Assembly (NCBI GenBank): GCA_964035015.1
Contig: CAXIUP010000270.1
Span: 529,001 to 593,000 of the forward strand
Direction: 5' to 3'
Origin: Corallium rubrum
Lineage: Eukaryota > Cnidaria > Anthozoa > Scleralcyonacea > Coralliidae
Length of the DNA: 64,000 nt
Within the stretch, counting starts at the first letter, position 1; each line of letters opens with the position of its first letter. The position numbers and the translations under genes are program-made. Under the pieces are notes generated by a model, which did not search any database, was not told the origin of the DNA, and worked only from the letters and a program-made list of their open reading frames with translations. Below are positions 1 to 64,000 of this stretch, in pieces.

Positions 1-1
1 T

Positions 2-502
2 TTAACTGATCTTACTAAGGAAAAGAAACCTACCAAAATAGAATGAAATAAAGCCTGTGAGGAAACTTTTAGAGATTTAAAGAGTGCCCTCCAGACAGCA
101 CCAGTATTAAGGCCACCTCATTGGGATGAGCCCTTTATTTTGCAAGTAGATTCTTCGGATCGAGGCTTAGGTGCTATTTTAAGTCAAGTCAATAGCAGTG
201 GAGAGGAGCATCCCGTCGCTTATGCTAGCAGAAAATTAGTATTGCGAGAAGAAAGATTATCCACCACAGAGAAAGAGTGTTTAGGAGTAGTTTGGGCGGT
301 GGAGTCGTTCAGGTATTATTTATACGGTAGAAAGTTTACCCCTCAGACAGATCATAATCCCTTAATTTGGTTACATAAAGCACGAGGAAATAGTAGAAAA
401 CTTCTTCGGTGGAGTTTAACCTTACAAGAGTATGACATCATCATGCAACACAAGAGAGGGAGTGAGCATGTGAATGTGGATGCCTTGAGTAGGGCGAGAT
501 AA
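2..502 (+). pseudogene. gypsy pol fragment: end of RT connection and RNase H domain
   Basis: One frame runs from position 2 to the stop at 500-502. It shows the usual transition from RT into RNase H (motifs CEETFRDLKSAL, then APVLRPPHWDEPFIL) and the RNase H core: QVDSSDRGLGAILSQ, STTEKECLGVVWAVESFR, a TDHNPL motif and the terminal DALSR. One in-frame TGA near 44 sits where a tryptophan codon (TGG) is normal in the family, so this copy is inactivated. The ORF ends at RNase H and no integrase domain follows before the LTR, which starts 221 bp later. Either the integrase was deleted or the element has the Gmr1-like order with integrase upstream of RT. The apparent start at 140 is only an internal codon. 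Confidence 0.85.
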
Positions 503-723
503 AAAAAAAAGAGGAAAAAGGGGCTCATATCCTTAGTTGGTTTGGGTAGGATAGAAATCTCCCTTTCAATCCGTCTACTGTTTCTATAGCTCTTGGTCCG
601 AAAGAGAACATTTAAAAGATTTATTATTAAAGTCAAAAAAAATTTATTTTTTTTAGCTATTGTTAACGCTAGAATAGGACTATTATATTCCTAACGTAAT
701 AATACTAGTCTTAAGGGGGAAGA
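503..723 (+). other. gypsy 3' untranslated region and polypurine tract
   Basis: Short noncoding stretch between the pol stop codon and the LTR. It is A-rich and ends in a purine run (aaggggga followed by aga) directly before the LTR start tgtgacg, the expected place for the plus-strand primer. I see no ORF of note. Confidence 0.6.
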
Positions 724-1110
724 TGTGACGAAGTAGAAAATTAGTAATTTAAATAGTATTTTAATTATGCTTAAGTTTAGAAAAAGGCATGTAAATAAGT
801 AAAATTATAATTAGGACAATCCCTTAGAGAGTTGTCAGACGTCAAGTTTATGTAAATGGCCAACGCTTTAGATAAAAAGGAGAGTCCGAAAGTGTCTTGG
901 GGAGAGAGAGGTCATCGTTGTTAGGCGAAAAGAAGATACGAGAGTTCAACTTGCTTGGAAACCGCCAAGCTCGCAGATATCACAGGAAGATATTGACAGT
1001 AAAGACGGTTGGGGTAAGAGACAGCCTTATTCAAAGGTACACCAGACCAACGTCGTCATCGATAATTATCTGAGTTCGTGAGCAAGTGGTGGTAGCAGTT
1101 ACGTATAAAA
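724..1110 (+). repeat. gypsy 3' LTR, first part
   Basis: LTR begins with TGTGACGAAG right after the purine tract. It breaks off at 1110 within gtataaaa, where copia was inserted. The last five bases (taaaa) are the copia target duplication. The sequence continues at 5841. Total LTR length without copia is about 775 bp. Confidence 0.75.
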
Positions 1111-1320
1111 TGTTAAAATAATCACTCTCTCGTATTTATTTTAATCCTTTAATAAATACATAACAGATACAAAAAACATACAATGCATATCTCGACCGCA
1201 TGTTCGGACGTAGCAAGAACGAAAAAGTACGATGTAGTCATGGTAACGTGGAGTCACATGACTAATACAACCAATAAGAACTTAACAGTGATATAGCATA
1301 AATTATCATAATTCTTAACA
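1111..1320 (-). repeat. copia LTR (3' LTR in element orientation)
   Basis: 210 bp, matching 5627-5835 almost base for base (it has tttaatccttta where the other copy has tttaaccttta). It lies just outside the polypurine tract, so it is the 3' LTR of the minus-strand element. Confidence 0.93.
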
Positions 1321-1331
1321 CTCCCACTTGA
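1321..1331 (-). promoter_or_regulatory. copia polypurine tract
   Basis: In element orientation the bases before the 3' LTR read atcaagtgggag, the usual copia-type purine tract (AAGTGGGAG then TGTTA). Confidence 0.75.
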
Positions 1332-1361
1332 TAATTATGCTATTTTATTATACAAACATAT

Positions 1362-4300
1362 TTAAACAACATCATAAACACCTAATGAGTTTCTAAATTT
1401 CTCAAAGGTAAGTTTTGGTGGTAATCCTTTGGTCATGATATCTGCCACCATGTCTTCAGTAGGACAATAAATCACTTTGATTTCATTCGACATAACTCTC
1501 TCACGAATAAAATGATGACAAATGTCAATGTGCTTGGTTCTCTTATGATACTTGGGATTCTTAGCCAGTTCAATAGCTCCCTGGTTGTCTTCGTAAATGG
1601 TTGTTGGTATATCCATCTTTTGTCCAAGATCACTCATCAAACGACGTAACCATATAGCTTCTTGTGCTGCAGAACTCAATGCAACATATTCAGCCTCGGT
1701 AGAAGACTTTGCCACAGTAGCTTGCTTTCGACTGGACCAGCTAATGGTACCATTACCAAATTGAAACACATATCCAGATGTAGAGCGACGTGTATCGATG
1801 TCTCCTCCCCAATCAGCATCAGAAAAACCAAAGAACTCTGCTTCCTTCTTACCAACAGAGAATTTAAGACCATAGTTCAATGTTCCTTTCAAATATCGCA
1901 TTATACGCTTAACCCCCGTCCAGTGATCCTTACTTGGTTTGGACATATATTTGGATAAAGTTCCAACTGCAGCAGCGATATCTGGTCTGGTTGTAGTTGA
2001 TGCATATGTCAGGCATCCAATTGCTTGTTGGTACATTTCAGTATCAAAAGATTTATCATCTGTTGACAATTGCTGAAATATTTTACCAGGCTCAAGAGGA
2101 GTGGAGACAGGCTTGCACTTCTCCATGCCAAATCGTTTAAGCACTCTTTCAAGGTAACTTGGTTGATTTATTGACAAAGTCTTAGCTTCCCTGTTTCGTT
2201 TGATTGACATTCCAAGAAGATATCGTGCTTCACCCTGGTCAACCATCTCGAATCTTTGACATAATGATGCCTTCTCTGTTTCCAGCAAAGAAATGTCGTT
2301 AGATACTGGAACTATATCGTCTACATATACTCCCAGTATAACAAAACTGATATGTCCATCAGCATTCTTGATAGACTTAACATATATGCAACCATCTGCA
2401 TTACTCTTACGATAACCGACTGATTTCAAATGTTCATCGAGAGTAACATTCCAGCAACGAGCTGATTGTTTAAGTCCGTAAATACTCTTCTTCAATTTAC
2501 AGACGTGGTCAGGTCTGTCAGGATCGACGAATCCTTCTGGCTGTGACATATAAATCTCACAATCTAATGAACCATTTAGAAATGCAGTTTTCACATCCAT
2601 CTGATGCACTTCAAGACCATGTGCATTAGCTAGTGCAAGTAACGATCTGACAGATGTATGTCGAGCTACTGGTGAGAACACTTCGTCATAATCTACTCCT
2701 TTCGTTTGTGAATACCCTTATGCGACCAGTCTAGCTTTAAAACGATCTACTGAACCATTTTCATCACGCTTGACTTTTAAGACCCATCGAGATCCTACTA
2801 CATTCTTTCCTTTCGGTGGAGGCACCAATTCCCACGTCTCATTCTTTAATAAGGATGAATATTCTGAGTTCATGGCTTCACTACACTGACTGGAATGTTC
2901 ACCATTCAAAGCATCATCAACTGATTTAGGTTCATCAATTTCTGAAGTTAAAGAATCAACCACTAGACAATCATCATCTCTAAATCTGTTAGGAACTCTT
3001 CGCTGCCTTACAGGTCCTAGATTTCGAATATCCTCCATAAATGTGTCTTCATATGTTCTTCTCAATGGTGTTTCTTCATTAGTTTCTCCCACTGGTTCAT
3101 CATTCTCAGGTACTGGTTCAGGATTCTCAGGTACTGGTTCAGGATTCTCAGGTACTGGTTCAGGATTCTCAGGTACTGGTTCAGCATTCTCAGTGTCAGT
3201 TGGAAGTTCAAATTCTTCATCAACTTCTGGAAAGATAAGGTGGATTACGCCGTCGTCCGACTTAGGCTGCTCATCAAAATGATGAAACTTATCCTCGTAG
3301 AATACAACATTTCGACTTATGACAAAACACTTCTTCCTCAAATCATATAGCTTGTATCCTTTGGTACTCTGAGGATATCCAACAAAAATCGCTTTATGGG
3401 ATTTTTGATCTAACTTCTGGCGTTGACAGTCTGGAACGTGTACGTAACACAAACAGCCAAAGACTCTTAAATTGGAAATGTCTGGTTTCTCACCAAAACA
3501 ACATTCGAATGGAGTTTCACCCTTTAAAGCTGTCGTAGGGCTTCGATTGTGAACATAAACTGCTGTGCTGCAAGCTTCTGCCCAGAATTGCAGAGGCAAT
3601 TTTGCTTGATGAATTATTGACCTTGCTGCCTCGATGATAGTACGATTTAGACGTTCGGCAACTCCATTTTGCTCCGGACAATATGGATTCGTGAATTCAT
3701 GAGAAATACCCTTTTCTGCACAATATCTAGCGAAAATGTGAGAAGTATACTCTCCCCCATTATCACTTCTGAGGACTTTAACCTTTCCATCCTCTTGCCG
3801 AATGTTCAGTTTCTTGATTTGGTGACCAGACTGTTTTTCCACAAAGTTAACATACTCCTTGAACTTTGAAAGAACTTCACTCTTTTTCTTGATGAAGTAA
3901 GCAGTGGTGTATCTTGAAAAATCGTCAGTAAATGTCAACATATATCTACTTCCACCCTTTGATTCAACTTGCATCGGGCCACATACATCACTGTGTATTA
4001 TCTCGTATGGTTTAGTTGCTCTATGTTGACTCTGCTTAGGAAAGGGATTCTTGTGCATCTTTCCAAGTACACATCCTTCACATTCTTTCTCATGGTGATG
4101 ATCAGCGTTATAGTTCATCCCAACGACCATTTCATTCTTAGCCAATTGATGAATATAATCGTAGTTTAAATGACCCAATCTTTGGTGCCAAACTCCAAGT
4201 GTTGGTACACTAGACGCTGTCGAAACTTGTGCGAACTCAGCAGTGTTGACTGTGTACAGCTTGCCATCTAGTAGCTGTCCAATAACAAACTGTTTGTCAC

Positions 4301-5525
4301 CCTTCGACACAATACATTTCTCCCGGTCGAAGTGAATTTCAGCTCCCATTAAGGCCATTGCAGGGACTGACAGTAGGTTTTTAGTCAATTTGGGTACAAA
4401 TAATACTTTATGCAAATCAAGATAAACACCATTGGCATCGTTTCCTGTGGGAAGTCTAACCATCCCTTCACCCAAAGCATGAATTACTGTGTTGTCTCCT
4501 AAATATATTTCGGTTGGCTGTTGGTATTCAATAAAATCCACCAAAATGCTTCTATCGTACGTCATATGCTTAGTTGCCGCAGAATCAATAAACCATTCAT
4601 TTGTATCATTCACTGTGCTTGATATCAGTGCCACTCCTTCACGTTCAGGTTCAGCCAGTTTAGCCATATTTGAATGTTCATTTTTGTCAGTGTTCCGTTT
4701 GTTATTGTATGGACAGTTCTTAACAACATGCCCAAGTTGACTGCATTTGAAACATCTGACTCTGTTTCTTTCCGGTTCATCATGCTGTGCTGCCCGTGTT
4801 TCCGGAGGTTTGTTGTTCCATGATGGTTTGTAATCTTGTGACCATCTACGAGGAATCTCAGTGCGTCTGGGCACTTGATTTCTCCCCCTGTTGAAATTTC
4901 TGCCTCTTTTAGCAAAAAAAGCATTGTCAGAATCATGTTTCTCGTTTTTCTCCTTCCGTTTCATGTACTCTTCGATTAATAATCCTCTTACATCATCCCA
5001 GTCTAGTTCATCAGCCTTTCTGGCATTCAAACTGGTCAGGAAATTGTCGTATGATTCTGGCAAACTGCCCAACACAACAGTGGCAAATTTCTTCGGAGAG
5101 ATATCCTCTTTCATTTCACGCAATTGCTCAGCAAGTGAAGTCATGTAGGTTAAATGTTTCATTAAATCCGCTCCCTCTTCCATGTTGGCTGCGTAAAATT
5201 TACGATTCAAACGGACAATCTGTGTGACTGACACAAATTCAAACTGCTTCTGTAAAATCTGCCATGCTTTCAGTGGGTCTGTTGCCGAAGAGATGTGTAT
5301 TTGAAGATGTTTCTCCACATTTAAGGCGATCAACGAGTATGCTTTGTCTGAACGTAGTCGAAAAGCATTCTTAACAGCGACAGTTGCAGTGTCTTCGGGA
5401 GGTGTCTCTTGTCCTTCTTGAGTGAATCCCCATAGGCCACGCTCCATCAAAACGAGCTTGATATTGTATTTCCATGACTGATAGTTTCTTCCATTTAACT
5501 TTTCGATCTTCGTGATCTCCGCCAT
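1362..5525 (-). pseudogene. copia Gag-Pol polyprotein, one internal stop
   Basis: Reading from the ATG at 5525 to the stop at 1362 is one frame of 1388 codons, broken once by TAA at 2718-2720. That position is normally lysine in the RLVAKG motif of the family. Domains in order: Gag N-terminus with a LNGRNYQSWK motif (residues 9-18); CCHC zinc knuckle CFKCSQLGHVVKNC (about 258-271); aspartic protease WFIDSAATKHMT (about 311-322, DSA instead of DSG/DTG); integrase with HHCC finger and DDE core (TDDFSRY, RSDNGGEY, EQNGVAERLNRT); RT with YVDD near 2330 and YGLKQSARCWN; RNase H with DADWGGD, STEAEY and the EDN motif. Lengths and order fit the family. The stop is after the integrase and before the RT catalytic motif, so this copy could make Gag-PR-IN but not RT unless read through. 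Confidence 0.93.
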
Positions 5526-5611
5526 GATACGGCATAAACAACTATTCAGAAATTAACTCACACAACGCAGGACTATTAAATATACGTATCTCACAGCTAT
5601 AACTTTCACGT

Positions 5612-5626
5612 CCTGGGCCCATAACC
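5612..5626 (-). promoter_or_regulatory. copia primer-binding site matching the initiator tRNA anticodon arm
   Basis: In element orientation the 5' LTR is followed by GGTTATGGGCCCAGG. On the plus strand this reads cctgggcccataacc, which is the anticodon stem-loop of eukaryotic initiator methionine tRNA with its CAT anticodon. From memory, Drosophila copia uses the same internal half-tRNA primer rather than the tRNA 3' end. The match by recall is strong; it was not computed. Confidence 0.8.
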
Positions 5627-5835
5627 TGTTAAAATAATCACTCTCTCGTATTTATTTTAACCTTTAATAAATACATAACAGATACAAAAAACATACAATG
5701 CATATCTCGACCGCATGTTCGGACGTAGCAAGAACGAAAAAGTACGATGTAGTCATGGTAACGTGGAGTCACATGACTAATACAACCAATAAGAACTTAA
5801 CAGTGATATAGCATAAATTATCATAATTCTTAACA
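5627..5835 (-). repeat. copia LTR (5' LTR in element orientation)
   Basis: 209 bp, the partner of 1111-1320. In element orientation it is followed directly by the primer-binding site (5626 downward), so it is the 5' LTR. The gag start codon is at 5525, about 100 bp inside. Confidence 0.93.
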
Positions 5836-6228
5836 TAAAACGCTGAGCAGAATCTCGTACAGTTTGGAGTTGGCACGTTTGAAGCCAGCAAACGTTAGTC
5901 GCTGAAAAGACCTCGCGTTCAGACAACTTATCTCGTGGAAGAAAGCGGAGCAAAGGAAGACTCTAGAGTGAAGAAGAGGCCTAGGCAGAAGCCGAAGAAG
6001 ACGACTGACAACGGACAAAAACTTTTAGGAATACGTTAAGTATATTATTATTTAGTTAATTAAATACGACCAGTATATTTAGTAAGTTAGGAATTAAATT
6101 GAATAATAAAATCTTTGTAAGTTCATTGCACTGGAGTTGCGTGAGTTGATGCAAGCTGTAGGAAGGAGAAACCCTCAGTTTAGGGGCGGATTAAACGAAC
6201 TACCCGAAGGTAGCGTGACTTCGCTACA
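5836..6228 (+). repeat. gypsy 3' LTR, second part (TATA, R/U5)
   Basis: Continuation of the LTR after copia, starting with the duplicated taaaa (5836-5840). Joined to the first part it reads gtataaaacgctgagcag, a good TATA box with a transcription start region downstream. An aataaa-type signal lies near 6103-6110. The end cttcgctaca (6219-6228) mirrors the LTR start. The next base belongs to the LINE. Confidence 0.7.
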
Positions 6229-8275
6229 CCTCCAATTCCATTTTTTAATAGTTTCAAATAAAGGCCTTTATGCCAGACGGAATCAAAGGCCTTTTTAAAA
6301 TCAACAAAGCATGCATACATTTTCTCATGATTCTGATTAACATATTTATCGTGTAGAGTTTTCAAAGTAAAAATATGGTCGGCAGTTCTATTGCTTGGTA
6401 TGAATCCAATTTGAGAAGGGTGTAAAAGTTTCTTAGATTTTGAAAAGTTCATCAGTCTGTCGTTAAAGACAGAGCAGAAGAATTTTCCTAATGAGCTTGA
6501 TACACATATTCCTCGATAATTATTTGTATCTAATTTATTTCCTGATTTAAAAATTGGTGAGATAAATCCCTCGCACCATGAGCTTGGGAAGTTTCCAGAA
6601 TTCAATATCGTGTTGAATGTTTTGGTAAAGCAATTGGCAAGGATATCAACACTAAATTTTAACATTTCATTGTTAATTCTGACAGAATATGCAGCTTTTT
6701 TCGACTTAATTTTCTTAGCTGCTTTCATTATTTCTTCAACAGTTATTTCTGTATCAAGTTCATTGAGGAGATTTTTTGAGATTTCATTATGTTTTAAAGT
6801 TTTAGTAATTTCTTCTTGTTCTTTTGATAGTTGGTGTTCACAATGTAGTTGTTCAAAATGTGAAAACCATTCATTCTCTTTGGGTGAATTTTCAGAATTT
6901 TCAGAATTTGCCTCAGTATCAATATCATCTGAGGAGTTTTTTAGGATTTTCCAGAAGAGATTAAGATCATTTTGACTAGCTTTTTCTAGTTCATCGATTT
7001 TGTTATTTTGGAATTCATTTCGTTTCAGTTCTAGTGTTTCTTTGTAAGATTTCAAAGCATCATGATAGTTTTTCCTTAATTCAATATTAGTAGGATCTTT
7101 ATGTTTTAAATTTGAAAGTTTTCTCAAATGGTGTCTTTTGATTCGACAGTCCTTGTCGAACCATTTCTCTTGAACAACATTCGTAATTTTTCTTCTAAGT
7201 TTGCTCTTTTTTATTTTTAACCTTTTTTTGGATGTTTCAAGTAAAATGTTCTGAAATTCAGATACACATTTGTTCATTCCGTTCAAATCATCCGTAAAGT
7301 CGGAATTAACAAATTCATTGATTTTCTTTTGTATTTCTGCTGATCTTAGTGTTTCTCTAAATTTATTTTTAGAATAATCATCCCAAATGAATTGGTTTGG
7401 TAGCTTAGTCATTTCAATATTACATGGATTGGTATCAGGTTGATCAACTAGATGACCGATATCAACCCATGTAATGATTTGACTATGGTCAGATAGATAT
7501 GTAGGTGGTTTAACAACAAAGTAATTAGTCTTTTCAAATAATTCTTGATCACATATGATATAATCAACAACACTAATACCATTGTTACCATGGAAAGTAG
7601 CTCTTCCAAAAGAATCGCCTTTTGTCCGGCCGTTTAAAATTCTCAAGTCAAAGTTTTTACATAGATTAATTAGTTGTTTGCCATGGTTGTTAATTTGATT
7701 ATCAAAATTAAGTCGTTCTTTCGGTTGTAAGCAGTTTTCACTTATATCATTTATAAACTGATTTCCGTCTTTAGAGATAAAGTCCTCGAGAGTACTAGTT
7801 ATAGCATTAAAATCACCGAGGATCATTACATTTCCTTTTGATGACTAGAAAACTATATCGTTTTCCAATTCATCAAATATTTAATTTTCAAAATAAACAG
7901 ATTTTTCTGGTGGAATGTACACACCACATAGAAATAAATCATTTTCAGCATTTAACATTTCTTTTGATATTTTACACCATAAAAAGTTTTTAGACCTTTT
8001 AACAATTAAATAAATTTTTCAAACTTAGTTTTGGTTAGTAAGGTGATACCACCTGACTTGCGACATACCCGGTTGGTATGAGGCGTCGCAGTATCAGAGA
8101 CAAAAGCCCTGAAACCCGGAACATCAATAATTGTGCTACACCAAGTTTCAGTTAAAAAAAGGAAATCAATATTACTAATACGATCAATAAAGTCCTTCTT
8201 CTTAGTTTTATCACCGAGGACATTATTTAAAATACCATGGATATTCCAGGTACTGAAGGAAAGGTTTGAGGACAT
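6229..8275 (-). pseudogene. LINE ORF2: endonuclease and truncated reverse transcriptase
   Basis: Start at 8275 (MSSNLSFSTWNIHG, the first APE-type endonuclease motif). LTETWCS follows, then a frameshift near 8006 and two stops around 7845-7880. The main open frame then runs from 7826. Endonuclease motifs there: GDFNA, ILNGRTKGDSFGRATF and SDHSQI. The RT then begins (SPIFKSGNKLDTNNYRGI, SQIGFIPSNRTADHIF, FVDFKKAFDSVWH with its first catalytic aspartate). The LINE reading ends at NGIGG; the residues after that in the same frame come from the gypsy LTR. The palm motif with the second and third aspartates is missing because of the gypsy insertion. Clearly non-functional. Confidence 0.9.
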
Positions 8276-8440
8276 TGATCAAAGCTAATAAGTGAGTAAG
8301 TTATCTATAGAGTGACCAGGTAATCATTGATATACCAAACTTAAGTTGGAAAGGATTTTAAATTAAGTAAATAATCATGTTTAGTATAGTTGTTTTTTGT
8401 ATAATATTGCTATTAAATAGAATTTTAGTTATAAGTTTTT

Positions 8441-10541
8441 CTAATTGACATACCTATGGAGGTCCTTGATGAGCTGAATGAGTTGACTTGGTATTTCTTG
8501 GTTTACTTTGTTGTTGGTTCTCGCTTCTTGTATTCCAGGGAGTATTGGTGGTTGTGGGGTTGTATGATGACGGTGGTAGGTTGTGGGGAATCGAGGTGGA
8601 GCAAGGGGATGTTTAAGGTATTGTTGATGGAGGTTTTTCGGTGGAACTTCTTGGGTTCCAGGAAGTGTTGGTGGTTGTGGGGTTGTTTGAAGGTGGTTGG
8701 TTGTGGGGAGTCGAGGGGGAGCAAAGGGATGTTTGGGGTTATGGTACTGTTGAGGGAAGTTTGTCGGTGGAGCTGGTGGGATATGACTTGCCGGTTCAGG
8801 TTGGAGAGGCATTAACTGGTGACTGGATGCATATGGGAAAAAGGGTGTGTTGCCGTTTCGTGGGATTTGAGGAGTGTAATGAAACTGATAGGGTGGGAGT
8901 CTTGACGGTTGATGATGTCTAGTACCTGGTGGCTTGTTTCTTGGGCCATTTGGGTTAGTCTTGTTTTTAAAGAAGGCGCGTTTTAGGTTTTGGGCAAATC
9001 GTTTCACTCCAATGTCATTCAGGTGTTTCCTGTCCCTTAAGTGGTTTTGCTTGTTGACATTGTTGTGTCTGACAAATGTGATGTTCCTTTTTGAGGAGAG
9101 TGCTTTTTCTAAGTCATCGTTCAGGTCAGAAGCCCTCTTATCTAGTGTATCAGATCTAGTGAGAAGAGATGAGAAGACGATGTGGCATTCAGGGTGTTTG
9201 GTATGAATGCATTCCACCGTATCCATTGAATTTTTAAGTAGGGTCTCATTTGAGGATGAATGTTCCATATCATTGGTTCCAGTATGTACAATGAATGTTT
9301 TCGGAGAAGTGAATGAGGTGCTATTTAGTATTTCTTTTGCTTTCACAAGGGTGGGACATCTGATATAGCTTGTTTTGCTATCTGGGCATAGTAGGGAAGG
9401 TTTGAGATGATGACCATTACTGTCACAAAGTATGATTGTGTCATCTTTAATTTCTGGGTTAGTTTTCTCATTTGATGGTATTTTTTCTTCTTTTGAAGGG
9501 GATTCATTTGTTGAGGTGGGTTCTTCAATCAACGATTCGTCTTGGAGGGGTAGGAATTTGTTAGATGTGGGAATGCTTGTGGTAGATGCATGAGGAGCTT
9601 AATTCAGTTGTATTGTTATCATCATTCATTTCCATGTTTTCTTTTAATGTTACTATTTCGCCGAGTAACATTGAGTTCTTTTCTTCCAGCGATTTACATT
9701 TGCTGTGTAATTTTTTAATCTCATCTTCTGTTTGTGCTTGTTTCAGAGAGATGTCACTCAGTAACTGTTGGTTATTGGAGTGTTTTGCTTTGAGGTCGGC
9801 AATTTCATGATTAAGATTTTCGATCTTGTTGTCCTTCTCTAATAGAATTGTATTTAGTTCTATAATTGCCCCTTCTGTATTCAGCTTAAAGTTGACAAAA
9901 TCGGCCTCTAGGGATGCCAAGTTGGTTTTTACTGAATGTAGAGGTCTTTCGTTTGGTGAGTTGATAGTGGAGTCCAGTGGAGCATTATCTTGAGGTTGAG
10001 GAGAGGTTTGAAGGTTACTGGTTTTTGAAGAGGATATTTTCTCGACAAAATTCTTCAGGTTTTTTGTCGGGTCGGATTTCATCAAGTCTGGATTGTTTAT
10101 AAGAGCAATCAATATAGGGAATTCTTCAATACCCCATTCTTTTATGAATCTGCCTTGAATCTGGATTCGTCCTTTGTTTACCATGACAGTGATGTTGACT
10201 AGGTTTTCCTCCTTTTCCTGAGAAGTCAAATTGATTATGACCTTGTCGCATTTTCCAGAATCATTGGCGTCTTCATGTTCTTCCCAGTGAGATTTGACAC
10301 TGTCGTTGTTGAGCAAGCCATGTTTGTATCGGATATTCATTGCTTTAATCCATAGTGGCAATCTTTCCTCTGTAGACGAAAATACTACACTTGCTTTATA
10401 AATTGAGAAATCCAATTTCTCAACGGGAACACGTTTGGCATTGGTGGTTTTGAAGTTATCGACTTGATATTTGCTGATGTTATCTTCGGCCACATGTGAG
10501 TTGGTCATTGGCATATTTGCGGCGGTTTGATCGGGTTCCAT
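8441..10541 (-). pseudogene. LINE ORF1: coiled coil plus SGNH esterase, one frameshift
   Basis: The start codon is at 10541. The first frame (326 aa, to 9561) has an N-terminal domain and then a long heptad-like coiled coil (about residues 205-310, rich in L, I, K and E). Near 9565-9600 a frameshift moves the reading to the frame of 9532-8441. That frame carries an SGNH/GDSL-type hydrolase: block I ILCDSNGHHL, a block HTGTNDM and a C-terminal D..H block RDRKHLNDIGV. A proline-rich tail follows with two imperfect copies of a block of about 45 residues (APPR.PTT..H...TTPQPP.LPG.QE). Such proteins bind RNA and may act on lipids in CR1-like LINEs; the exact role is not established. The two ORFs are best read as one broken gene. 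Confidence 0.75.
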
Positions 10542-10725
10542 TTGAAGTTCGTCGATTTTTCTAGTATTTATCCGATTTGATTCGAGTTTAATCGGTGTAA
10601 AGGTTTCTTTTCACAATTATGAAGTGTATTTCAATAAAGACTGGTCAAACTATATCACTAAATCTCTAAAAATTCATTTTGTAAACGCAGCCGATAAAGC
10701 GATGTTTACACATCCGCCATCTTTG

Positions 10726-11265
10726 GGTTAACCTTTACATTTTGACCGATTTTGGCCATTTTTAACCTTCCAAATACACTGTCAAAAAGTGAGACTCAAA
10801 CATAGCCTTTTTTAGCTTCTGAAGCTACAAGTAGGTTTTATTTGTGCCAAATGTACATATTTTATCTTTATTTCAAAACTTGCAAAAGTGGGAAAAAATT
10901 GATCAAAATGTAAATGGATTAATCTTTACTCTTTGACCGATTTTGGCTATTTTTTTAAAGTTCTAAATACGCTCAAAGAATGATAATTTAGCTTAAATAT
11001 AGGCATTTTTTAGCTTCTGTATAGCAACAAGAAGTTTCTATTTGTGCTAAATCTTCATATTTTAGCCATGTTTTAAAAGTTGAAAAAATGGCCGAAATCG
11101 ATCAAAATATAAAGGGGTTAACCTTTACATTTTGACCGATTTTGGCCATTTTTAACCTTCCAAATATACTATCAAAAAATGAGACTCAAACATAGCCTTA
11201 TTACTTATACAAATGAAAACTTCTTGTTGCTTCAGAAGCTAAAAAAAAGCTATGCTTGAGTGAGT
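10726..11265. repeat. three degenerate tandem copies of a unit of about 190 bp
   Basis: The string taacctttacattttgaccgattttggccattttt begins copies near 10,730 and 11,120; a more diverged copy begins near 10,920. Each copy continues with ttccaaatac, then tcaaacatagcc, then a ttttagcttctgaagct segment. The last copy ends in an inverted version (gcttcagaagctaaaaaaaagct). No coding signal. Confidence 0.7.
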
Positions 11266-11538
11266 TTTTCAAGAACTATCAAGTGACTGAGCGGAGAACC
11301 TCACAAGAGAGAACCCCCCATTTTTTAAACTGTAAAACAAAAATCCTTACGATGGATGTCTCGAAGAAACAACACATTCGGTAAGGCTTCTTTACCTTTA
11401 TATTATCGCAATGCACTATAAGCGAACATATCAAACTCTCTCTCCCTCTTACACTCTACTCCTCTCCCTTTCTTACACTCTTCTAAATCTCCTATCATTA
11501 TACGATACACACAACACAACTCCTGTTCCCCTAAAAAT

Positions 11539-11578
11539 CCCTTCTGATGAAGACTGTAAGGTCGAAACGCGTCGAGGG
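11539..11578 (+). ncRNA. candidate minimal hammerhead ribozyme (type I)
   Basis: The core CTGATGA (11544-11550) and GAA (11564-11566) are present with the right layout. Stem I: CCCTT (11539-11543) pairs with GAGGG (11574-11578). Stem II: GACT (11552-11555) and GGTC (11560-11563) close a GUAA tetraloop, with one extra A at 11551. Stem III: A11567 pairs with U11572 across a CGCG loop, followed by the cleavage-site C11573. This one-base-pair stem III is the shape I recall for ribozymes in Penelope-like elements and retrozymes. The extra A between core and stem II is the main irregularity. No retroelement coding sequence adjoins it here. Confidence 0.6.
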
Positions 11579-11641
11579 TTGCCGACTTTTACAGACAAAA
11601 TACCTTTTTCCCAACGCATTCTTATCCATTCACCCTAATTC

Positions 11642-11951
11642 ATACTCTATACTCTATACTCTATACTCTATACTCTATACTCTATACTCTATACTCTATA
11701 CTCTATACTCTATACTCTATACTCTATACTCTATACTCTATACTCTATACTCTATACTCTATACTCTATACTCTATACTCTATACTCTATACTCTATACT
11801 CTATACTCTAAATACTCTATACTCTATACTCTATACTCTATACTCTATACTCTATACTCTATACTCTATACTCTATACTCTATACTCTATACTCTATACT
11901 CTATACTCTATACTCTATACTCTATACTCTATTCTCTATACTCTATACTCT
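11642..11951. repeat. 7-bp satellite (ATACTCT)n
   Basis: About 44 head-to-tail copies of atactct, broken only by small variants near 11,810 (ctctaaatactc) and 11,930 (ctctattctc). It has no stop in one frame only because the unit cycles through 21 bases; it is not a gene. It starts about 60 bp after the hammerhead candidate. Confidence 0.97.
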
Positions 11952-12228
11952 ACCTACGGCCTTTACTAATAATGAAAATGACATCTTCGTTTTATATATA
12001 CATATCTCTTAAATAAGTTTATTTCTGTAATCCTACAATGCGATGGTTCTGCTTAAGAACCTAGCTTGTATTGTTTGATAATCTGTATTACACACAATGT
12101 TTAACACCAGTGTGGGTCCAAGTACATATCTATCAATGAAAATCAAGTTTGCTATATAGGTATAGTTTTATAGCTTTACATGTATTTGTGTACACACTAC
12201 CCCAACAGTTCGCACTGGTCATATTTTA

Positions 12229-12328
12229 ACAAATCTGATTGGCTAATGTCCAAAGTCTTTTGGATGTTCGAAGTTTTTGCAGGAGCCAATCAAATCTCTT
12301 AACGCCTTATTGTGCACTTCATGTAATA
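12229..12328 (-). mobile_element. partial MITE, related to the one at 15,919
   Basis: The sequence acaaatctgattggctaatgtcc ... gagccaatcaaatctcttaacgc ... cacttcatg matches, in reverse orientation, the interior of the element at 15919-16061. Its far end is cut by the next MITE. Confidence 0.55.
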
Positions 12329-12466
12329 GATCAAACACGAGAAAGAGTGTTTCATCCGATATCCAGTCACCGAGAAGTGGTTGAAAAACGAGGCCGTAGG
12401 GCAAGTTTTTTAACCAATTTCGAGGTGACTGGATAGAGGATGAAACACGCTTTCGAGTGTTTGATC
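12329..12466. mobile_element. TA-flanked MITE with about 40-bp inverted ends
   Basis: gatcaaacacgagaaagagtgtttcatc at the left pairs with gatgaaacacgctttcgagtgtttgatc at the right, and TA stands on both sides (12327-12328, 12467-12468). This is the pattern of a non-autonomous Tc1/mariner-like element. It sits inside the older MITE at 12,229. Confidence 0.7.
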
Positions 12467-13590
12467 TAGCTTCTCAAACAAATCAGTATTTTATGAAAAA
12501 ATTAGGTTTAAAGCTGGCAAAATTCTATGCTAATTAAGACCGGGTATCTAGTTCACAGTCTCGGTACTGATTTCCTTTGTTTTCATCTTATGAATTATTA
12601 AAATTATACTTCCTTGGGAAATTTTCTTTCTTCAAAGAGGCAATTATATGCACTACTAACTGTTGGGACAGTGTAAACTAATTGCTTTGTAGTTTTGCTA
12701 TTTATTTAATTTCATTTGCTGGAATTTGCAGATATAGTTTTACTCTGGGTTAAAATTGTTTTGAAGAAGGTATTTAAAAACAAAAAATATATACATACAA
12801 ATAATATAAATACATATCAACCTCAAAATTGTTTAATGAATATATACGTAGAGTATTTAAATAATAGTCAATAATTGGTTTGTGATACTGTTAATATATA
12901 AATACTACAAAAATTACCAGAATGTCTTTTTCTAAAGAAAGGTTGTTCAAAATGTGTTGTTCAAAAGGTGGCCAAATGTTCATTTTATATGACATCAAGC
13001 CTAGAAATGCAGCAACAAGCAAGACTGTAGATTACAACCTTGCACGCAATGTTTTATCTCCGCTACCACAGCCCCTAGTCTGTTGGTCACATGCGGTTGT
13101 CTAGTTTAGTAACTCTTGTCCTAATGACAAAAGAAACTTCACAACCTAGAACGCTACAGTAAGGAAATTAGAGTGGTGTGTATTCGCAGGCTCAGGGTCA
13201 CAACCAGGGTGCGCGTTACAACCCCTGCCTTTTTGCCACACCTGTCAATTTTTTGCGTATTCTGCATATCTAGCATCCCAAATTATTTAGAAATCAGAAC
13301 GATTTTGTCTTTTTTCGCGTACCACCCCTGCCCTCAGGATTTTCTAGTTGCACGTTTATATTTACCCAACGACAAGCTATCAATATGGCATTCCGCATTC
13401 GAGACCAAGCTCCGAAGTATCTCGGGAGTGTACCCTAAAATAGTGTAATATTGCAATCGAATTCGACAAAACAAAATAACCATTTACAACCTCCTATATT
13501 TACCAAGTCGCCAATTCGAGTAAATAGCACCGCGGACCTATTTTTAACCTTCCAAATACGGTCAAAAAATTATAATTCAGACCCCTTAAA
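12467..13590. other. no recognisable gene
   Basis: AT-rich sequence with short ORFs only. The end (about 13,540) repeats a word from the array at 10.7 kb (aaccttccaaatac, then tcaaaaaat). Nothing else that I can support. Confidence 0.5.
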
Positions 13591-14101
13591 GTGCTTATAT
13601 CACTTGTGGGGTTTTAACATATTTAAATAGATCAAAAAAAGTTATTTAATAAGTTGTTTTGCCGTTTTTGATTTAGTTTAATAGTTTCTGAAATATAGGC
13701 CTTAAACATGCCAATTTGGACCTTTCGCCAAAAATTTCCGTCGTTCATTTTTAAGCACGGAGGCCTGGGACTCAGGAACCTAAGACGACCGTCTTCTTAG
13801 TTGGAATCAATTTGCGTACTGGACAACGGGTGTGAGCTCGACATTTCGCTTTTTCAGTCAAATATATGTGTTTTTGTGAATCAATAAGCCGAAACGTAGT
13901 TGTTTTGAATTGACCTGTTCCTGAGTCCCAGGCCTCCAAGGTTTTAAAATGAACGACGGAAATTTTTGAAAATTACATGGCATGTTCAGAAGCCAATATG
14001 TCAGGAACTATTTGACTAAATCAAAAACGGCAAAATAACTTATTAACTAAAATTTCTTGTTCTATTCAAACACATTAAAACCCCACAAGTGATATAAGCA
14101 C
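13591..14101. mobile_element. foldback element with arms of about 185 bp
   Basis: The left arm 13591-13779 (gtgcttatatcacttgtggggttttaa ... ggaggcctgggactcaggaac) is an imperfect reverse complement of the right arm 13917-14101. The loop is about 137 bp. No ORF and no clear target duplication seen. Likely a non-autonomous DNA element. Confidence 0.7.
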
Positions 14102-15269
14102 GTTAAGTTAAGACGACTCCTTAATTAACTAGATCCTAAGGATAGTGCAAAGTTTCTAGTCAAAGATAATAACAATTTTTGCCGCGTGTACGGACAGAGC
14201 TGCCAGTCCCGCAACCTGCCAGTCCATTTTCCAAAGCAAAGACCAATAATAAAATAATAGAAACCAAAACTCAGACAAACAACCCAAAATAGAATTTTGA
14301 GGGATTCTTAAAGAGTCATTTCTTTTGTCAAGAGCGCAAAAAAAAATATTATAAACTCCGACAAACATGCATGATGTGTTGCTGCGACAACAAACGATGA
14401 ATACTGACATCTTTTGTGCCCTTTGCTATTGTTTTCCAGTCAACTGTTGACAACAACAACTTTTTGAACTTCTCGAAATTTTTGCATAAAAAGCTTGGTG
14501 TATCACAAGACTTTCTGTTCTATATTAATACGTATCGTTTGACGTCCAGTCGATCCAGATCAAAATTGACTAAACTCTGCCAAGTAGATGTAAAGATAAG
14601 TAAGTTTTTGTTGCCTTTACGAATTACGATCGTCTGATGATTATGTTGCTATAGCTTCAGGATACTACCTTGCGATCGTCTGCCCAATCACGCAACAAGT
14701 TCACGCAGGTACAAATACATGCAGAACCATTCATGTTCTATAATATATGGCCAGGGTTCTTCGTACAGTTGTTTATAATAAACAGTTTATTGAACTCAAA
14801 TCAAAATGCGAAGACAGTCCACAATCTCCAGTATACACAATTTGTTATTGAGCTGACATGCAAAACACTCTACAAACAGACTCAACATGCCAGACCATAT
14901 TAAAGTTGAATATAAAGCTTTTAATATTTATTCGCGCCTTCCGTTAGGCAGACAATAAATCCTTTCGTCCAGACCATATTCAATTAGCCATGCAGCTAAG
15001 CCTAGAAAGTCGTTTCGAGAAAAAAATTGATCGCTCCTTTGCGTTTCTCCGCCATTGTTGTATTCGCCAGTCGCAAACAAAACCACGCGTGTGCAGTTCT
15101 ATTCTAATATATTCCGGGGGAAAACTTCTTTCATTCTCGATATATTATAATGCAGCAGGATTTTACACGTCTTTCAAGAAATACCCATAGATAAGGTACA
15201 AACCTGATACTATAGTGTTTCACATTTTCACTGGTTTTAGCGGGGGACACCTTTCAACTACGACAAGTA
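14102..15269. other. no recognisable gene
   Basis: Short ORFs without family motifs. A word near 14,136 (aaggatagtgcaaagttt) recurs at about 27,997, so part of this is dispersed repeat. Confidence 0.45.
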
Positions 15270-15360
15270 CGTATGCAACCTCGTACCCAGGGTCTTATCT
15301 CCTCTCCCTCGTCCCCGCCCAACCGCTGCGAAACGACCCTGGTCCAGGCTGGTCACGTGC
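15270..15360 (+). repeat. dispersed GC-rich repeat, partner of 18,656
   Basis: tgcaacctcgtacccagggtc ... gaccctggtccaggctggtcacgtg. A diverged reverse-complement copy lies at 18656-18736 (cacgtgaccagcctggatcagggtc ... cctgggtacgaggt). The pair faces inward across 3.3 kb, so they could be two insertions or ends of one unit. Confidence 0.6.
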
Positions 15361-15918
15361 TGCCCAAAATATGGGCAGTACAAAATAAATTTAGTGTGGG
15401 CATGGTGTGGGTATAGGGTGGTACAAAAAACTTTCTCGACTTACCGACCGGCCAGATAAAATGTCACGACTCACGAAAGGTGCACAACTGCTTGGAGAAA
15501 CAATCCGAAACGAGATATAATTTAATAAGAATGCCAAAGTCTCAAAGATCAATATTTTGCTGGATTTGTAGCGCTGGCGATATGTGTCATTGATGGGAGA
15601 ATATTCGTTTTAAGCATTGAAATCGCGAGGCTTTTAACTGGACGTATTCATTTAAATATAACGGCAGCTTTCGCGTGTGGTATTCAACAACGTACAGGTG
15701 AAACACATACGTATTTTATTGTTTATATTGAGAGTTTGAAACAGTCTTCCATTTCATTATCAACTGTGAGGTTTACTGTGCTGCGTTGTTTTGACCAGTT
15801 CCCATGCGGACAAAATTATGGTCAGTTGGTCACAAATATATTTGACATAAAATGCCAATTTTCAAGTTCATTTTAAAAAGCGTAGTCGATATCCGCACCT
15901 ATTATATTTTAAACAATA

Positions 15919-16061
15919 GACCTTTCCGCACGAAGTGCGTGGATAACGCGTTGAGAGATTTGATTGGCTCTCGCAAAACTTCGGACAATCATTGGACATT
16001 AGCCAATCAGATTTGTCAAAAAGAATGATCATGGGATCCATTCACTTCATGCGGAAAGGTC
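15919..16061. mobile_element. TA-flanked MITE, 143 bp
   Basis: Ends gacctttccgcacgaagtg and cacttcatgcggaaaggtc are inverted repeats, flanked by TA (15917-15918, 16062-16063). The interior contains a second inverted pair (gatttgattggct and agccaatcagatt). Related copy at 12,229. Confidence 0.75.
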
Positions 16062-16329
16062 TATTGGCGAGGGACTATAATTTACTACGACGTGTTATTA
16101 ATATAGTCCGAAAAGCGGCGGGTATTAGGTTGTTGCGTTTAAAACGATCAAAACTAAAAGATACGTAACAAGTTAACTTGAACGGGGGTTTCTTTATCGG
16201 ACAAGAAGTTTGTGTCTTTGTGACAGCCAAGAAGCAGAAAAATCGATAAGACATGCCGCTTTCTTGAAGTCTACTGAAAGTACTATTTCTTTAATTAAAC
16301 AACAGTGCATTCAGAAATGAAGAACAGGC

Positions 16330-16770
16330 CCGGATTTACCAATTTTGGGCCTACAGGCTAAGTGTGACGAGGGGTGGTCCGGGGGCATGTCCCCCCGGCA
16401 TTTTTTTTGAATTTTGGGTCTCTGAAACAGCATTTCCCGCATTTTGAGGACACTTTTGAGCAAAATATAAAGGTATGAAATTTTTTAACAGTTTCTCATC
16501 ATTTTTTCCCGTCCCAAAACGTGGGCCGTCCAAATTGTGAGTCTACAGGCTATATAGCCTGCTTGCACCTTGCTGCTAATTTCATAGAATTCAAAGCAAT
16601 CAACGGTGTCTAATTGAAAGAAAAATGAAACTTGTGGTGCACAATCCTAGGGGATTTTTTTAAATTTGGGTCTCTAAAATGGCATTTCCCGCGATCTGAC
16701 AGCACATTTGAGCAAAATTTTGAAAGTTTTAAAACATACTTTTAATGGCACGTTTTAGCATTTTTACAAA
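16330..16770. repeat. dispersed repeat fragments (two tandem-like copies)
   Basis: A segment like gggtctctgaaacagcatttcccgcattttgaggacacttttgagcaaaat occurs at about 16,420 and again, diverged, at about 16,670. A third copy lies at about 44,265-44,345. This suggests the tail of a dispersed element. No coding potential. Confidence 0.5.
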
Positions 16771-16994
16771 ATTGGATGATTTTTCAACTTTATTGAGAAA
16801 ATTACAGCATTATATATTTACAAAGCCAACTAAAATATTAGTTAGGCTAGCGAAACGAGACAGGCCGAGGCGCATTCCTACCTTGTGGTCTCAGGTCCGC
16901 GCAGGCGGTTTACTTAGTGTACAGTATTACCTTCGGCGTGTATGACGTATCACGTAAACGGCACGGTGACGCGTAGTTATGATATTAGAGACTT

Positions 16995-17356
16995 TAAGAT
17001 CTACGACGCGGCTAGCTCGACGACGCGTCCTTAAAAAGCAATGCATTTAAATGAAGACGGTAAATTAACTGTCTGTTTCATGTTTAAGCTTGTTTAATGA
17101 CTTTCAAGACGCTCCAGTTCTTGCTAAAACGGCTTTAGTGTCTGAGCTGAAGTCAACGTTAAGAAACAGCTGTCACTTGTCAACGTGTTCGCGTTGTTCT
17201 GAAGACGTAAAAATGCTGAGAGTGGCGTTGTTCATAGAACGAGGACGGTATTGATATATACTCCTGGGATTACAAATTATTCATTCACTTTGTTTTAATT
17301 AAGAATTCTTTTGTTTTTAAGGCGCGTCGTCAAGCTTAGGCGCGTCGTGGATCTTA
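16995..17356. mobile_element. small element with GC-rich inverted ends (acgacgcg)
   Basis: taagatctacgacgcggctagctcgacgacgcgtccttaaaaa at the left pairs with tttttaaggcgcgtcgtcaagcttaggcgcgtcgtggatctta at the right (17314-17356). The interior of about 276 bp is noncoding. A MITE is the simplest reading. Confidence 0.6.
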
Positions 17357-18655
17357 ATTAAACTAACTAAAATGAGTAATGACAAGCCAACATGTCATTT
17401 TGGTGTAATTATTAGAACAAATGTGCGCCACGCGGCGCCAGCATACTACGTATATTTCTGCACCAATATAATGTAGGTTCACGAATAAACCGCGCCGAAG
17501 ATCTTCGGCACATCCTACAAACTTTCCACCGTGGTTAAACTCCTAGCAGACTGCAGTTTTCTATAGTATTAGTCTGAGAGCATGTCTTGGATGTGTTTGC
17601 CTTTGTCAATTGTCCTGAGCAGTAAAATGTTAGATGTTCGTCTAAGTCACTCAGCCAACCTAACATGAAGTAGCTAAGGGGGCTGCGATCCTTTGCGCTG
17701 ACCAAATGCATTGTGGCTTCTGTCTGTAGACAAGTTGCTGTTGCTGAAATCTCTATTGAATAAAACTTACTGGAAGTCGAAGATTCATTGGGGAAAAAAC
17801 ACCTAACTTGTAGGTAACTTGGTACTGTTGTAATTTGGTACAACAACAGATGAATACTTGGAAAAAGTCAAGATTTGAAAGTCAAAAAAATCAAATGTCG
17901 TTTAATAAATTGTATCGTACTGTCGTGCATAATTTATTCGTAATTCGTAATTCAATCCCAGATTGAGTTTCTAGGTCCGGTAACCGGACCTAGAAAAGTG
18001 CTTGGATAAAACCCTGGCCTATCGGTAAATCGGGGCCTGATGCAGGCAGATGACAACAAAAGTTCAACATTTCACCTTTGCCTTATTAAATGTGTCTACT
18101 GGCTTGCTATAGCATTATAGAATGATCTTGGTTTCAAATATTTTACTATTTTAGTACTGTTTATTTTTGTTTTCTTTGTCGTTGATTACTATTGTTCGAT
18201 ATTTTAATATACTTCGCCGAATGGAGGAGCGGCAACAGTTTTCGTTGTGACGTATTCATATTTCACGATCAAGCGACGAAAGATCAAATTTGCGAAGTAA
18301 CTGGAGTTTACATAAATAGAAAAATGATAAGATACCGATTGATCGACTATATATTGTATAATTTAATTATTTAAGCACCCAGGCTGACGATTATTAAACG
18401 AATGAGAATATCAAAAACTTTCTTCATTGTAAACTTAAATAAACACAGCGATTTACTATAAACTTTAGTTTACAAACAATAGCTGTCAAAACAACTTCTT
18501 TCAATTTTAAAATCGTGTCACCGGTTTAACCATTCATTTCAAAATCTAATACCAGAAAGCAAGACAAGATACGTATACATGCATTTCTTCGACAACGCGA
18601 GGTCAAGCATTGATACGCAGGGGACCCTCCAACAGTCGGAAATTTTGATAGACGA
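17357..18655. other. no recognisable gene
   Basis: Only short ORFs. The longest, on the minus strand at 17535-17846, has no motif I recognise and no splice or codon evidence, so I do not call it. Confidence 0.4.
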
Positions 18656-18736
18656 CACGTGACCAGCCTGGATCAGGGTCTTTTCGTAGCGGTGAGCGGG
18701 GGCAGTCCGCTGCCCTGGGTACGAGGTCGGTATGTA
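18656..18736 (-). repeat. inverted partner of the repeat at 15,270
   Basis: cacgtgaccagcctggatcagggtc ... gccctgggtacgaggt, reverse complement of 15270-15360 with several differences. Confidence 0.6.
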
Positions 18737-18777
18737 TGTCGTTAAACCTGGTAATTTTACCCCCAGGAAAGTTTACA

Positions 18778-20842
<2,065 letters not shown>

Positions 20843-21393
20843 TTTAAAGTGCCCAGAAAACGAAAATTAAGTTTGTCTTATTTGAAAGAACACTCAAAAT
20901 GAGAAAGTAACAACTTTTGCAGTTTTTGGTTCCCTCGCTCTGTAGTCAAGATATTTCAGGTTGTTTGACATGCAAATTCAACATCTGGCGCCACATGTGC
21001 ATAATGTGTTATTGGGAAAAGCTATATATTTCAGTGACTATTATCAAATCAAATTAATTGAAAAAAACGCGTGGATGTGTTTCTGCTACAACATCAAACA
21101 TCTAGGTTTTCAAAGGATTATGTTTGGAAATAACAAAGATATATAACTTTCTCGGAAAAGTCATTATACACATGTGACGTCAAAATGGTTAATTTGCATA
21201 TTAACTCTTTTCTGTCCATTGATTTTACGCCAGGCGATTTTATTCACTTCTGGGGAAGTCCTCGGACAAGAATGAGTTAAAAAAACCCAAATATATCTCA
21301 ACAACTTAGCAAGGAAACGAAAAACTGCAAAAGATGTTACTCTGTTGTTTTAAGTGTTCGCTCGCCAAAATCGTTTCATAGGCACTTTAAGTA
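20843..21393. mobile_element. degenerate foldback element, about 550 bp
   Basis: The left segment (aaagtgcccagaaaacga ... gcagtttttggttccctcgct) pairs with the right one (agcaaggaaacgaaaaactgc ... tcgtttcataggcacttt). The aaagtgcc terminus is shared with the sequence at 22,730 upstream of the THAP gene, so this may be a non-autonomous relative of that element. The interior holds one copy of the dispersed hairpin (21,200-21,281). Confidence 0.5.
21200..21281. repeat. dispersed hairpin repeat, copy 1
   Basis: aactcttttctgtcc ... acgccaggcgattttattcac ... ggacaagaatgagtt. Related copies at about 36,840-36,925, 53,595-53,672 and 61,558-61,656. Ends pair as ctc(a/t)tt.ctgtcc and ggacaagaa.gag. 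Confidence 0.65.
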
Positions 21394-21672
21394 ATTAAAT
21401 TGACTAGCTAATGAACTTTGAGAATTGTACTGTAACATTATTTATTCCGGTGGGTTGGATAAAGGTGGGTGTTACGGGTTGTAAAGGAGTGTTGTTCTGA
21501 ATTTTAGTGAGTTTAAGTAAATGGATGCGAAAATCTAACCACGGTTTGTTTTTTTATTCAGAATAATCAATTATTCATTACCTTCAAACTCATTAGAAAA
21601 CAAAAGATGAAGATGAGGGTAACAACGGAAAACAATGACGATGGGAACTTAGTCGGTCGTTGTCGGTTTCTT

Positions 21673-21674
<2 letters not shown>

Positions 21675-21734
<60 letters not shown>

Positions 21735-21757
21735 ATTATTGTTGTTGTTGTTGTTGT
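21675..21757. repeat. (TTG)n microsatellite
   Basis: About 27 copies of ttg with one ttattattg variant. A run of 15 or so G follows at about 21,890. Confidence 0.97.
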
Positions 21758-22727
21758 TAGAATAAAGTAGTATTATATATTGAGATAGTTTTTTTTAATG
21801 TGTTGGAGACTGGACGGAGCTCTAAACCAGTCACATCATTTCCTTTTAATTGGTTACCCAGAAGGTTTTTTTCATTTATTTTTTTTTGGGGGGGGGGGGG
21901 GGGGTGAGAAAAAACCAGTTGGGTTTCCGTTTATGGAAAAAAATGAAAGCGTAATTGAGGGTTATCAGTGACTTTTAGTGTATCCGTTTTGGATCTATAA
22001 GAGTGTAGTGATGTCACTTATCGTTCCACCTTCTGTTGTTGGCGACGTGAAAATGGTTCAAAATTTTATTTTTTTTTCAAAATAAAAATAAAATGATTTC
22101 TTTGGCCTATGTTTTGTTTGTGTTGTGGGAGGTCCTTCTAGCGCGACGCCATGACATTGAATGAGTGTTTTTGTCTGACGTCATGAATTATATGTCTGTC
22201 TCTCTCTCGAAATCTTGGAGTAGAGTAGGAAGGTAGCAGTGTGTAGAGTTCTCGTAGCAGTTTAGTAGGAGAGACAAAAAATCACACTCCTTTGTCAGTC
22301 TTCGGATATGTAATGAGGGTGTACATGATATGTACCCATTTTGAAATGCAAATTCCTTAAAATAATAAACCCAATATGTCATTTTAACATTAATATAATA
22401 TCAGAAAATATTAATTCTCCATTTTTGAAGATCAGTAAAAAAAATTAATAATCATAAATCTTTGAAGGGGGGACATGTCAAAAGCATTTTTATTGGTCTA
22501 ATAACATGGTCCCAACTATCCAGGAAATACAAGAGTATTCTTTGAAAACTAGCGGTAAGAAGTTTGGCTGTATTCATCCTCCACTTATCAGAATCCCACT
22601 GTGCAACATTGTCCCTGATGAATTACATCTTTTCTTTACAGAAAGATCTAATTCTAAATTGCACTAAGAGAATATACATTTTTAAACTTTAAATCTATAG
22701 TTATAAGAATCTTTTTTTTGTTCTTTT

Positions 22728-22750
22728 TAAAGTGCCTATACGACCAAATG
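22728..22750 (+). repeat. possible terminal repeat of the THAP element
   Basis: aaagtgcctatacgacc, about 280 bp before the THAP start codon, resembles the ends of the foldback at 20,843-21,393 (aaagtgcc / ggcacttt). I found no matching inverted copy downstream of 26,666, so this is tentative. Confidence 0.3.
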
Positions 22751-23011
22751 GGACTTTGCATTTTTCGAATCTTCGTGATCTGTAGATACGAAAATCTGAA
22801 AACAGAATTACATTTGGACTTTTCTTCTCAAAGTTATCGGCGTTTAAAAGTCCAAATTTTATTGACTAAAGCGTAAGGAGCTTGGAACCGAGTTAATGCC
22901 CTGTGACGTATTTATAGGAACTCATTCAAAGTAAGAGGAAAACCATAACACAGCAAAAATATTAACATATAGTGCGTCAAAGTTTATTGCGACAAGTCGT
23001 GAATTTCGAAA

Positions 23012-26000
23012 ATGCCAAATAGATGTGTTGTTGGTGGTTGTTCTAATGGTTCAAACCCAAAGCAGGGAACTTCGTTGCACTTTATACCATTTGCTGAGGA
23101 CGAAGAAAAGACGAAAGCAGTGGGTCGAATTTGTACGACTAAAGCGAGCCAAATGGGACCCGACTCCTAATTCAAGTATTTGCTCGGTACACTTCGCTAA
23201 AGAAGACTTTACAGAAAGGTTTTCGGGGGTTTCTAGTCCTAGACGTCGTTGGTTGGTTACCGACGAAATTGACATCGTCCCTATACCGAGACATCACAAA
23301 TGTGTCGATGAGAAACCTCTATCAGCTAGAGATAAAAGGAAGGTAGGTGTACAATAATATATATACAACATCTATAATATACAAATCTTGGTATTTTGTG
23401 GGATATGCGTAATTAAAAAAGTCCAATGTTCAACATCTTTTTGTTACTGTAAATTATTCGATTAGATTATAAAAGAAAATACGAGAACTTTGGTTGAAAA
23501 GGATAGCGAAGCCGTGAATGTTAGCGCTGAGTCACATTCGTTGGAGTTGAAACTTAGAAAACGAAACGACAGAGGAAATGCAATCCTTACTAGTTTCTTC
23601 AAGCCAAGCCAAGTATGTGTATAGTTGGGTTTTTTATTACAAAGTCACATTTAGCTATACCCAACAGCTAAATATCCCTTGTTTATATTTATAATTTTGA
23701 GTTGATATTTGAAACCATGGTCCTTTTACAATCAATGATGAAACCATTCTCATATTCCTTGCTCAATAGTGTAAACAAAAAAGCGTTCTCACCCAAACAG
23801 ATGGTTGTGTTAGTTGTGCTGCGTTATTGAAAGAAAGGGGAGAGATATGGAACAAGTACATTGATCTAAAAGTCAAATTCGAAGCAACAATCAAAGTGAA
23901 GCGAAATAAAGGTCAGTGTATACGATTAGTGTCAATAGCGGTTGTGTACGCGCTCATTGCTGGGAAAACCCCTCTATTTTCACTCAGGTTCGGCGTTCGG
24001 CAAGTCATGCAACTTCGTACCAATCGTTGACGCTTTTCATAGTTTAATAGTCACAATCAATAGTCATCCTATTCTTTACATTTATAGGTATTCAGTGTGA
24101 CATAATTTCAACTGGAGAAGGGCAGGAAGCGGAGACTGATGATAACGCAATACCCTTAACACAAAACGATGACGATGTGAACATGGACCATGACGCAGAT
24201 TCCGAAGAGGATGTTAGCGAAGACGACGCATCTGTTAACCAGGATTTCGAGTGCGAAACAGAGACAGAATCTGAGGCGGAAACATGTTTAGACAACAATA
24301 GGTAACACAAAATAAAACGCGCAAATAAACAAAAATATAGATATTGAGATTTGTGGTTCACTGCGAGGTTCACTGCATGGCAAGTCGTTAATCGGATTAA
24401 CGCGTTAATAATACCCGATTTTCTAAACAAATTTTAGGGTTTGCGTAAAGAATACAAATCTGCGACAGGAGAAAAAATTCGTCGTTTTCTTGTCACAATT
24501 ACTTTTGCTGTTCAAGTTTTTCCACTACTGTAAAACGGATAACCCTCTCGTTGAAGCTCAAAAAGCTGGAACTGCAGTTATTATAACAACAACTTGCTCA
24601 AACCCAAAATGTGGTAGACAACAGGATGTCTGGAGAAGTCAGCCTTTCATGCCTAGTTCACGGATAAATGCCGGTGATTTTCTTCTAAGCTTCGCCATTT
24701 TAGTTTCTGGAGGATCAGCCAGCAAAATTATTCACTTGTTTCAGCACATGGGACTTTCCAGCATATCTCTGACAACCTTTTTCCAACACCAACGTGTATG
24801 TGCAGCTGTTTATTTATATATGTATCAGGTCTACAAAGTTTAACTATTCTAGAGTATAATCACAAATGATCTTAGTTATTCACTCTTCCTGTCAGTAGTA
24901 TGTTGCAAAGTTCACTACTGAATGATATTTGATGAACTACGCAGGTATACTTCCAATTTTCAAAACCCATGCAGTTAGCAAATTATGGAACCTTGTAGGC
25001 GTTGTTGCAATTGCAAAATGCTACTTTACAATATTCGTGTGAAGTTTGCTGACTATTGACAGGAAGCAGTCGATACACGTGTAATAATGCGCTTTTTTGT
25101 ATTTTTTTAAAGACAAAACTATTTCCTGCAATCTTCCTTCACTGGAATCAATATCAGAAAAATATTCTGGACCAGCTCAAAAATTCAGGGTCATCTTTGG
25201 TGATATCTGGTGATGGAAGACACAGTGCTAAATATGGTGCTTATATACAGTATTTTGTTGTAGTGAACCTCAAATCATCCATTTTAGCTTAGTTCAGGTA
25301 AATAATATTTGTCTGCATTAACTATTTTGTATTGAAACAGTGTATTTGCTAATACATCAGTATTACATTAATATATGAACCATAAATTGTACATAACTGC
25401 AAAATTTCCAACTACTGATTGTACATGTCATTCCTACATGTAGATACATGTAAGAAAAACGTTGTGTTAAAGTTACTTAATGAGACCCTGCCATCTTACC
25501 CTATCTCAGAATTATTACAGCTTTATTGCAAATGGACAACCTGTTTCCATTTTAGAGAAATGAAGTTGGAAGCAGTAGTGCAATTGAATATGCTGCTTTT
25601 CAGAGATGCATGGACTTCCTTTTGCAAGAGCAAGGTTTGGGTATCTCTACCTTTGTGTCAGACAGGCATTCTAGCATTGCAAAGCACATGAGAGAAAAGC
25701 TACCTAACATAACCCATTATTTCGATATATGGCATTTGAAAACGAGTAAGTATCATAATCATGATGTTTATTACTTACATTCATACTGCAAAATCTCAAT
25801 TATAAGCCTTCTATATACAATCCCCATGTATTGCTACAAACCACTAAAATAAACAATCATATCCTTGTTCGTAGAGTTGCACAAGATATTGTCCGCATTA
25901 GCAAAGGAAGGAAATTGTTAAGAATTGGCTGAGTGGATACGCCCCTGTGAGAATCACCTTTATTGGAGTGTATGTGTTACTAAGTATTCAATATTTGTTT

Positions 26001-26666
26001 ATAATATATGAACTCTGGGATTATTTTCTACATATGGTATATGTTTAGACTCTCCAGCATATGAAAAGCTGTTTACAGCCATACAGAACAAGTCACTGAT
26101 GAAGGGTTTCCAGCAAGCTTCACCATTTGACCAGACAAGCTGTTTAGAAGGGTTCCACTCTGTTGTTAACCAATTTTCTCCCAACTAGTGATTGCTTATT
26201 CTTTTTCTGGTATGCTCTGCAGGTATGTATGTCTATGGAAGTTATCTTGTGTGAAACACATTTCCATTTACTAACATATGTTTTGTTGACAGATGCAAAT
26301 CATCATTTTGATAAAATTATCAATATTTATATATTTGTATTTCTAAATTTCTACACACACATTTTGGCAGTCATACATTTTAATCGAAATTTGTTTCGTG
26401 CTGGCATGATGAACAAAAATGATGATTCACAACAAATTAAGATTGTCTACCCCAACTTCAAAAATGGAGAGGCAACCTTTAGGGAGGTTAAAGTGAATCA
26501 AAATTTTGGTAAGGAGCTGACAATGCAAAATTCAGTCATTGTGATGTCTGAATTTTTCTAACCTTTAATATATACGTGTCTCTTTTCCTTCTATTTATTT
26601 ATTTAACTAGCATATGCTGATGAGATATACCAGACATACATAACAGCGACCAAGAGATGTGGATAA
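23012..26666 (+). pseudogene. THAP-domain / DDE transposase-like gene, about 11 exons, three lesions
   Basis: The ATG at 23012 opens a THAP zinc finger: CVVGGC, then KQWVEF, DP, and ICSVHF, the C2CH pattern. Exons with GT/AG borders, by eye: 23012-23342, 23466-23612, 23770-23911, 24088-24301, 24438-24795, 25113-~25298, 25556-25745, 25875-25969, 26049-~26188, 26371-26508, 26611-26666. Phases agree at the first five junctions. The acidic exon 4 precedes a cysteine pair (CSNPKCGRQ) and the SRINAGDFLLSFAILVSGGS block. RNase H-like parts follow: ISGDGRHSAKYGAY, FVSDRHSSIAKHMREKL, HYFDIWHLK. I recall this layout in cnidarian THAP proteins. Lesions: a one-base frameshift near 23,100 inside THAP, a stop near 25,290, and a stop at 25919-25921. 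The exon 9 donor is unclear. Role: DNA-binding transposase or a domesticated relative. Confidence 0.7.
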
Positions 26667-26817
26667 TACGGACAGTGACTACTCTTACGAAGGAATATTT
26701 TTTAATCTGAACAACAGTAAATGCACATGTGTCGTTAAGTTGAAATCTGATTCTATGAGTTTGTTATATGAAATTCCTGTGGAATGGTCTCGTCGAATAT
26801 ATGTACGATCTGATTGA
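26644..26817 (+). CDS. unidentified small ORF (57 codons, no early ATG)
   Basis: Open frame after the terminal exon of the THAP gene. It reads well as protein (DSDYSYEGIFFNLNNSKC, then LYEIPVEWSRRIYV) but has no ATG near its start, so it may be part of an exon or the 5' half of a frameshifted gene. It overlaps the next ORF, which could be its continuation in another frame. Family unknown. Confidence 0.25.
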   Translation, partial: QRPRDVDNTDSDYSYEGIFFNLNNSKCTCVVKLKSDSMSLLYEIPVEWSRRIYVRSD

Positions 26818-26905
26818 TAATCAAACAGAATTCGGCTTAATACTTTTTAAAGACGAGTTTTGTTGTCGTGACAATATTTATGTCAATGGGAAATACGCAT
26901 CGTAA
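26801..26905 (+). CDS. unidentified small ORF (34 aa)
   Basis: ATG to TAA, starting MYDLIDNQTEFGLILFKDEF. It overlaps the end of the preceding frame by 17 bases, so the two may be one gene broken by a frameshift. Not recognised. Confidence 0.25.
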   Translation: MYDLIDNQTEFGLILFKDEFCCRDNIYVNGKYAS

Positions 26906-26937
26906 GCATGCAATTTATAACTGTCCCTAGTTATGTT

Positions 26938-27320
26938 GAACCGAACAAAGAGAGAAACTGAACAGGTTGGTTGACAGATTGAGGAAACTAATTCCGGCTT
27001 CGTATAGTACGGTTAGTCGGCCCGATATTATTGAAAGCGCGGCGGACTACATCGAGGTAAGTTGATAAACAGATGACTTACGCGCGTACTCCCCTCGTTG
27101 AACAAAGGGATGGCAAAGGGATTAGCCACAACGCGCGTATTTACTACGGTTTTCTGTTTTAGTATCTGTTCGGCCAGGCACCGACGTTTCGGAGGAAACG
27201 AGCGAGAAAACCAGCTAAATTACCCTCTTCTTCAACACCGCAGCCTCGAAACGATACCACCGGACCGGCGGTAGAAGAGATATTAGAGATATTCCACACT
27301 CATCTGTGTTATGTTGCCTG
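26938..27320 (+). CDS. possible spliced helix-loop-helix protein
   Basis: The first block reads REKLNRLVDRLRKLIP (helix 1), a short loop, then SRPDIIESAADYIE (helix 2), and stops at a good donor (gag|gtaagt, 27,055). A matching acceptor (ctgttttag) at about 27,162 lets it continue YLFGQAPTFRRKRARKP to a stop at about 27,320. The spacing of hydrophobic residues fits bHLH dimerisation domains. The basic region is only partly in frame: an ATG at 26,932 gives MLNRTKRE in the neighbouring frame, so one base may be missing or extra. Function not assigned. Confidence 0.35.
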
Positions 27321-27445
27321 TTAGAAAGGTGGGGGGTTATAGTCGGGAAGAGGCTAGTTATCTTCTACAGATGACACGTGATGAACGTGTATTTTACGGA
27401 ATCAAGTCCGGAAAGAAGGGGTTTGATATTAGTAAAAATGTTTAA
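27311..27445 (+). CDS. unidentified small ORF (44 aa)
   Basis: ATG to TAA. It overlaps the end of the preceding reading by about 10 bases and contains GGYSREEASYLLQMTRDER. A further 22-codon ORF follows at about 27,474-27,541 (MLLSTLSMFNPIGVAV). The tight, overlapping spacing is unusual for host genes. Not recognised. Confidence 0.3.
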   Translation: MLPVRKVGGYSREEASYLLQMTRDERVFYGIKSGKKGFDISKNV

Positions 27446-27540
27446 ATAAATACTTGCCAGAAAGTTGATAGTATGTTATTGAGTACGTTGTCGATGTTTA
27501 ATCCGATTGGCGTTGCGGTTACGTCTACGCTGTTTAAATA

Positions 27541-29025
27541 GTGAAACTTAGGTTACCCTTTGCTTTTGGGTAGGTTGGAAAACCCGGAATCCGGAATGGA
27601 ATCCGGAATCTGTAGGAATCGTCATAGTGAATATAGCAACGGTTTTCCTAAAATTAGTAATATAATAATTAACTATTAACTATTAAAATAATAATAACTG
27701 ACCAATATATCATATGATTAACTATTAATTAATTGGTAATATAATAATTAACTATTAATTATTAACTATTAAAATAACAATAACTATCCAATATGTCAAC
27801 ATGAATTGTATGACATTTTATTTTGGCTTACAAGAAGTTTGTTTTGTACGAATTTTTTAATTACGATTTTCTGATTTTTGGCATTGACGGTCTCTTTGCT
27901 GCAAGAAATTAATGCTATCAAAATCACTGAATGAGTCAACGCATCACTGTATATCTCGCTATGCATGTTTTGCAAACCGCAGAAAATAACTAGAACCCAA
28001 GGATAGTGCAAAGTTTTATAGATTTTGTAAAAAAGTGGTAGTTTAATGCATGACACAAGATCAATACCATGGGTTCAGAATCCATACACTTCCTCATAAA
28101 TAATTGACAATTTGTGTTTATATGTTGTGCAGGGGTGAAGCTGGTATACACATATTATTGCGGGTGCATACCGGTATTTTGAAAACAATACATTTCTAAA
28201 TGTGTAAAACAATTTTAAATTTGCATAGAATAAAGTTACTATGGTCAGCTTTGCTACTGTAAGTTTGTTGTTCTTGTACTATTTGTAACTTTTTAGCCAT
28301 TTTGTTGCTGTTGATTCACAATCTATATACAATCGATTGTTTCGCAAAACAGAACATTTATTACAGTGGAGAAATGTATTTTATTGACAGGAGTATTGTT
28401 AGGCCTAGTCTAATTTCTATCAATCTATTTGGTTGTTGGTGGATTGCTAGTATCCATTGGCAGTTGTTGAACTTGACAGAGTTACTAAGTTAGGATTCAC
28501 AGTATTCTAAACCAGCAACTGCTAAAGAATGCTGATCATCCACCAACACTAAAATAAAAACAAGCTTTACACATAACAATGTAACAGGTGTTAGTTAGCT
28601 TGTGTTTTTGTTAATTATTTGGTTTTTGAAATTAATAAAGATGAGTACAGTATACAATCACCTTGAGGCTCGGTGTTTATCTCTTACATCTGGCTTATGC
28701 AAAATGTCTGGTGTTATTTAGATATTGATTGTATCCAGGTATTATATTACAACCTTTTCTCCCAAGCTAATCATTCAAGTTTTTCTTGCTGACACAAGAT
28801 CATTTTATACTACTGTGAAGTTCCAAAAGTAGCCGGGGCAGGTTTTTAGGTTTTGCAGACTCGAGGGTGGTTATGTTAGGGTGGAGACGGCTGTTTTTCG
28901 AGGTGAAAATTGCATTATTAAGAGAAAATGAAAGTGTTTTTTCGGTTTTGTTAGGGCATACATAACAACTTGTGAACACTACCAAATAAGGTTTGTCTGG
29001 AGGTGAAGGTTTGTCTGGAGTCACT
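27541..29025. other. AT-rich noncoding region with a tandem duplication
   Basis: At 27,655-27,790 a segment of about 70 bp (taatataataattaactatta ... aataactgaccaatat) occurs twice in tandem. A short ggaatccggaatggaatccggaatc repeat precedes it at about 27,585. No gene supported. Confidence 0.5.
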
Positions 29026-29349
29026 AAGGCCCAGTTCAGCTGCCAAACTTTTCATGGGCTGAACCTAATTGCAATTTGGGCCGACCTAAATCGAGATAAC
29101 CCCGCCTGTTGAATCAGACATCGAACTTTTCATGACCCGAACTTAACTCAGTAGATGATTATTCGGACAGGGTTCGGCTCATGAAAAGATCGGCATTTGA
29201 ATCAAAGTCGCTCCAAAGGCAAGAAGTTGGCTGAGCTGTTCCTAATATAATCGGCCAAACTGAACTGATTCAGACACCAAACTTTTCATGAGGCGAACCC
29301 AATGTATTAGGTTGAGCTCATGAAAAGTTCAGTGTATGAACTGGGCCTT
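29026..29349. mobile_element. MITE of 324 bp with aaggcccagttca ends
   Basis: aaggcccagttcagctgccaaacttttcatg at the left and catgaaaagttcagtgtatgaactgggcctt at the right are inverted. Several internal copies of aacttttcatg / catgaaaag occur in both orientations. No coding. Harbinger-type is possible but the target duplication is not clear. Confidence 0.7.
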
Positions 29350-29643
29350 AACTGGCTTGAGTGTGAAAAAGAAGTAAACAACTTATGCTGACATAGACAC
29401 TAAAACATGTGGTTACCTTTCGGGAGGGCTTTGTCTAATAAAAATGTAGGAACTGATATAGAGATGGCAGATTTTGGATATGTCCCACAATTTTGTCTCG
29501 TTTGTCAGCTGCAGATTGGAATTGGTTGCCCATTTCTCTCGGTTGTATTCCGCCATTGTTTGGGCTAGATTAAGTTTAGTCGCCCCAAATTTAAAAACAT
29601 CAATAGTTAAATATTATCTCTCCTCAAACCCGAACGATGTTTT

Positions 29644-29760
29644 ATTAAGCCCTTGTTTGTTGAGATGAAATTTATTGACCATTTTGCTGAGGAAAATACA
29701 AGACAATTAGTTATCAACACATTGCTAACTCATTCTTGCCTAGGACAGCCTTTCCCGTAC
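29644..29760 (+). repeat. dispersed repeat, also at about 61.7-62.0 kb
   Basis: aagcccttgtttgttgagatgaaatttattgacc ... acaattagttatcaacacattgctaactcattcttgcctaggacag recurs with changes at 61,717-61,750 and 61,890-61,985. Confidence 0.7.
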
Positions 29761-30327
29761 GAAAATTCTCGGCGAGACAAGAGCGAGATTCAAGCCTGAT
29801 AATCGGGCGTGACAAAGCCGACCGAGAATCAACGTGACAAGAGCGAGACAAATTGAACGAGACTTGAGCGAGAACCCAGCGTGACATTTGTCATGCTATG
29901 GCAATATTATGGCTGGTTTTTGGCCATATTATGGCCTGACATTTTTATGGCTGCTTTCGGCGAAATTATGGCCCGAATGTCTTGCTTCGCAAGCGACTGT
30001 ACTTAATCAATCATTATACAAGTAATTTAAATATAAATATAAGAGCCCAGCAAATGACTTTAAAACACATGACAGAGATTTGTCAATACATTTTATTGCA
30101 ACATCATCAGAGCGATCTAAATTAGTTATTACAAGTGTTCGATTACAAAACGGTCAAAATTCAAATTCAAAACTACAACGGACATGAAGATATAAACGTA
30201 TATTACAAACGGTCAAACAAATTCGAATTACAGACATATAGAATAACAAACAATCAAAGGATTAAGTAAATTAGTGAAAGAAACTTAGGTCAGGGTTAAG
30301 TGTGATTAACAGGATTAGTGGCTATAG
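29761..30327 (-). other. noncoding; probable 3' trailer of the Penelope-like element
   Basis: 29,770-29,960 is rich in gagacaagagcgaga words and repeated ttatggc motifs, related to 61,260-61,490. From about 30,060 to 30,327 the sequence lies just past the stop codon of the Penelope-like reading frame on the minus strand and contains an aataaa, consistent with a 3' untranslated region. Confidence 0.4.
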
Positions 30328-30379
30328 TTAGAATAAGGAAAGTGGTACAGAACTTACGTTTCCGTTGAGACTTGGCTTA
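30328..30379 (-). pseudogene. Penelope-like element ORF, last codons and stop
   Basis: On the minus strand, after removal of the Harbinger, this continues the frame of 34533-34707 and reads KPSLNGNVSSVPLSLF then a stop (30328-30330). That ending is typical of the GIY-YIG/RT family. It includes one copy of the TTA duplication. Confidence 0.75.
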
Positions 30380-30428
30380 GGGTTTGTTTATATGGAAGCG
30401 AGCCAGCCCGGGTACCCGGGCTAGCCCG
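30380..30428 (+). repeat. Harbinger left terminal inverted repeat
   Basis: gggtttgtttatatggaagcgagccagcccgggtacccgggctagcccgc; mirrors 34484-34532. A second, similar block (accgagccagcccgcc ... gtgtttacatggg) lies subterminally near 30,480-30,510 and again inverted near 30,560, so the end is a multiple palindrome. Confidence 0.9.
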
Positions 30429-30655
30429 CTTTGCCGAGATCGTACTTGTGCTATTATTTCTTGTTAATTTTCATCTTGTGTTTACATGGGAACCGAGCCA
30501 GCCCGCCTAGCCGAGATCTCGCTTTGTGAGACCGAGATCTCGGTTACCCGGGCTGGTTATTTTCCCATGTAAACACGATTGACCGGGCTAGCTCGCCTTC
30601 CCGGGCTGGAAAATTGCGATTTGCGCATGCTCCGATCCGCGTGTTTATATTAAAG

Positions 30656-31849
30656 ATGGCGGATTCAACAGCTGTGAATATTTTAGCGAAGAAAATGCGA
30701 GAAAAAGGGAAAGGAAAGCAATTTCGTTGGGATTCTGCAATGGTGGAAAACTTGATAACATGTCTTCAAAGTTTTAAGAGCCAAATGGAATACAAAAACG
30801 TGGATTTCGATGGCGATCGACCAGCCCAATACTCGTGGTTGAGACTGGAAATGTCAAACCTATACGAAGTGGAGGACACTTCATTATTTGGGCCTGTTTC
30901 TGTGACTCTTCCAATTATTCCGTTGTCAGACATGAGTAAAGAAGAAAAGGAAGATTATACAAAGCGAAGCAAGGCCGAAAATGATTTGATCAAGAAGGGT
31001 TATTCACGAATAAGAGAAAAGGTAAAGGAGATAAGGCAATCTTTCTCTCAGGCAGTAATTAATGGGAGAAGAAGTGGCAGTGGTAAAATTGTTTTTGAAT
31101 TTTATGATAAATTAGTTACAATCTGGGGTGGTTCGGCTTCTACACAACCGCTTCCATATGGTGTGGACACTGATACTTTTGTAGTAGAAGAAGATCAAGA
31201 AGATTCCACCCTTATGAATCAGGAAGATTGCTCCCTAACCCAACAATCTAATGTTAGTGAAGTTACAACTACAGCTGAGAGAGATACTGTTGAACTTGAT
31301 ATGCCTGTGGAAGATTCTGATGGTGAAAGAGTTACTGATAGTCGTAAACGAAAATGTGTTAACCAAGTTCCCAACCTCATTGATAACAAGCGCAAACATC
31401 TAGAGAAAGCCCTGTCTGCTGCCCAGCGGGATAAGCTATTGTTAACTGAGGCAAAAGAAGATTCAGTTATTCGCAAGAGTCTGGCAGAAGCCACACGCCA
31501 ATCAACAGAATGCTTTACTACTGCATTGAAAGATGTGAGCAATTCCATGATGCAAGTAGGAAATGGGATTTCACGCTCTATGGAAATGATGTCCCAGGCA
31601 ATCATGGCTCAGATAATGACAAACTCCCAACCCAGGCCATATAATCAAAATTTATTTTATCAAAATAACCCTGGTGCATACCCAAGTAATGTTGCACACC
31701 CAGCTCATGGTACACACCCAGCCCAAGGTACATACCCAGCCCATGGTGTATATCCTAACCCAGCCCAATATACCGTGCCACACAGTGATGTCCCTAGGTT
31801 TGAACCAAGTCTTGATGGAGAAGATAATGTTTTATATCATCCAATGTGA
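30656..31849 (+). CDS. Harbinger accessory protein, SANT/Myb-like DNA-binding
   Basis: 397 aa from the ATG at 30656 (context aagATGG). The frame is open upstream to about 30,614, but those codons lack an ATG and lie next to the TIR. The N-terminal trihelix domain is FRWDSAMVENLITCLQSF at about residues 19-36, with tryptophans further on in the domain (YSWLRLEM, TIWGG). A basic patch (SRKRKCVNQ) looks like a nuclear signal. A helical stretch follows, then a tail with repeated H-P-A-H-G-T-Y/H-P blocks (about 340-375). In PIF/Harbinger this partner is needed for nuclear import of transposase and binding to the ends. It is convergent with the transposase gene and in the same element. Confidence 0.85.
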   Translation: MADSTAVNILAKKMREKGKGKQFRWDSAMVENLITCLQSFKSQMEYKNVDFDGDRPAQYSWLRLEMSNLYEVEDTSLFGPVSVTLPIIPLSDMSKEEKEDYTKRSKAENDLIKKGYSRIREKVKEIRQSFSQAVINGRRSGSGKIVFEFYDKLVTIWGGSASTQPLPYGVDTDTFVVEEDQEDSTLMNQEDCSLTQQSNVSEVTTTAERDTVELDMPVEDSDGERVTDSRKRKCVNQVPNLIDNKRKHLEKALSAAQRDKLLLTEAKEDSVIRKSLAEATRQSTECFTTALKDVSNSMMQVGNGISRSMEMMSQAIMAQIMTNSQPRPYNQNLFYQNNPGAYPSNVAHPAHGTHPAQGTYPAHGVYPNPAQYTVPHSDVPRFEPSLDGEDNVLYHPM

Positions 31850-33073
31850 TTTCTATGTAAAGTCATGTAAGTATGGTAAGGTACAATCTTGAATAGAACT
31901 GTTGTAACTACAATTTATCAGTTTTATTTTGTTGTGTTTATAAGGAAATTCTTGGTGAGAGGGGCAATAACTTGTAGAACATCAAAATTTTAAATTGTTT
32001 GATATATTACCAAAAGTCCAAAACCAATGATGCGTTGCGTGGCCCAAAAAACACATGATTTCTGCCCAAAACATTGACCAATCTGTCTGTCTTTCTAAAC
32101 CTTTTTGGACGGACTCGTTGATGTTTTGGCGGAAATCATGACAAGTTTTTTGTTGGGCTATGCCGTGCATCATCGGTTTTGGTAATAAAATAGTATTGGA
32201 TATTGTTACAACAGGTTTTAAAAAGATTGTATTTATCATTTCATCTTACTAGTTTCATATTTAATGTTTTGGAATACATGTTCAGTAGTTCCCATGTTGT
32301 TTTACACTACATGTATATGAAAAGAGAATATTGTGTTGCATATATGTGATACCACTATGTAATATTTATATTATATATTAATTATATTATTATTATTATT
32401 ATTATTAAATTATTATATTATATATTAATTACATTATTATTATTATTGAGGGGGACATTGGGGGGTGCTCTAAACCGCAGTACTGCGTTGAGAATTAAAT
32501 GAATACCGAAACTCCTTGGATTGATAAAAATAAATACCATACCGAAACAGCAAAATTACTGAAATACCATACAAAAACACAACAATATCGAAAATCCCAA
32601 TGTCCCCCTCTATTATTATATTATTATTATTATATATTAATTGCAGTATATTATTATATTATTTAATTATATTATTATTATATTATATATTTATTATATA
32701 ATTGTGATACCACAATGGAATTATATTCATATTAAATAACTTCAAAAACAAATATTGATACCAACTATAGATTTAGAAATTTTTGTAAGCTTCTTTATAC
32801 AATGGATACAAAATCACTGCACTTGTTTATAATTACTTTTTGTTTGTTGTAGTTTTTTAGTTTATTGATGGAACAGAAGTACACAAAAGTATCAACACAA
32901 CATAGCTACTATTATCTTATTTTTACAGTTCTTTTTCTAGTAAACATCTCTGAAATGTTCTCAACATAAAAACTAAGATATTGAAGAAAAAACTTGTTTC
33001 TTGTACTTGTTGTATCTATATATTATGCACAGTACTGTAGATGATGCATGCCTACTGAAAAACATCCTGTATC
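31850..33073. other. Harbinger intergenic region with two internal foldbacks
   Basis: First foldback about 32,010-32,190: ccaaaaccaatgatgcgttgcgtggcccaaaaaac pairs with gttttttgttgggctatgccgtgcatcatcggttttgg. Second foldback 32,448-32,610: gagggggacattggg pairs with cccaatgtccccctc. The rest is ATT/TAT-rich simple sequence (32,380-32,440 and 32,610-32,700). The foldbacks look like MITEs that landed inside the transposon between its genes. Confidence 0.6.
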
Positions 33074-34390
33074 TCAGGCTACCAGATTGTCAGGTAGGTT
33101 ATCTCGAATGTAGTTTGTTATGATTCTTCTAATCACTTCACCTTCACCAGCATCACAAGAATATACAGGGTCTACATTGTTTTGTACCTCATTTCTCAAG
33201 CTTGACTCAATTTGGCTTCTCACAAGATCTTCATCAACATATGATTTGTTTTTCTCACAAAAATTATGCAAGACAAAGCATGCATATGCAACTATCGGAA
33301 CTGACTCCAGCTTTAAGTCCACTTTTTTGGTAAGAACTGACCATCTTGCTTTTAACCGGCCAAATGCACACTCAATTGGGTTTCTAGCTGCTCTCAGGAG
33401 ACCATTGAAAACTACTTGCTCATTTGTTTCACAGGTTGCATATTCTTTCATACAGAATGGGGTCAGAGGATATGCAGGATCACCAATTAAGTAGTTTGGT
33501 ATTTTTTCAGACCCTGGTGTAACTGACTGGAATGTGCTTGGCAGTTTACCATTTCTCAATTTATTATTTATTGAAGAATTTGCAAAAGCTTTAGCATCGT
33601 GGACACTGCCAGGCCACCTGCATTCAACATCCATAAACATGCCTCTGTAGTCGCACACTGCCTGAATATTTAAAGAATAAAACATTTTGTAACAAAAGTA
33701 GTCTTGGGGGTCTTTTATTGGACGAAGCAGAGGTATATGTGTTCCATCTATACATCCAAAGACTTGTACCATTCCAAACTTTGTCTCAAATTCGGAGACC
33801 TTCTTTCTCATTTCATTCTGATCAACAGGTAAGTGCAGATATTTTGGGCCAAGTACCTTTGAAATTACACCTGCGACTTCTATTACAACTGCAGAAACAG
33901 TGCTAATAGCTACACCAAAGGCATTTGCTGTCATATTGAGGGATCCAGTATCTTTCAAATAGTACAAAGTAATTGCAAGTTTCTTTGCACAACTGAGGGC
34001 TCTGTAATTAGGTGAAGTCGGATTAGGTGAAATGTGAGGTTGTAGCTCCCTTTCTAGCTCTTGAAATGACTCCTTTGACATTCGGAAATTTTTCATCCAG
34101 CATTCTTCAGGCGCTGAACCATTGATCATATTGACCCACCATTGATCTGTTCTTCCAGCTTTTACCCAACAACGTCTCTTGCTCCTTCTGAGTCTTCGCT
34201 GCCTTGCCATCTTCAATTTTCGCAAGAAATAATTGCGTTTACTTTGGGTCATTGCCATTATGGTATCATTTTTTGCCTTGTCATAAATTTTCCACAAAAG
34301 AAGAATTCCATGTAACTGCAGGACCAATGCCATAAACACTCCAACTTGAATTGTAGTCATAGCGATGACCGGCAAAATGTTAAGCGCCAT
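33074..34390 (-). CDS. PIF/Harbinger transposase (HARBI1-like, DDE_Tnp_4)
   Basis: 438 aa from the ATG at 34390. The frame is open upstream to 34696, but that extension runs through the TIR into the flanking Penelope-like sequence, so I choose the ATG inside the element. Two hydrophobic stretches near the N-terminus precede a basic region. The helix-turn-helix part includes LKDTGSLNMTANAFGVAIST. Catalytic core: CIDGTHIPL (first D), CRWPGSVHDAKAF (second D), and NPIECAFGRLKARW (E). GDPAYPLTPF and AYACFVLHNFCE are conserved family blocks. The protein cuts and pastes the element with TWA target preference. All three acidic residues are present and no stops occur; likely functional. Confidence 0.93.
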   Translation of the reverse strand: MALNILPVIAMTTIQVGVFMALVLQLHGILLLWKIYDKAKNDTIMAMTQSKRNYFLRKLKMARQRRLRRSKRRCWVKAGRTDQWWVNMINGSAPEECWMKNFRMSKESFQELERELQPHISPNPTSPNYRALSCAKKLAITLYYLKDTGSLNMTANAFGVAISTVSAVVIEVAGVISKVLGPKYLHLPVDQNEMRKKVSEFETKFGMVQVFGCIDGTHIPLLRPIKDPQDYFCYKMFYSLNIQAVCDYRGMFMDVECRWPGSVHDAKAFANSSINNKLRNGKLPSTFQSVTPGSEKIPNYLIGDPAYPLTPFCMKEYATCETNEQVVFNGLLRAARNPIECAFGRLKARWSVLTKKVDLKLESVPIVAYACFVLHNFCEKNKSYVDEDLVRSQIESSLRNEVQNNVDPVYSCDAGEGEVIRRIITNYIRDNLPDNLVA

Positions 34391-34483
34391 TTTGAAATTG
34401 CCGCGAAGCGAAACCCGAGCTGGCCCGCCTACCAGGGCTGAAAATTTCTCATGTAAACACGGGATGAAAATCATCTCGGATAG

Positions 34484-34532
34484 GCGGGCTAGCCCGGGTA
34501 CCCGGGCTGGCTCGCCCCATATAAACACCCCC
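34484..34532 (-). repeat. Harbinger right terminal inverted repeat
   Basis: gcgggctagcccgggtacccgggctggctcgccccatataaacaccccc; partner of the left end with a few differences. Directly followed by TTA. Confidence 0.9.
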
Positions 34533-34707
34533 TTAATTGAAATCATAAGACTTTCCCTGAGTAACAGTTCAAATTTATAAAGTGCTGAGGTGAGAATTTT
34601 AAAATCAGAAAAAGAAATAGGATGTCCAGTTGAATGCTTATGTGAGAGAATACTGGACATGGAAGTCGCTGAAATGGAGCGTTCTTTCCCAGTCATAGCT
34701 GAAATTC
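34533..34707 (-). pseudogene. Penelope-like element ORF, C-terminal segment
   Basis: Minus-strand reading AMTGKERSISATSMSSILSH, then TGHPISFSDFKIL and LLLRESLMIS, typical of the C-terminal GIY-YIG region of Penelope-like proteins. It is cut on the left by the Harbinger (TTA) and on the right by the 20.7-kb element (8-bp duplication 34700-34707). The upstream half is at 55426-55640. Confidence 0.8.
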
Positions 34708-34748
34708 GGCTTATGTACCGTGTAAGAACTCACCAGCTGCGTCACAAC
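34708..34748 (+). repeat. giant element, left terminal inverted repeat
   Basis: About 40 bp ending in gcgtcacaa; preceded by the duplication TGAAATTC. Pairs with 55385-55425. Confidence 0.85.
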
Positions 34749-34770
34749 TAGCGACACGTCACTTTCCTAC

Positions 34771-35418
34771 GTTGACAGGTCGACAGGTTTAACGTTTTGA
34801 ACTTTCTAATGTCGACCGGTCGACGGGTTAATATTTTTCGCTTTTCTTTGTCGACAGGTCGACAGGTTTAATGTTCAGTTGCGCTTTTTATGTCGACAGG
34901 TCGACAGGTTTAATGTTTTGAACTCTCTAATGTCGACCGGTCGACAGGTTAATATTTTTCGCTTTTCTTGGTCGACAGGTCGACAGGTTTAATGTTTTGC
35001 GCTTTCTATGTCGACAGGTCGACAGCTTTAATGTTTTGAGTTTTATATATGTCGACAGGTCGACAGGTTAATATTTTTCGCTTTTCTAGTCGACAGGTCG
35101 ACAGGTTTAGTGTTTTGCACTTTCTATGTCGACAGGTCGACAGCTTTAATGTTTTGGGCTTTCTATGTCGACAGGTCGACAGGTTAATATTTTTCGCTTT
35201 TCTTAGTCGACAGGTCGACAGGTCGACAGGTTTAGTGTTTTGCGCTTTCTGTGTCGACAGGTCGACAGGTTTAATGTTTTGAGCTTTCTATGTCGACAGG
35301 TCGACGGGTTAATATTTTGCGCTTTTCTTTGTCGACTGGTCGACAGGTTTAATGTTTTGAACTTTCTTTGTCGACAGGTCGATAGGTTGAATGTTTTGCG
35401 CTTTTCTTTGTCGACTGG
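34771..35418 (+). repeat. left iteron array, about 16 units of 38-42 bp
   Basis: Each unit is gtcgacaggtcgacaggtt followed by about 20 bp of AT-rich spacer of two alternating kinds (taatgttttgcgctttctat, or aatatttttcgcttttctt). One unit has a tripled half-site near 35,210. The core is two GTCGAC sites 8 bp apart, as expected for a dimer or tetramer binding site. The second part (from 35,048) and the following sequence to 35,959 are copied in the two arms. Confidence 0.9.
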
Positions 35419-35959
35419 TTTATTTTTGCGACTTAAAGCAAACATGTTTTTGACGTTATTACTAGAGTGTAAAGGAATGATTCTGCTGGATAGATCAACT
35501 TGCTTATTGTATTAAAAATTATGTATGAAAGATATGCCGCAATAGCGCGTGAAGTACCCTATCTTGCATTGTCTTATAATCATACAATCATTCGATTGCT
35601 TTCATTCTTTCCGAGTTAGAACTCAACGAATATACGCAATACTGATATATAGAGATTAGTTCATGATTGGTGAGCGCGTACGATTTTTATTCATGAGTTG
35701 TGAAGGATCGCAAACGAACGAGTGAGCGAAGCGAGTTTAGCGATCCTTCACAACGAGTGAATAATAAAAATAGGCATGCTACGCATGCATGTGTCCACCG
35801 CGCTGTTCCCCCAACGGACACAATGCCCTCAAACAACTCGTTGGCTATTTGATTGTCAAACGTAATCGATAATATTAAATGCTGTTATAGTTCAATGCTT
35901 GCATATAAGCCGATTATACAAATTTAAAGTTAATCACAATCGCTACTGCGCATTTACTG
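35419..35959 (+). repeat. triplicated segment next to the iteron array
   Basis: Occurs three times: here, inverted at about 41,125-41,680, and direct at about 48,718-49,265. It contains a hairpin near 35,690-35,770 (ttgtgaaggatcgc ... gcgatccttcacaa) that flanks gaacgagtgagcgaagcgagtt. No gene recognised. Confidence 0.85.
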
Positions 35960-36661
35960 AGATACTCATGTTCGGGTGAGTGAAATTTGAAATCCGCGTT
36001 TCCATGGTATTCGTCTGAGTGAGCTGCTTGACTGTAAAACTTGTCGAAAGCTGAAATTTCGAAGTGTTTCGCTTAGATCTTCACAAACTTTACGAAGAAT
36101 AGTATTTTGACTGTGTTCTGAATTCTTCCCATGCAAACGAATGTGCGTGAAAATTATTGTAAAGCGTATGACTGAAGTCAGAGAAATATATTATTGTAAA
36201 CACTAAAACACACGACGTTTCCGTGGACTTTATATTAAAGTCCAGTGATGTTTTGCAGGGGGAACGCGGGGGAACGGCGTCCCCCCACTATTTTTGTCGG
36301 GGGAACGCCATTCCCCCTGACATAAATTACGGTGGGGGAACGCCGTTCCCCAAACAGAAATTAAACGGAATTAAACGTATTGGAATACCGTCAATACCGC
36401 ACTATTTTTGCTTTGAGTCAATGAGTGTACTCGTTTTTTAACCAAGATAGCCAACCAGCTAGCTTGAGCCAGGCGTTTAGTAGTCGTTTCCCAGTTTTGC
36501 GCAAAGAAATGTCGAGAATGGAAACACAAAATAGAATAGTTTGAACTCTGAACGTTCAGTCATGATATATATCGTGACGAATGGAACGAGTACTGGTATC
36601 GTTAAGTTTTTGACGAATATTTGTGCAGATATTGATGAATGTAGATGTATTGAACTCTATT
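35960..36661. other. unique left part of the giant element; ggggaacg repeats
   Basis: 36,255-36,350 has four copies of ggggga/gggggaacgcc(g/a)ttccccc-type palindromes. Otherwise noncoding as far as I see. Confidence 0.5.
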
Positions 36662-36839
36662 AGTGTCGGATATTTTTTGTCACTGTCAGGGCTGACGCGT
36701 GTCACGAAATTATTTCCTCGGTCGAAAAAGGAGATTTGAATCATCGTTAGGATTAATTTACATCTAAAATAAATCAATTCTTCTTTGTACATTTAGTTTA
36801 TGCGAGTTTCAAAACCACAGTGAGATTCTCGGCTCATGT

Positions 36840-36925
36840 AATCGGCCCCTTAGGTGAATAAAATCGTCTGGCGTTAGCCAGAATAAAATGTAAAGTGCGC
36901 CCTTGTCCCTTAATGAGTTAAAAGG
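36840..36925. repeat. dispersed hairpin repeat, copy 2
   Basis: ggtgaataaaatcgtctggcgttagccagaataaaat, with gtccc...gag-type ends; same family as 21,200 and 61,558. Its arm partner is at about 53,595-53,672. Confidence 0.65.
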
Positions 36926-37023
36926 TTTATATGTTTCTGAATGTTGCAAATTTGAGTATTTTACGTTTTAATTAGCCGAATTAATGACGGCGTGTACTCA
37001 TGCGTGAACATACCGCCGTAAAC

Positions 37024-38091
37024 CAAGGGAGCACGTTAGAATGTGATAGTTCTTGTATAAAATAAAATATACTTTACTTACCTAAGTTGTTGACGTTTTG
37101 TGCGAGGCGCCGAGTTCGATAAAACCGCTGACGATATGAGCCCCCGACGAGCGAGCCGAATACTCTCCGAAGATACGCGAGGGCGGAGCGGGAAGGGAAA
37201 AGAGAAGGGGAGTGCAACTACCGAGCACGTGATGGCTTTCAGCCAATAAAATGGTTCATTTAGAAATAGCTTTTCTCCGATGCTCGTAGCAACCTTTCTC
37301 GTAGCAGTAGATACTAGATCGAGCCAAATACACTAAAATTATCATATTCTACGACTCGTTAAGTAACTACTAACTACCCTATTAAAGTTCTTGTAAGAAT
37401 TTTATTAAAAACAATGAATAGTTTTAACACAAAAGGATCAGTACTCGTACTGGTCGATCGTTCCACAAACCCGTCTCCTCTTCTTCTCGCACGAACTCAC
37501 GAAGGAAATAAATGAAACAAAAACTTCCCAAAATTTGAACGATTCAGTTGGTTGACCTTGCAATCTAACTCCTTTTGTATATGTTGTGGGCTTCTCCGGT
37601 ATTGAGATCATACTCCTGGAGCGTCGACAAACAAACCCGCGATGGCGCGATTCTGACAATAAAAATTCAAAATGACTTATAACTTATTCATGAAAGCCAA
37701 CGGTTTTCTCATCAGAGTCCAAATTGATAAATCATTCAACGAAAACAACTTACGTCCTGCTGTGAATATCACGAAGATCTGTTGTCTCGGTATTCGTATA
37801 TAATTGTTGTAAATAGCAACACTCTTTGTGCATAGCAACACTCTATGTGCATAGCAACGTGCTACGAGCATTGTCGAAAGAATCTTGTAAGTTGCACTCC
37901 CCTTCTCTTTTCCCTTCCCGCTCCGCCCTCGCGTATCTTCGGAGAGTATTCGGCTCGCTCGTCGGGGGCTCATATCGTCAGCGGTTTTATCGAACTCGGC
38001 GCCTCGCACAAAACGTCAACAACTTAGGTAAGTAAAGTATATTTTATTTTATACAAGAACTATCACATTCTATTACTAACGTGCTCCCTTG
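37024..38091. mobile_element. hAT-like non-autonomous element, 1,068 bp, left arm
   Basis: Ends CAAGGGAGCACGTTA and TAACGTGCTCCCTTG, with inverted ends about 200 bp long (37024-37225 and 37893-38091). They are flanked by cgtaaac on both sides (37017-37023, 38092-38098), a 7-bp and perhaps 8-bp duplication. The CA..G termini and duplication size suggest hAT. The interior contains minus-strand ORFs of 73 codons (37438-37659) and 110 codons (37677-38009, mostly TIR) without recognised domains. Confidence 0.65.
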
Positions 38092-38960
38092 CGTAAACCA
38101 CGATCGCTAACTACCCTAACAGCGCAAGAACTGGTGGATAGAACTATAACTCGCAATTAACAATTTCTTTGTAATGTTTACGGGGTAAACGTTATACAAA
38201 CTCCTACATGGGAAACTGATCTATTTTCTGACAGTTTTGTATTAACAAACAAGTGAACTGATCCCATCTCTTGCCACTTTCGTAATTGCTAAGCCGTTAT
38301 ATAAGAATGCTACTTAAATATCGCCAATTAAGGTTAAATGAAGCCAAGTTTCTTTCAAGCATTATGTACGAGTCGAATCCAACTGCGATCACCCCACCCA
38401 AGGTGCACGAGCTCCGTATAGGCGGGAATTTGACGTTAATCAATCTCACCCAGTCGGGCATTTGACTATTGAAAAAAAGTTGGTCAGATCGCCACAATCT
38501 AGCCATCTCTTCACTTTTGAAAATGCCTTTGTTTAAAGTCTGTTTAAAGATCTATATCTTCTTTAAAATAGTTTGATGATACGACCTAACCTATAGTCGT
38601 GTCTATAAGCTGGTTTTTAATACACAATTACACATGTCCAATAAAGGTAATATTAATAAAAAACAATATGATGAAATATTTCAAAGAAATATTTTGATAG
38701 AATTTGACGCCCTTTATAGACGATGGGACATTTGACCAAATTTTTTTGAGAAGTCAAATTCCCGCGGGTTTCCCCGGGGGGGAGACGATCACAGTTGGAA
38801 TTGACTCATAACAGTTTTGTTGTGATTAACCTTAAAGATCGTTGCCATGGAAACAACGACTATAAAAGATCATAGTTTTCAGTTCGTTATTTTCGGTGAA
38901 ATTTCTTGAAACGTCATAGTGTAATTTCAGGGGCCGCAGAGCACTTTTTAGACTGGGGGG
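38092..38960. other. arm segment without recognisable gene
   Basis: Same as 51,546-52,416 inverted. One minus-strand ORF of 69 codons (38297-38506) is kept in both arms but has no known motif. Confidence 0.4.
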
Positions 38961-39026
<66 letters not shown>

Positions 39027-39030
<4 letters not shown>

Positions 39031-39148
39031 CGCTTACCTCAAAAGTCTGCTACAGGCTGTTTCATCTAAAAAAAGAATCTTCAGGCAGATCCTGAAGATT
39101 CCTTTTTAGATGAAACAGCCTGTAGCAGACTTTTGAGGTAAGCGAAAA
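39027..39148. repeat. near-perfect hairpin between AT microsatellites, left arm
   Basis: ttttcgcttacctcaaaagtctgctacaggctgtttcatctaaaaa is followed by its reverse complement with a loop at aatcttcaggcagatcctgaagatt. An (AT)n run adjoins at 38,964-39,026. Confidence 0.9.
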
Positions 39149-39212
39149 TCTATATTTGCTCTAACTATATGTTATCGAGCACTCTTTGCGTTTCGTAGAC
39201 CAAAACCCACAC

Positions 39213-39213
<1 letters not shown>

Positions 39214-39273
<60 letters not shown>
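39214..39273. repeat. (AT)n microsatellites within the left arm
   Basis: Pure at dinucleotides; further runs at 38,964-39,026 and 39,565-39,624. Right-arm partners at about 50,771-50,839, 51,226-51,287 and 51,475-51,545. Confidence 0.95.
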
Positions 39274-39276
<3 letters not shown>

Positions 39277-39405
39277 TAATAAGGTTGTTCGAGTGTATAC
39301 CGACTGAGCTACACGGTCTGGCGGAGAAAGGTATGGGAATAATTGTTTATCGAAGTGCTTCGACATTCAGTATATAAACAATTATTCCCATACCTTTCTC
39401 CGCCA

Positions 39406-39470
39406 GACCGTGTAGCTCAGTCGGTAGAGCGTCTAGCCGGAAGGTCGTGGGTTCGATTCCTACTGGGGTC
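39406..39470 (+). pseudogene. tRNA-like sequence with shortened anticodon arm, left arm
   Basis: gaccgtgtagctcagtcgg, then ggttcgattcctactggggtc. D and T arms are intact but the anticodon arm has lost several bases compared with 51095-51166, so it cannot fold as a tRNA. Box A and box B remain. Confidence 0.7.
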
Positions 39471-39560
39471 TGCATTTTTAAAATGCTTCCCAGTTTGGTT
39501 TCATTACACTCGGAGAACAACCTTATTACCATTTATCCACCTGAGTGACAACTTCCACCA

Positions 39561-39624
<64 letters not shown>

Positions 39625-39627
<3 letters not shown>

Positions 39628-41124
39628 GTTGGTTTCGAAACGGAAGGTCAAAACGCAAAGGATGTTTTTCTAAAATATTTTCGTGGGAAAACAAACAAAA
39701 TCTTCCTCATTTTCGTCACTAGGTGAATTTTCCCATCGAAAGACGCACGTTTTGGTCTCTAAATGCGCAAACGCGGTTGCCTAACCCAGCCAAACAATGT
39801 CCGTTAGGAAAAACGTAGGCATCTAGATCGAATTCAAATTCCGGTATGATTCCACACATATACACCTTACTCAACCAGTTAACTTTCAGTTTTCTAATGT
39901 GAACGCTTGCGAGTAAGCAACTGTTGTTTTTGGAACCGTCCAAAGCTATATTCTATTCAGAAGAGACGAGAAGAGAAGAGAAGAGAAGCTTATCTACGTG
40001 TGGTACTAAAGTCTGCGTGCGTGTGCAAAGGCCTCAAAGTGAGTACTATGGCTAATATTGTTATGTTATTGCTATAACCTTTGTTTAGTCGAAGTTTGTC
40101 CCTTTTGAAAATGGGCGTTATAGAATATTCGCGCCGTTTCATAATTTTAATACTGATTTCCTTACTGATAATCCTTAAATATCGTCAGCTTGCGCGAATG
40201 TCTAAAAGGAAGTTAAAATCATAGCTTTATTTCGAATTTGCTTTCCCAAAATCGATCGCATAATCATTATCAAGTACGTATTAGTTGTAATTGTTATGTT
40301 TGTAGTATTCTCTTGTTTTGTTAATTGTATGTACCATAGTTTCTATTTCAATTGTCATATTCTGGTTCGAACCGATAAATCTTATCCTGATACACCTCGA
40401 TATGTACATCTATAGTTCGTCTATACGACATCTTGCCAATTCAACTACCTTAATTCTACAAATCGTTGTATCGTCAATCATTCTACAGTTAATACTCCAC
40501 TATCGTCAGTAACCAAGACTTGTATATATCCCATTGTTTGACTTATTAAATTGTTATAACATTGTAGTCAGAATTCTTTTGTCGTGTTCGATTTAATCTA
40601 CGCACAGTGCGTCTACCGAAGTAGATTCATTTGGATTCTGTTTGACATTGATTTCTATCCAGGTGTTGTTTGCGGCAAAGTTAGTACGCATTTCAAACTT
40701 TTTAGATCCACATTTTCTTTTTTGAGTACTGTCAACTGGCAAACATTTTAATGGAACAAAATGTGTGGTTGTTCAGATGGTTTTGTTAGTATCACCTAAT
40801 TTAATGCTTTTTTATAGCAGTTTCAGGCGATTCGCGCTCACAGGATGTAAAAGTTCTGGCAACGATAGTTGTTTTTGACATAAAGGAGTGGTTACCAAAT
40901 CACGCGTTTCAACGATATTTAGTAAATATTATCTGATTAAACAGTCTATTCCTATTCAGATCTCCTATTCAGATCTCACTAATATTGCTTTAAAACGGTC
41001 TTGATATTTTTTCGGACATCGGTGGTGTCGGTGGTTTTGTTGTTTTGTGTGATTTCCTAATCACTCCTTTAGCGAAATCTCGCCCGGTACAATGTTTCGG
41101 AAAGAGAATTAAAGAGGTACTAAC
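39625..41124. other. arm segment without recognisable gene
   Basis: Includes a short (agaag)n run at 39,960-39,990. A 64-codon hydrophobic ORF (40318-40512, and inverted at 49888-50082) is conserved between arms, as expected from duplication alone. Nothing else recognised. Confidence 0.4.
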
Positions 41125-41683
41125 TTTGCCTTGACTCAGTAAATGCGCAGTAGCGATTGTGATTAACTTTAAATTTGTATAATCGGCTTATATGCAAGCA
41201 TTGAACTATAACAGCATTTAATATTATCGATTGCGTTTGACAATCAAATAGCCAACGAGTTGTTTGAGGGCATTGTGTCCGTTGGGGGAACAGCGCGGTG
41301 GACACATGCATGCGTAGCATGCCTATTTTTATTATTCACTCGTTGTGAAGGATTGCTAAACTCGCTTCGCTCACTCGTTCGTTTGCGATCCTTCACAACT
41401 CATGAATAAAAATCGTACGCGCTCACCAATCATGAACTAATCTCTATATATCAGTATTGCGTATATTCGTTGAGTTCTAACTCGGAAAGAATGAAAGCAA
41501 TCGAATGATTGTATGATTATAAGACAATGCAAGATAGGGTACTTCACGCGCTATTGCGGCATATCTTTCATACATAATTTTTAATACAATAAGCAAGTTG
41601 ATCTATCCAGCAGAATCATTCCTTTACACTCTAGTAATAACGTCAAAAACATGTTTGCTTTAAGTCGCAAAAATAAACCAGTC

Positions 41684-42012
41684 GACGAAGAAAAGCGCAA
41701 AACATTCAACCTATCGACCTGTCGACAAAGAAAGTTCAAAACATTAAACCTGTCGACCAGTCGAGAAAAAGCGCAAAATATTAACCCGTCGACCTGTCGA
41801 CATAGAAAGCTCAAAACATTTTTAAACCTCCGACCTGTCGACATAGAAAGCGCAAAACACTACCTGTCGAACTGGACTAAGAAAAGCATTTTAACCTGGG
41901 AACAAATAGAAAGCGCAAAACATTAAAGCTGTCAGACCTGGTCTTGTTAGAAAGCGCAATTTAAACCTGTCGACCTAGCAGTTTCAGAAAGCGAAAATAT
42001 TAACCTGTCGAC
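41684..42012 (-). repeat. iteron array, left arm, degraded
   Basis: Same units as 48,359-48,727 in reverse. From about 41,820 the units are disrupted by small insertions and substitutions (for example cctgtcgaactggactaag), unlike the clean right-arm copy. That looks like either decay or poor consensus. Confidence 0.8.
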
Positions 42013-42039
42013 CCACAGGATATAAAACTCTTCTTTGCT

Positions 42040-42441
42040 GAACTGATAGTGACCTCGAGCAGCAAGGTAACCTGTCATTCTTTTATAACCAGTGTAAGGC
42101 TGAGTTCTTAATATTTCCTAACTGTTGAGTCCAGCTCTTCCAGAGTTAGATTTGTATATGTCCCCCTTATTGACATCCCAAAGTGCTGTAATCGTCGCTC
42201 GACTGTACGCTCACTTACACATCGGTGGTGTCGGCTGCGATTTGCTTAATGGTAAACAGTCTCTCCACAAGAAAGCTCAACTGTTCGTAAGGAATATTAA
42301 ATCTTGATCTTCCTCGATTGCCTGTGAAAATAACGTCGGGCTCAACGTTAATATCTTCTGAGCTGCATATTGAAGTTAAATCAATCAAAGCTTCGGCAAG
42401 AAGATCGATAACATGACGATCAATAAAACCACACTGATAGT
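42040..42441 (-). pseudogene. same HTH/integrase fragment in the left arm, without start
   Basis: Minus-strand copy of codons from about 53 on. It has a small change in the HTH region (a 12-base replacement near 42,228) that breaks the frame. It ends at the inner border of the arm at 42441. Confidence 0.7.
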
Positions 42442-42993
42442 ATATATAACGATTTCCCTTGGAATCAATGTAAACAGGTCAAGTGATTTTATTGTTTTCG
42501 AATGTTTTACAAACACGAGAGAACATTGAAAATTACGAGGTACAGTAATAGGCCGGGTGATTTTTGTTGTTCTCGAGTGTTTGTAACCCCTGGTAAAACA
42601 CGATACACGAGTTTATGAAATAACTTCTCAATCGTCTATTATAGTAAAGGGACTTGGTGACATTTGTGCATATTAGATTAGACAATGATGTATATTAGTA
42701 CACAATAGTCTCATGTTGAATTTATAATTAAGAAATGTGGTAATAAACGGTTCTTTGTTTGTGCCGTTTATTATCTGATTTCTTAATTATAAATTCAGTT
42801 TGCGCGACCTTTACCGGATTTCAAAACTCATGCAGATGATCACTTTTTTTTCTCTGATTGCCTAATTAACTCATCATTGAGTTTGAGAAGAATACGTCAA
42901 GCAATTATACAATTGGGTGCATACAAAATCTACATATAGTTTCATTAATCTAGAGCCATCATCCAATCGCAGCAAATGCAACGAATTTCTTAC
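42442..42993. other. spacer segment with a hairpin
   Basis: At 42,716-42,800 tgaatttataattaagaaat ... taataaacgg pairs with ccgtttattatctgatttcttaattataaattca. Otherwise noncoding. Confidence 0.5.
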
Positions 42994-43326
42994 CTAAAAC
43001 GATAATCAGTACTTCAGAAAAAGGAGCAGGAGTCATACCACTCACTGTAATTCTAAGTCTGTATGTTCCATTGTAATCCAGACTCACATTTGTTAAAACC
43101 AATGTTGCTGGCTTTATAACGTTGATATTAGGTAAACTGGACTTGGTTGTATCTACTGCGCCACTATAAATACCAGCCTGTACTCCATACGATTTACCAA
43201 GATTGCTGAAAAACCATTCAATAAAACCGGTTCTTGCGGCACCAAAATCATATGTCCATTGTAAAGTAACATTTGATCCTTTAGGCACGTAAGTAAGATT
43301 ACCAAAAGATGGAAGGGTGATACTAG
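42994..43326 (-). CDS. isolated immunoglobulin-domain exon (phase 1-1)
   Basis: 333 bp between an acceptor (aattatag|ctagt) and a donor (ttttag|gtaaga) on the minus strand, exactly 111 codons, phase 1 at both ends as is usual for Ig-domain exons. The reading SITLPSFGNLTYVPKGSNVT, LQWTYDF, IEWFFSN, then LVLTNVSLDYNGTYRL has the strand B/C region with W and the D-x-N/G-x-Y strand F signature. The canonical strand-B cysteine is replaced by L (VTLQW) and no cysteine stands at the usual strand F position, so the disulfide is absent. No neighbouring exon of the same gene is recognisable. It may be a captured exon or a relic of a cell-surface receptor gene. Confidence 0.55.
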
Positions 43327-43553
43327 CTATAATTAGATAAAAACTATATACTGAGCTTATAGTGACCCTAAAATATTTAAAGGAATTAAAGATAAGCTAA
43401 TTGATATTACTATTTTAAGTAAATATTCCTTTGCTGCCTTAGAATCTACATATGACTCAGATGACTCTCGAACCTGGAAAACTATATGTCTAAAATGTAA
43501 TTCAGCCTGTGGTCTTTTAAAGATGTTGTGTTGTTTTTAATCTGTCATTAATA

Positions 43554-43734
43554 GACCACTTTCATAATAGAGACTAATTTGAATATTCTTTTGTGTGCAT
43601 TTAAGCCTTTCTGGCCTCGTTTGTGTGTATTCAGTTCAAAAGAATCTTTGCTTCACAACGAGACCAGAAAGGCTTATTTAGATATACATGTACATAAAAG
43701 AATATTTAAAGTGAAGCCCTTTATGAAAGTGGTC
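43554..43734. mobile_element. TA-flanked MITE of 181 bp
   Basis: gaccactttcataa ... and ... ttatgaaagtggtc are inverted; TA at 43552-43553 and 43735-43736. Longer arms include gaatattctttt and gcctttctggcctcgtt with their reverse complements. Confidence 0.75.
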
Positions 43735-44859
43735 TATATTTGCCACTTTTGGTTTTCATTGTTCCAACCCCAACCCAGCCCCCCCCCCCCCCCCCACCCC
43801 AAAAGGAGAGCCTTATCAATTATTATTGGGTATCCCACAATACTACTGTACACGTGGTGCAAATCAAGCTTTCTGCCTGGACAATTTACAGTTGAAGTAT
43901 AATATTTGTAATTATACCTTTCTTTGAAAAAGCTAATAACAATCAATGAGACAGGTGCTTGGAACTACTTGCATGATGTAATAGAATACCTCGTTACCAA
44001 GAGCTATTAAGTATACATAGCAAAATTTGAAAGCCAAAAAAATAAATATTCATAAATCACTGATTTTTAAATGTCAAAATTTTGAAGTTGCCCACATTGA
44101 TTAGTAGTGACGTCATAAGAATGGGTGGGCGTTGCTTTTCTCATCGGACTGCAGGGGTGTAGTGTATTTTTTTGGTGATGCATGCATATATGGGTGAAAT
44201 TTGTTGTGAGACCGCATTTCTAGGGGGTTCGGAGGCATGGCCCTGAAAAATATATGTAAATTTGTACTTCTGAAATTGCATTTTCCGCATTCGAAAAGCA
44301 CTTTTGAGCAAATTTTTAAAAGTTTCAAAATATGTTTTTAATGGTGTGTTGTGTCCTAACTAGAACGAACCAAAGTACAATCTAAGACATAATATGTCAG
44401 GTTGTGCTGTTGTAACTAATTAGAAGTTTGCATGCAAACTTTGGAACAAACTTCTAAACATTTCATCCAAAGTAATTACCTGAAGCCAACTGCAATTGTT
44501 TTCAATCTTTTAAAATATATTGTAACTTGAAATATTTCTTATAAATTTATTAATGAATAAATTAAGGTTAATAAAAGGTGGTGAGAGATAATGCAATCTC
44601 AGTCTTAGGTCGGATCGACCACTATTTTCACATGTCAATCATAAAAGCACTCTTGGTGCAAAAGCAAGATAAGCAATAAACATCAGTACCCCGATTTAGA
44701 AATAAGATAAAACCAAACCCAAACTCTTATCAAAATATTCCGCTTGAGGCAAAGGTATATATGAATTCGGCAAAGGGGACAGTGATCATTCTGTCACAGT
44801 CAGAGCAGGAATTCATAAGTAAATCGTCAGTCTCAATATAGCAGGAGTTTTTCTTAAAA
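43735..44859. other. spacer segment, no gene; dispersed repeat at 44.27 kb
   Basis: A C-run lies at about 43,780. 44,265-44,345 (attgcattttccgcattcgaaaagcacttttgagcaaattttt) is a copy of the 16.4-kb repeat. 44,730-44,859 is likely the leader of the DIRS gag gene. Confidence 0.5.
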
Positions 44860-46113
44860 ATGCCCGCGCAGAGAAGAGGTCGTTCGGCTACTCCTAACCG
44901 ACGTGCTCGCCCAACTCGACGAGCAGCCAGTTCTTCAGCAACGCCAGTTCCAAGCTCCGCGTCAACCCCTGCTAGACCAATCGTTCCACCAAGCCAGAAC
45001 GCAGACACTTCGCTAGAAGATATGTCGAGTGAAGTGCTACAACTCATGTTGGCCCCAAATCACCTGCCACTGACTGGTTCACGTCGCGAGATGTTGAACC
45101 GACTTCAAGTCCACAATGCTACGCCTTCCGAGCCAACAGCAACACCACTACCAAATCAGAACACCATTTTGACTCCCACGATGCAGTCTTCTCCACCGTC
45201 ATCCCTCGATCTTGACGACTTGGTGGATAAGTTAGTGCCAGTACTAACTCAACGCCTTGCACAGGCACAGACCCAAACTCCGGGCAGTCAAGCCGACGTG
45301 CCACCTCCCCACCAGCCCTCGAACGTTTTGGGTAATCCGTCCCACGTTTCTCAGCTCTTGGAATCACTTTCCACCGTTCCCGCCATTGACACCCTTGGTC
45401 ACAACCCTGCAGATCTGCCTACCACTAGTTCTCAACAACCGCTTGCTACCCACCTGCCAAGGAAGCTGACACAGTCAATCTTGAATGGTGAGTACGTTGA
45501 TTTTGCGTCACTTTTGCCTGAGAATGTTGACTTGCACCCCCATTCTTCCTTTTCGATTGCATTTGATGGTTCGAGTGTTACAATTCCTCTTCCCACCCAA
45601 ACACTAAAAATCGATTCCTTAGACAAATGGCTCACTGCCTTTTCAATTTACTCGTCGGTAGTCGTTTCTCGTTTTCCCCTTAAGGCGTCACAGTTATTGT
45701 CTTACCAGCAGATTATCCGTTCTGCCGCCCGAAAATTCCGAGGTCTTGCATGGTATTCGTACGACGTAGATTTTCGGCGAAAAGCTGCAAAAAACCCTTT
45801 CCTTAACTGGGGGGAGCGGGACCTTCAACTCTATCTCGATAAATTTACTGGTCTAGCCCGCACTGCTTGTTTCTCTTGTGGCAGTGCTGATCACCTAGCT
45901 GAATCATGCCCATTGTCTCACCCTAGGTCGCACAGTAATTCCACCTCACGATCAGAACAACTCTGTGCCAATTTCAACAGGGGAAAACCATGCGCCACCC
46001 AACCATGCCCTTTTCAACACCGCTGCACGAACTGTGGCGAATTCCACAGCGAATACGACACCCACGGCCGACGTTCAACTGAAGAACAGAGCCATAAGCG
46101 CAGAGGAAAGTAA
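44860..46113 (+). CDS. DIRS-type Gag-like protein (SAP domain, zinc fingers)
   Basis: 417 aa from ATG 44860 (context aaaATGC). The N-terminus is basic and serine/proline-rich. A SAP-like helix pair lies at about residues 64-90 (VLQLMLAPNHLPLTGSRREM). A central part follows with the conserved LNGEYVDFASLLPEN and WLTAFSIYSSVV. Then come a CCHC-like finger CFSCGSADHLAESC (about 337-350) and a CCCH-type finger CANFNRGKPCATQPCPFQH followed by CTNCGEFH. It should bind the element RNA and package it. The last 149 bases overlap the RT ORF in another frame, so RT may be made by frameshifting or from a separate start. Intact over its length. Confidence 0.8.
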   Translation: MPAQRRGRSATPNRRARPTRRAASSSATPVPSSASTPARPIVPPSQNADTSLEDMSSEVLQLMLAPNHLPLTGSRREMLNRLQVHNATPSEPTATPLPNQNTILTPTMQSSPPSSLDLDDLVDKLVPVLTQRLAQAQTQTPGSQADVPPPHQPSNVLGNPSHVSQLLESLSTVPAIDTLGHNPADLPTTSSQQPLATHLPRKLTQSILNGEYVDFASLLPENVDLHPHSSFSIAFDGSSVTIPLPTQTLKIDSLDKWLTAFSIYSSVVVSRFPLKASQLLSYQQIIRSAARKFRGLAWYSYDVDFRRKAAKNPFLNWGERDLQLYLDKFTGLARTACFSCGSADHLAESCPLSHPRSHSNSTSRSEQLCANFNRGKPCATQPCPFQHRCTNCGEFHSEYDTHGRRSTEEQSHKRRGK

Positions 46114-46885
46114 AATATATACTCAGTCTCTCAAACCGTCCACTCCTATTAACGTTGATATTTTGGAATCCCTACTAACTAATCACCCTGATCCTTCATT
46201 TGTGTCTTTTGTGTGCACTGGTTTGCGAAATGGCTTTCAAATTGGTTACGAGGGAGCACGACAGCCATATTTTGCAAAAAATCTAAAATCTGCTTATATT
46301 CACCCGGAAATCGTCGATGACAACCTACTTAACGAGGTCAAATTGGGTCGCACCGCGGGACCTTTCAAAGAGATCCCGTTTCCTTGTTTTCAAGTTTATC
46401 CGATTGGCTTGGTTCCTAAGAAACATACAGATAAGTGGCGCACGATATTTCATCTTTCGCACCCCAAAGGGGCCGGAACAAGCGTTAACGATCATATCTC
46501 ACCCGAAGATTACTCGCTACAGTATGTCAAACTTGACGACGCCATTTCCCTCGTGATCAAGTCAGGACGAAACTGTCTCATGGCTAAAACCGATGTACAA
46601 TCGGCTTTTCGTAACGTTCCAGTGCACCCAGATGACTGGGAACTTCTTGGCATGTGTTGGAAGAATCTTTACTATTTCGACAGAGTTCTCCCTTTCGGCC
46701 TTCGTAGCGCACCTTTTCTTTTTAACCTTATCTCAGACGCAGTCGAATGGCTTCTTAAAAACACCCTTCAAGTCCAAAATGTGTTACACATATTAGATGA
46801 TTTCTTCCTCGTAGAACCTGCGCCTAGGTCACACTGTCTCACCTCTCTGTGTAAATTACTTACTCTCTTTACTGAGCTAGACATG
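45965..46885 (+). pseudogene. DIRS-type reverse transcriptase, truncated
   Basis: The first ATG-like start is at 45965, inside gag. Conserved RT steps: GLVPKKHTDKWRTIFHLSHP, SVNDHI, CLMAKTDVQSAFRNVPVHP (first catalytic D), DRVLPFGLRSAPFLF, and VLHILDDFFLVEPAP (catalytic pair in ILDD form). The frame is lost into unrelated AT-rich DNA after LLTLFTELD; thumb, RNase H and recombinase are missing. The terminal 35 codons to 46,999 are not part of the protein. Confidence 0.85.
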
Positions 46886-46932
46886 TATAGCAGTACAGCC
46901 TGTACACTGTACAGGTGTACTATCTGTTTATC

Positions 46933-46983
<51 letters not shown>

Positions 46984-47273
46984 ATACATCACTGTCTAAA
47001 AAACGTGTTGGACAATAAAATATGTCAATGCACCCATGCAAGCTGTGTAGTTAAACATTTTTAACATAGTTATAGAACAAGTATAGTTGACACTTGACAG
47101 TTTTTATCGTCAAAGTGGAGACTATTGTGTACTTAGCAATTACCATGCATACATACGTTTACCCACCCAAGTTGGGTAAATGTCCACGTGCAGGCTAATC
47201 TAGACCAAGCTAATGACTCGGCAAAACTATACTTCACACCCCCCCCATTGAAGGAGGCCTAGCGCCGCCCCTG
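46886..47273. other. (AT)n and noncoding spacer
   Basis: (AT)n at 46,939-46,981, then unassigned sequence. No gene. Confidence 0.6.
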
Positions 47274-47395
47274 CGAATCCGTCTGCATTCCTAAACGTTT
47301 TTGGCTAGAGAATTCAAAGTAAGCAAATGGACCAATCATATTGCAGTGATCTCACGGGTGTCAATTTCAAAGGCTAAGGAATGCAGACGGATTCG
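47274..47395. mobile_element. small MITE-like foldback, 122 bp
   Basis: cgaatccgtctgcattcc and ggaatgcagacggattcg are inverted ends. The sequence following it (gttttggcggaaaa / tttccgccaaaat) forms another short palindrome at about 47,400-47,440. Confidence 0.65.
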
Positions 47396-47484
47396 TTAAT
47401 GTTTTGGCGGAAAACTATGAGGGGTGATTTCCGCCAAAATTCAACTTTACATTATGTAATTAACAGAGGCATTTTGTTAACTTG

Positions 47485-47690
47485 TTTGGTATTCTATTAT
47501 GCTGTTTTGTATTTCGTTGTGCGGTTTCGTATTTCATTATGCTGTTTTGCATTCTATTATGCCGTTTCGTATTTCATTATGCTGTTTTGCATTCTATTAT
47601 GCCGTTTCGTATTTCATTATGCTGTTTTGCATTCTATTATGCCGTTTCGTATTTCATTACGCTGCTTCGTATTTTGCTTTCATTGCGTTT
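47485..47690. repeat. 20/40-bp minisatellite
   Basis: Alternating gctgttttgcattctattat and gccgtttcgtatttcattat blocks, about ten in all. The long frames here come from the period only. Confidence 0.9.
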
Positions 47691-47786
47691 CATTATGCTT
47701 ACGTCATGTTCTGCATGACTCTCAGTAACACTTTTTAGCACACACGGCCGCGCAAAACTGGAACTAAGTTATATATATGTAAAAAC

Positions 47787-48344
47787 ATGGCCGAGGATTT
47801 GGAAGGACGGCAGTTTATAAGAAATGGCATTGGATGTTGTATTTTAAACATTTTGTATCAAGTCGAAGCTCGCGGTGGAGAAGCTGAATGTCGGGAAAAT
47901 GCTCTCTTTAGACTAGAATGGCTATTTGGTGTCGTAACAAGGTACTATCAGTGTGGTTTTATTGATCGTCATGTTATCGATCTTCTTGCCGAGGCTTTGA
48001 TTGATTTAACTTCAATATGCAGCTCAGAAGATATTAACGTTGAGCCCGACGTTATTTTCACAGGCAATCGAGGAAGATCAAGATTTAATATTCCTTACGA
48101 ACAGTTGAGCTTTCTTGTGGAGAGACTGTTTACCATTAAGCAAATCGCAGCCGCACTCGGTGTAAGTGAGCGTACAGTCGAGCGACGATTACAGCACTTT
48201 GGGATGTCAATAAGGGGGACATATACAAATCTAACTCTGGAAGAGCTGGACTCAACAGTTAGGGAAATATTAAGAACTCAGCCTTACACTGGTTATAAAA
48301 GAATGACAGGTTACCTTGCTGCTCGAGGTCACACAGTTCAGCAA
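47787..48344 (+). pseudogene. N-terminal part of an HTH/integrase-like protein, truncated
   Basis: ATG at 47787 (MAEDLEGRQFIRNGIGCC). 186 codons, ending at HTVQQRRV; the sequence then runs into the iteron array. It has a clear helix-turn-helix (FTIKQIAAALGVSERTVERR, about residues 116-135) followed by LEELDSTVREIL and PYTGYKRMTGYL. I recall this N-terminus in large metazoan transposon-like proteins with an rve-type integrase core; here the core is missing. A TATA-like atatatatg lies 20-30 bp upstream. The first ~52 codons lie outside the arm, so only this copy has a start codon. Confidence 0.65.
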
Positions 48345-48358
48345 AGAAGAGTTTTATA

Positions 48359-48727
48359 TATGTCGACAGGTCGACAGGTTAATATTTTTCGCTTTTCTAG
48401 TCGACAGGTCGACAGGTTTAGTGTTTTGCGCTTTCTATGTCAACAGGTCGACAGCTTTAATGTTTTGCGCTTTCTATGTCGACAGGTCGACAGGTTAATA
48501 TTTTTCGCTTTTCTTAGTCGACAGGTCGACAGGTTTAGTGTTTTGCGCTTTCTATGTCGACAGGTCGACAGGTTTAATGTTTTGAGCTTTCTATGTCGAC
48601 AGGTCGACGGGTTAATATTTTGCGCTTTTCTTTGTCGACTGGTCGACAGGTTTAATGTTTTGAACTTTCTTTGTCGACAGGTCGATAGGTTGAATGTTTT
48701 GCGCTTTTCTTTGTCGACTGGTTTATT
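48359..48727 (+). repeat. iteron array, right arm, about 9 units
   Basis: gtcgacaggtcgacaggtt units as in the left terminal array. It starts immediately after the broken HTH/integrase gene, at the junction gagttttatatatgtcgac, which also occurs inside the terminal array at about 35,038. Confidence 0.9.
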
Positions 48728-50767
48728 TTTGCGACTTAAAGCAAACATGTTTTTGACGTTATTACTAGAGTGTAAAGGAATGATTCTGCTGGATAGATCA
48801 ACTTGCTTATTGTATTAAAAATTATGTATGAAAGATATGCCGCAATAGCGCGTGAAGTACCCTATCTTGCATTGTCTTATAATCATACAATCATTCGATT
48901 GCTTTCATTCTTTCCGAGTTAGAACTCAACGAATATACGCAATACTGATATATAGAGATTAGTTCATGATTGGTGAGCGCGTACGATTTTTATTCATGAG
49001 TTGTGAAGGATCGCAAACGAACGAGTGAGCGAAGCGAGTTTAGCGAATCCTTCACAACGAGTGAATAATAAAAATAGGCATGCTACGCATGCATGTGTCC
49101 ACCGCGCTGTTCCCCCAACGGACACAATGCCCTCAAACAACTCGTTGGCTATTTGATTGTCAAACGCAATCGATAATATTAAATGCTGTTATAGTTCAAT
49201 GCTTGCATATAAGCCGATTATACAAATTTAAAGTTAATCACAATCGCTACTGCGCATTTACTGAGTCAAGGCAAAGTTAGTACCTCTTTAATTCTCTTTC
49301 CGAAACATTGTACCGGGCGAGATTTCGCTAAAGGAGTGATTAGGAAATCACACAAAACAACAAAACCACCGACACCACCGATGTCCGAAAAAATATCAAG
49401 ACCGTTTTAAAGCAATATTAGTGAGATCTGAATAGGAGATCTGAATAGGAATAGACTGTTTAATCAGATAATATTTACTAAATATCGTTGAAACGCGTGA
49501 TTTGGTAACCACTCCTTTATGTCAAAAACAACTATCGTTGCCAAGAACTTTTACATCCTGTGGGCGCGAATCGCCTGAAACTGCTATAAAAAAGCATTAA
49601 ATTAGGTGATACTAACAAAACAATCTGAACAACCACACATTTGTTCCCATTAAAATGTTTGCCAGTTGACAGTACTCAAAAAGAAAATGTGGATCTAAAA
49701 AGTTTGAAATGCGTACTAACTTTGCCGCAAACAACACCTGGATAGAAATCCAATGTCAAACAGAATCCAAATGAATCTACTTCGGTAGACGCGGTGCGTA
49801 GATTAAATCGAACACGACAAAAGAATTCCTGACTACAATGTCATAACAATTTAATAAGTCAAACAATGGGATATATACAAGTCTTGGTTACTGACGATAG
49901 TGGAGTATTAACTGTAGAATGATTGACGATACAACGATTTGTAGAATTAAGGTAGTTGAATTGGCAAGATGTCGTATAGACGAACTATAGATGTACATAT
50001 CGAGGTGTATCAGGATAAGATTTATCGGTTCGAACCAGAATATGACAATTGAAATAGAAACTATAGTACATACAATTAACAAAACAAGAGAATACTACAA
50101 ACATAACAATTACAACTAATACGTACTTGATAATGATTATGCGATCGATTTTTGGGAAAGCAAATTCGAAATAAAGCTTATGATTTTAGCTTCCTTTTAG
50201 ACTTCGCGCAAACTGACGATAACTAAGGAATATCAGTAAGGAAATCAGTATGCAAATTATGAAACGGCGCGAATATTCTATAACGCCCATTTTCAAAAGG
50301 GACAAACTTCGACTAAACAAAGGTTATAGCAATAACATAATAATATTAGCCATAGTACTCACTTTGGTTTGCACACGCACCAGACTTTAGTACCACACGT
50401 AGATAAGCTTCTCTTCTCTTCTCTTCTCGTCTCTTCTGAATAGAATATAGCTTTGGACGGTTCCAAAAACAACAGTTGCTTACTCACAAGCGTTCACATT
50501 AGAAAACTGAAGTTAACTGGTTGAGTAAGGTGTATATGTGTGGAATCATACCGGAATTTGAATTCGATCTAGATGCCTACGTTTTTCCTAACGGACATTG
50601 TTTGGCTGGGTTAGGCAACCGCGTTTGCGCATTTAGAGACCAAAACGTGCGTCTTTCGATGGGAAAATTCACCTAGTGACGAAAATGAGGAAGATTTTGT
50701 TTGTTTTCCCACGAAAATATTTTAGAAAAACATCCTTTGCGTTTTGACCTTCCGTTTCGAAACCAAC

Positions 50768-50842
<75 letters not shown>

Positions 50843-50932
50843 TGGTGGAAGTTGTCACTCAGGTGGATAAATGGTAATAAGGTTGTTCTCCGAGTGTAAT
50901 GAAACCAAACTGGGAAGCATTTTAAAAATGCA

Positions 50933-51004
50933 GACCCCAGTAGGAATCGAACCCACGACCTTCCGAACGCTAGGCGGACGCTCTACCGACTGAGCTACAC
51001 GGTC
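50933..51004 (-). tRNA. second tRNA-like copy, opposite strand
   Basis: Exact inverted copy of 51095-51166. The two 5' ends face each other across aataattgtttatacactgaatg and its mirror. The downstream sequence (gcatttttaaaatgcttcccag) is also the same. Confidence 0.5.
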
Positions 51005-51094
51005 TGGCGGAGAAAGGTATGGGAATAATTGTTTATACACTGAATGTCGAAGCGGTACTTCGATAAACAATTATTCCCATACCTTTCTCCGCCA

Positions 51095-51166
51095 GACCGT
51101 GTAGCTCAGTCGGTAGAGCGTCCGCCTAGCGTTCGGAAGGTCGTGGGTTCGATTCCTACTGGGGTC
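51095..51166 (+). tRNA. tRNA-like gene, anticodon AGC (Ala-type), repeat-borne
   Basis: 72 bases fold as a cloverleaf. Acceptor GACCGTG / TGGGGTC has one G-G mismatch and two wobbles. D-stem is GCTC/GAGC. The anticodon stem TCCGC/TCGGA has one mismatch, and loop CTAGCGT gives anticodon AGC. T-stem is GTGGG/CCTAC with loop TTCGATT. Pol III boxes are good: TAGCTCAGTCGG and GGTTCGATTCC. It lies head-to-head with an identical copy on the minus strand, 90 bp away, and between AT microsatellites, so a tRNA-derived repeat is as likely as a working tRNA. Confidence 0.5.
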
Positions 51167-51224
51167 TGCATTTTTAAAATGCTTCCCAGTTTGGTTTCAT
51201 TACACTCGGAGAACAACCTTATTA

Positions 51225-51288
<64 letters not shown>

Positions 51289-51352
51289 GTGTGGGTTTTG
51301 GTCTACGAAACGGAAAGAGTGCTCGATAACATATAGTTAGAGCAAATATAGA

Positions 51353-51470
51353 TTTTCGCTTACCTCAAAAGTCTGCTACAGGCTGTTTCATCTAAAAAAG
51401 GAATCTTCAGGATCTGCCTGAAGATTCTTTTTTAGATGAAACAGCCTGTAGCAGACTTTTGAGGTAAGCG

Positions 51471-51474
<4 letters not shown>
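51353..51474. repeat. near-perfect hairpin, right-arm copy
   Basis: Same hairpin as 39027-39148, followed by (AT)n at 51,475-51,545. Confidence 0.9.
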
Positions 51475-51544
<70 letters not shown>

Positions 51545-52423
51545 TGTCCCCCCAGTCTAAAAAGTGCTCTGCGGCCCCTGAAATTCCCACAACACTATGA
51601 CGTTTCAAGAAATTTCACCGAAAATAACGAACTGAAAACTATGATCTTTTATAGTCGTTGTTTCCATGGCAACGATCTTTAAGGTTAATCACAACAAAAC
51701 TGTTATGAGTCAATTCCAACTGTGATCGTCTCCCCCCCGGGGAAACCCGCGGGAATTTGACTTCTCAAAAAAATTTGGTCAAATGTCCCATCGTCTATAA
51801 AGGGCGTCAAAGCTCTATCAAAATATTTCTTTGAAATATTTCATCATATTGTTTTTTATTAATATTACCTTTATTGGACATGTGTAATTGTGTATTAAAA
51901 ACCAGCTTATAGACACGACTATAGGTTAGGTCGTATCATCAAACTATTTTAAAGAAGATATAGATCTTTAAACAGACTTTAAACAAAGGCATTTTCAAAA
52001 GTGAAGAGATGGCTAGATTGTGGCGATCTGACCAACTTTTTTTCAATAGTCAAATGCCCGACTGGGTGAGATTGATTAACGTCAAATTCCCGCCTATACG
52101 GAGCTCGTGCACCTTGGGTGGGGTGATCGCAGTTGGATTCGACTCGTACATAATGCTTGAAAGAAACTTGGCTTCATTTAACCTTAATTGGCGATATTTA
52201 AGTAGCATTCTTATATAACGGCTTAGCAATTACGAAAGTGACAAGAGATGGGATCAGTTCACTTGTTTGTTAATACAAAACTGTCAGAAAATAGATCAGT
52301 TTCCCATGTAGGAGTTTGTATAACGTTTACCCCGTAAACATTACAAAGAAATTGTTAATTGCGAGTTATAGTTCTATCCACCAGTTCTTGCGCTGATAGG
52401 GTAGTTAGCGGTCGTGGTTTACG

Positions 52424-53491
52424 CAAGGGAGCACGTTAGTAATAGAATGTGATAGTTCTTGTATAAAATAAAATATACTTTACTTACCTAAGTTGTTGAC
52501 GTTTTGTGCGAGGCGCCGAGTTCGATAAAACCGCTGACGATATGAGCCCCCGACGAGCGAGCCGAATACTCTCCGAAGATACGCGAGGGCGGAGCGGGAA
52601 GGGAAAAGAGAAGGGGAGTGCAACTTACAAGATTCTTTCGACAATGCTCGTAGCACGTTGCTATGCACATAGAGTGTTGCTATGCACAAAGAGTGTTGCT
52701 ATTTACAACAATTATATACGAATACCGAGACAACAGATCTTCGTGATATTCACAGCAGGACGTAAGTTGTTTTCGTTGAATGATTTATCAATTTGGACTC
52801 TGATGAGAAAACCGTTGGCTTTCATGAATAAGTTATAAGTCATTTTGAATTTTTATTGTCAGAATCGCGCCATCGCGGGTTTGTTTGTCGACGCTCCAGG
52901 AGTATGATCTCAATACCGGAGAAGCCCACAACATATACAAAAGGAGTTAGATTGCAAGGTCAACCAACTGAATCGTTCAAATTTTGGGAAGTTTTTGTTT
53001 CATTTATTTCCTTCGTGAGTTCGTGCGAGAAGAAGAGGAGACGGGTTTGTGGAACGATCGACCAGTACGAGTACTGATCCTTTTGTGTTAAAACTATTCA
53101 TTGTTTTTAATAAAATTCTTACAAGAACTTTAATAGGGTAGTTAGTAGTTACTTAACGAGTCGTAGAATATGATAATTTTAGTGTATTTGGCTCGATCTA
53201 GTATCTACTGCTACGAGAAAGGTTGCTACGAGCATCGGAGAAAAGCTATTTCTAAATGAACCATTTTATTGGCTGAAAGCCATCACGTGCTCGGTAGTTG
53301 CACTCCCCTTCTCTTTTCCCTTCCCGCTCCGCCCTCGCGTATCTTCGGAGAGTATTCGGCTCGCTCGTCGGGGGCTCATATCGTCAGCGGTTTTATCGAA
53401 CTCGGCGCCTCGCACAAAACGTCAACAACTTAGGTAAGTAAAGTATATTTTATTTTATACAAGAACTATCACATTCTAACGTGCCCCCTTG
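52424..53491. mobile_element. hAT-like element, right-arm copy
   Basis: Same element in inverted position, also 1,068 bp, flanked by gtttacg (52417-52423, 53492-53498). Its presence with flanks in both arms shows it was in place before the arm was duplicated. Confidence 0.65.
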
Positions 53492-53853
53492 GTTTACGGC
53501 GGTATGTTCACGCATGAGTACACGCCGTCATTAATTCGGCTAATTAAAACGTAAAATACTCAAATTTGCAACATTCAGAAACATATAAACCTTTTAACTC
53601 ATTAAGGGACAAGGGCGCACTTTACATTTTATTCTGGCTAACGCCAGACGATTTTATTCACCTAAGGGGCCGATTACATGAGCCGAGAATCTCACTGTGG
53701 TTTTGAAACTCGCATAAACTAAATGTACAAAGAAGAATTGATTTATTTTAGATGTAAATTAATCCTAACGATGATTCAAATCTCCTTTTTCGACCGAGGA
53801 AATAATTTCGTGACACGCGTCAGCCCTGACAGTGACAAAAAATATCCGACACT

Positions 53854-54658
53854 TACACTCGAAGGCTGCGCAATTGCAAGTGAAATAAAACCTTGATGCG
53901 TGTTTCATTTATTCATTCTTTAAACTATACACAACCATTGTTTCATGTGTACAGTTGAAAGTAAAGGCTTTATTTTTACGCTTTCAGTTTTTCTTCGTTC
54001 AACAGTGGTTCAAAGATTCTGCATGACGGAACAAAGAGAATAGTTTGTTTCACAGCAGGTTTCACAGAACAACGGATGTTCCCTCGCACGCATATTTATT
54101 CCCATACAGTGATACACGCTTTTTATATCTATATTTTAATACATACATAATACATACATGCAATGTATGCACTATATGACTATGTGCTCAGCAATTTACT
54201 GCACTGGAAGGGATTTATTTGTCTATCTTTTTACAAAAGGGTTTTGACACAAGGTTATATTGTTGTAAGTGATGTTGTAAGTGGATCATAGATCTATAAT
54301 AACCAGATTTCTTGTTGTCAAAACCGATTCCTTCCTAATCTTGTCGATCTTTGTATTGAATGTGTAGGTTATATTCATAATTGTCGTTGAATCGTTGTGT
54401 TATTTTGACGGCATTTTTACAAATCATTGATTATGTATGTGGCGTTAACTCTGTAACTGAAACGATATTGCTAAAACCATGGAACCATGGTTGCCATGTA
54501 CTTTTTCTGAGCTTCACTGAAGTCGACAGTCAAGAGTGAAATGCCCAATATCACTTATTGTTTCAATACTTTGACGATTCAAGTGATTTCGTTATAAAAC
54601 ATTTTGTCATACAGTACTTTTTTATTCAGTGAGATTATTGTGTTACGGGATGAAGTTT
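53854..54658. other. unique right part of the giant element, no gene
   Basis: AT-rich; contains atacatacataatacatacatgc words at about 54,140. No ORF with recognisable content. Confidence 0.45.
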
Positions 54659-55287
54659 CGAACCTGTCGACGTGTCGACATCGTGCATGAACATCTTCGA
54701 ACCTGTCGACGTGTCGACATCGTAGTGAACATCTTCGAACCTGTCGACATCGTAGTAAACATCTTCGAACCTGTCGACGTGTCGACATCGCAGTGAACAT
54801 CTTCGAACCTGTCGACGTGTCGACATCGTAGTAAACATTTTCGAACCTGTCGACCTGTCGACATCGTAGTGAATATCTTCGAACCTGTCGACCTGTCGAC
54901 ATCGTAGTGAACATTTTCGAACCTGTCGACCTGTCGACATCGTAGTGAACATTTTCGAACCTGTCGACGTGTCGACATCGTAGTGAACATTTTCGAACCT
55001 GTCGACGTGTCGACATCGTAGTGAACATTTTCGAACCTATCGACCTGTCGACATCGTAGTGAACATTTTCGAACCTGTCGACGTGTCGACATCGTAGTAA
55101 ACATTTTCGAACCTGTCGACGTGTCGACATCGTATAGTGAACATTTTCGAACCTGTCGACGTGTCGACATCGTAGTGAACATCTTCGAACCTGTCGACGT
55201 GTCGACATCGTAGTGAATATCTTCGAACCTGTCGACCTGTCGACATCGTAGTAAACATCTTCGAACCTGTCGACACGTCGACATACT
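54659..55287 (-). repeat. right iteron array, about 16-17 units of 38 bp
   Basis: Plus-strand unit cgaacctgtcgac(g/c)tgtcgacatcg plus tagtgaacat(c/t)tt. Reversed, it gives GTCGAC(A/G).GTCGACAGGTTCG, the same core as the left array but with a different spacer. One unit (about 54,730) has lost half of its core. Long open frames here are by-products of the 38-bp period. Confidence 0.92.
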
Positions 55288-55384
55288 AGACCGATCAACG
55301 TAAGTCGTTTAGACATTCGACACCCTACAACTATATAAGCTTAGACCCGTGCTTACACCTTTAATAATATACATTCTCGTCTCA

Positions 55385-55425
55385 CTTGTGACGTAGCTGG
55401 TGATGTCTTACACGGCACATAAGCC
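55385..55425 (-). repeat. giant element, right terminal inverted repeat
   Basis: Plus strand cttgtgacgtagctggtgatgtcttacacggcacataagcc, followed by TGAAATTC. Inverted partner of 34708-34748. Confidence 0.85.
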
Positions 55426-55640
55426 TGAAATTCCCATATGGTCTGAAATACGCGTGTGAATATGTCGGCATGTTTGTCCGACATACAATGCTTCACAGCA
55501 TTGCAGCATTGACACAATGCTTCACAGCATTGACACTTATACGAGTACACAACATGTGATTTCAAACCAAAAGGAATTCTGTCTTTGGAAGGGAAAAAAT
55601 TAGAAAGGCGACAAGGACGAAATACGAAACGAAAACCGAT
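55426..55640 (-). pseudogene. Penelope-like element ORF, GIY-YIG segment
   Basis: Minus-strand reading (frame of DRIPFGLKSHVVYSYKCQCC), then a 29-bp tandem duplication that shifts the frame. After it come YVGQTCRHIHTRISDHMGIS, the core of a GIY-YIG endonuclease. The reading ends at the 8-bp duplication (55426-55433) and resumes at 34707 with AMTGKER. The RT part would lie to the right but I cannot follow it past about 55,640. Confidence 0.75.
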
Positions 55641-55946
55641 TTGAGGGTATCAGTGGTAATCGGTTTTCGCTTACGCTTCCCGCCTGGTGTTTCAATTGCC
55701 ACAATTATACAAGTACATATGGCATTCACGCACTTTCGTATGATACAGGTAAACTTGAATATACATATCAAAAACAGCTTCCGGTTTAGATTTAAGAAAC
55801 CTAAAGTGCCTAGAATTATTTGAACTTGGGTTTATAGTGCAAAAAATAATATGCTATGAGAGTGGACTTTCTTGCGTGTGGTTCATGTCTGTCAGCAGAC
55901 ATATTTAATATTATGATGATCAGCTATTTATTTATTATTTTATTTT
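55641..55946. other. no recognisable gene
   Basis: Contains a palindrome at about 55,635-55,670 (gaaaaccgattt ... aatcggttttc). Otherwise unassigned. Confidence 0.4.
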
Positions 55947-56141
55947 AATGTGGTTATGTATTAACCGAGGTTAAACCAAAGGAGATATATATGCTTGCGC
56001 CTCAAGGCAGAATGCGGAGTATGTGGCCTGACGTCACGCAGCGCAAGGGAGACCGGAAAGCGCAGGCCCACTACGCTAACGAGCACTCTAGGCCGACGAG
56101 ATAAACGCTCGGCGCGAAGTACATTCAAGCGAAATCCTCAC
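55947..56141 (+). repeat. split direct repeat A1
   Basis: aatgtggttatgtattaaccgagg ... gcgaaatcctcac; identical by eye to 60399-60593. Confidence 0.92.
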
Positions 56142-56167
56142 GCTTATAGTCCAAAGGAAGCTAACGA

Positions 56168-57660
56168 AATGTCAGCTCCAATCGAGGTACACGAAGATAT
56201 ACGGATAAGCGAAGATTCGGCGAAAACGAACAGCTCAGACCAGAGTTCCAGCGAACAGATGCCATGGAACCATGGTGAATTCTTAAATGCAGTTCAACAA
56301 GCAGTTGCGCAAACCCTTAAGCAGCAAATGTAGCTTTGGTCCCGAAGCAACGACCAGGCCCCACTACCGTTAGTCATCCTACGGGGCGAAATGGCTCACT
56401 ACGCTATTGCTCGACTTGCTGTCCCACACAAGTTCAAGAGCGCCGCAAATTTCAAACTTACTTGATCCAAGTCTAACTTTAGAGATGCCCGAGCGAAGGT
56501 GTGCTACCAAGTTCCCAGCGACTGAAGTTAAACGACGAAAAACCGCTTCACTCGAGGTGAGATCGTTTTAATTTATTTACAATAGAAGAGAGCGTCGTAG
56601 GCAAAGTCAATATGCTGCGCGTTTGCTTGTGACTGTGAGACGCGGCAAAGAACGAAACATTGTTACTGTCAAACACTTGAATTTTGATCCGTCAGCGACA
56701 TTAGATTAATTGCAAGGCTATGGATGAACTCCAGGCGTAACAATTTGAGTTAGAGTCTCTAAATTCACAGCGTCGATAAGCCCAGATGTCGCGCTCGCGG
56801 GAAAAGGGTAAACGAAGATGGGGAATTGCCAGCCGAAGTTTCAGGGTTCGAAAAGCCATCACTTCTTTGAAACCCGCATTGCAGAAGAAAAGCGAATCTG
56901 AACTTGCACTAAGCGAATGAAAACAGCAAATCGAAGAGTTCAGTATAAAAACTAAAACAACAAGCGGAAATTGATGGGCAACATGCTGTCTCAATTAAAT
57001 TGGTACAGTCAAAGCTGTCAAAGATCAAGCACACGACAAGCAATTGATAAGCGATACTGCAGATATAAACGCGGGTAAACCTTTAGAAAGCACTAAAGAG
57101 GAGAAGCTCCTACAAATCCATCATTTGCGCCGCGAGTTTAGAATTTCGGGACAGATTGGTGAGCCAGGTCAAACCGACAAACCCACCTTTGTGTTGCTTA
57201 CTCACCATATCGATTCCGGTTTAAAGCGTCAATACAAGGGGAGCGAAATCGCCGACGCTGTGACTCGTGCTATTTATTTGTATCGTAGTCTGCGTAGCCC
57301 GGTGGAGACATTAAATGATTTGTCTCTCCCTAAGCTGAGGAAAGTCCTTCGCGTTCATTATCCGGAGAAAACTGCGTCAGAATCAACAGCTGTCTACGAT
57401 CTTTCAACACCCGTAAGAAACCTCTTCGCGCCCTCGACTTGCGTAAGAATGTAGGTTTTCTAGCAAAGATCCGACTGCGAAGTTCACCACGACGAACCTT
57501 TAATTTCACGAAATCCTTCGCGACGTACAACAAGGTCAGAGCATCGCTTCCAAAGAGCTGTTTCCAATTGTTCCCGCATGTGCACGGTGGGGGGAGCACT
57601 GGCACCAAACGCGCGTGCAATCTAAATGCGCCGACGAAAGCGTAGTGACGAATTTGCGCA
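56168..57660 (+). pseudogene. Ngaro/DIRS-type gag remnants
   Basis: ATG at 56168 (MSAPIEVHEDIRISEDSAKT) gives only 55 codons, ending after VQQAVAQTLKQQ. After about 700 bp of broken frames, a second open part (57044-57454) reads LLQIHHLRREFRISGQIGEP, THHIDSGLKRQYKGSEIADA, then SLPKLRKVLRVHYPEK. I recall these as conserved in Gag-like proteins of coral and anemone elements. A frameshift near 57,420 continues with ALDLRKN in the neighbouring frame. Non-functional. Confidence 0.65.
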
Positions 57661-58010
57661 GTGGTACATAAAAGGACGAGGACATAGATTACACTACAGC
57701 AGTCAGAGGAATGCGCGGGAAACTTGCGAACGTTTTCAATCTGTCTGCGGTCAACTGAGCACTCCACTCGCGCCAGAGAAATGCACCGGTCTGGGGCATA
57801 GAGTTAGATTCCGCTAAAGAGACAGCTCGTTTGCCAACGCAAAACATTCGTCGAGCTTATGACCTTGATCTTGCAATGGCGAGCAGGAAATTTTGCACCA
57901 AGTAAGAGCTGGAATTTCTTATTGCTAAATTACAATATGCTATACTCTGGCCATACTCCGGTTACTTTCAGAACGGCTTAACAACCAGCATCGCCTAAAC
58001 TGTAGTTACA
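57661..58010. other. degenerate interior of the Ngaro-type element
   Basis: Short frames only, probably decayed gag or start of pol. Confidence 0.4.
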
Positions 58011-58386
58011 ACGATGCCGTTTCGCATTCGACACATAGGTATAATGAACCATTTCGCATTAGAGGCATGGGTATAACGAGCCCATTTCGCATTCGACGCA
58101 TGGGTATAACGAGCCCTTTTTCGCATTCGAAGCATGGGTATAACGACCCCCTTTTCGAATTCGACGCATGGGTATAACGAGCCCATTTCGCATTCGACGC
58201 ATGGGTATAACGAGCCCGTTTCGCATTCGACGCAGGGGTATAACGAGCCCTTTTCGCATTCGACGCATAGGTATAGCGCGCCCATTCCGAGCATGGGCAT
58301 AGCGCGCCCATTCCGGGCATGGGCATAGCGCGCCCATTCCGAGCATGGGCATAGCGCGCCCATTCCGAGCATGGGTATAGCGGGGC
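58011..58386. repeat. minisatellite, 33-bp units passing into 26-bp units
   Basis: First part: cgcattcgacgcatgggtataacgagcccattt, about 8 units. Second part: gcgcccattccgagcatgggcatagc, about 4 units. The two units are related (cattcgacgcatgggtat / cattccgagcatgggcat). It lies where the reverse transcriptase should be. Long minus-strand frames here are periodic artefacts. Confidence 0.9.
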
Positions 58387-58413
58387 TCGCAATTACAACA
58401 GCAAAGGATCCAG

Positions 58414-58701
58414 TTGCGATGTGATAACGAAAGCGTCGTCGCGATATTACAAACCGGTTCATCGAAGGACCCAAGCATTATGCATCTGATCCGGTTCCTT
58501 TTCATCCTCACTGCCCGTTTCAGCCTTACAATTAGGGCCGTACACGTCCCAGGAAAGAATAACGAGATTGCTGACGCATTATCCCGATTTCGCTTGCAGG
58601 AGTTCTTCCGCCTGGTACCTACAGCCTCGGCCAACCCAGTCGCTCTCCCACAAAGCCTGCTCGACAGATTACCATCTCACATCTCGAACAACGCGCCTTG
58701 A
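58414..58701 (+). pseudogene. DIRS-type RNase H, C-terminal part
   Basis: Reads RCDNESVVAILQTGSSKDPS, HLIRFLFILTARFSLTIRAV, HVPGKNNEIADALSRFRLQE, then the linker FFRLVPTASA. These are the CDN, HVPG and ADALSR motifs of RNase H in this group. The N-terminal half and the whole RT are missing upstream. The stop at 58699-58701 overlaps the start of the recombinase frame. Confidence 0.8.
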
Positions 58702-58706
58702 ATCTC

Positions 58707-59633
58707 ATGGCAAATGGAATAGCCACCTCCACAAGACGCACGTACACTACAGCCCAGCGACGCTTCCTTGAATTCTGCTACAGTACCAAACAACTGGCAT
58801 CTTCAGGTTTCCCACGCCCAGCGTCCGAATGGACATTGATTCTCTTTGTCGCACATCTAGCTGAGTCGTTGAAAGCAGCATCGATAAAGGTTTACCTGGC
58901 CGGTGTAAGATCGCTTCATGTTGAGCAAGGATTCTCAAACCCTCTAGAAAACCGACTGCGCCTGGAAAGAGTTCTGCAAGGAATTAAGAGGATACAAGGC
59001 AGCGAGAAACAGGATCGACGCCCTGTGACGATCCACGTATTACGGCAAATCGAACGCCAACTGGTCCTGACACGCTACGACGACGCCATGTTTTGGGCTG
59101 CTTCTTGCCTCGGCTTCTTTGGGTTTCTGAGGTCTGGTGAATTCACAGTTTCATCAACTTCATCCTTTGATTGCGACCGACACCTCAGCGTCCAGGACAT
59201 CAAAGTCGACCAACTTAAATGTCCGAAATACATGCTCGTCGAAATCAAGGCATCAAAAACCGATCAATTTCGCAAAGGCTTTACCCTGCGATTAGCGACG
59301 TCTGGCTCCTCGATTTGTGCGGTGAAATCAGTTCTTCGTTATCTCCATCTCTGCGGCAATAAGGCAGGACCACTATTTATTCATCAGAATGGACAGGCCC
59401 TCACACGCGCCACTTTGTCACAATGGCTCCAAACCACGGCTCATCGAGCCGGGTTTTCGGGCAACTTCGCCGGCCATTGTTTCAGAATTGGAGCAGCTTC
59501 CACAGCCGCGCAAAAGGGGATCCCAGATCATCTTATAAAAACTCTCGGGTGCTGGGAGAGCAACGCTTATCAGCTGTATAAGTTAGAAAAGAAAAAGAAA
59601 AAAGGTGCCCATGGAGGAAATGATCATGCGTAA
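58707..59633 (+). CDS. tyrosine recombinase (integrase) of the Ngaro-type element
   Basis: 308 aa from the ATG at 58707 (MANGIATSTRRTYTTAQRRF); the frame is open six bases further up but that overlaps the RNase H stop. The N-terminal core-binding region is SAM-like (about 1-100). The catalytic domain shows GFLRSGEF (first Arg, about 139), the KASKTDQF lysine region, HCFRIGAAS (H-x-x-R, about 268) and GCWESNAYQLY (W and nucleophilic Tyr, about 286-295). The full catalytic set is present with no stop. The enzyme inserts the circular DNA copy by recombination, without target duplication. The tail is lysine-rich (KKKKKGAHGG). Could still serve relatives in trans. Confidence 0.92.
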   Translation: MANGIATSTRRTYTTAQRRFLEFCYSTKQLASSGFPRPASEWTLILFVAHLAESLKAASIKVYLAGVRSLHVEQGFSNPLENRLRLERVLQGIKRIQGSEKQDRRPVTIHVLRQIERQLVLTRYDDAMFWAASCLGFFGFLRSGEFTVSSTSSFDCDRHLSVQDIKVDQLKCPKYMLVEIKASKTDQFRKGFTLRLATSGSSICAVKSVLRYLHLCGNKAGPLFIHQNGQALTRATLSQWLQTTAHRAGFSGNFAGHCFRIGAASTAAQKGIPDHLIKTLGCWESNAYQLYKLEKKKKKGAHGGNDHA

Positions 59634-59659
59634 AATAAGGCCATACGGTCTACGAACGT

Positions 59660-60122
59660 TGGTATAGCGCGAGCATGGGTATGAGCGCATTCCGAGCATG
59701 ACGAGCCCGTTCCGAGCATGGGTATACCGTGCCCATTCCGAGCATGGGTATAGCGCGCCCATTCCGAGCACGGGTATAGCGCGCCCATTCCGAGCATGGG
59801 TATAGCGCGCCCATACCGAGCATGGGTATAGCGCGCCCATTCCGAGCATGGGTATAGTGCGCGCATTCCGAGCATGGGTATAGTGCGCCCATTCCGAGCA
59901 TGGGTATAACGAGTCCATTCCGAGCACAGCGAGCACAGTCTAAGCATGTGTTTGACGAGCCCAGTCCGAACACATTCCGAGCAGGGGTTGACGAGCCCAG
60001 TCCGAGCATGGGTGACGAGCCCATTGTAAGCATTGGTACAATGAGTCTATTCGAGCGAGCATGGGTATAACATTCCCATCCCGAGTATGGGCATGATGAG
60101 CTCATTCTTAGCAGGGGTATAA
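59660..60122. repeat. 26-bp minisatellite, second array
   Basis: gcgcccattccgagcatgggtatagc-type units, about ten clean copies, then increasingly diverged copies to about 60,120. Same unit as the end of 58,011-58,386, so the two arrays flank the RNase H and recombinase genes. Confidence 0.9.
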
Positions 60123-60224
60123 CGATGCACAAAACAGGGCTAAAGAGTCGGTTGGGTGACCAGACCCATATGGTTGACCAGACTGCTTGGAGGCTGAGAA
60201 CTGCATGGACATGCTTTCTCAGAT

Positions 60225-60399
60225 TGGTGATCGGATCAGGACCAACAGGCTCAGTCAACCTGATCCTACTCCAAGCAACAAGGATCACAGTACACATCAG
60301 CCAGCATCAACCAGTCGGTCTGCCTGTCACCCAACCATCCAAACGGGTAAGTATAACTGTGGCGCTGGTGATCACACACATGATCGACGTGTGGTTTAA
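60225..60399 (+). repeat. split direct repeat B1
   Basis: tggtgatcggatcaggacc ... gatcgacgtgtggttta; identical by eye to 60711-60885. Directly abuts A2. Confidence 0.92.
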
Positions 60400-60593
60400 A
60401 TGTGGTTATGTATTAACCGAGGTTAAACCAAAGGAGATATATATGCTTGCGCCTCAAGGCAGAATGCGGAGTATGTGGCCTGACGTCACGCAGCGCAAGG
60501 GAGACCGGAAAGCGCAGGCCCACTACGCTAACGAGCACTCTAGGCCGACGAGATAAACGCTCGGCGCGAAGTACATTCAAGCGAAATCCTCAC
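60399..60593 (+). repeat. split direct repeat A2
   Basis: Second copy of A1. The B1-A2 junction (gtggtttaaatgtgg) is the presumed recombination junction of a circular intermediate. Confidence 0.92.
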
Positions 60594-60710
60594 CCACCAT
60601 CCCACCCTTAAGAAAAAAGAGAGGCAAGAAAGAATAGGAAAGAAAATATGAATTCCATCAGTTCTTGTGTTATCACAAACTGATGTTTGAAGGGTACAGG
60701 TAAGCCCGAC

Positions 60711-60885
60711 TGGTGATCGGATCAGGACCAACAGGCTCAGTCAACCTGATCCTACTCCAAGCAACAAGGATCACAGTACACATCAGCCAGCATCAACCAG
60801 TCGGTCTGCCTGTCACCCAACCATCCAAACGGGTAAGTATAACTGTGGCGCTGGTGATCACACACATGATCGACGTGTGGTTTAA
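60711..60885 (+). repeat. split direct repeat B2
   Basis: Second copy of B1, separated from A2 by 117 bp (60594-60710). Confidence 0.92.
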
Positions 60886-61557
60886 TTGATTTGCCCATAA
60901 AAAAGATCTAATAATTCTATAATTTTTTTAAAATAACATTAGGGCTAGGGGTGGTCTATTAAAGTTAAGGTTTTTGCCGACGCTAAAAAGCTGTTCAAAA
61001 CAACCTCTTTCAGTCTTTCTGGCATTCATTACATTTTAACTCACTGTCCGTTTGAGTCGTATCTTATGATCAATGGATCATCTTGTTATTCAACTTTTCT
61101 TTCGAGCGTAGACTACCGCGTAGCTCATATATTGCGCGACCTCTGGACATTCCTATTCCTTGTCGGTCCAATTATAACGTACAAAACAAGCCACGGAAAC
61201 ATTGTTATATTAAAGGAGGGGGTAGTGTATTCACGCTGCATTCTCGTTGGATTTTCGCTGGTAACAGAGCGTGACATTTGTCTCGTCTGAGCGAGACAAT
61301 TTGTCTTGCTCTGTATAAACGCTGGTTCTGGCAATATTCTCGCCGATATTCAAGCGATACAAATATCTCGTTCTCATAAGGCAGCGAGACCAAACGGATG
61401 TCTCATCTTGTCTCGCTATATTATTGCTGCGCTAATCCGTTTCTGGCCTGATTCTGGCTGGATTCTTGCTCTGTCAGGCCGTAAATATTCGTACGGGTTA
61501 CTATCCAATATAGCAATGGGTTAACAAGACCGGCAATGGGTTAAAGAGATCGTTTAT
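60886..61557. other. no gene; gagac/tctcg-rich dispersed repeat
   Basis: 61,260-61,490 has repeated gcgagac / gtctcgct words and ttctggc motifs resembling, in inverted sense, 29,770-29,960. No coding support. Confidence 0.45.
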
Positions 61558-61656
61558 AACTCGTTCCTGTCCGGGGGCTTCCCCAGAGGTGAATAAAATC
61601 GTCTGGCGTTAGCCAGAATAAAATACTAAAGACCAATTCGGACAAGAAAGAGTTAA
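61558..61656. repeat. dispersed hairpin repeat, copy 4
   Basis: ctcgttcctgtccggggg ... gtgaataaaatcgtctggcgttagccagaataaaat ... ttcggacaagaaagag. Same family as 21,200 and 36,840; the ends pair and the centre contains tctggcgttagccaga. Confidence 0.7.
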
Positions 61657-62240
61657 ACAAGGTTCAGTGCGACTATGATAAATTTTGCCAATGTAAAAAT
61701 CCACATCGAGTCCACAAAGCCCTTGTTTGTTGAGATGAAATTTATTGGCCATAACCCTTGTTTGTTGAGATAGCCCAAACGATAATAGGCCTTATGGTTT
61801 CTGTTTGGGTTTCCGCGCTACTGTTATTTTATATTAAATATCTTATCAATGTATTATTTTGGTGGCAAACTAATCAAATAAAGAAAGAAGAGATGAAATT
61901 TATTGACCATTTGGCTGATGGAAATACAATACAATTAGTTACCAACACATTACTTACTCATTCCTGCCTTAGGACAGTCTTTACTATCCAGTGTAGCAAT
62001 GGGTTAACAACACCGGCAATGGCCAATGGGTTAAGCAAGGTTCAGTGCGACTATGCTAAATTTTGCCAATGTAAATTAAGATTATAGCAAAATATAGTAC
62101 TATCCAGTATAGCAATGGGTTAACAAGACCGACAATGGGTTAAGCAAGGTTCAGTGCAACTGTGATAAATTTTGCCAATGTAAAAATCCATATAATGTAC
62201 AAATTGGAGGTAGATTAAGATTATAGCAAAATATAGTACA
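61657..62240. repeat. tandem and dispersed repeats
   Basis: Units of the form agcaatgggttaacaagaccggcaatgggtta, then caaggttcagtgcgactatgataaattttgccaatgtaaa, occur two to three times (about 61,505, 61,985, 62,105). Between them lies the 29.6-kb repeat (61,717-61,750; 61,890-61,985). Confidence 0.7.
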
Positions 62241-62555
62241 CTTCCTTTATTACTATTTGACCAGCGCAACAATGGAATGGTTGCTCCAGACCAATACAGT
62301 TGTACTTCCTTTGTATTTCAAGGCTAGATGTTCTTGTTATTAACTCTTGATCGTACTCAACTTGCAGCTTTTAAAGTCTTGGGTTACACTTGACACACAT
62401 CTTTAATAAGGTTGTTTTACCACTTTATGAATTACACTGTCCTTCTGACCATGGGTCCTTCATAATAATTAACTTTTTCCAATCATGCATTATTTATCAT
62501 CTGCAATGGATGACATGTGTTTAGAAAGTTGCTACAATAAAAAATATAATTTAGC
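62241..62555. other. no recognisable feature
   Basis: AT-rich, no ORF or repeat that I can support. Confidence 0.4.
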
Positions 62556-63045
62556 AATGACTTTTGTTTACAATTTACTGTAGATGACTTTATAAAAAAA
62601 TATTGCTTCTCGAAAGTTTATATCAATGTACATATTATATTATTTAGACTCTCAACATTGCTATATTTTTCGATGACTCTGGATGCTAGGCAAATTTGTG
62701 TTTATCGATGTACTTATAATGTGGGCATTCGAAAGCTAGCGAACATAATTAATCCCCCGTACGTTATCACTTTCACTTTGAACTTTCGATTTTATAAGTA
62801 CTGAGAATGACTAGATATAATTTAGCAATGACTATTGTTTACAATTTAGATGTTATATTATTTAGATTCTCAACATTGCTATATTTTTGAATGACTCTGG
62901 ATGCGAGGCAAATTTGTGTTTATCGATGCACTGTAATGTAGGCATTTGAAAGCTAGCGAACATAATTGATCCCACGTACGTTTTAATATATCACTTTCAC
63001 TTTGAACTTTCGATTTTATAAATACTGGGAATGGCTAGTTATATG
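62556..63045. repeat. direct tandem duplication, unit about 230-260 bp
   Basis: tagcaatgacttttgtttacaattta ... ctcaacattgctatattttt ... gatgactctggatgctaggcaaatttgtgtttatcgatg ... ctttgaactttcgattttataagtactg occurs twice, second copy from about 62,820, with scattered differences. Confidence 0.85.
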
Positions 63046-64000
63046 CATCATCACTTACCTGATAACGTCAATTAGACAATGACTCCTTTCTGCAGAAGAT
63101 ACTCACTAAAGAAATTTAGTCTTTATTCACTTGTTTGAGCAAAAATTGCTACTATTCTGTGAGTTTTCGGCTTCTCGTAACATCCGCCATCTTTGATTTT
63201 TGAAACTTCAATTCACTTACGTGACGTCACGAAACGCACTTTCCGGGGGTGAACTACACTTACTTGAGACACATTCTAACAGTCAAAATCAACACATATT
63301 ATTCAATAACTACATCTTCACACCCCCCGGAATGTTTACACTATCCCTGACTGACTCACTGATCGCCCCTCACCACAATACTGCAAAGTTTCTAAAACTT
63401 TGCACTAATAAAAGGGTGTTAGTATTATCTATGACTATGAGGCAAGCCGCCGGCTATCCTGTTTACCGGGCTAGCTTGCTAGGCAGTATATTGTTTCTGC
63501 CTTTCTCGTGTGCGTTTAATATTATGAGTGAATTTTATTATTCCTGACATCAACAAAAATATCGAAAGACTCCCCCAATAGTCGAGGATAATACGCGAAG
63601 CGTTTTGAATATTAAAGTCTTGAAAAATTCAACCTGGCAACTAGTCTGAATCGATCTATTAAAGACTGATAAAGAAACCTAAATATTGACTATAACTTAA
63701 CAATATCACAGAGAGTGTCGTAAAAACGCATTAGAAACTTAATTCTGGATTGTTGGGCAGAGAAGTCAGGTGAATATAATGATATTAATTGCTATACTCT
63801 GAATGACAAACCACACGACCGCTCCATGTTCACACGATCAAATTAGATCTATCCGATTTCTCAAGAGTGACCTGTCTGATCCAATATAAAAGGATGGCCA
63901 GGCCTTTTAATAGACTTGCTTAAATGGATTTGTCATTTATTAATTCAGATTGGTTTTTGTTAATCACTGCACTCACCGTTGCGCCGGTACAACAGATATC
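63046..64000. other. no recognisable gene
   Basis: A 115-codon open frame at 63200-63547 has no motif I recognise. 63,345-63,410 resembles 18,925-18,990 (cactcatcacaatactncaaagtttct ... actttgcacta). A gtgacgtcacg palindrome lies at 63,221-63,231. Confidence 0.4.

Follow-up and report, generated by a model that had tools for sequence, protein, structure and literature searches.

The 20.7-kb element found in the window (the whole stretch of Corallium rubrum DNA analyzed, 64,000 nucleotides long) is, with a probability of roughly 70%, a foldback element derived from a family of giant cut-and-paste DNA transposons, non-autonomous and moved in trans. Its two ends (GGCTTATGT... at 34708 on the plus strand and at 55425 on the minus strand) are identical at 37 of 45 positions in an ungapped comparison, whereas six mononucleotide shuffles give a maximum of 24-25 of 45, and the 55425 end is the top inverted match to the first 45 bases of the element when the whole window is searched. 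The target-site duplication (TSD) TGAAATTC is present at 34700-34707 (left copy) and at 55426-55433 (right copy). The interrupted host target is a C-terminal fragment on the minus strand, which we take to be Penelope-like and presumably GIY-YIG-like; its downstream half lies at 34539-34699 and it resumes at 55434 to about 55631. Once the element and one TGAAATTC are excised, the minus strand reads ...YVGQTCRHIHTRISDHMGIS/AMTGKERSISATS...HSTGHPISFSDFKILTSALYKFELLLRESL with the frame unshifted.

Searches with the rejoined target give matches that run through the join. When the 80-residue joined reading is used as query (join after residue 25; 150 matches scored of 1,927 candidates), 149 of the 150 scored matches align from residue 1-4 to residue 77-79, across the join, and the window's own copy aligns over residues 23-80 only. 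With 600 nt of joined flanks as query (40 of 741 candidates scored), 34 of 44 matches cross the join (position 300), at 70-77% identity, and eight cover one side only, the two halves of the window appearing separately; none of these 44 matches is a near-identical allelic empty site. This confirms the earlier note's observation of one bounded insertion of 20.7 kb, whose termini are real, with an 8-bp duplication at both ends and a reading frame that rejoins.

The window copy shows the long inverted arms, the tandem subrepeats and the bounding TSD of the foldback-type structural class. The left outer end (34708-36536, plus strand) is of A type, with the terminus GGCTTATGTACCGTGTAAGA..., an iteron array at 34771-35383 (17 cores) and an inner part; it is common to the A ends of three other copies (C37, C30, and C203), the matches to C30 and C203 ending at 36536. 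Next comes the left copy of a DUF3987-side subterminal module (36537-41135, plus strand), common to C1, C37, C37b, and C30. It contains a nested 1066-bp inverted-repeat element (37026-38091, mirrored at 52424-53489) with TIRs of about 200 bp and a 9-bp TSD, CGTAAACCA, at 37017-37025 and 38092-38100, which is absent from the corresponding site in the same four copies. The left arm then continues with an inverted inner A end (41135-42026, minus strand, corresponding to 35961 to 35038), in which the iteron array is decayed (3 cores), and with a partial arm belonging to a separate palindromic IS3EU-like repeat of about 2 kb (42027-42442, minus strand).

On the other side of the central spacer (42443-47416) one finds an arm of the IS3EU-like palindromic repeat (47417-48352, plus strand), with the terminus TATGAGGGGTG... 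and an HTH reading frame (P0003 residues 1-205), followed by an inner A end (48353-49265, plus strand, corresponding to 35038-35961) that mirrors 41135-42026 and has nine iteron cores at 48362-48686. The right copy of the DUF3987-side module (49265-53853, minus strand) carries the same nested 1066-bp insertion at 52424-53489. The element closes with a B-type end (53854-55425, minus strand; terminus GGCTTATGTGCCGTGTAAGA..., iteron array of 16 cores at 54666-55282), the inner part of which (53853-54660) matches the DUF3987-side ends of C1 at 98.5% and of C37b at 99.0%. Both outer ends match ends from the DUF3987 side (the left is of subtype A, the right of subtype B), and they stand head to head. 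The large internal inverted arms claimed in the earlier note (36662-42442 and 47943-53853, about 5.8 kb each) hold, as do the nested iteron arrays: the core GTCGACnnGTCGAC occurs 17, 3, 9, and 16 times in the four arrays (one mismatch allowed), against a shuffle mean of 0.1. The spacer includes a high-copy repeat (about 42475-42897), a minus-strand ORF that looks like an exon (42959-43396, P0005; Ig-like by eye only, with no Pfam match at E <= 0.01), and reverse-transcriptase and zinc-knuckle ORFs that are DIRS-like by eye (44532-46999). The interior of the window copy has been rearranged to this extent, and its ends are still those of a proper insertion.

Further copies of the terminus and of the iteron core, for which the earlier note proposed a search, are present in the host genome. 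The A-end terminus gives 8 matches and the B-end terminus 19 (own copies counted), and the iteron motif has 188 exact matches in 474 Mb, its reversed control having 1. Five of the seven end-pairs examined, the window copy included, have perfect 8-bp duplications, all of different sequence (in the other four, AATTTAAG for C1, GAACGTTT for C285, AGTGTACC for C3, and AAAACAAC for C5), and these five copies are 20.7 to 43.9 kb long. In C30, a further A/B copy, the 8-bp sequences at the two ends do not match, and one end of C37b is missing its first 32 bases. C1, the relative with two intact ends that was read from end to end, is 26.6 kb long and has coding genes; its inverted ends are of only about 0.55-0.75 kb, so that it has no foldback shape. 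The match between the window and C1 halts at 61157874 and resumes at 61179355, and the C1 genes lie in the unmatched interval; nothing in the window copy matches the coding part of C1, and neither a DUF3987 nor a transposase gene is seen in this copy.

C1 and C30, the gene-bearing copies studied in most detail, each have two genes between iteron-bearing inverted ends. One codes for a DUF3987-type P-loop ATPase and the other for a transposase composed of an N-terminal zinc region, a D-D-E core, an OTU protease, and a CXC domain. Transposases of this DDE-OTU-CXC kind occur at 40 merged loci of the host genome, and DUF3987 lies within 30 kb at 25 of these, against 0.22 expected under uniform placement; within the same distance there is no match at the other 15. 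Among nine aligned transposases D269, D341, H366, and E475 are invariant, and so are Cys684 and His831 of the OTU and the eight cysteines of the CXC domain. The nine-member profile matches PDB entries only in the OTU and CXC stretches (the OTU-stretch matches include chains labelled RNA polymerase), and the core alone, compared with PDB by sequence, finds only chance-level mannanase matches (E >= 0.085). Scans with two peptide patterns each, taken from a two-sequence alignment and reaching close relatives only, confirm no viral relative among 18 pattern matches in viral contigs and no prokaryotic one among 194 in genome contigs.

The transposase family is possibly Mutator/IS256-like, judging from a comparison that covered profile similarity and the D...D...(x2)H...E core of MULEs, for which D269, D341, H366, and E475 are the candidate residues. 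In a Pfam scan of the nine transposases from relatives (E <= 1), 15 families match any member. Matches to IS256 (three of nine, best 1.1e-3), ISLre2 (two of nine, best 7.6e-4), and DDE_Tnp_ISL3 (four of nine, best 0.033) are marginal, and the ZSWIM1-3 RNaseH-like family matches one member at 0.2. P-type transposase is absent from the 15 families, and neither MULE (PF10551) nor KDZ (PF18758) matches any of the nine. All host MULE matches (n = 98) are more than 4 kb away from the 40 merged loci and no host KDZ match (n = 30) falls at a transposase locus, the lists being compared by eye. Because the MULE and KDZ Pfam models match no transposase locus, the superfamily is uncertain; KDZ (Kyakuja-Dileera-Zisupton) itself is not supported on these two counts. 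An hhalign comparison with five host MULEs yields a 39-column alignment about the second D and the H with a probability of 24% (P 8e-4), the controls giving 0.2-1.0%. The 8-bp TSD fits both the 7-8 bp of Galileo and the P superfamily and the Mutator-like range, given as 8 to 11 bp in the table of a MULE survey (PMC6446971, in part). The family does not fit Ginger1 in its TSDs, which are of 8 bp, with five different sequences, and not 4-bp CCGG- or CCGT-like.

Most DNA transposons of eukaryotes measure a few kilobases, and here a single genome has a family at 20.7 to 43.9 kb (the five copies with exact TSDs) with a gene pair recurring at 25 of 40 transposase loci. Size and gene pair together raise a testable question: is a dedicated ATPase used by a eukaryotic cut-and-paste transposon to handle very large DNA? 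Tentatively, and with somewhat less than even confidence, the family may be an undescribed giant animal superfamily that combines a replication-type P-loop ATPase (DUF3987) with a transposase bearing a deubiquitinase-like domain. If so, there may be a link between transposition and replication or helicase action, and the iteron ends may keep very large, scrambled, cargo-bearing non-autonomous copies mobile, the window foldback with its exon-like host fragment being one example.

The two 5.8-kb arms derive from a single copy, since the deletion junction 41135|35961, the nested insertion, and the piece of IS3EU-like repeat are common to both. Under our preferred reading of a foldback derivative moved in trans, a copy with this deletion would have been duplicated in inverted orientation, probably via template switching in repair or replication, and about 5 kb of unrelated DNA would have ended up between the arms. 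A transposase supplied from elsewhere would recognize both outer ends, its probable binding sites being the iterons, and the foldback unit would then have inserted into the Penelope-like fragment. The foldback form is seen in one instance, hence nothing shows that this form, rather than its ends, has transposed. Several observations count against this account: the arms are 98.98% alike in 38092-41135, which is not especially close for a recent duplication (the right arm and C37b are at 99.18%), and there are also the unmatched TSD of C30, the end loss of C37b, and the 15 transposase loci without DUF3987.

Alternatively, and with a distinctly smaller chance of being right, an ordinary A/B-ended member inserted first, and the arms and spacer formed later in place (gap repair after abortive excision, inverted duplication, gene conversion). 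The arm junction speaks for this, as its full-length matches (n = 2) are both inside the window element and it is found at no other locus (40 of 98 candidates scored). So do the mosaic ends of other copies (in C30 the DUF3987 side has a B end and the transposase side an A end) and their non-coding modules, which are about 95-98% alike next to coding regions whose DNA is about 66-74% alike. Galileo, too, recruits internal sequence into its TIRs, and gap repair is discussed by its authors (PMC4168063). However, as both ends of the window copy are DUF3987-side, a normal two-sided element must also have lost its whole transposase side.

It is quite improbable that the mirror arms were produced in the assembly, through a false join or a palindromic read caused by a missed adapter. 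In favour of this, the left inner iteron array looks decayed, with 39 of the 70 mismatches between arms falling in two 250-bp bins from 41750 to 42249, and at sites differing between the arms in 38092-41135 the other copies agree with the right arm 21 times and with the left 6 times, as if the left arm were unpolished. Yet the outer ends differ (A and B) and share the 8-bp TSD and the rejoined frame, the spacer, about 5 kb long, has no mirror counterpart, and many indels, including one of 85 bp, separate the arms. Slightly less credible still is a composite transposon, in which two complete inverted copies lying nearby now mobilize the DNA between them. Unrelated cargo is indeed flanked by two inverted family segments, but a scan of the window for the terminus motif with up to 4 mismatches finds it only at 34708 and 55425, never at the inner edges of the arms. 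Moreover, the same junction and the same nested insertion are at mirrored places in both arms, which are therefore not independent insertions, and this contradicts a composite. The poorest candidate is a greatly enlarged Foldback, Galileo, or TU proper, which the long arms with tandem subrepeats and the 8-bp TSD (7-8 bp in Galileo; PMC4168063, in part) would suit, but which has against it the lack of any P-type match in the nine Pfam-scanned transposases and an intact copy, C1, without foldback shape.

The resemblance to these elements drawn in the earlier note survives for the arms, the iterons, and the TSD and fails for Galileo membership and for the shape of C1; membership of the family in Foldback, Galileo, or TU is not supported. 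For Foldback and TU the likeness drawn in the note is a putative one. The nearest named relative found, its kinship being putative, is MuDR-6_HM, which from its suffix HM we take to come from Hydra, a cnidarian. Placed in group 14 of the MULE survey, it is Mutator-like, has one ORF and, like the family here, carries an 'Ovarian Tumour Gene' (OTU) motif; its row gives no TIR and no TSD length, and the DUF3987 partner, the iterons, and the 20-44 kb size are unmentioned for it in the sections available (PMC6446971). Galileo (P superfamily, Drosophila) has similarly extended, variable TIRs, tandem repeats in one copy, two subfamilies, and a longest copy made of two TIRs without the transposase segment; in contrast, that copy is 9,021 bp, the transposase is P-type, and the available extracts do not mention OTU, CXC, or DUF3987 (PMC4168063).

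Among other systems, the Tm1 Mutator/Foldback elements of root-knot nematodes share composite TIRs, variable tandem-repeat number, 8-10-bp TSDs, a nested insertion in one copy, and a putative transposase in some copies, but their TSDs are mostly 9 bp, the repeat unit is about 14 bp, and the text seen mentions no such gene pair (PMC3169594). The Tetris foldback of Drosophila virilis is likewise apparently non-autonomous, likely moved in trans, and has tandem repeats inside its TIRs, although these are of about 220 bp and the excerpt names no autonomous partner (PMC4079207). Ginger1, a DNA transposon that occurs in Hydra among other hosts, has in some families an OTU domain placed on the C-terminal side of the transposase, but it has a Gypsy-type integrase, a 4-bp CCGG- or CCGT-like TSD, and a length of about 2.6-7 kb (PMC2836005). 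KolobokP is rejected as a counterpart, its long repeats being direct and not inverted (PMC9587614). Plant MULEs with multiple TIRs also have extra TIR copies in mostly non-autonomous elements, but their TIRs are mostly tandem instead of long inverted arms and they are much smaller, with a peak at 1.3-1.4 kb; slippage, recombination, and acquisition are discussed as origins of the extra TIRs (PMC3310237).

The element extends from 34708 to 55425 (20,718 bp), and 37 positions agree between its first 45 bases and the reverse complement of its last 45, compared with 24-25 in six shuffles. TGAAATTC lies on either side, and once the element and one TGAAATTC are taken out, a minus-strand reading that we take to be Penelope-like becomes continuous. 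In the genome searched (assembly G000, 474 Mb in 312 contigs, the window being C279:529001-593000), 149 of 150 scored matches to the joined 80-aa reading (1,927 candidates) align across the join, the sole exception being the window copy, and the join of the 600-nt flanks is spanned in 34 of 44 matches (40 of 741 candidates scored), at 70-77% identity. The boundaries that the earlier note had drawn from the rejoined frame are thus borne out by both protein and nucleotide matches. In a genome match search with both flanks, nothing but the two halves at C279 came out as near-identical, so that no empty allele of the insertion site was found; the boundary proof rests on paralogous empty sites rather than on an allelic one. 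The long minus-strand frame at 33074-34729 includes a Penelope-like tail and a PIF/Harbinger-type DDE_Tnp_4 transposase (E 1e-31), and by this frame two mobile elements abut at the insertion site. Beyond the element, 58010-60037 holds several tandem arrays of 20-33 bp (CGAGCATGGGTATA-like units).

The ends fall into two subtypes, A (window left end, 34708), with at least 8 matches on five contigs, and B (right end, 55425), with at least 19, the window's own included in both counts. Among the seven end-pairs examined, which leave out the single ends C112, C23, C20, C203, C197, and C37:8833608, five have perfect 8-bp duplications. The earlier note had proposed looking for further copies of the terminus with such duplications, and these exist: besides the window copy (TGAAATTC, 20.7 kb end to end), they are C1 (AATTTAAG, 26.6 kb), C285 (GAACGTTT, 22.5 kb), C3 (AGTGTACC, 26.5 kb), and C5 (AAAACAAC, 43.9 kb), named by contig, the full reading covering the window copy and C1 only. 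C30 (19.9 kb) has no matching 8-bp duplication (GGCCAACA versus GGGCCAAG), and C37b (C37:8478880-8491300, 12.4 kb), a C1-type copy with an internal deletion of ~14 kb, lacks 32 bases at one end. Two B ends on C112 (L069, C112:341300; L070, C112:54931) lack the first 11 bases and have nearly identical flanks; they look like a locus duplicated after truncation.

In the copies read, the ends are followed closely inward by arrays in which GTCGACnnGTCGAC recurs every ~38-39 bp. There are 17 and 16 cores in the outer arrays of the window copy, 15 and 10 in C1, 5 and 10 in C30, 10 and 12 in C37b, 12 in C37, 11 in C203, and 7 in C197. GTCGACNNGTCGACAGGTT occurs 188 times genome-wide (reversed control: 1), and among the 100 places listed 99 are, by eye, at known family ends (the exception is C37:4341297). 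These iterons are plausible candidates for transposase-binding sites.

In C1 and C30 the order inward from the DUF3987-side end is a non-coding module, the DUF3987 gene, a small conserved ORF, and the transposase. The DUF3987 protein (E 3.3e-24 for the C30 piece) contains a P-loop-like AESGSNKST and KDEAH. Upstream of its gene there is an ~85% self-complementary stretch (C1:61159501-61159936), with a counterpart at the matching place in C37b (C37:8484798-8485469). The transposase frame has 1059 aa from stop to stop in C30 and is interrupted by stops in C1. An alignment of nine members (C30 plus eight others at 29-35% identity) keeps D269, D341, H366, and E475, the OTU residues Cys684 and His831, eight cysteines at 876-917, and, near the N-terminus, C103, C149, and H153. 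Pfam matches in these nine are to MSL2-CXC (5/9), OTU (5/9), DDE_Tnp_ISL3 (4/9, best 0.033), and DUF6729 (2/9), and NCBIfam matches to IS256 (3/9) and ISLre2 (2/9). An hhalign comparison with five host MULEs aligns 39 columns in the region of the second D and the H (probability 24%, P 8e-4), versus 1.0% and 0.2% for the PIF and reverse-transcriptase controls. From these comparisons the core is taken, not proven, to be divergent Mutator/IS256-like.

Genome searches gave at least 52 transposase matches (43 of 263 candidates scored), merged into 40 loci, and at least 56 DUF3987 matches (112 of 115 scored), merged into 44. DUF3987 is found within 30 kb of 25 of the 40 transposase loci (0.22 expected under uniform placement); two of the 15 without it, C203:965312 and C37:8486322, belong to the family itself. 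Conversely, 24 of the 44 DUF3987 loci have a listed transposase at most 30 kb away and 20 do not. The C284 and C120 transposases are nearly identical in the alignment; some loci may be haplotype duplicates, which would inflate these counts. A KDZ match (C1:70583033) and a DUF3987 match (C1:70586491) pair ~3 kb apart in G000, and DUF3987 may also travel with transposases of other kinds. No description of the DUF3987 and DDE-OTU-CXC transposase pair appeared in the titles and opening lines of the papers listed, a scope outside which lie most subscription journals and Repbase. A MULE survey (PMC6446971) includes the cnidarian MuDR-6_HM and records an OTU motif for it, so that a relative may already be catalogued.

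The genome searches list neither transposase nor DUF3987 within the window, C1 61157874-61179355 has no match there, and the other fetched copies account by match for 11,712 of the element's 20,718 bp. On the left, the A end (34708-36536) is followed by the DUF3987-side module (36537-41135), and C37, whose A end is on its DUF3987 side, matches 35420-37025 unbroken at 98.7%. On the right, the B end (55425-53854) is followed by the same module. The B-end stretch 53853-54660 is 98.5% identical to the DUF3987-side end of C1 and 99.0% identical to that of C37b. Hence, each outer end of the window copy corresponds to a DUF3987-side end. At 53853, the edge of arm homology, ~275 bp of C1 are absent from the window copy. 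The same 1066-bp element, flanked by a 9-bp duplication, is nested in both modules and is missing from four other copies. Further in, each arm breaks off at 41135 and continues with the inner A end inverted (35961 to 35038); a 301-bp query of this junction has two full-length matches, both in the window copy (40 of 98 candidates scored). Because they share junction and nested insertion, the arms (36662-42442 and 47943-53853) show a common origin.

Across 5,758 aligned bases the arms show 70 mismatches, of which the inner iteron region holds 39. Decay is much heavier in the left inner array (41859-42030) than in its mirror (48350-48540); either it is real or the sequence, lying in a hairpin, is unpolished. 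Identity over 38092-41135 is 98.98% between the arms and 99.18% between the right arm and C37b, which does not clearly place the duplication after the spread of the family; at arm-differing sites there, other copies agree with the right arm at 21 and with the left at 6. The foldback form probably arose by a deletion in a family copy, an inverted duplication by template switching, and a recombinational exchange of A and B ends, for which the mosaic C30 is an example within the family. With the foldback form seen once, either order of rearrangement and insertion would fit, and we prefer the one in which the rearrangement came first.

Further inward, past the inner A end of each arm, come pieces (42027-42442 and 47417-48352) of a palindromic repeat of ~2 kb whose termini read TATGAGG. 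At three loci that were read (L045, L046, L047) it is flanked by duplications of 6 bp; one of these loci sits in a TATTC repeat, where the duplication is weak evidence. TATGAGGGGTG is found at its termini, and each of its arms has an HTH frame whose match to the IS3 transposase model is sub-threshold (20.4 bits, cut-off 160). The repeat resembles IS3EU, which is described with a 6-bp TSD and TAYGG..CCRTA (PMC12730594), and it looks like a non-autonomous family of that type. The ~5-kb spacer between the arms contains a high-copy repeat, an exon-like ORF, and reverse-transcriptase and zinc-knuckle ORFs. The exon-like ORF (42959-43396, minus strand), Ig-like by eye, has splice-site-like edges and no Pfam match at E <= 0.01; its best genome match (C156:423598-423946, 94% over 349 bp) stops near the exon edges, with flanks unmatched, and it is possibly a captured fragment of a host gene. 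The remaining ORFs, with a reverse-transcriptase match at 1.1e-8 and a weak zinc-knuckle match, appear DIRS-like by eye.
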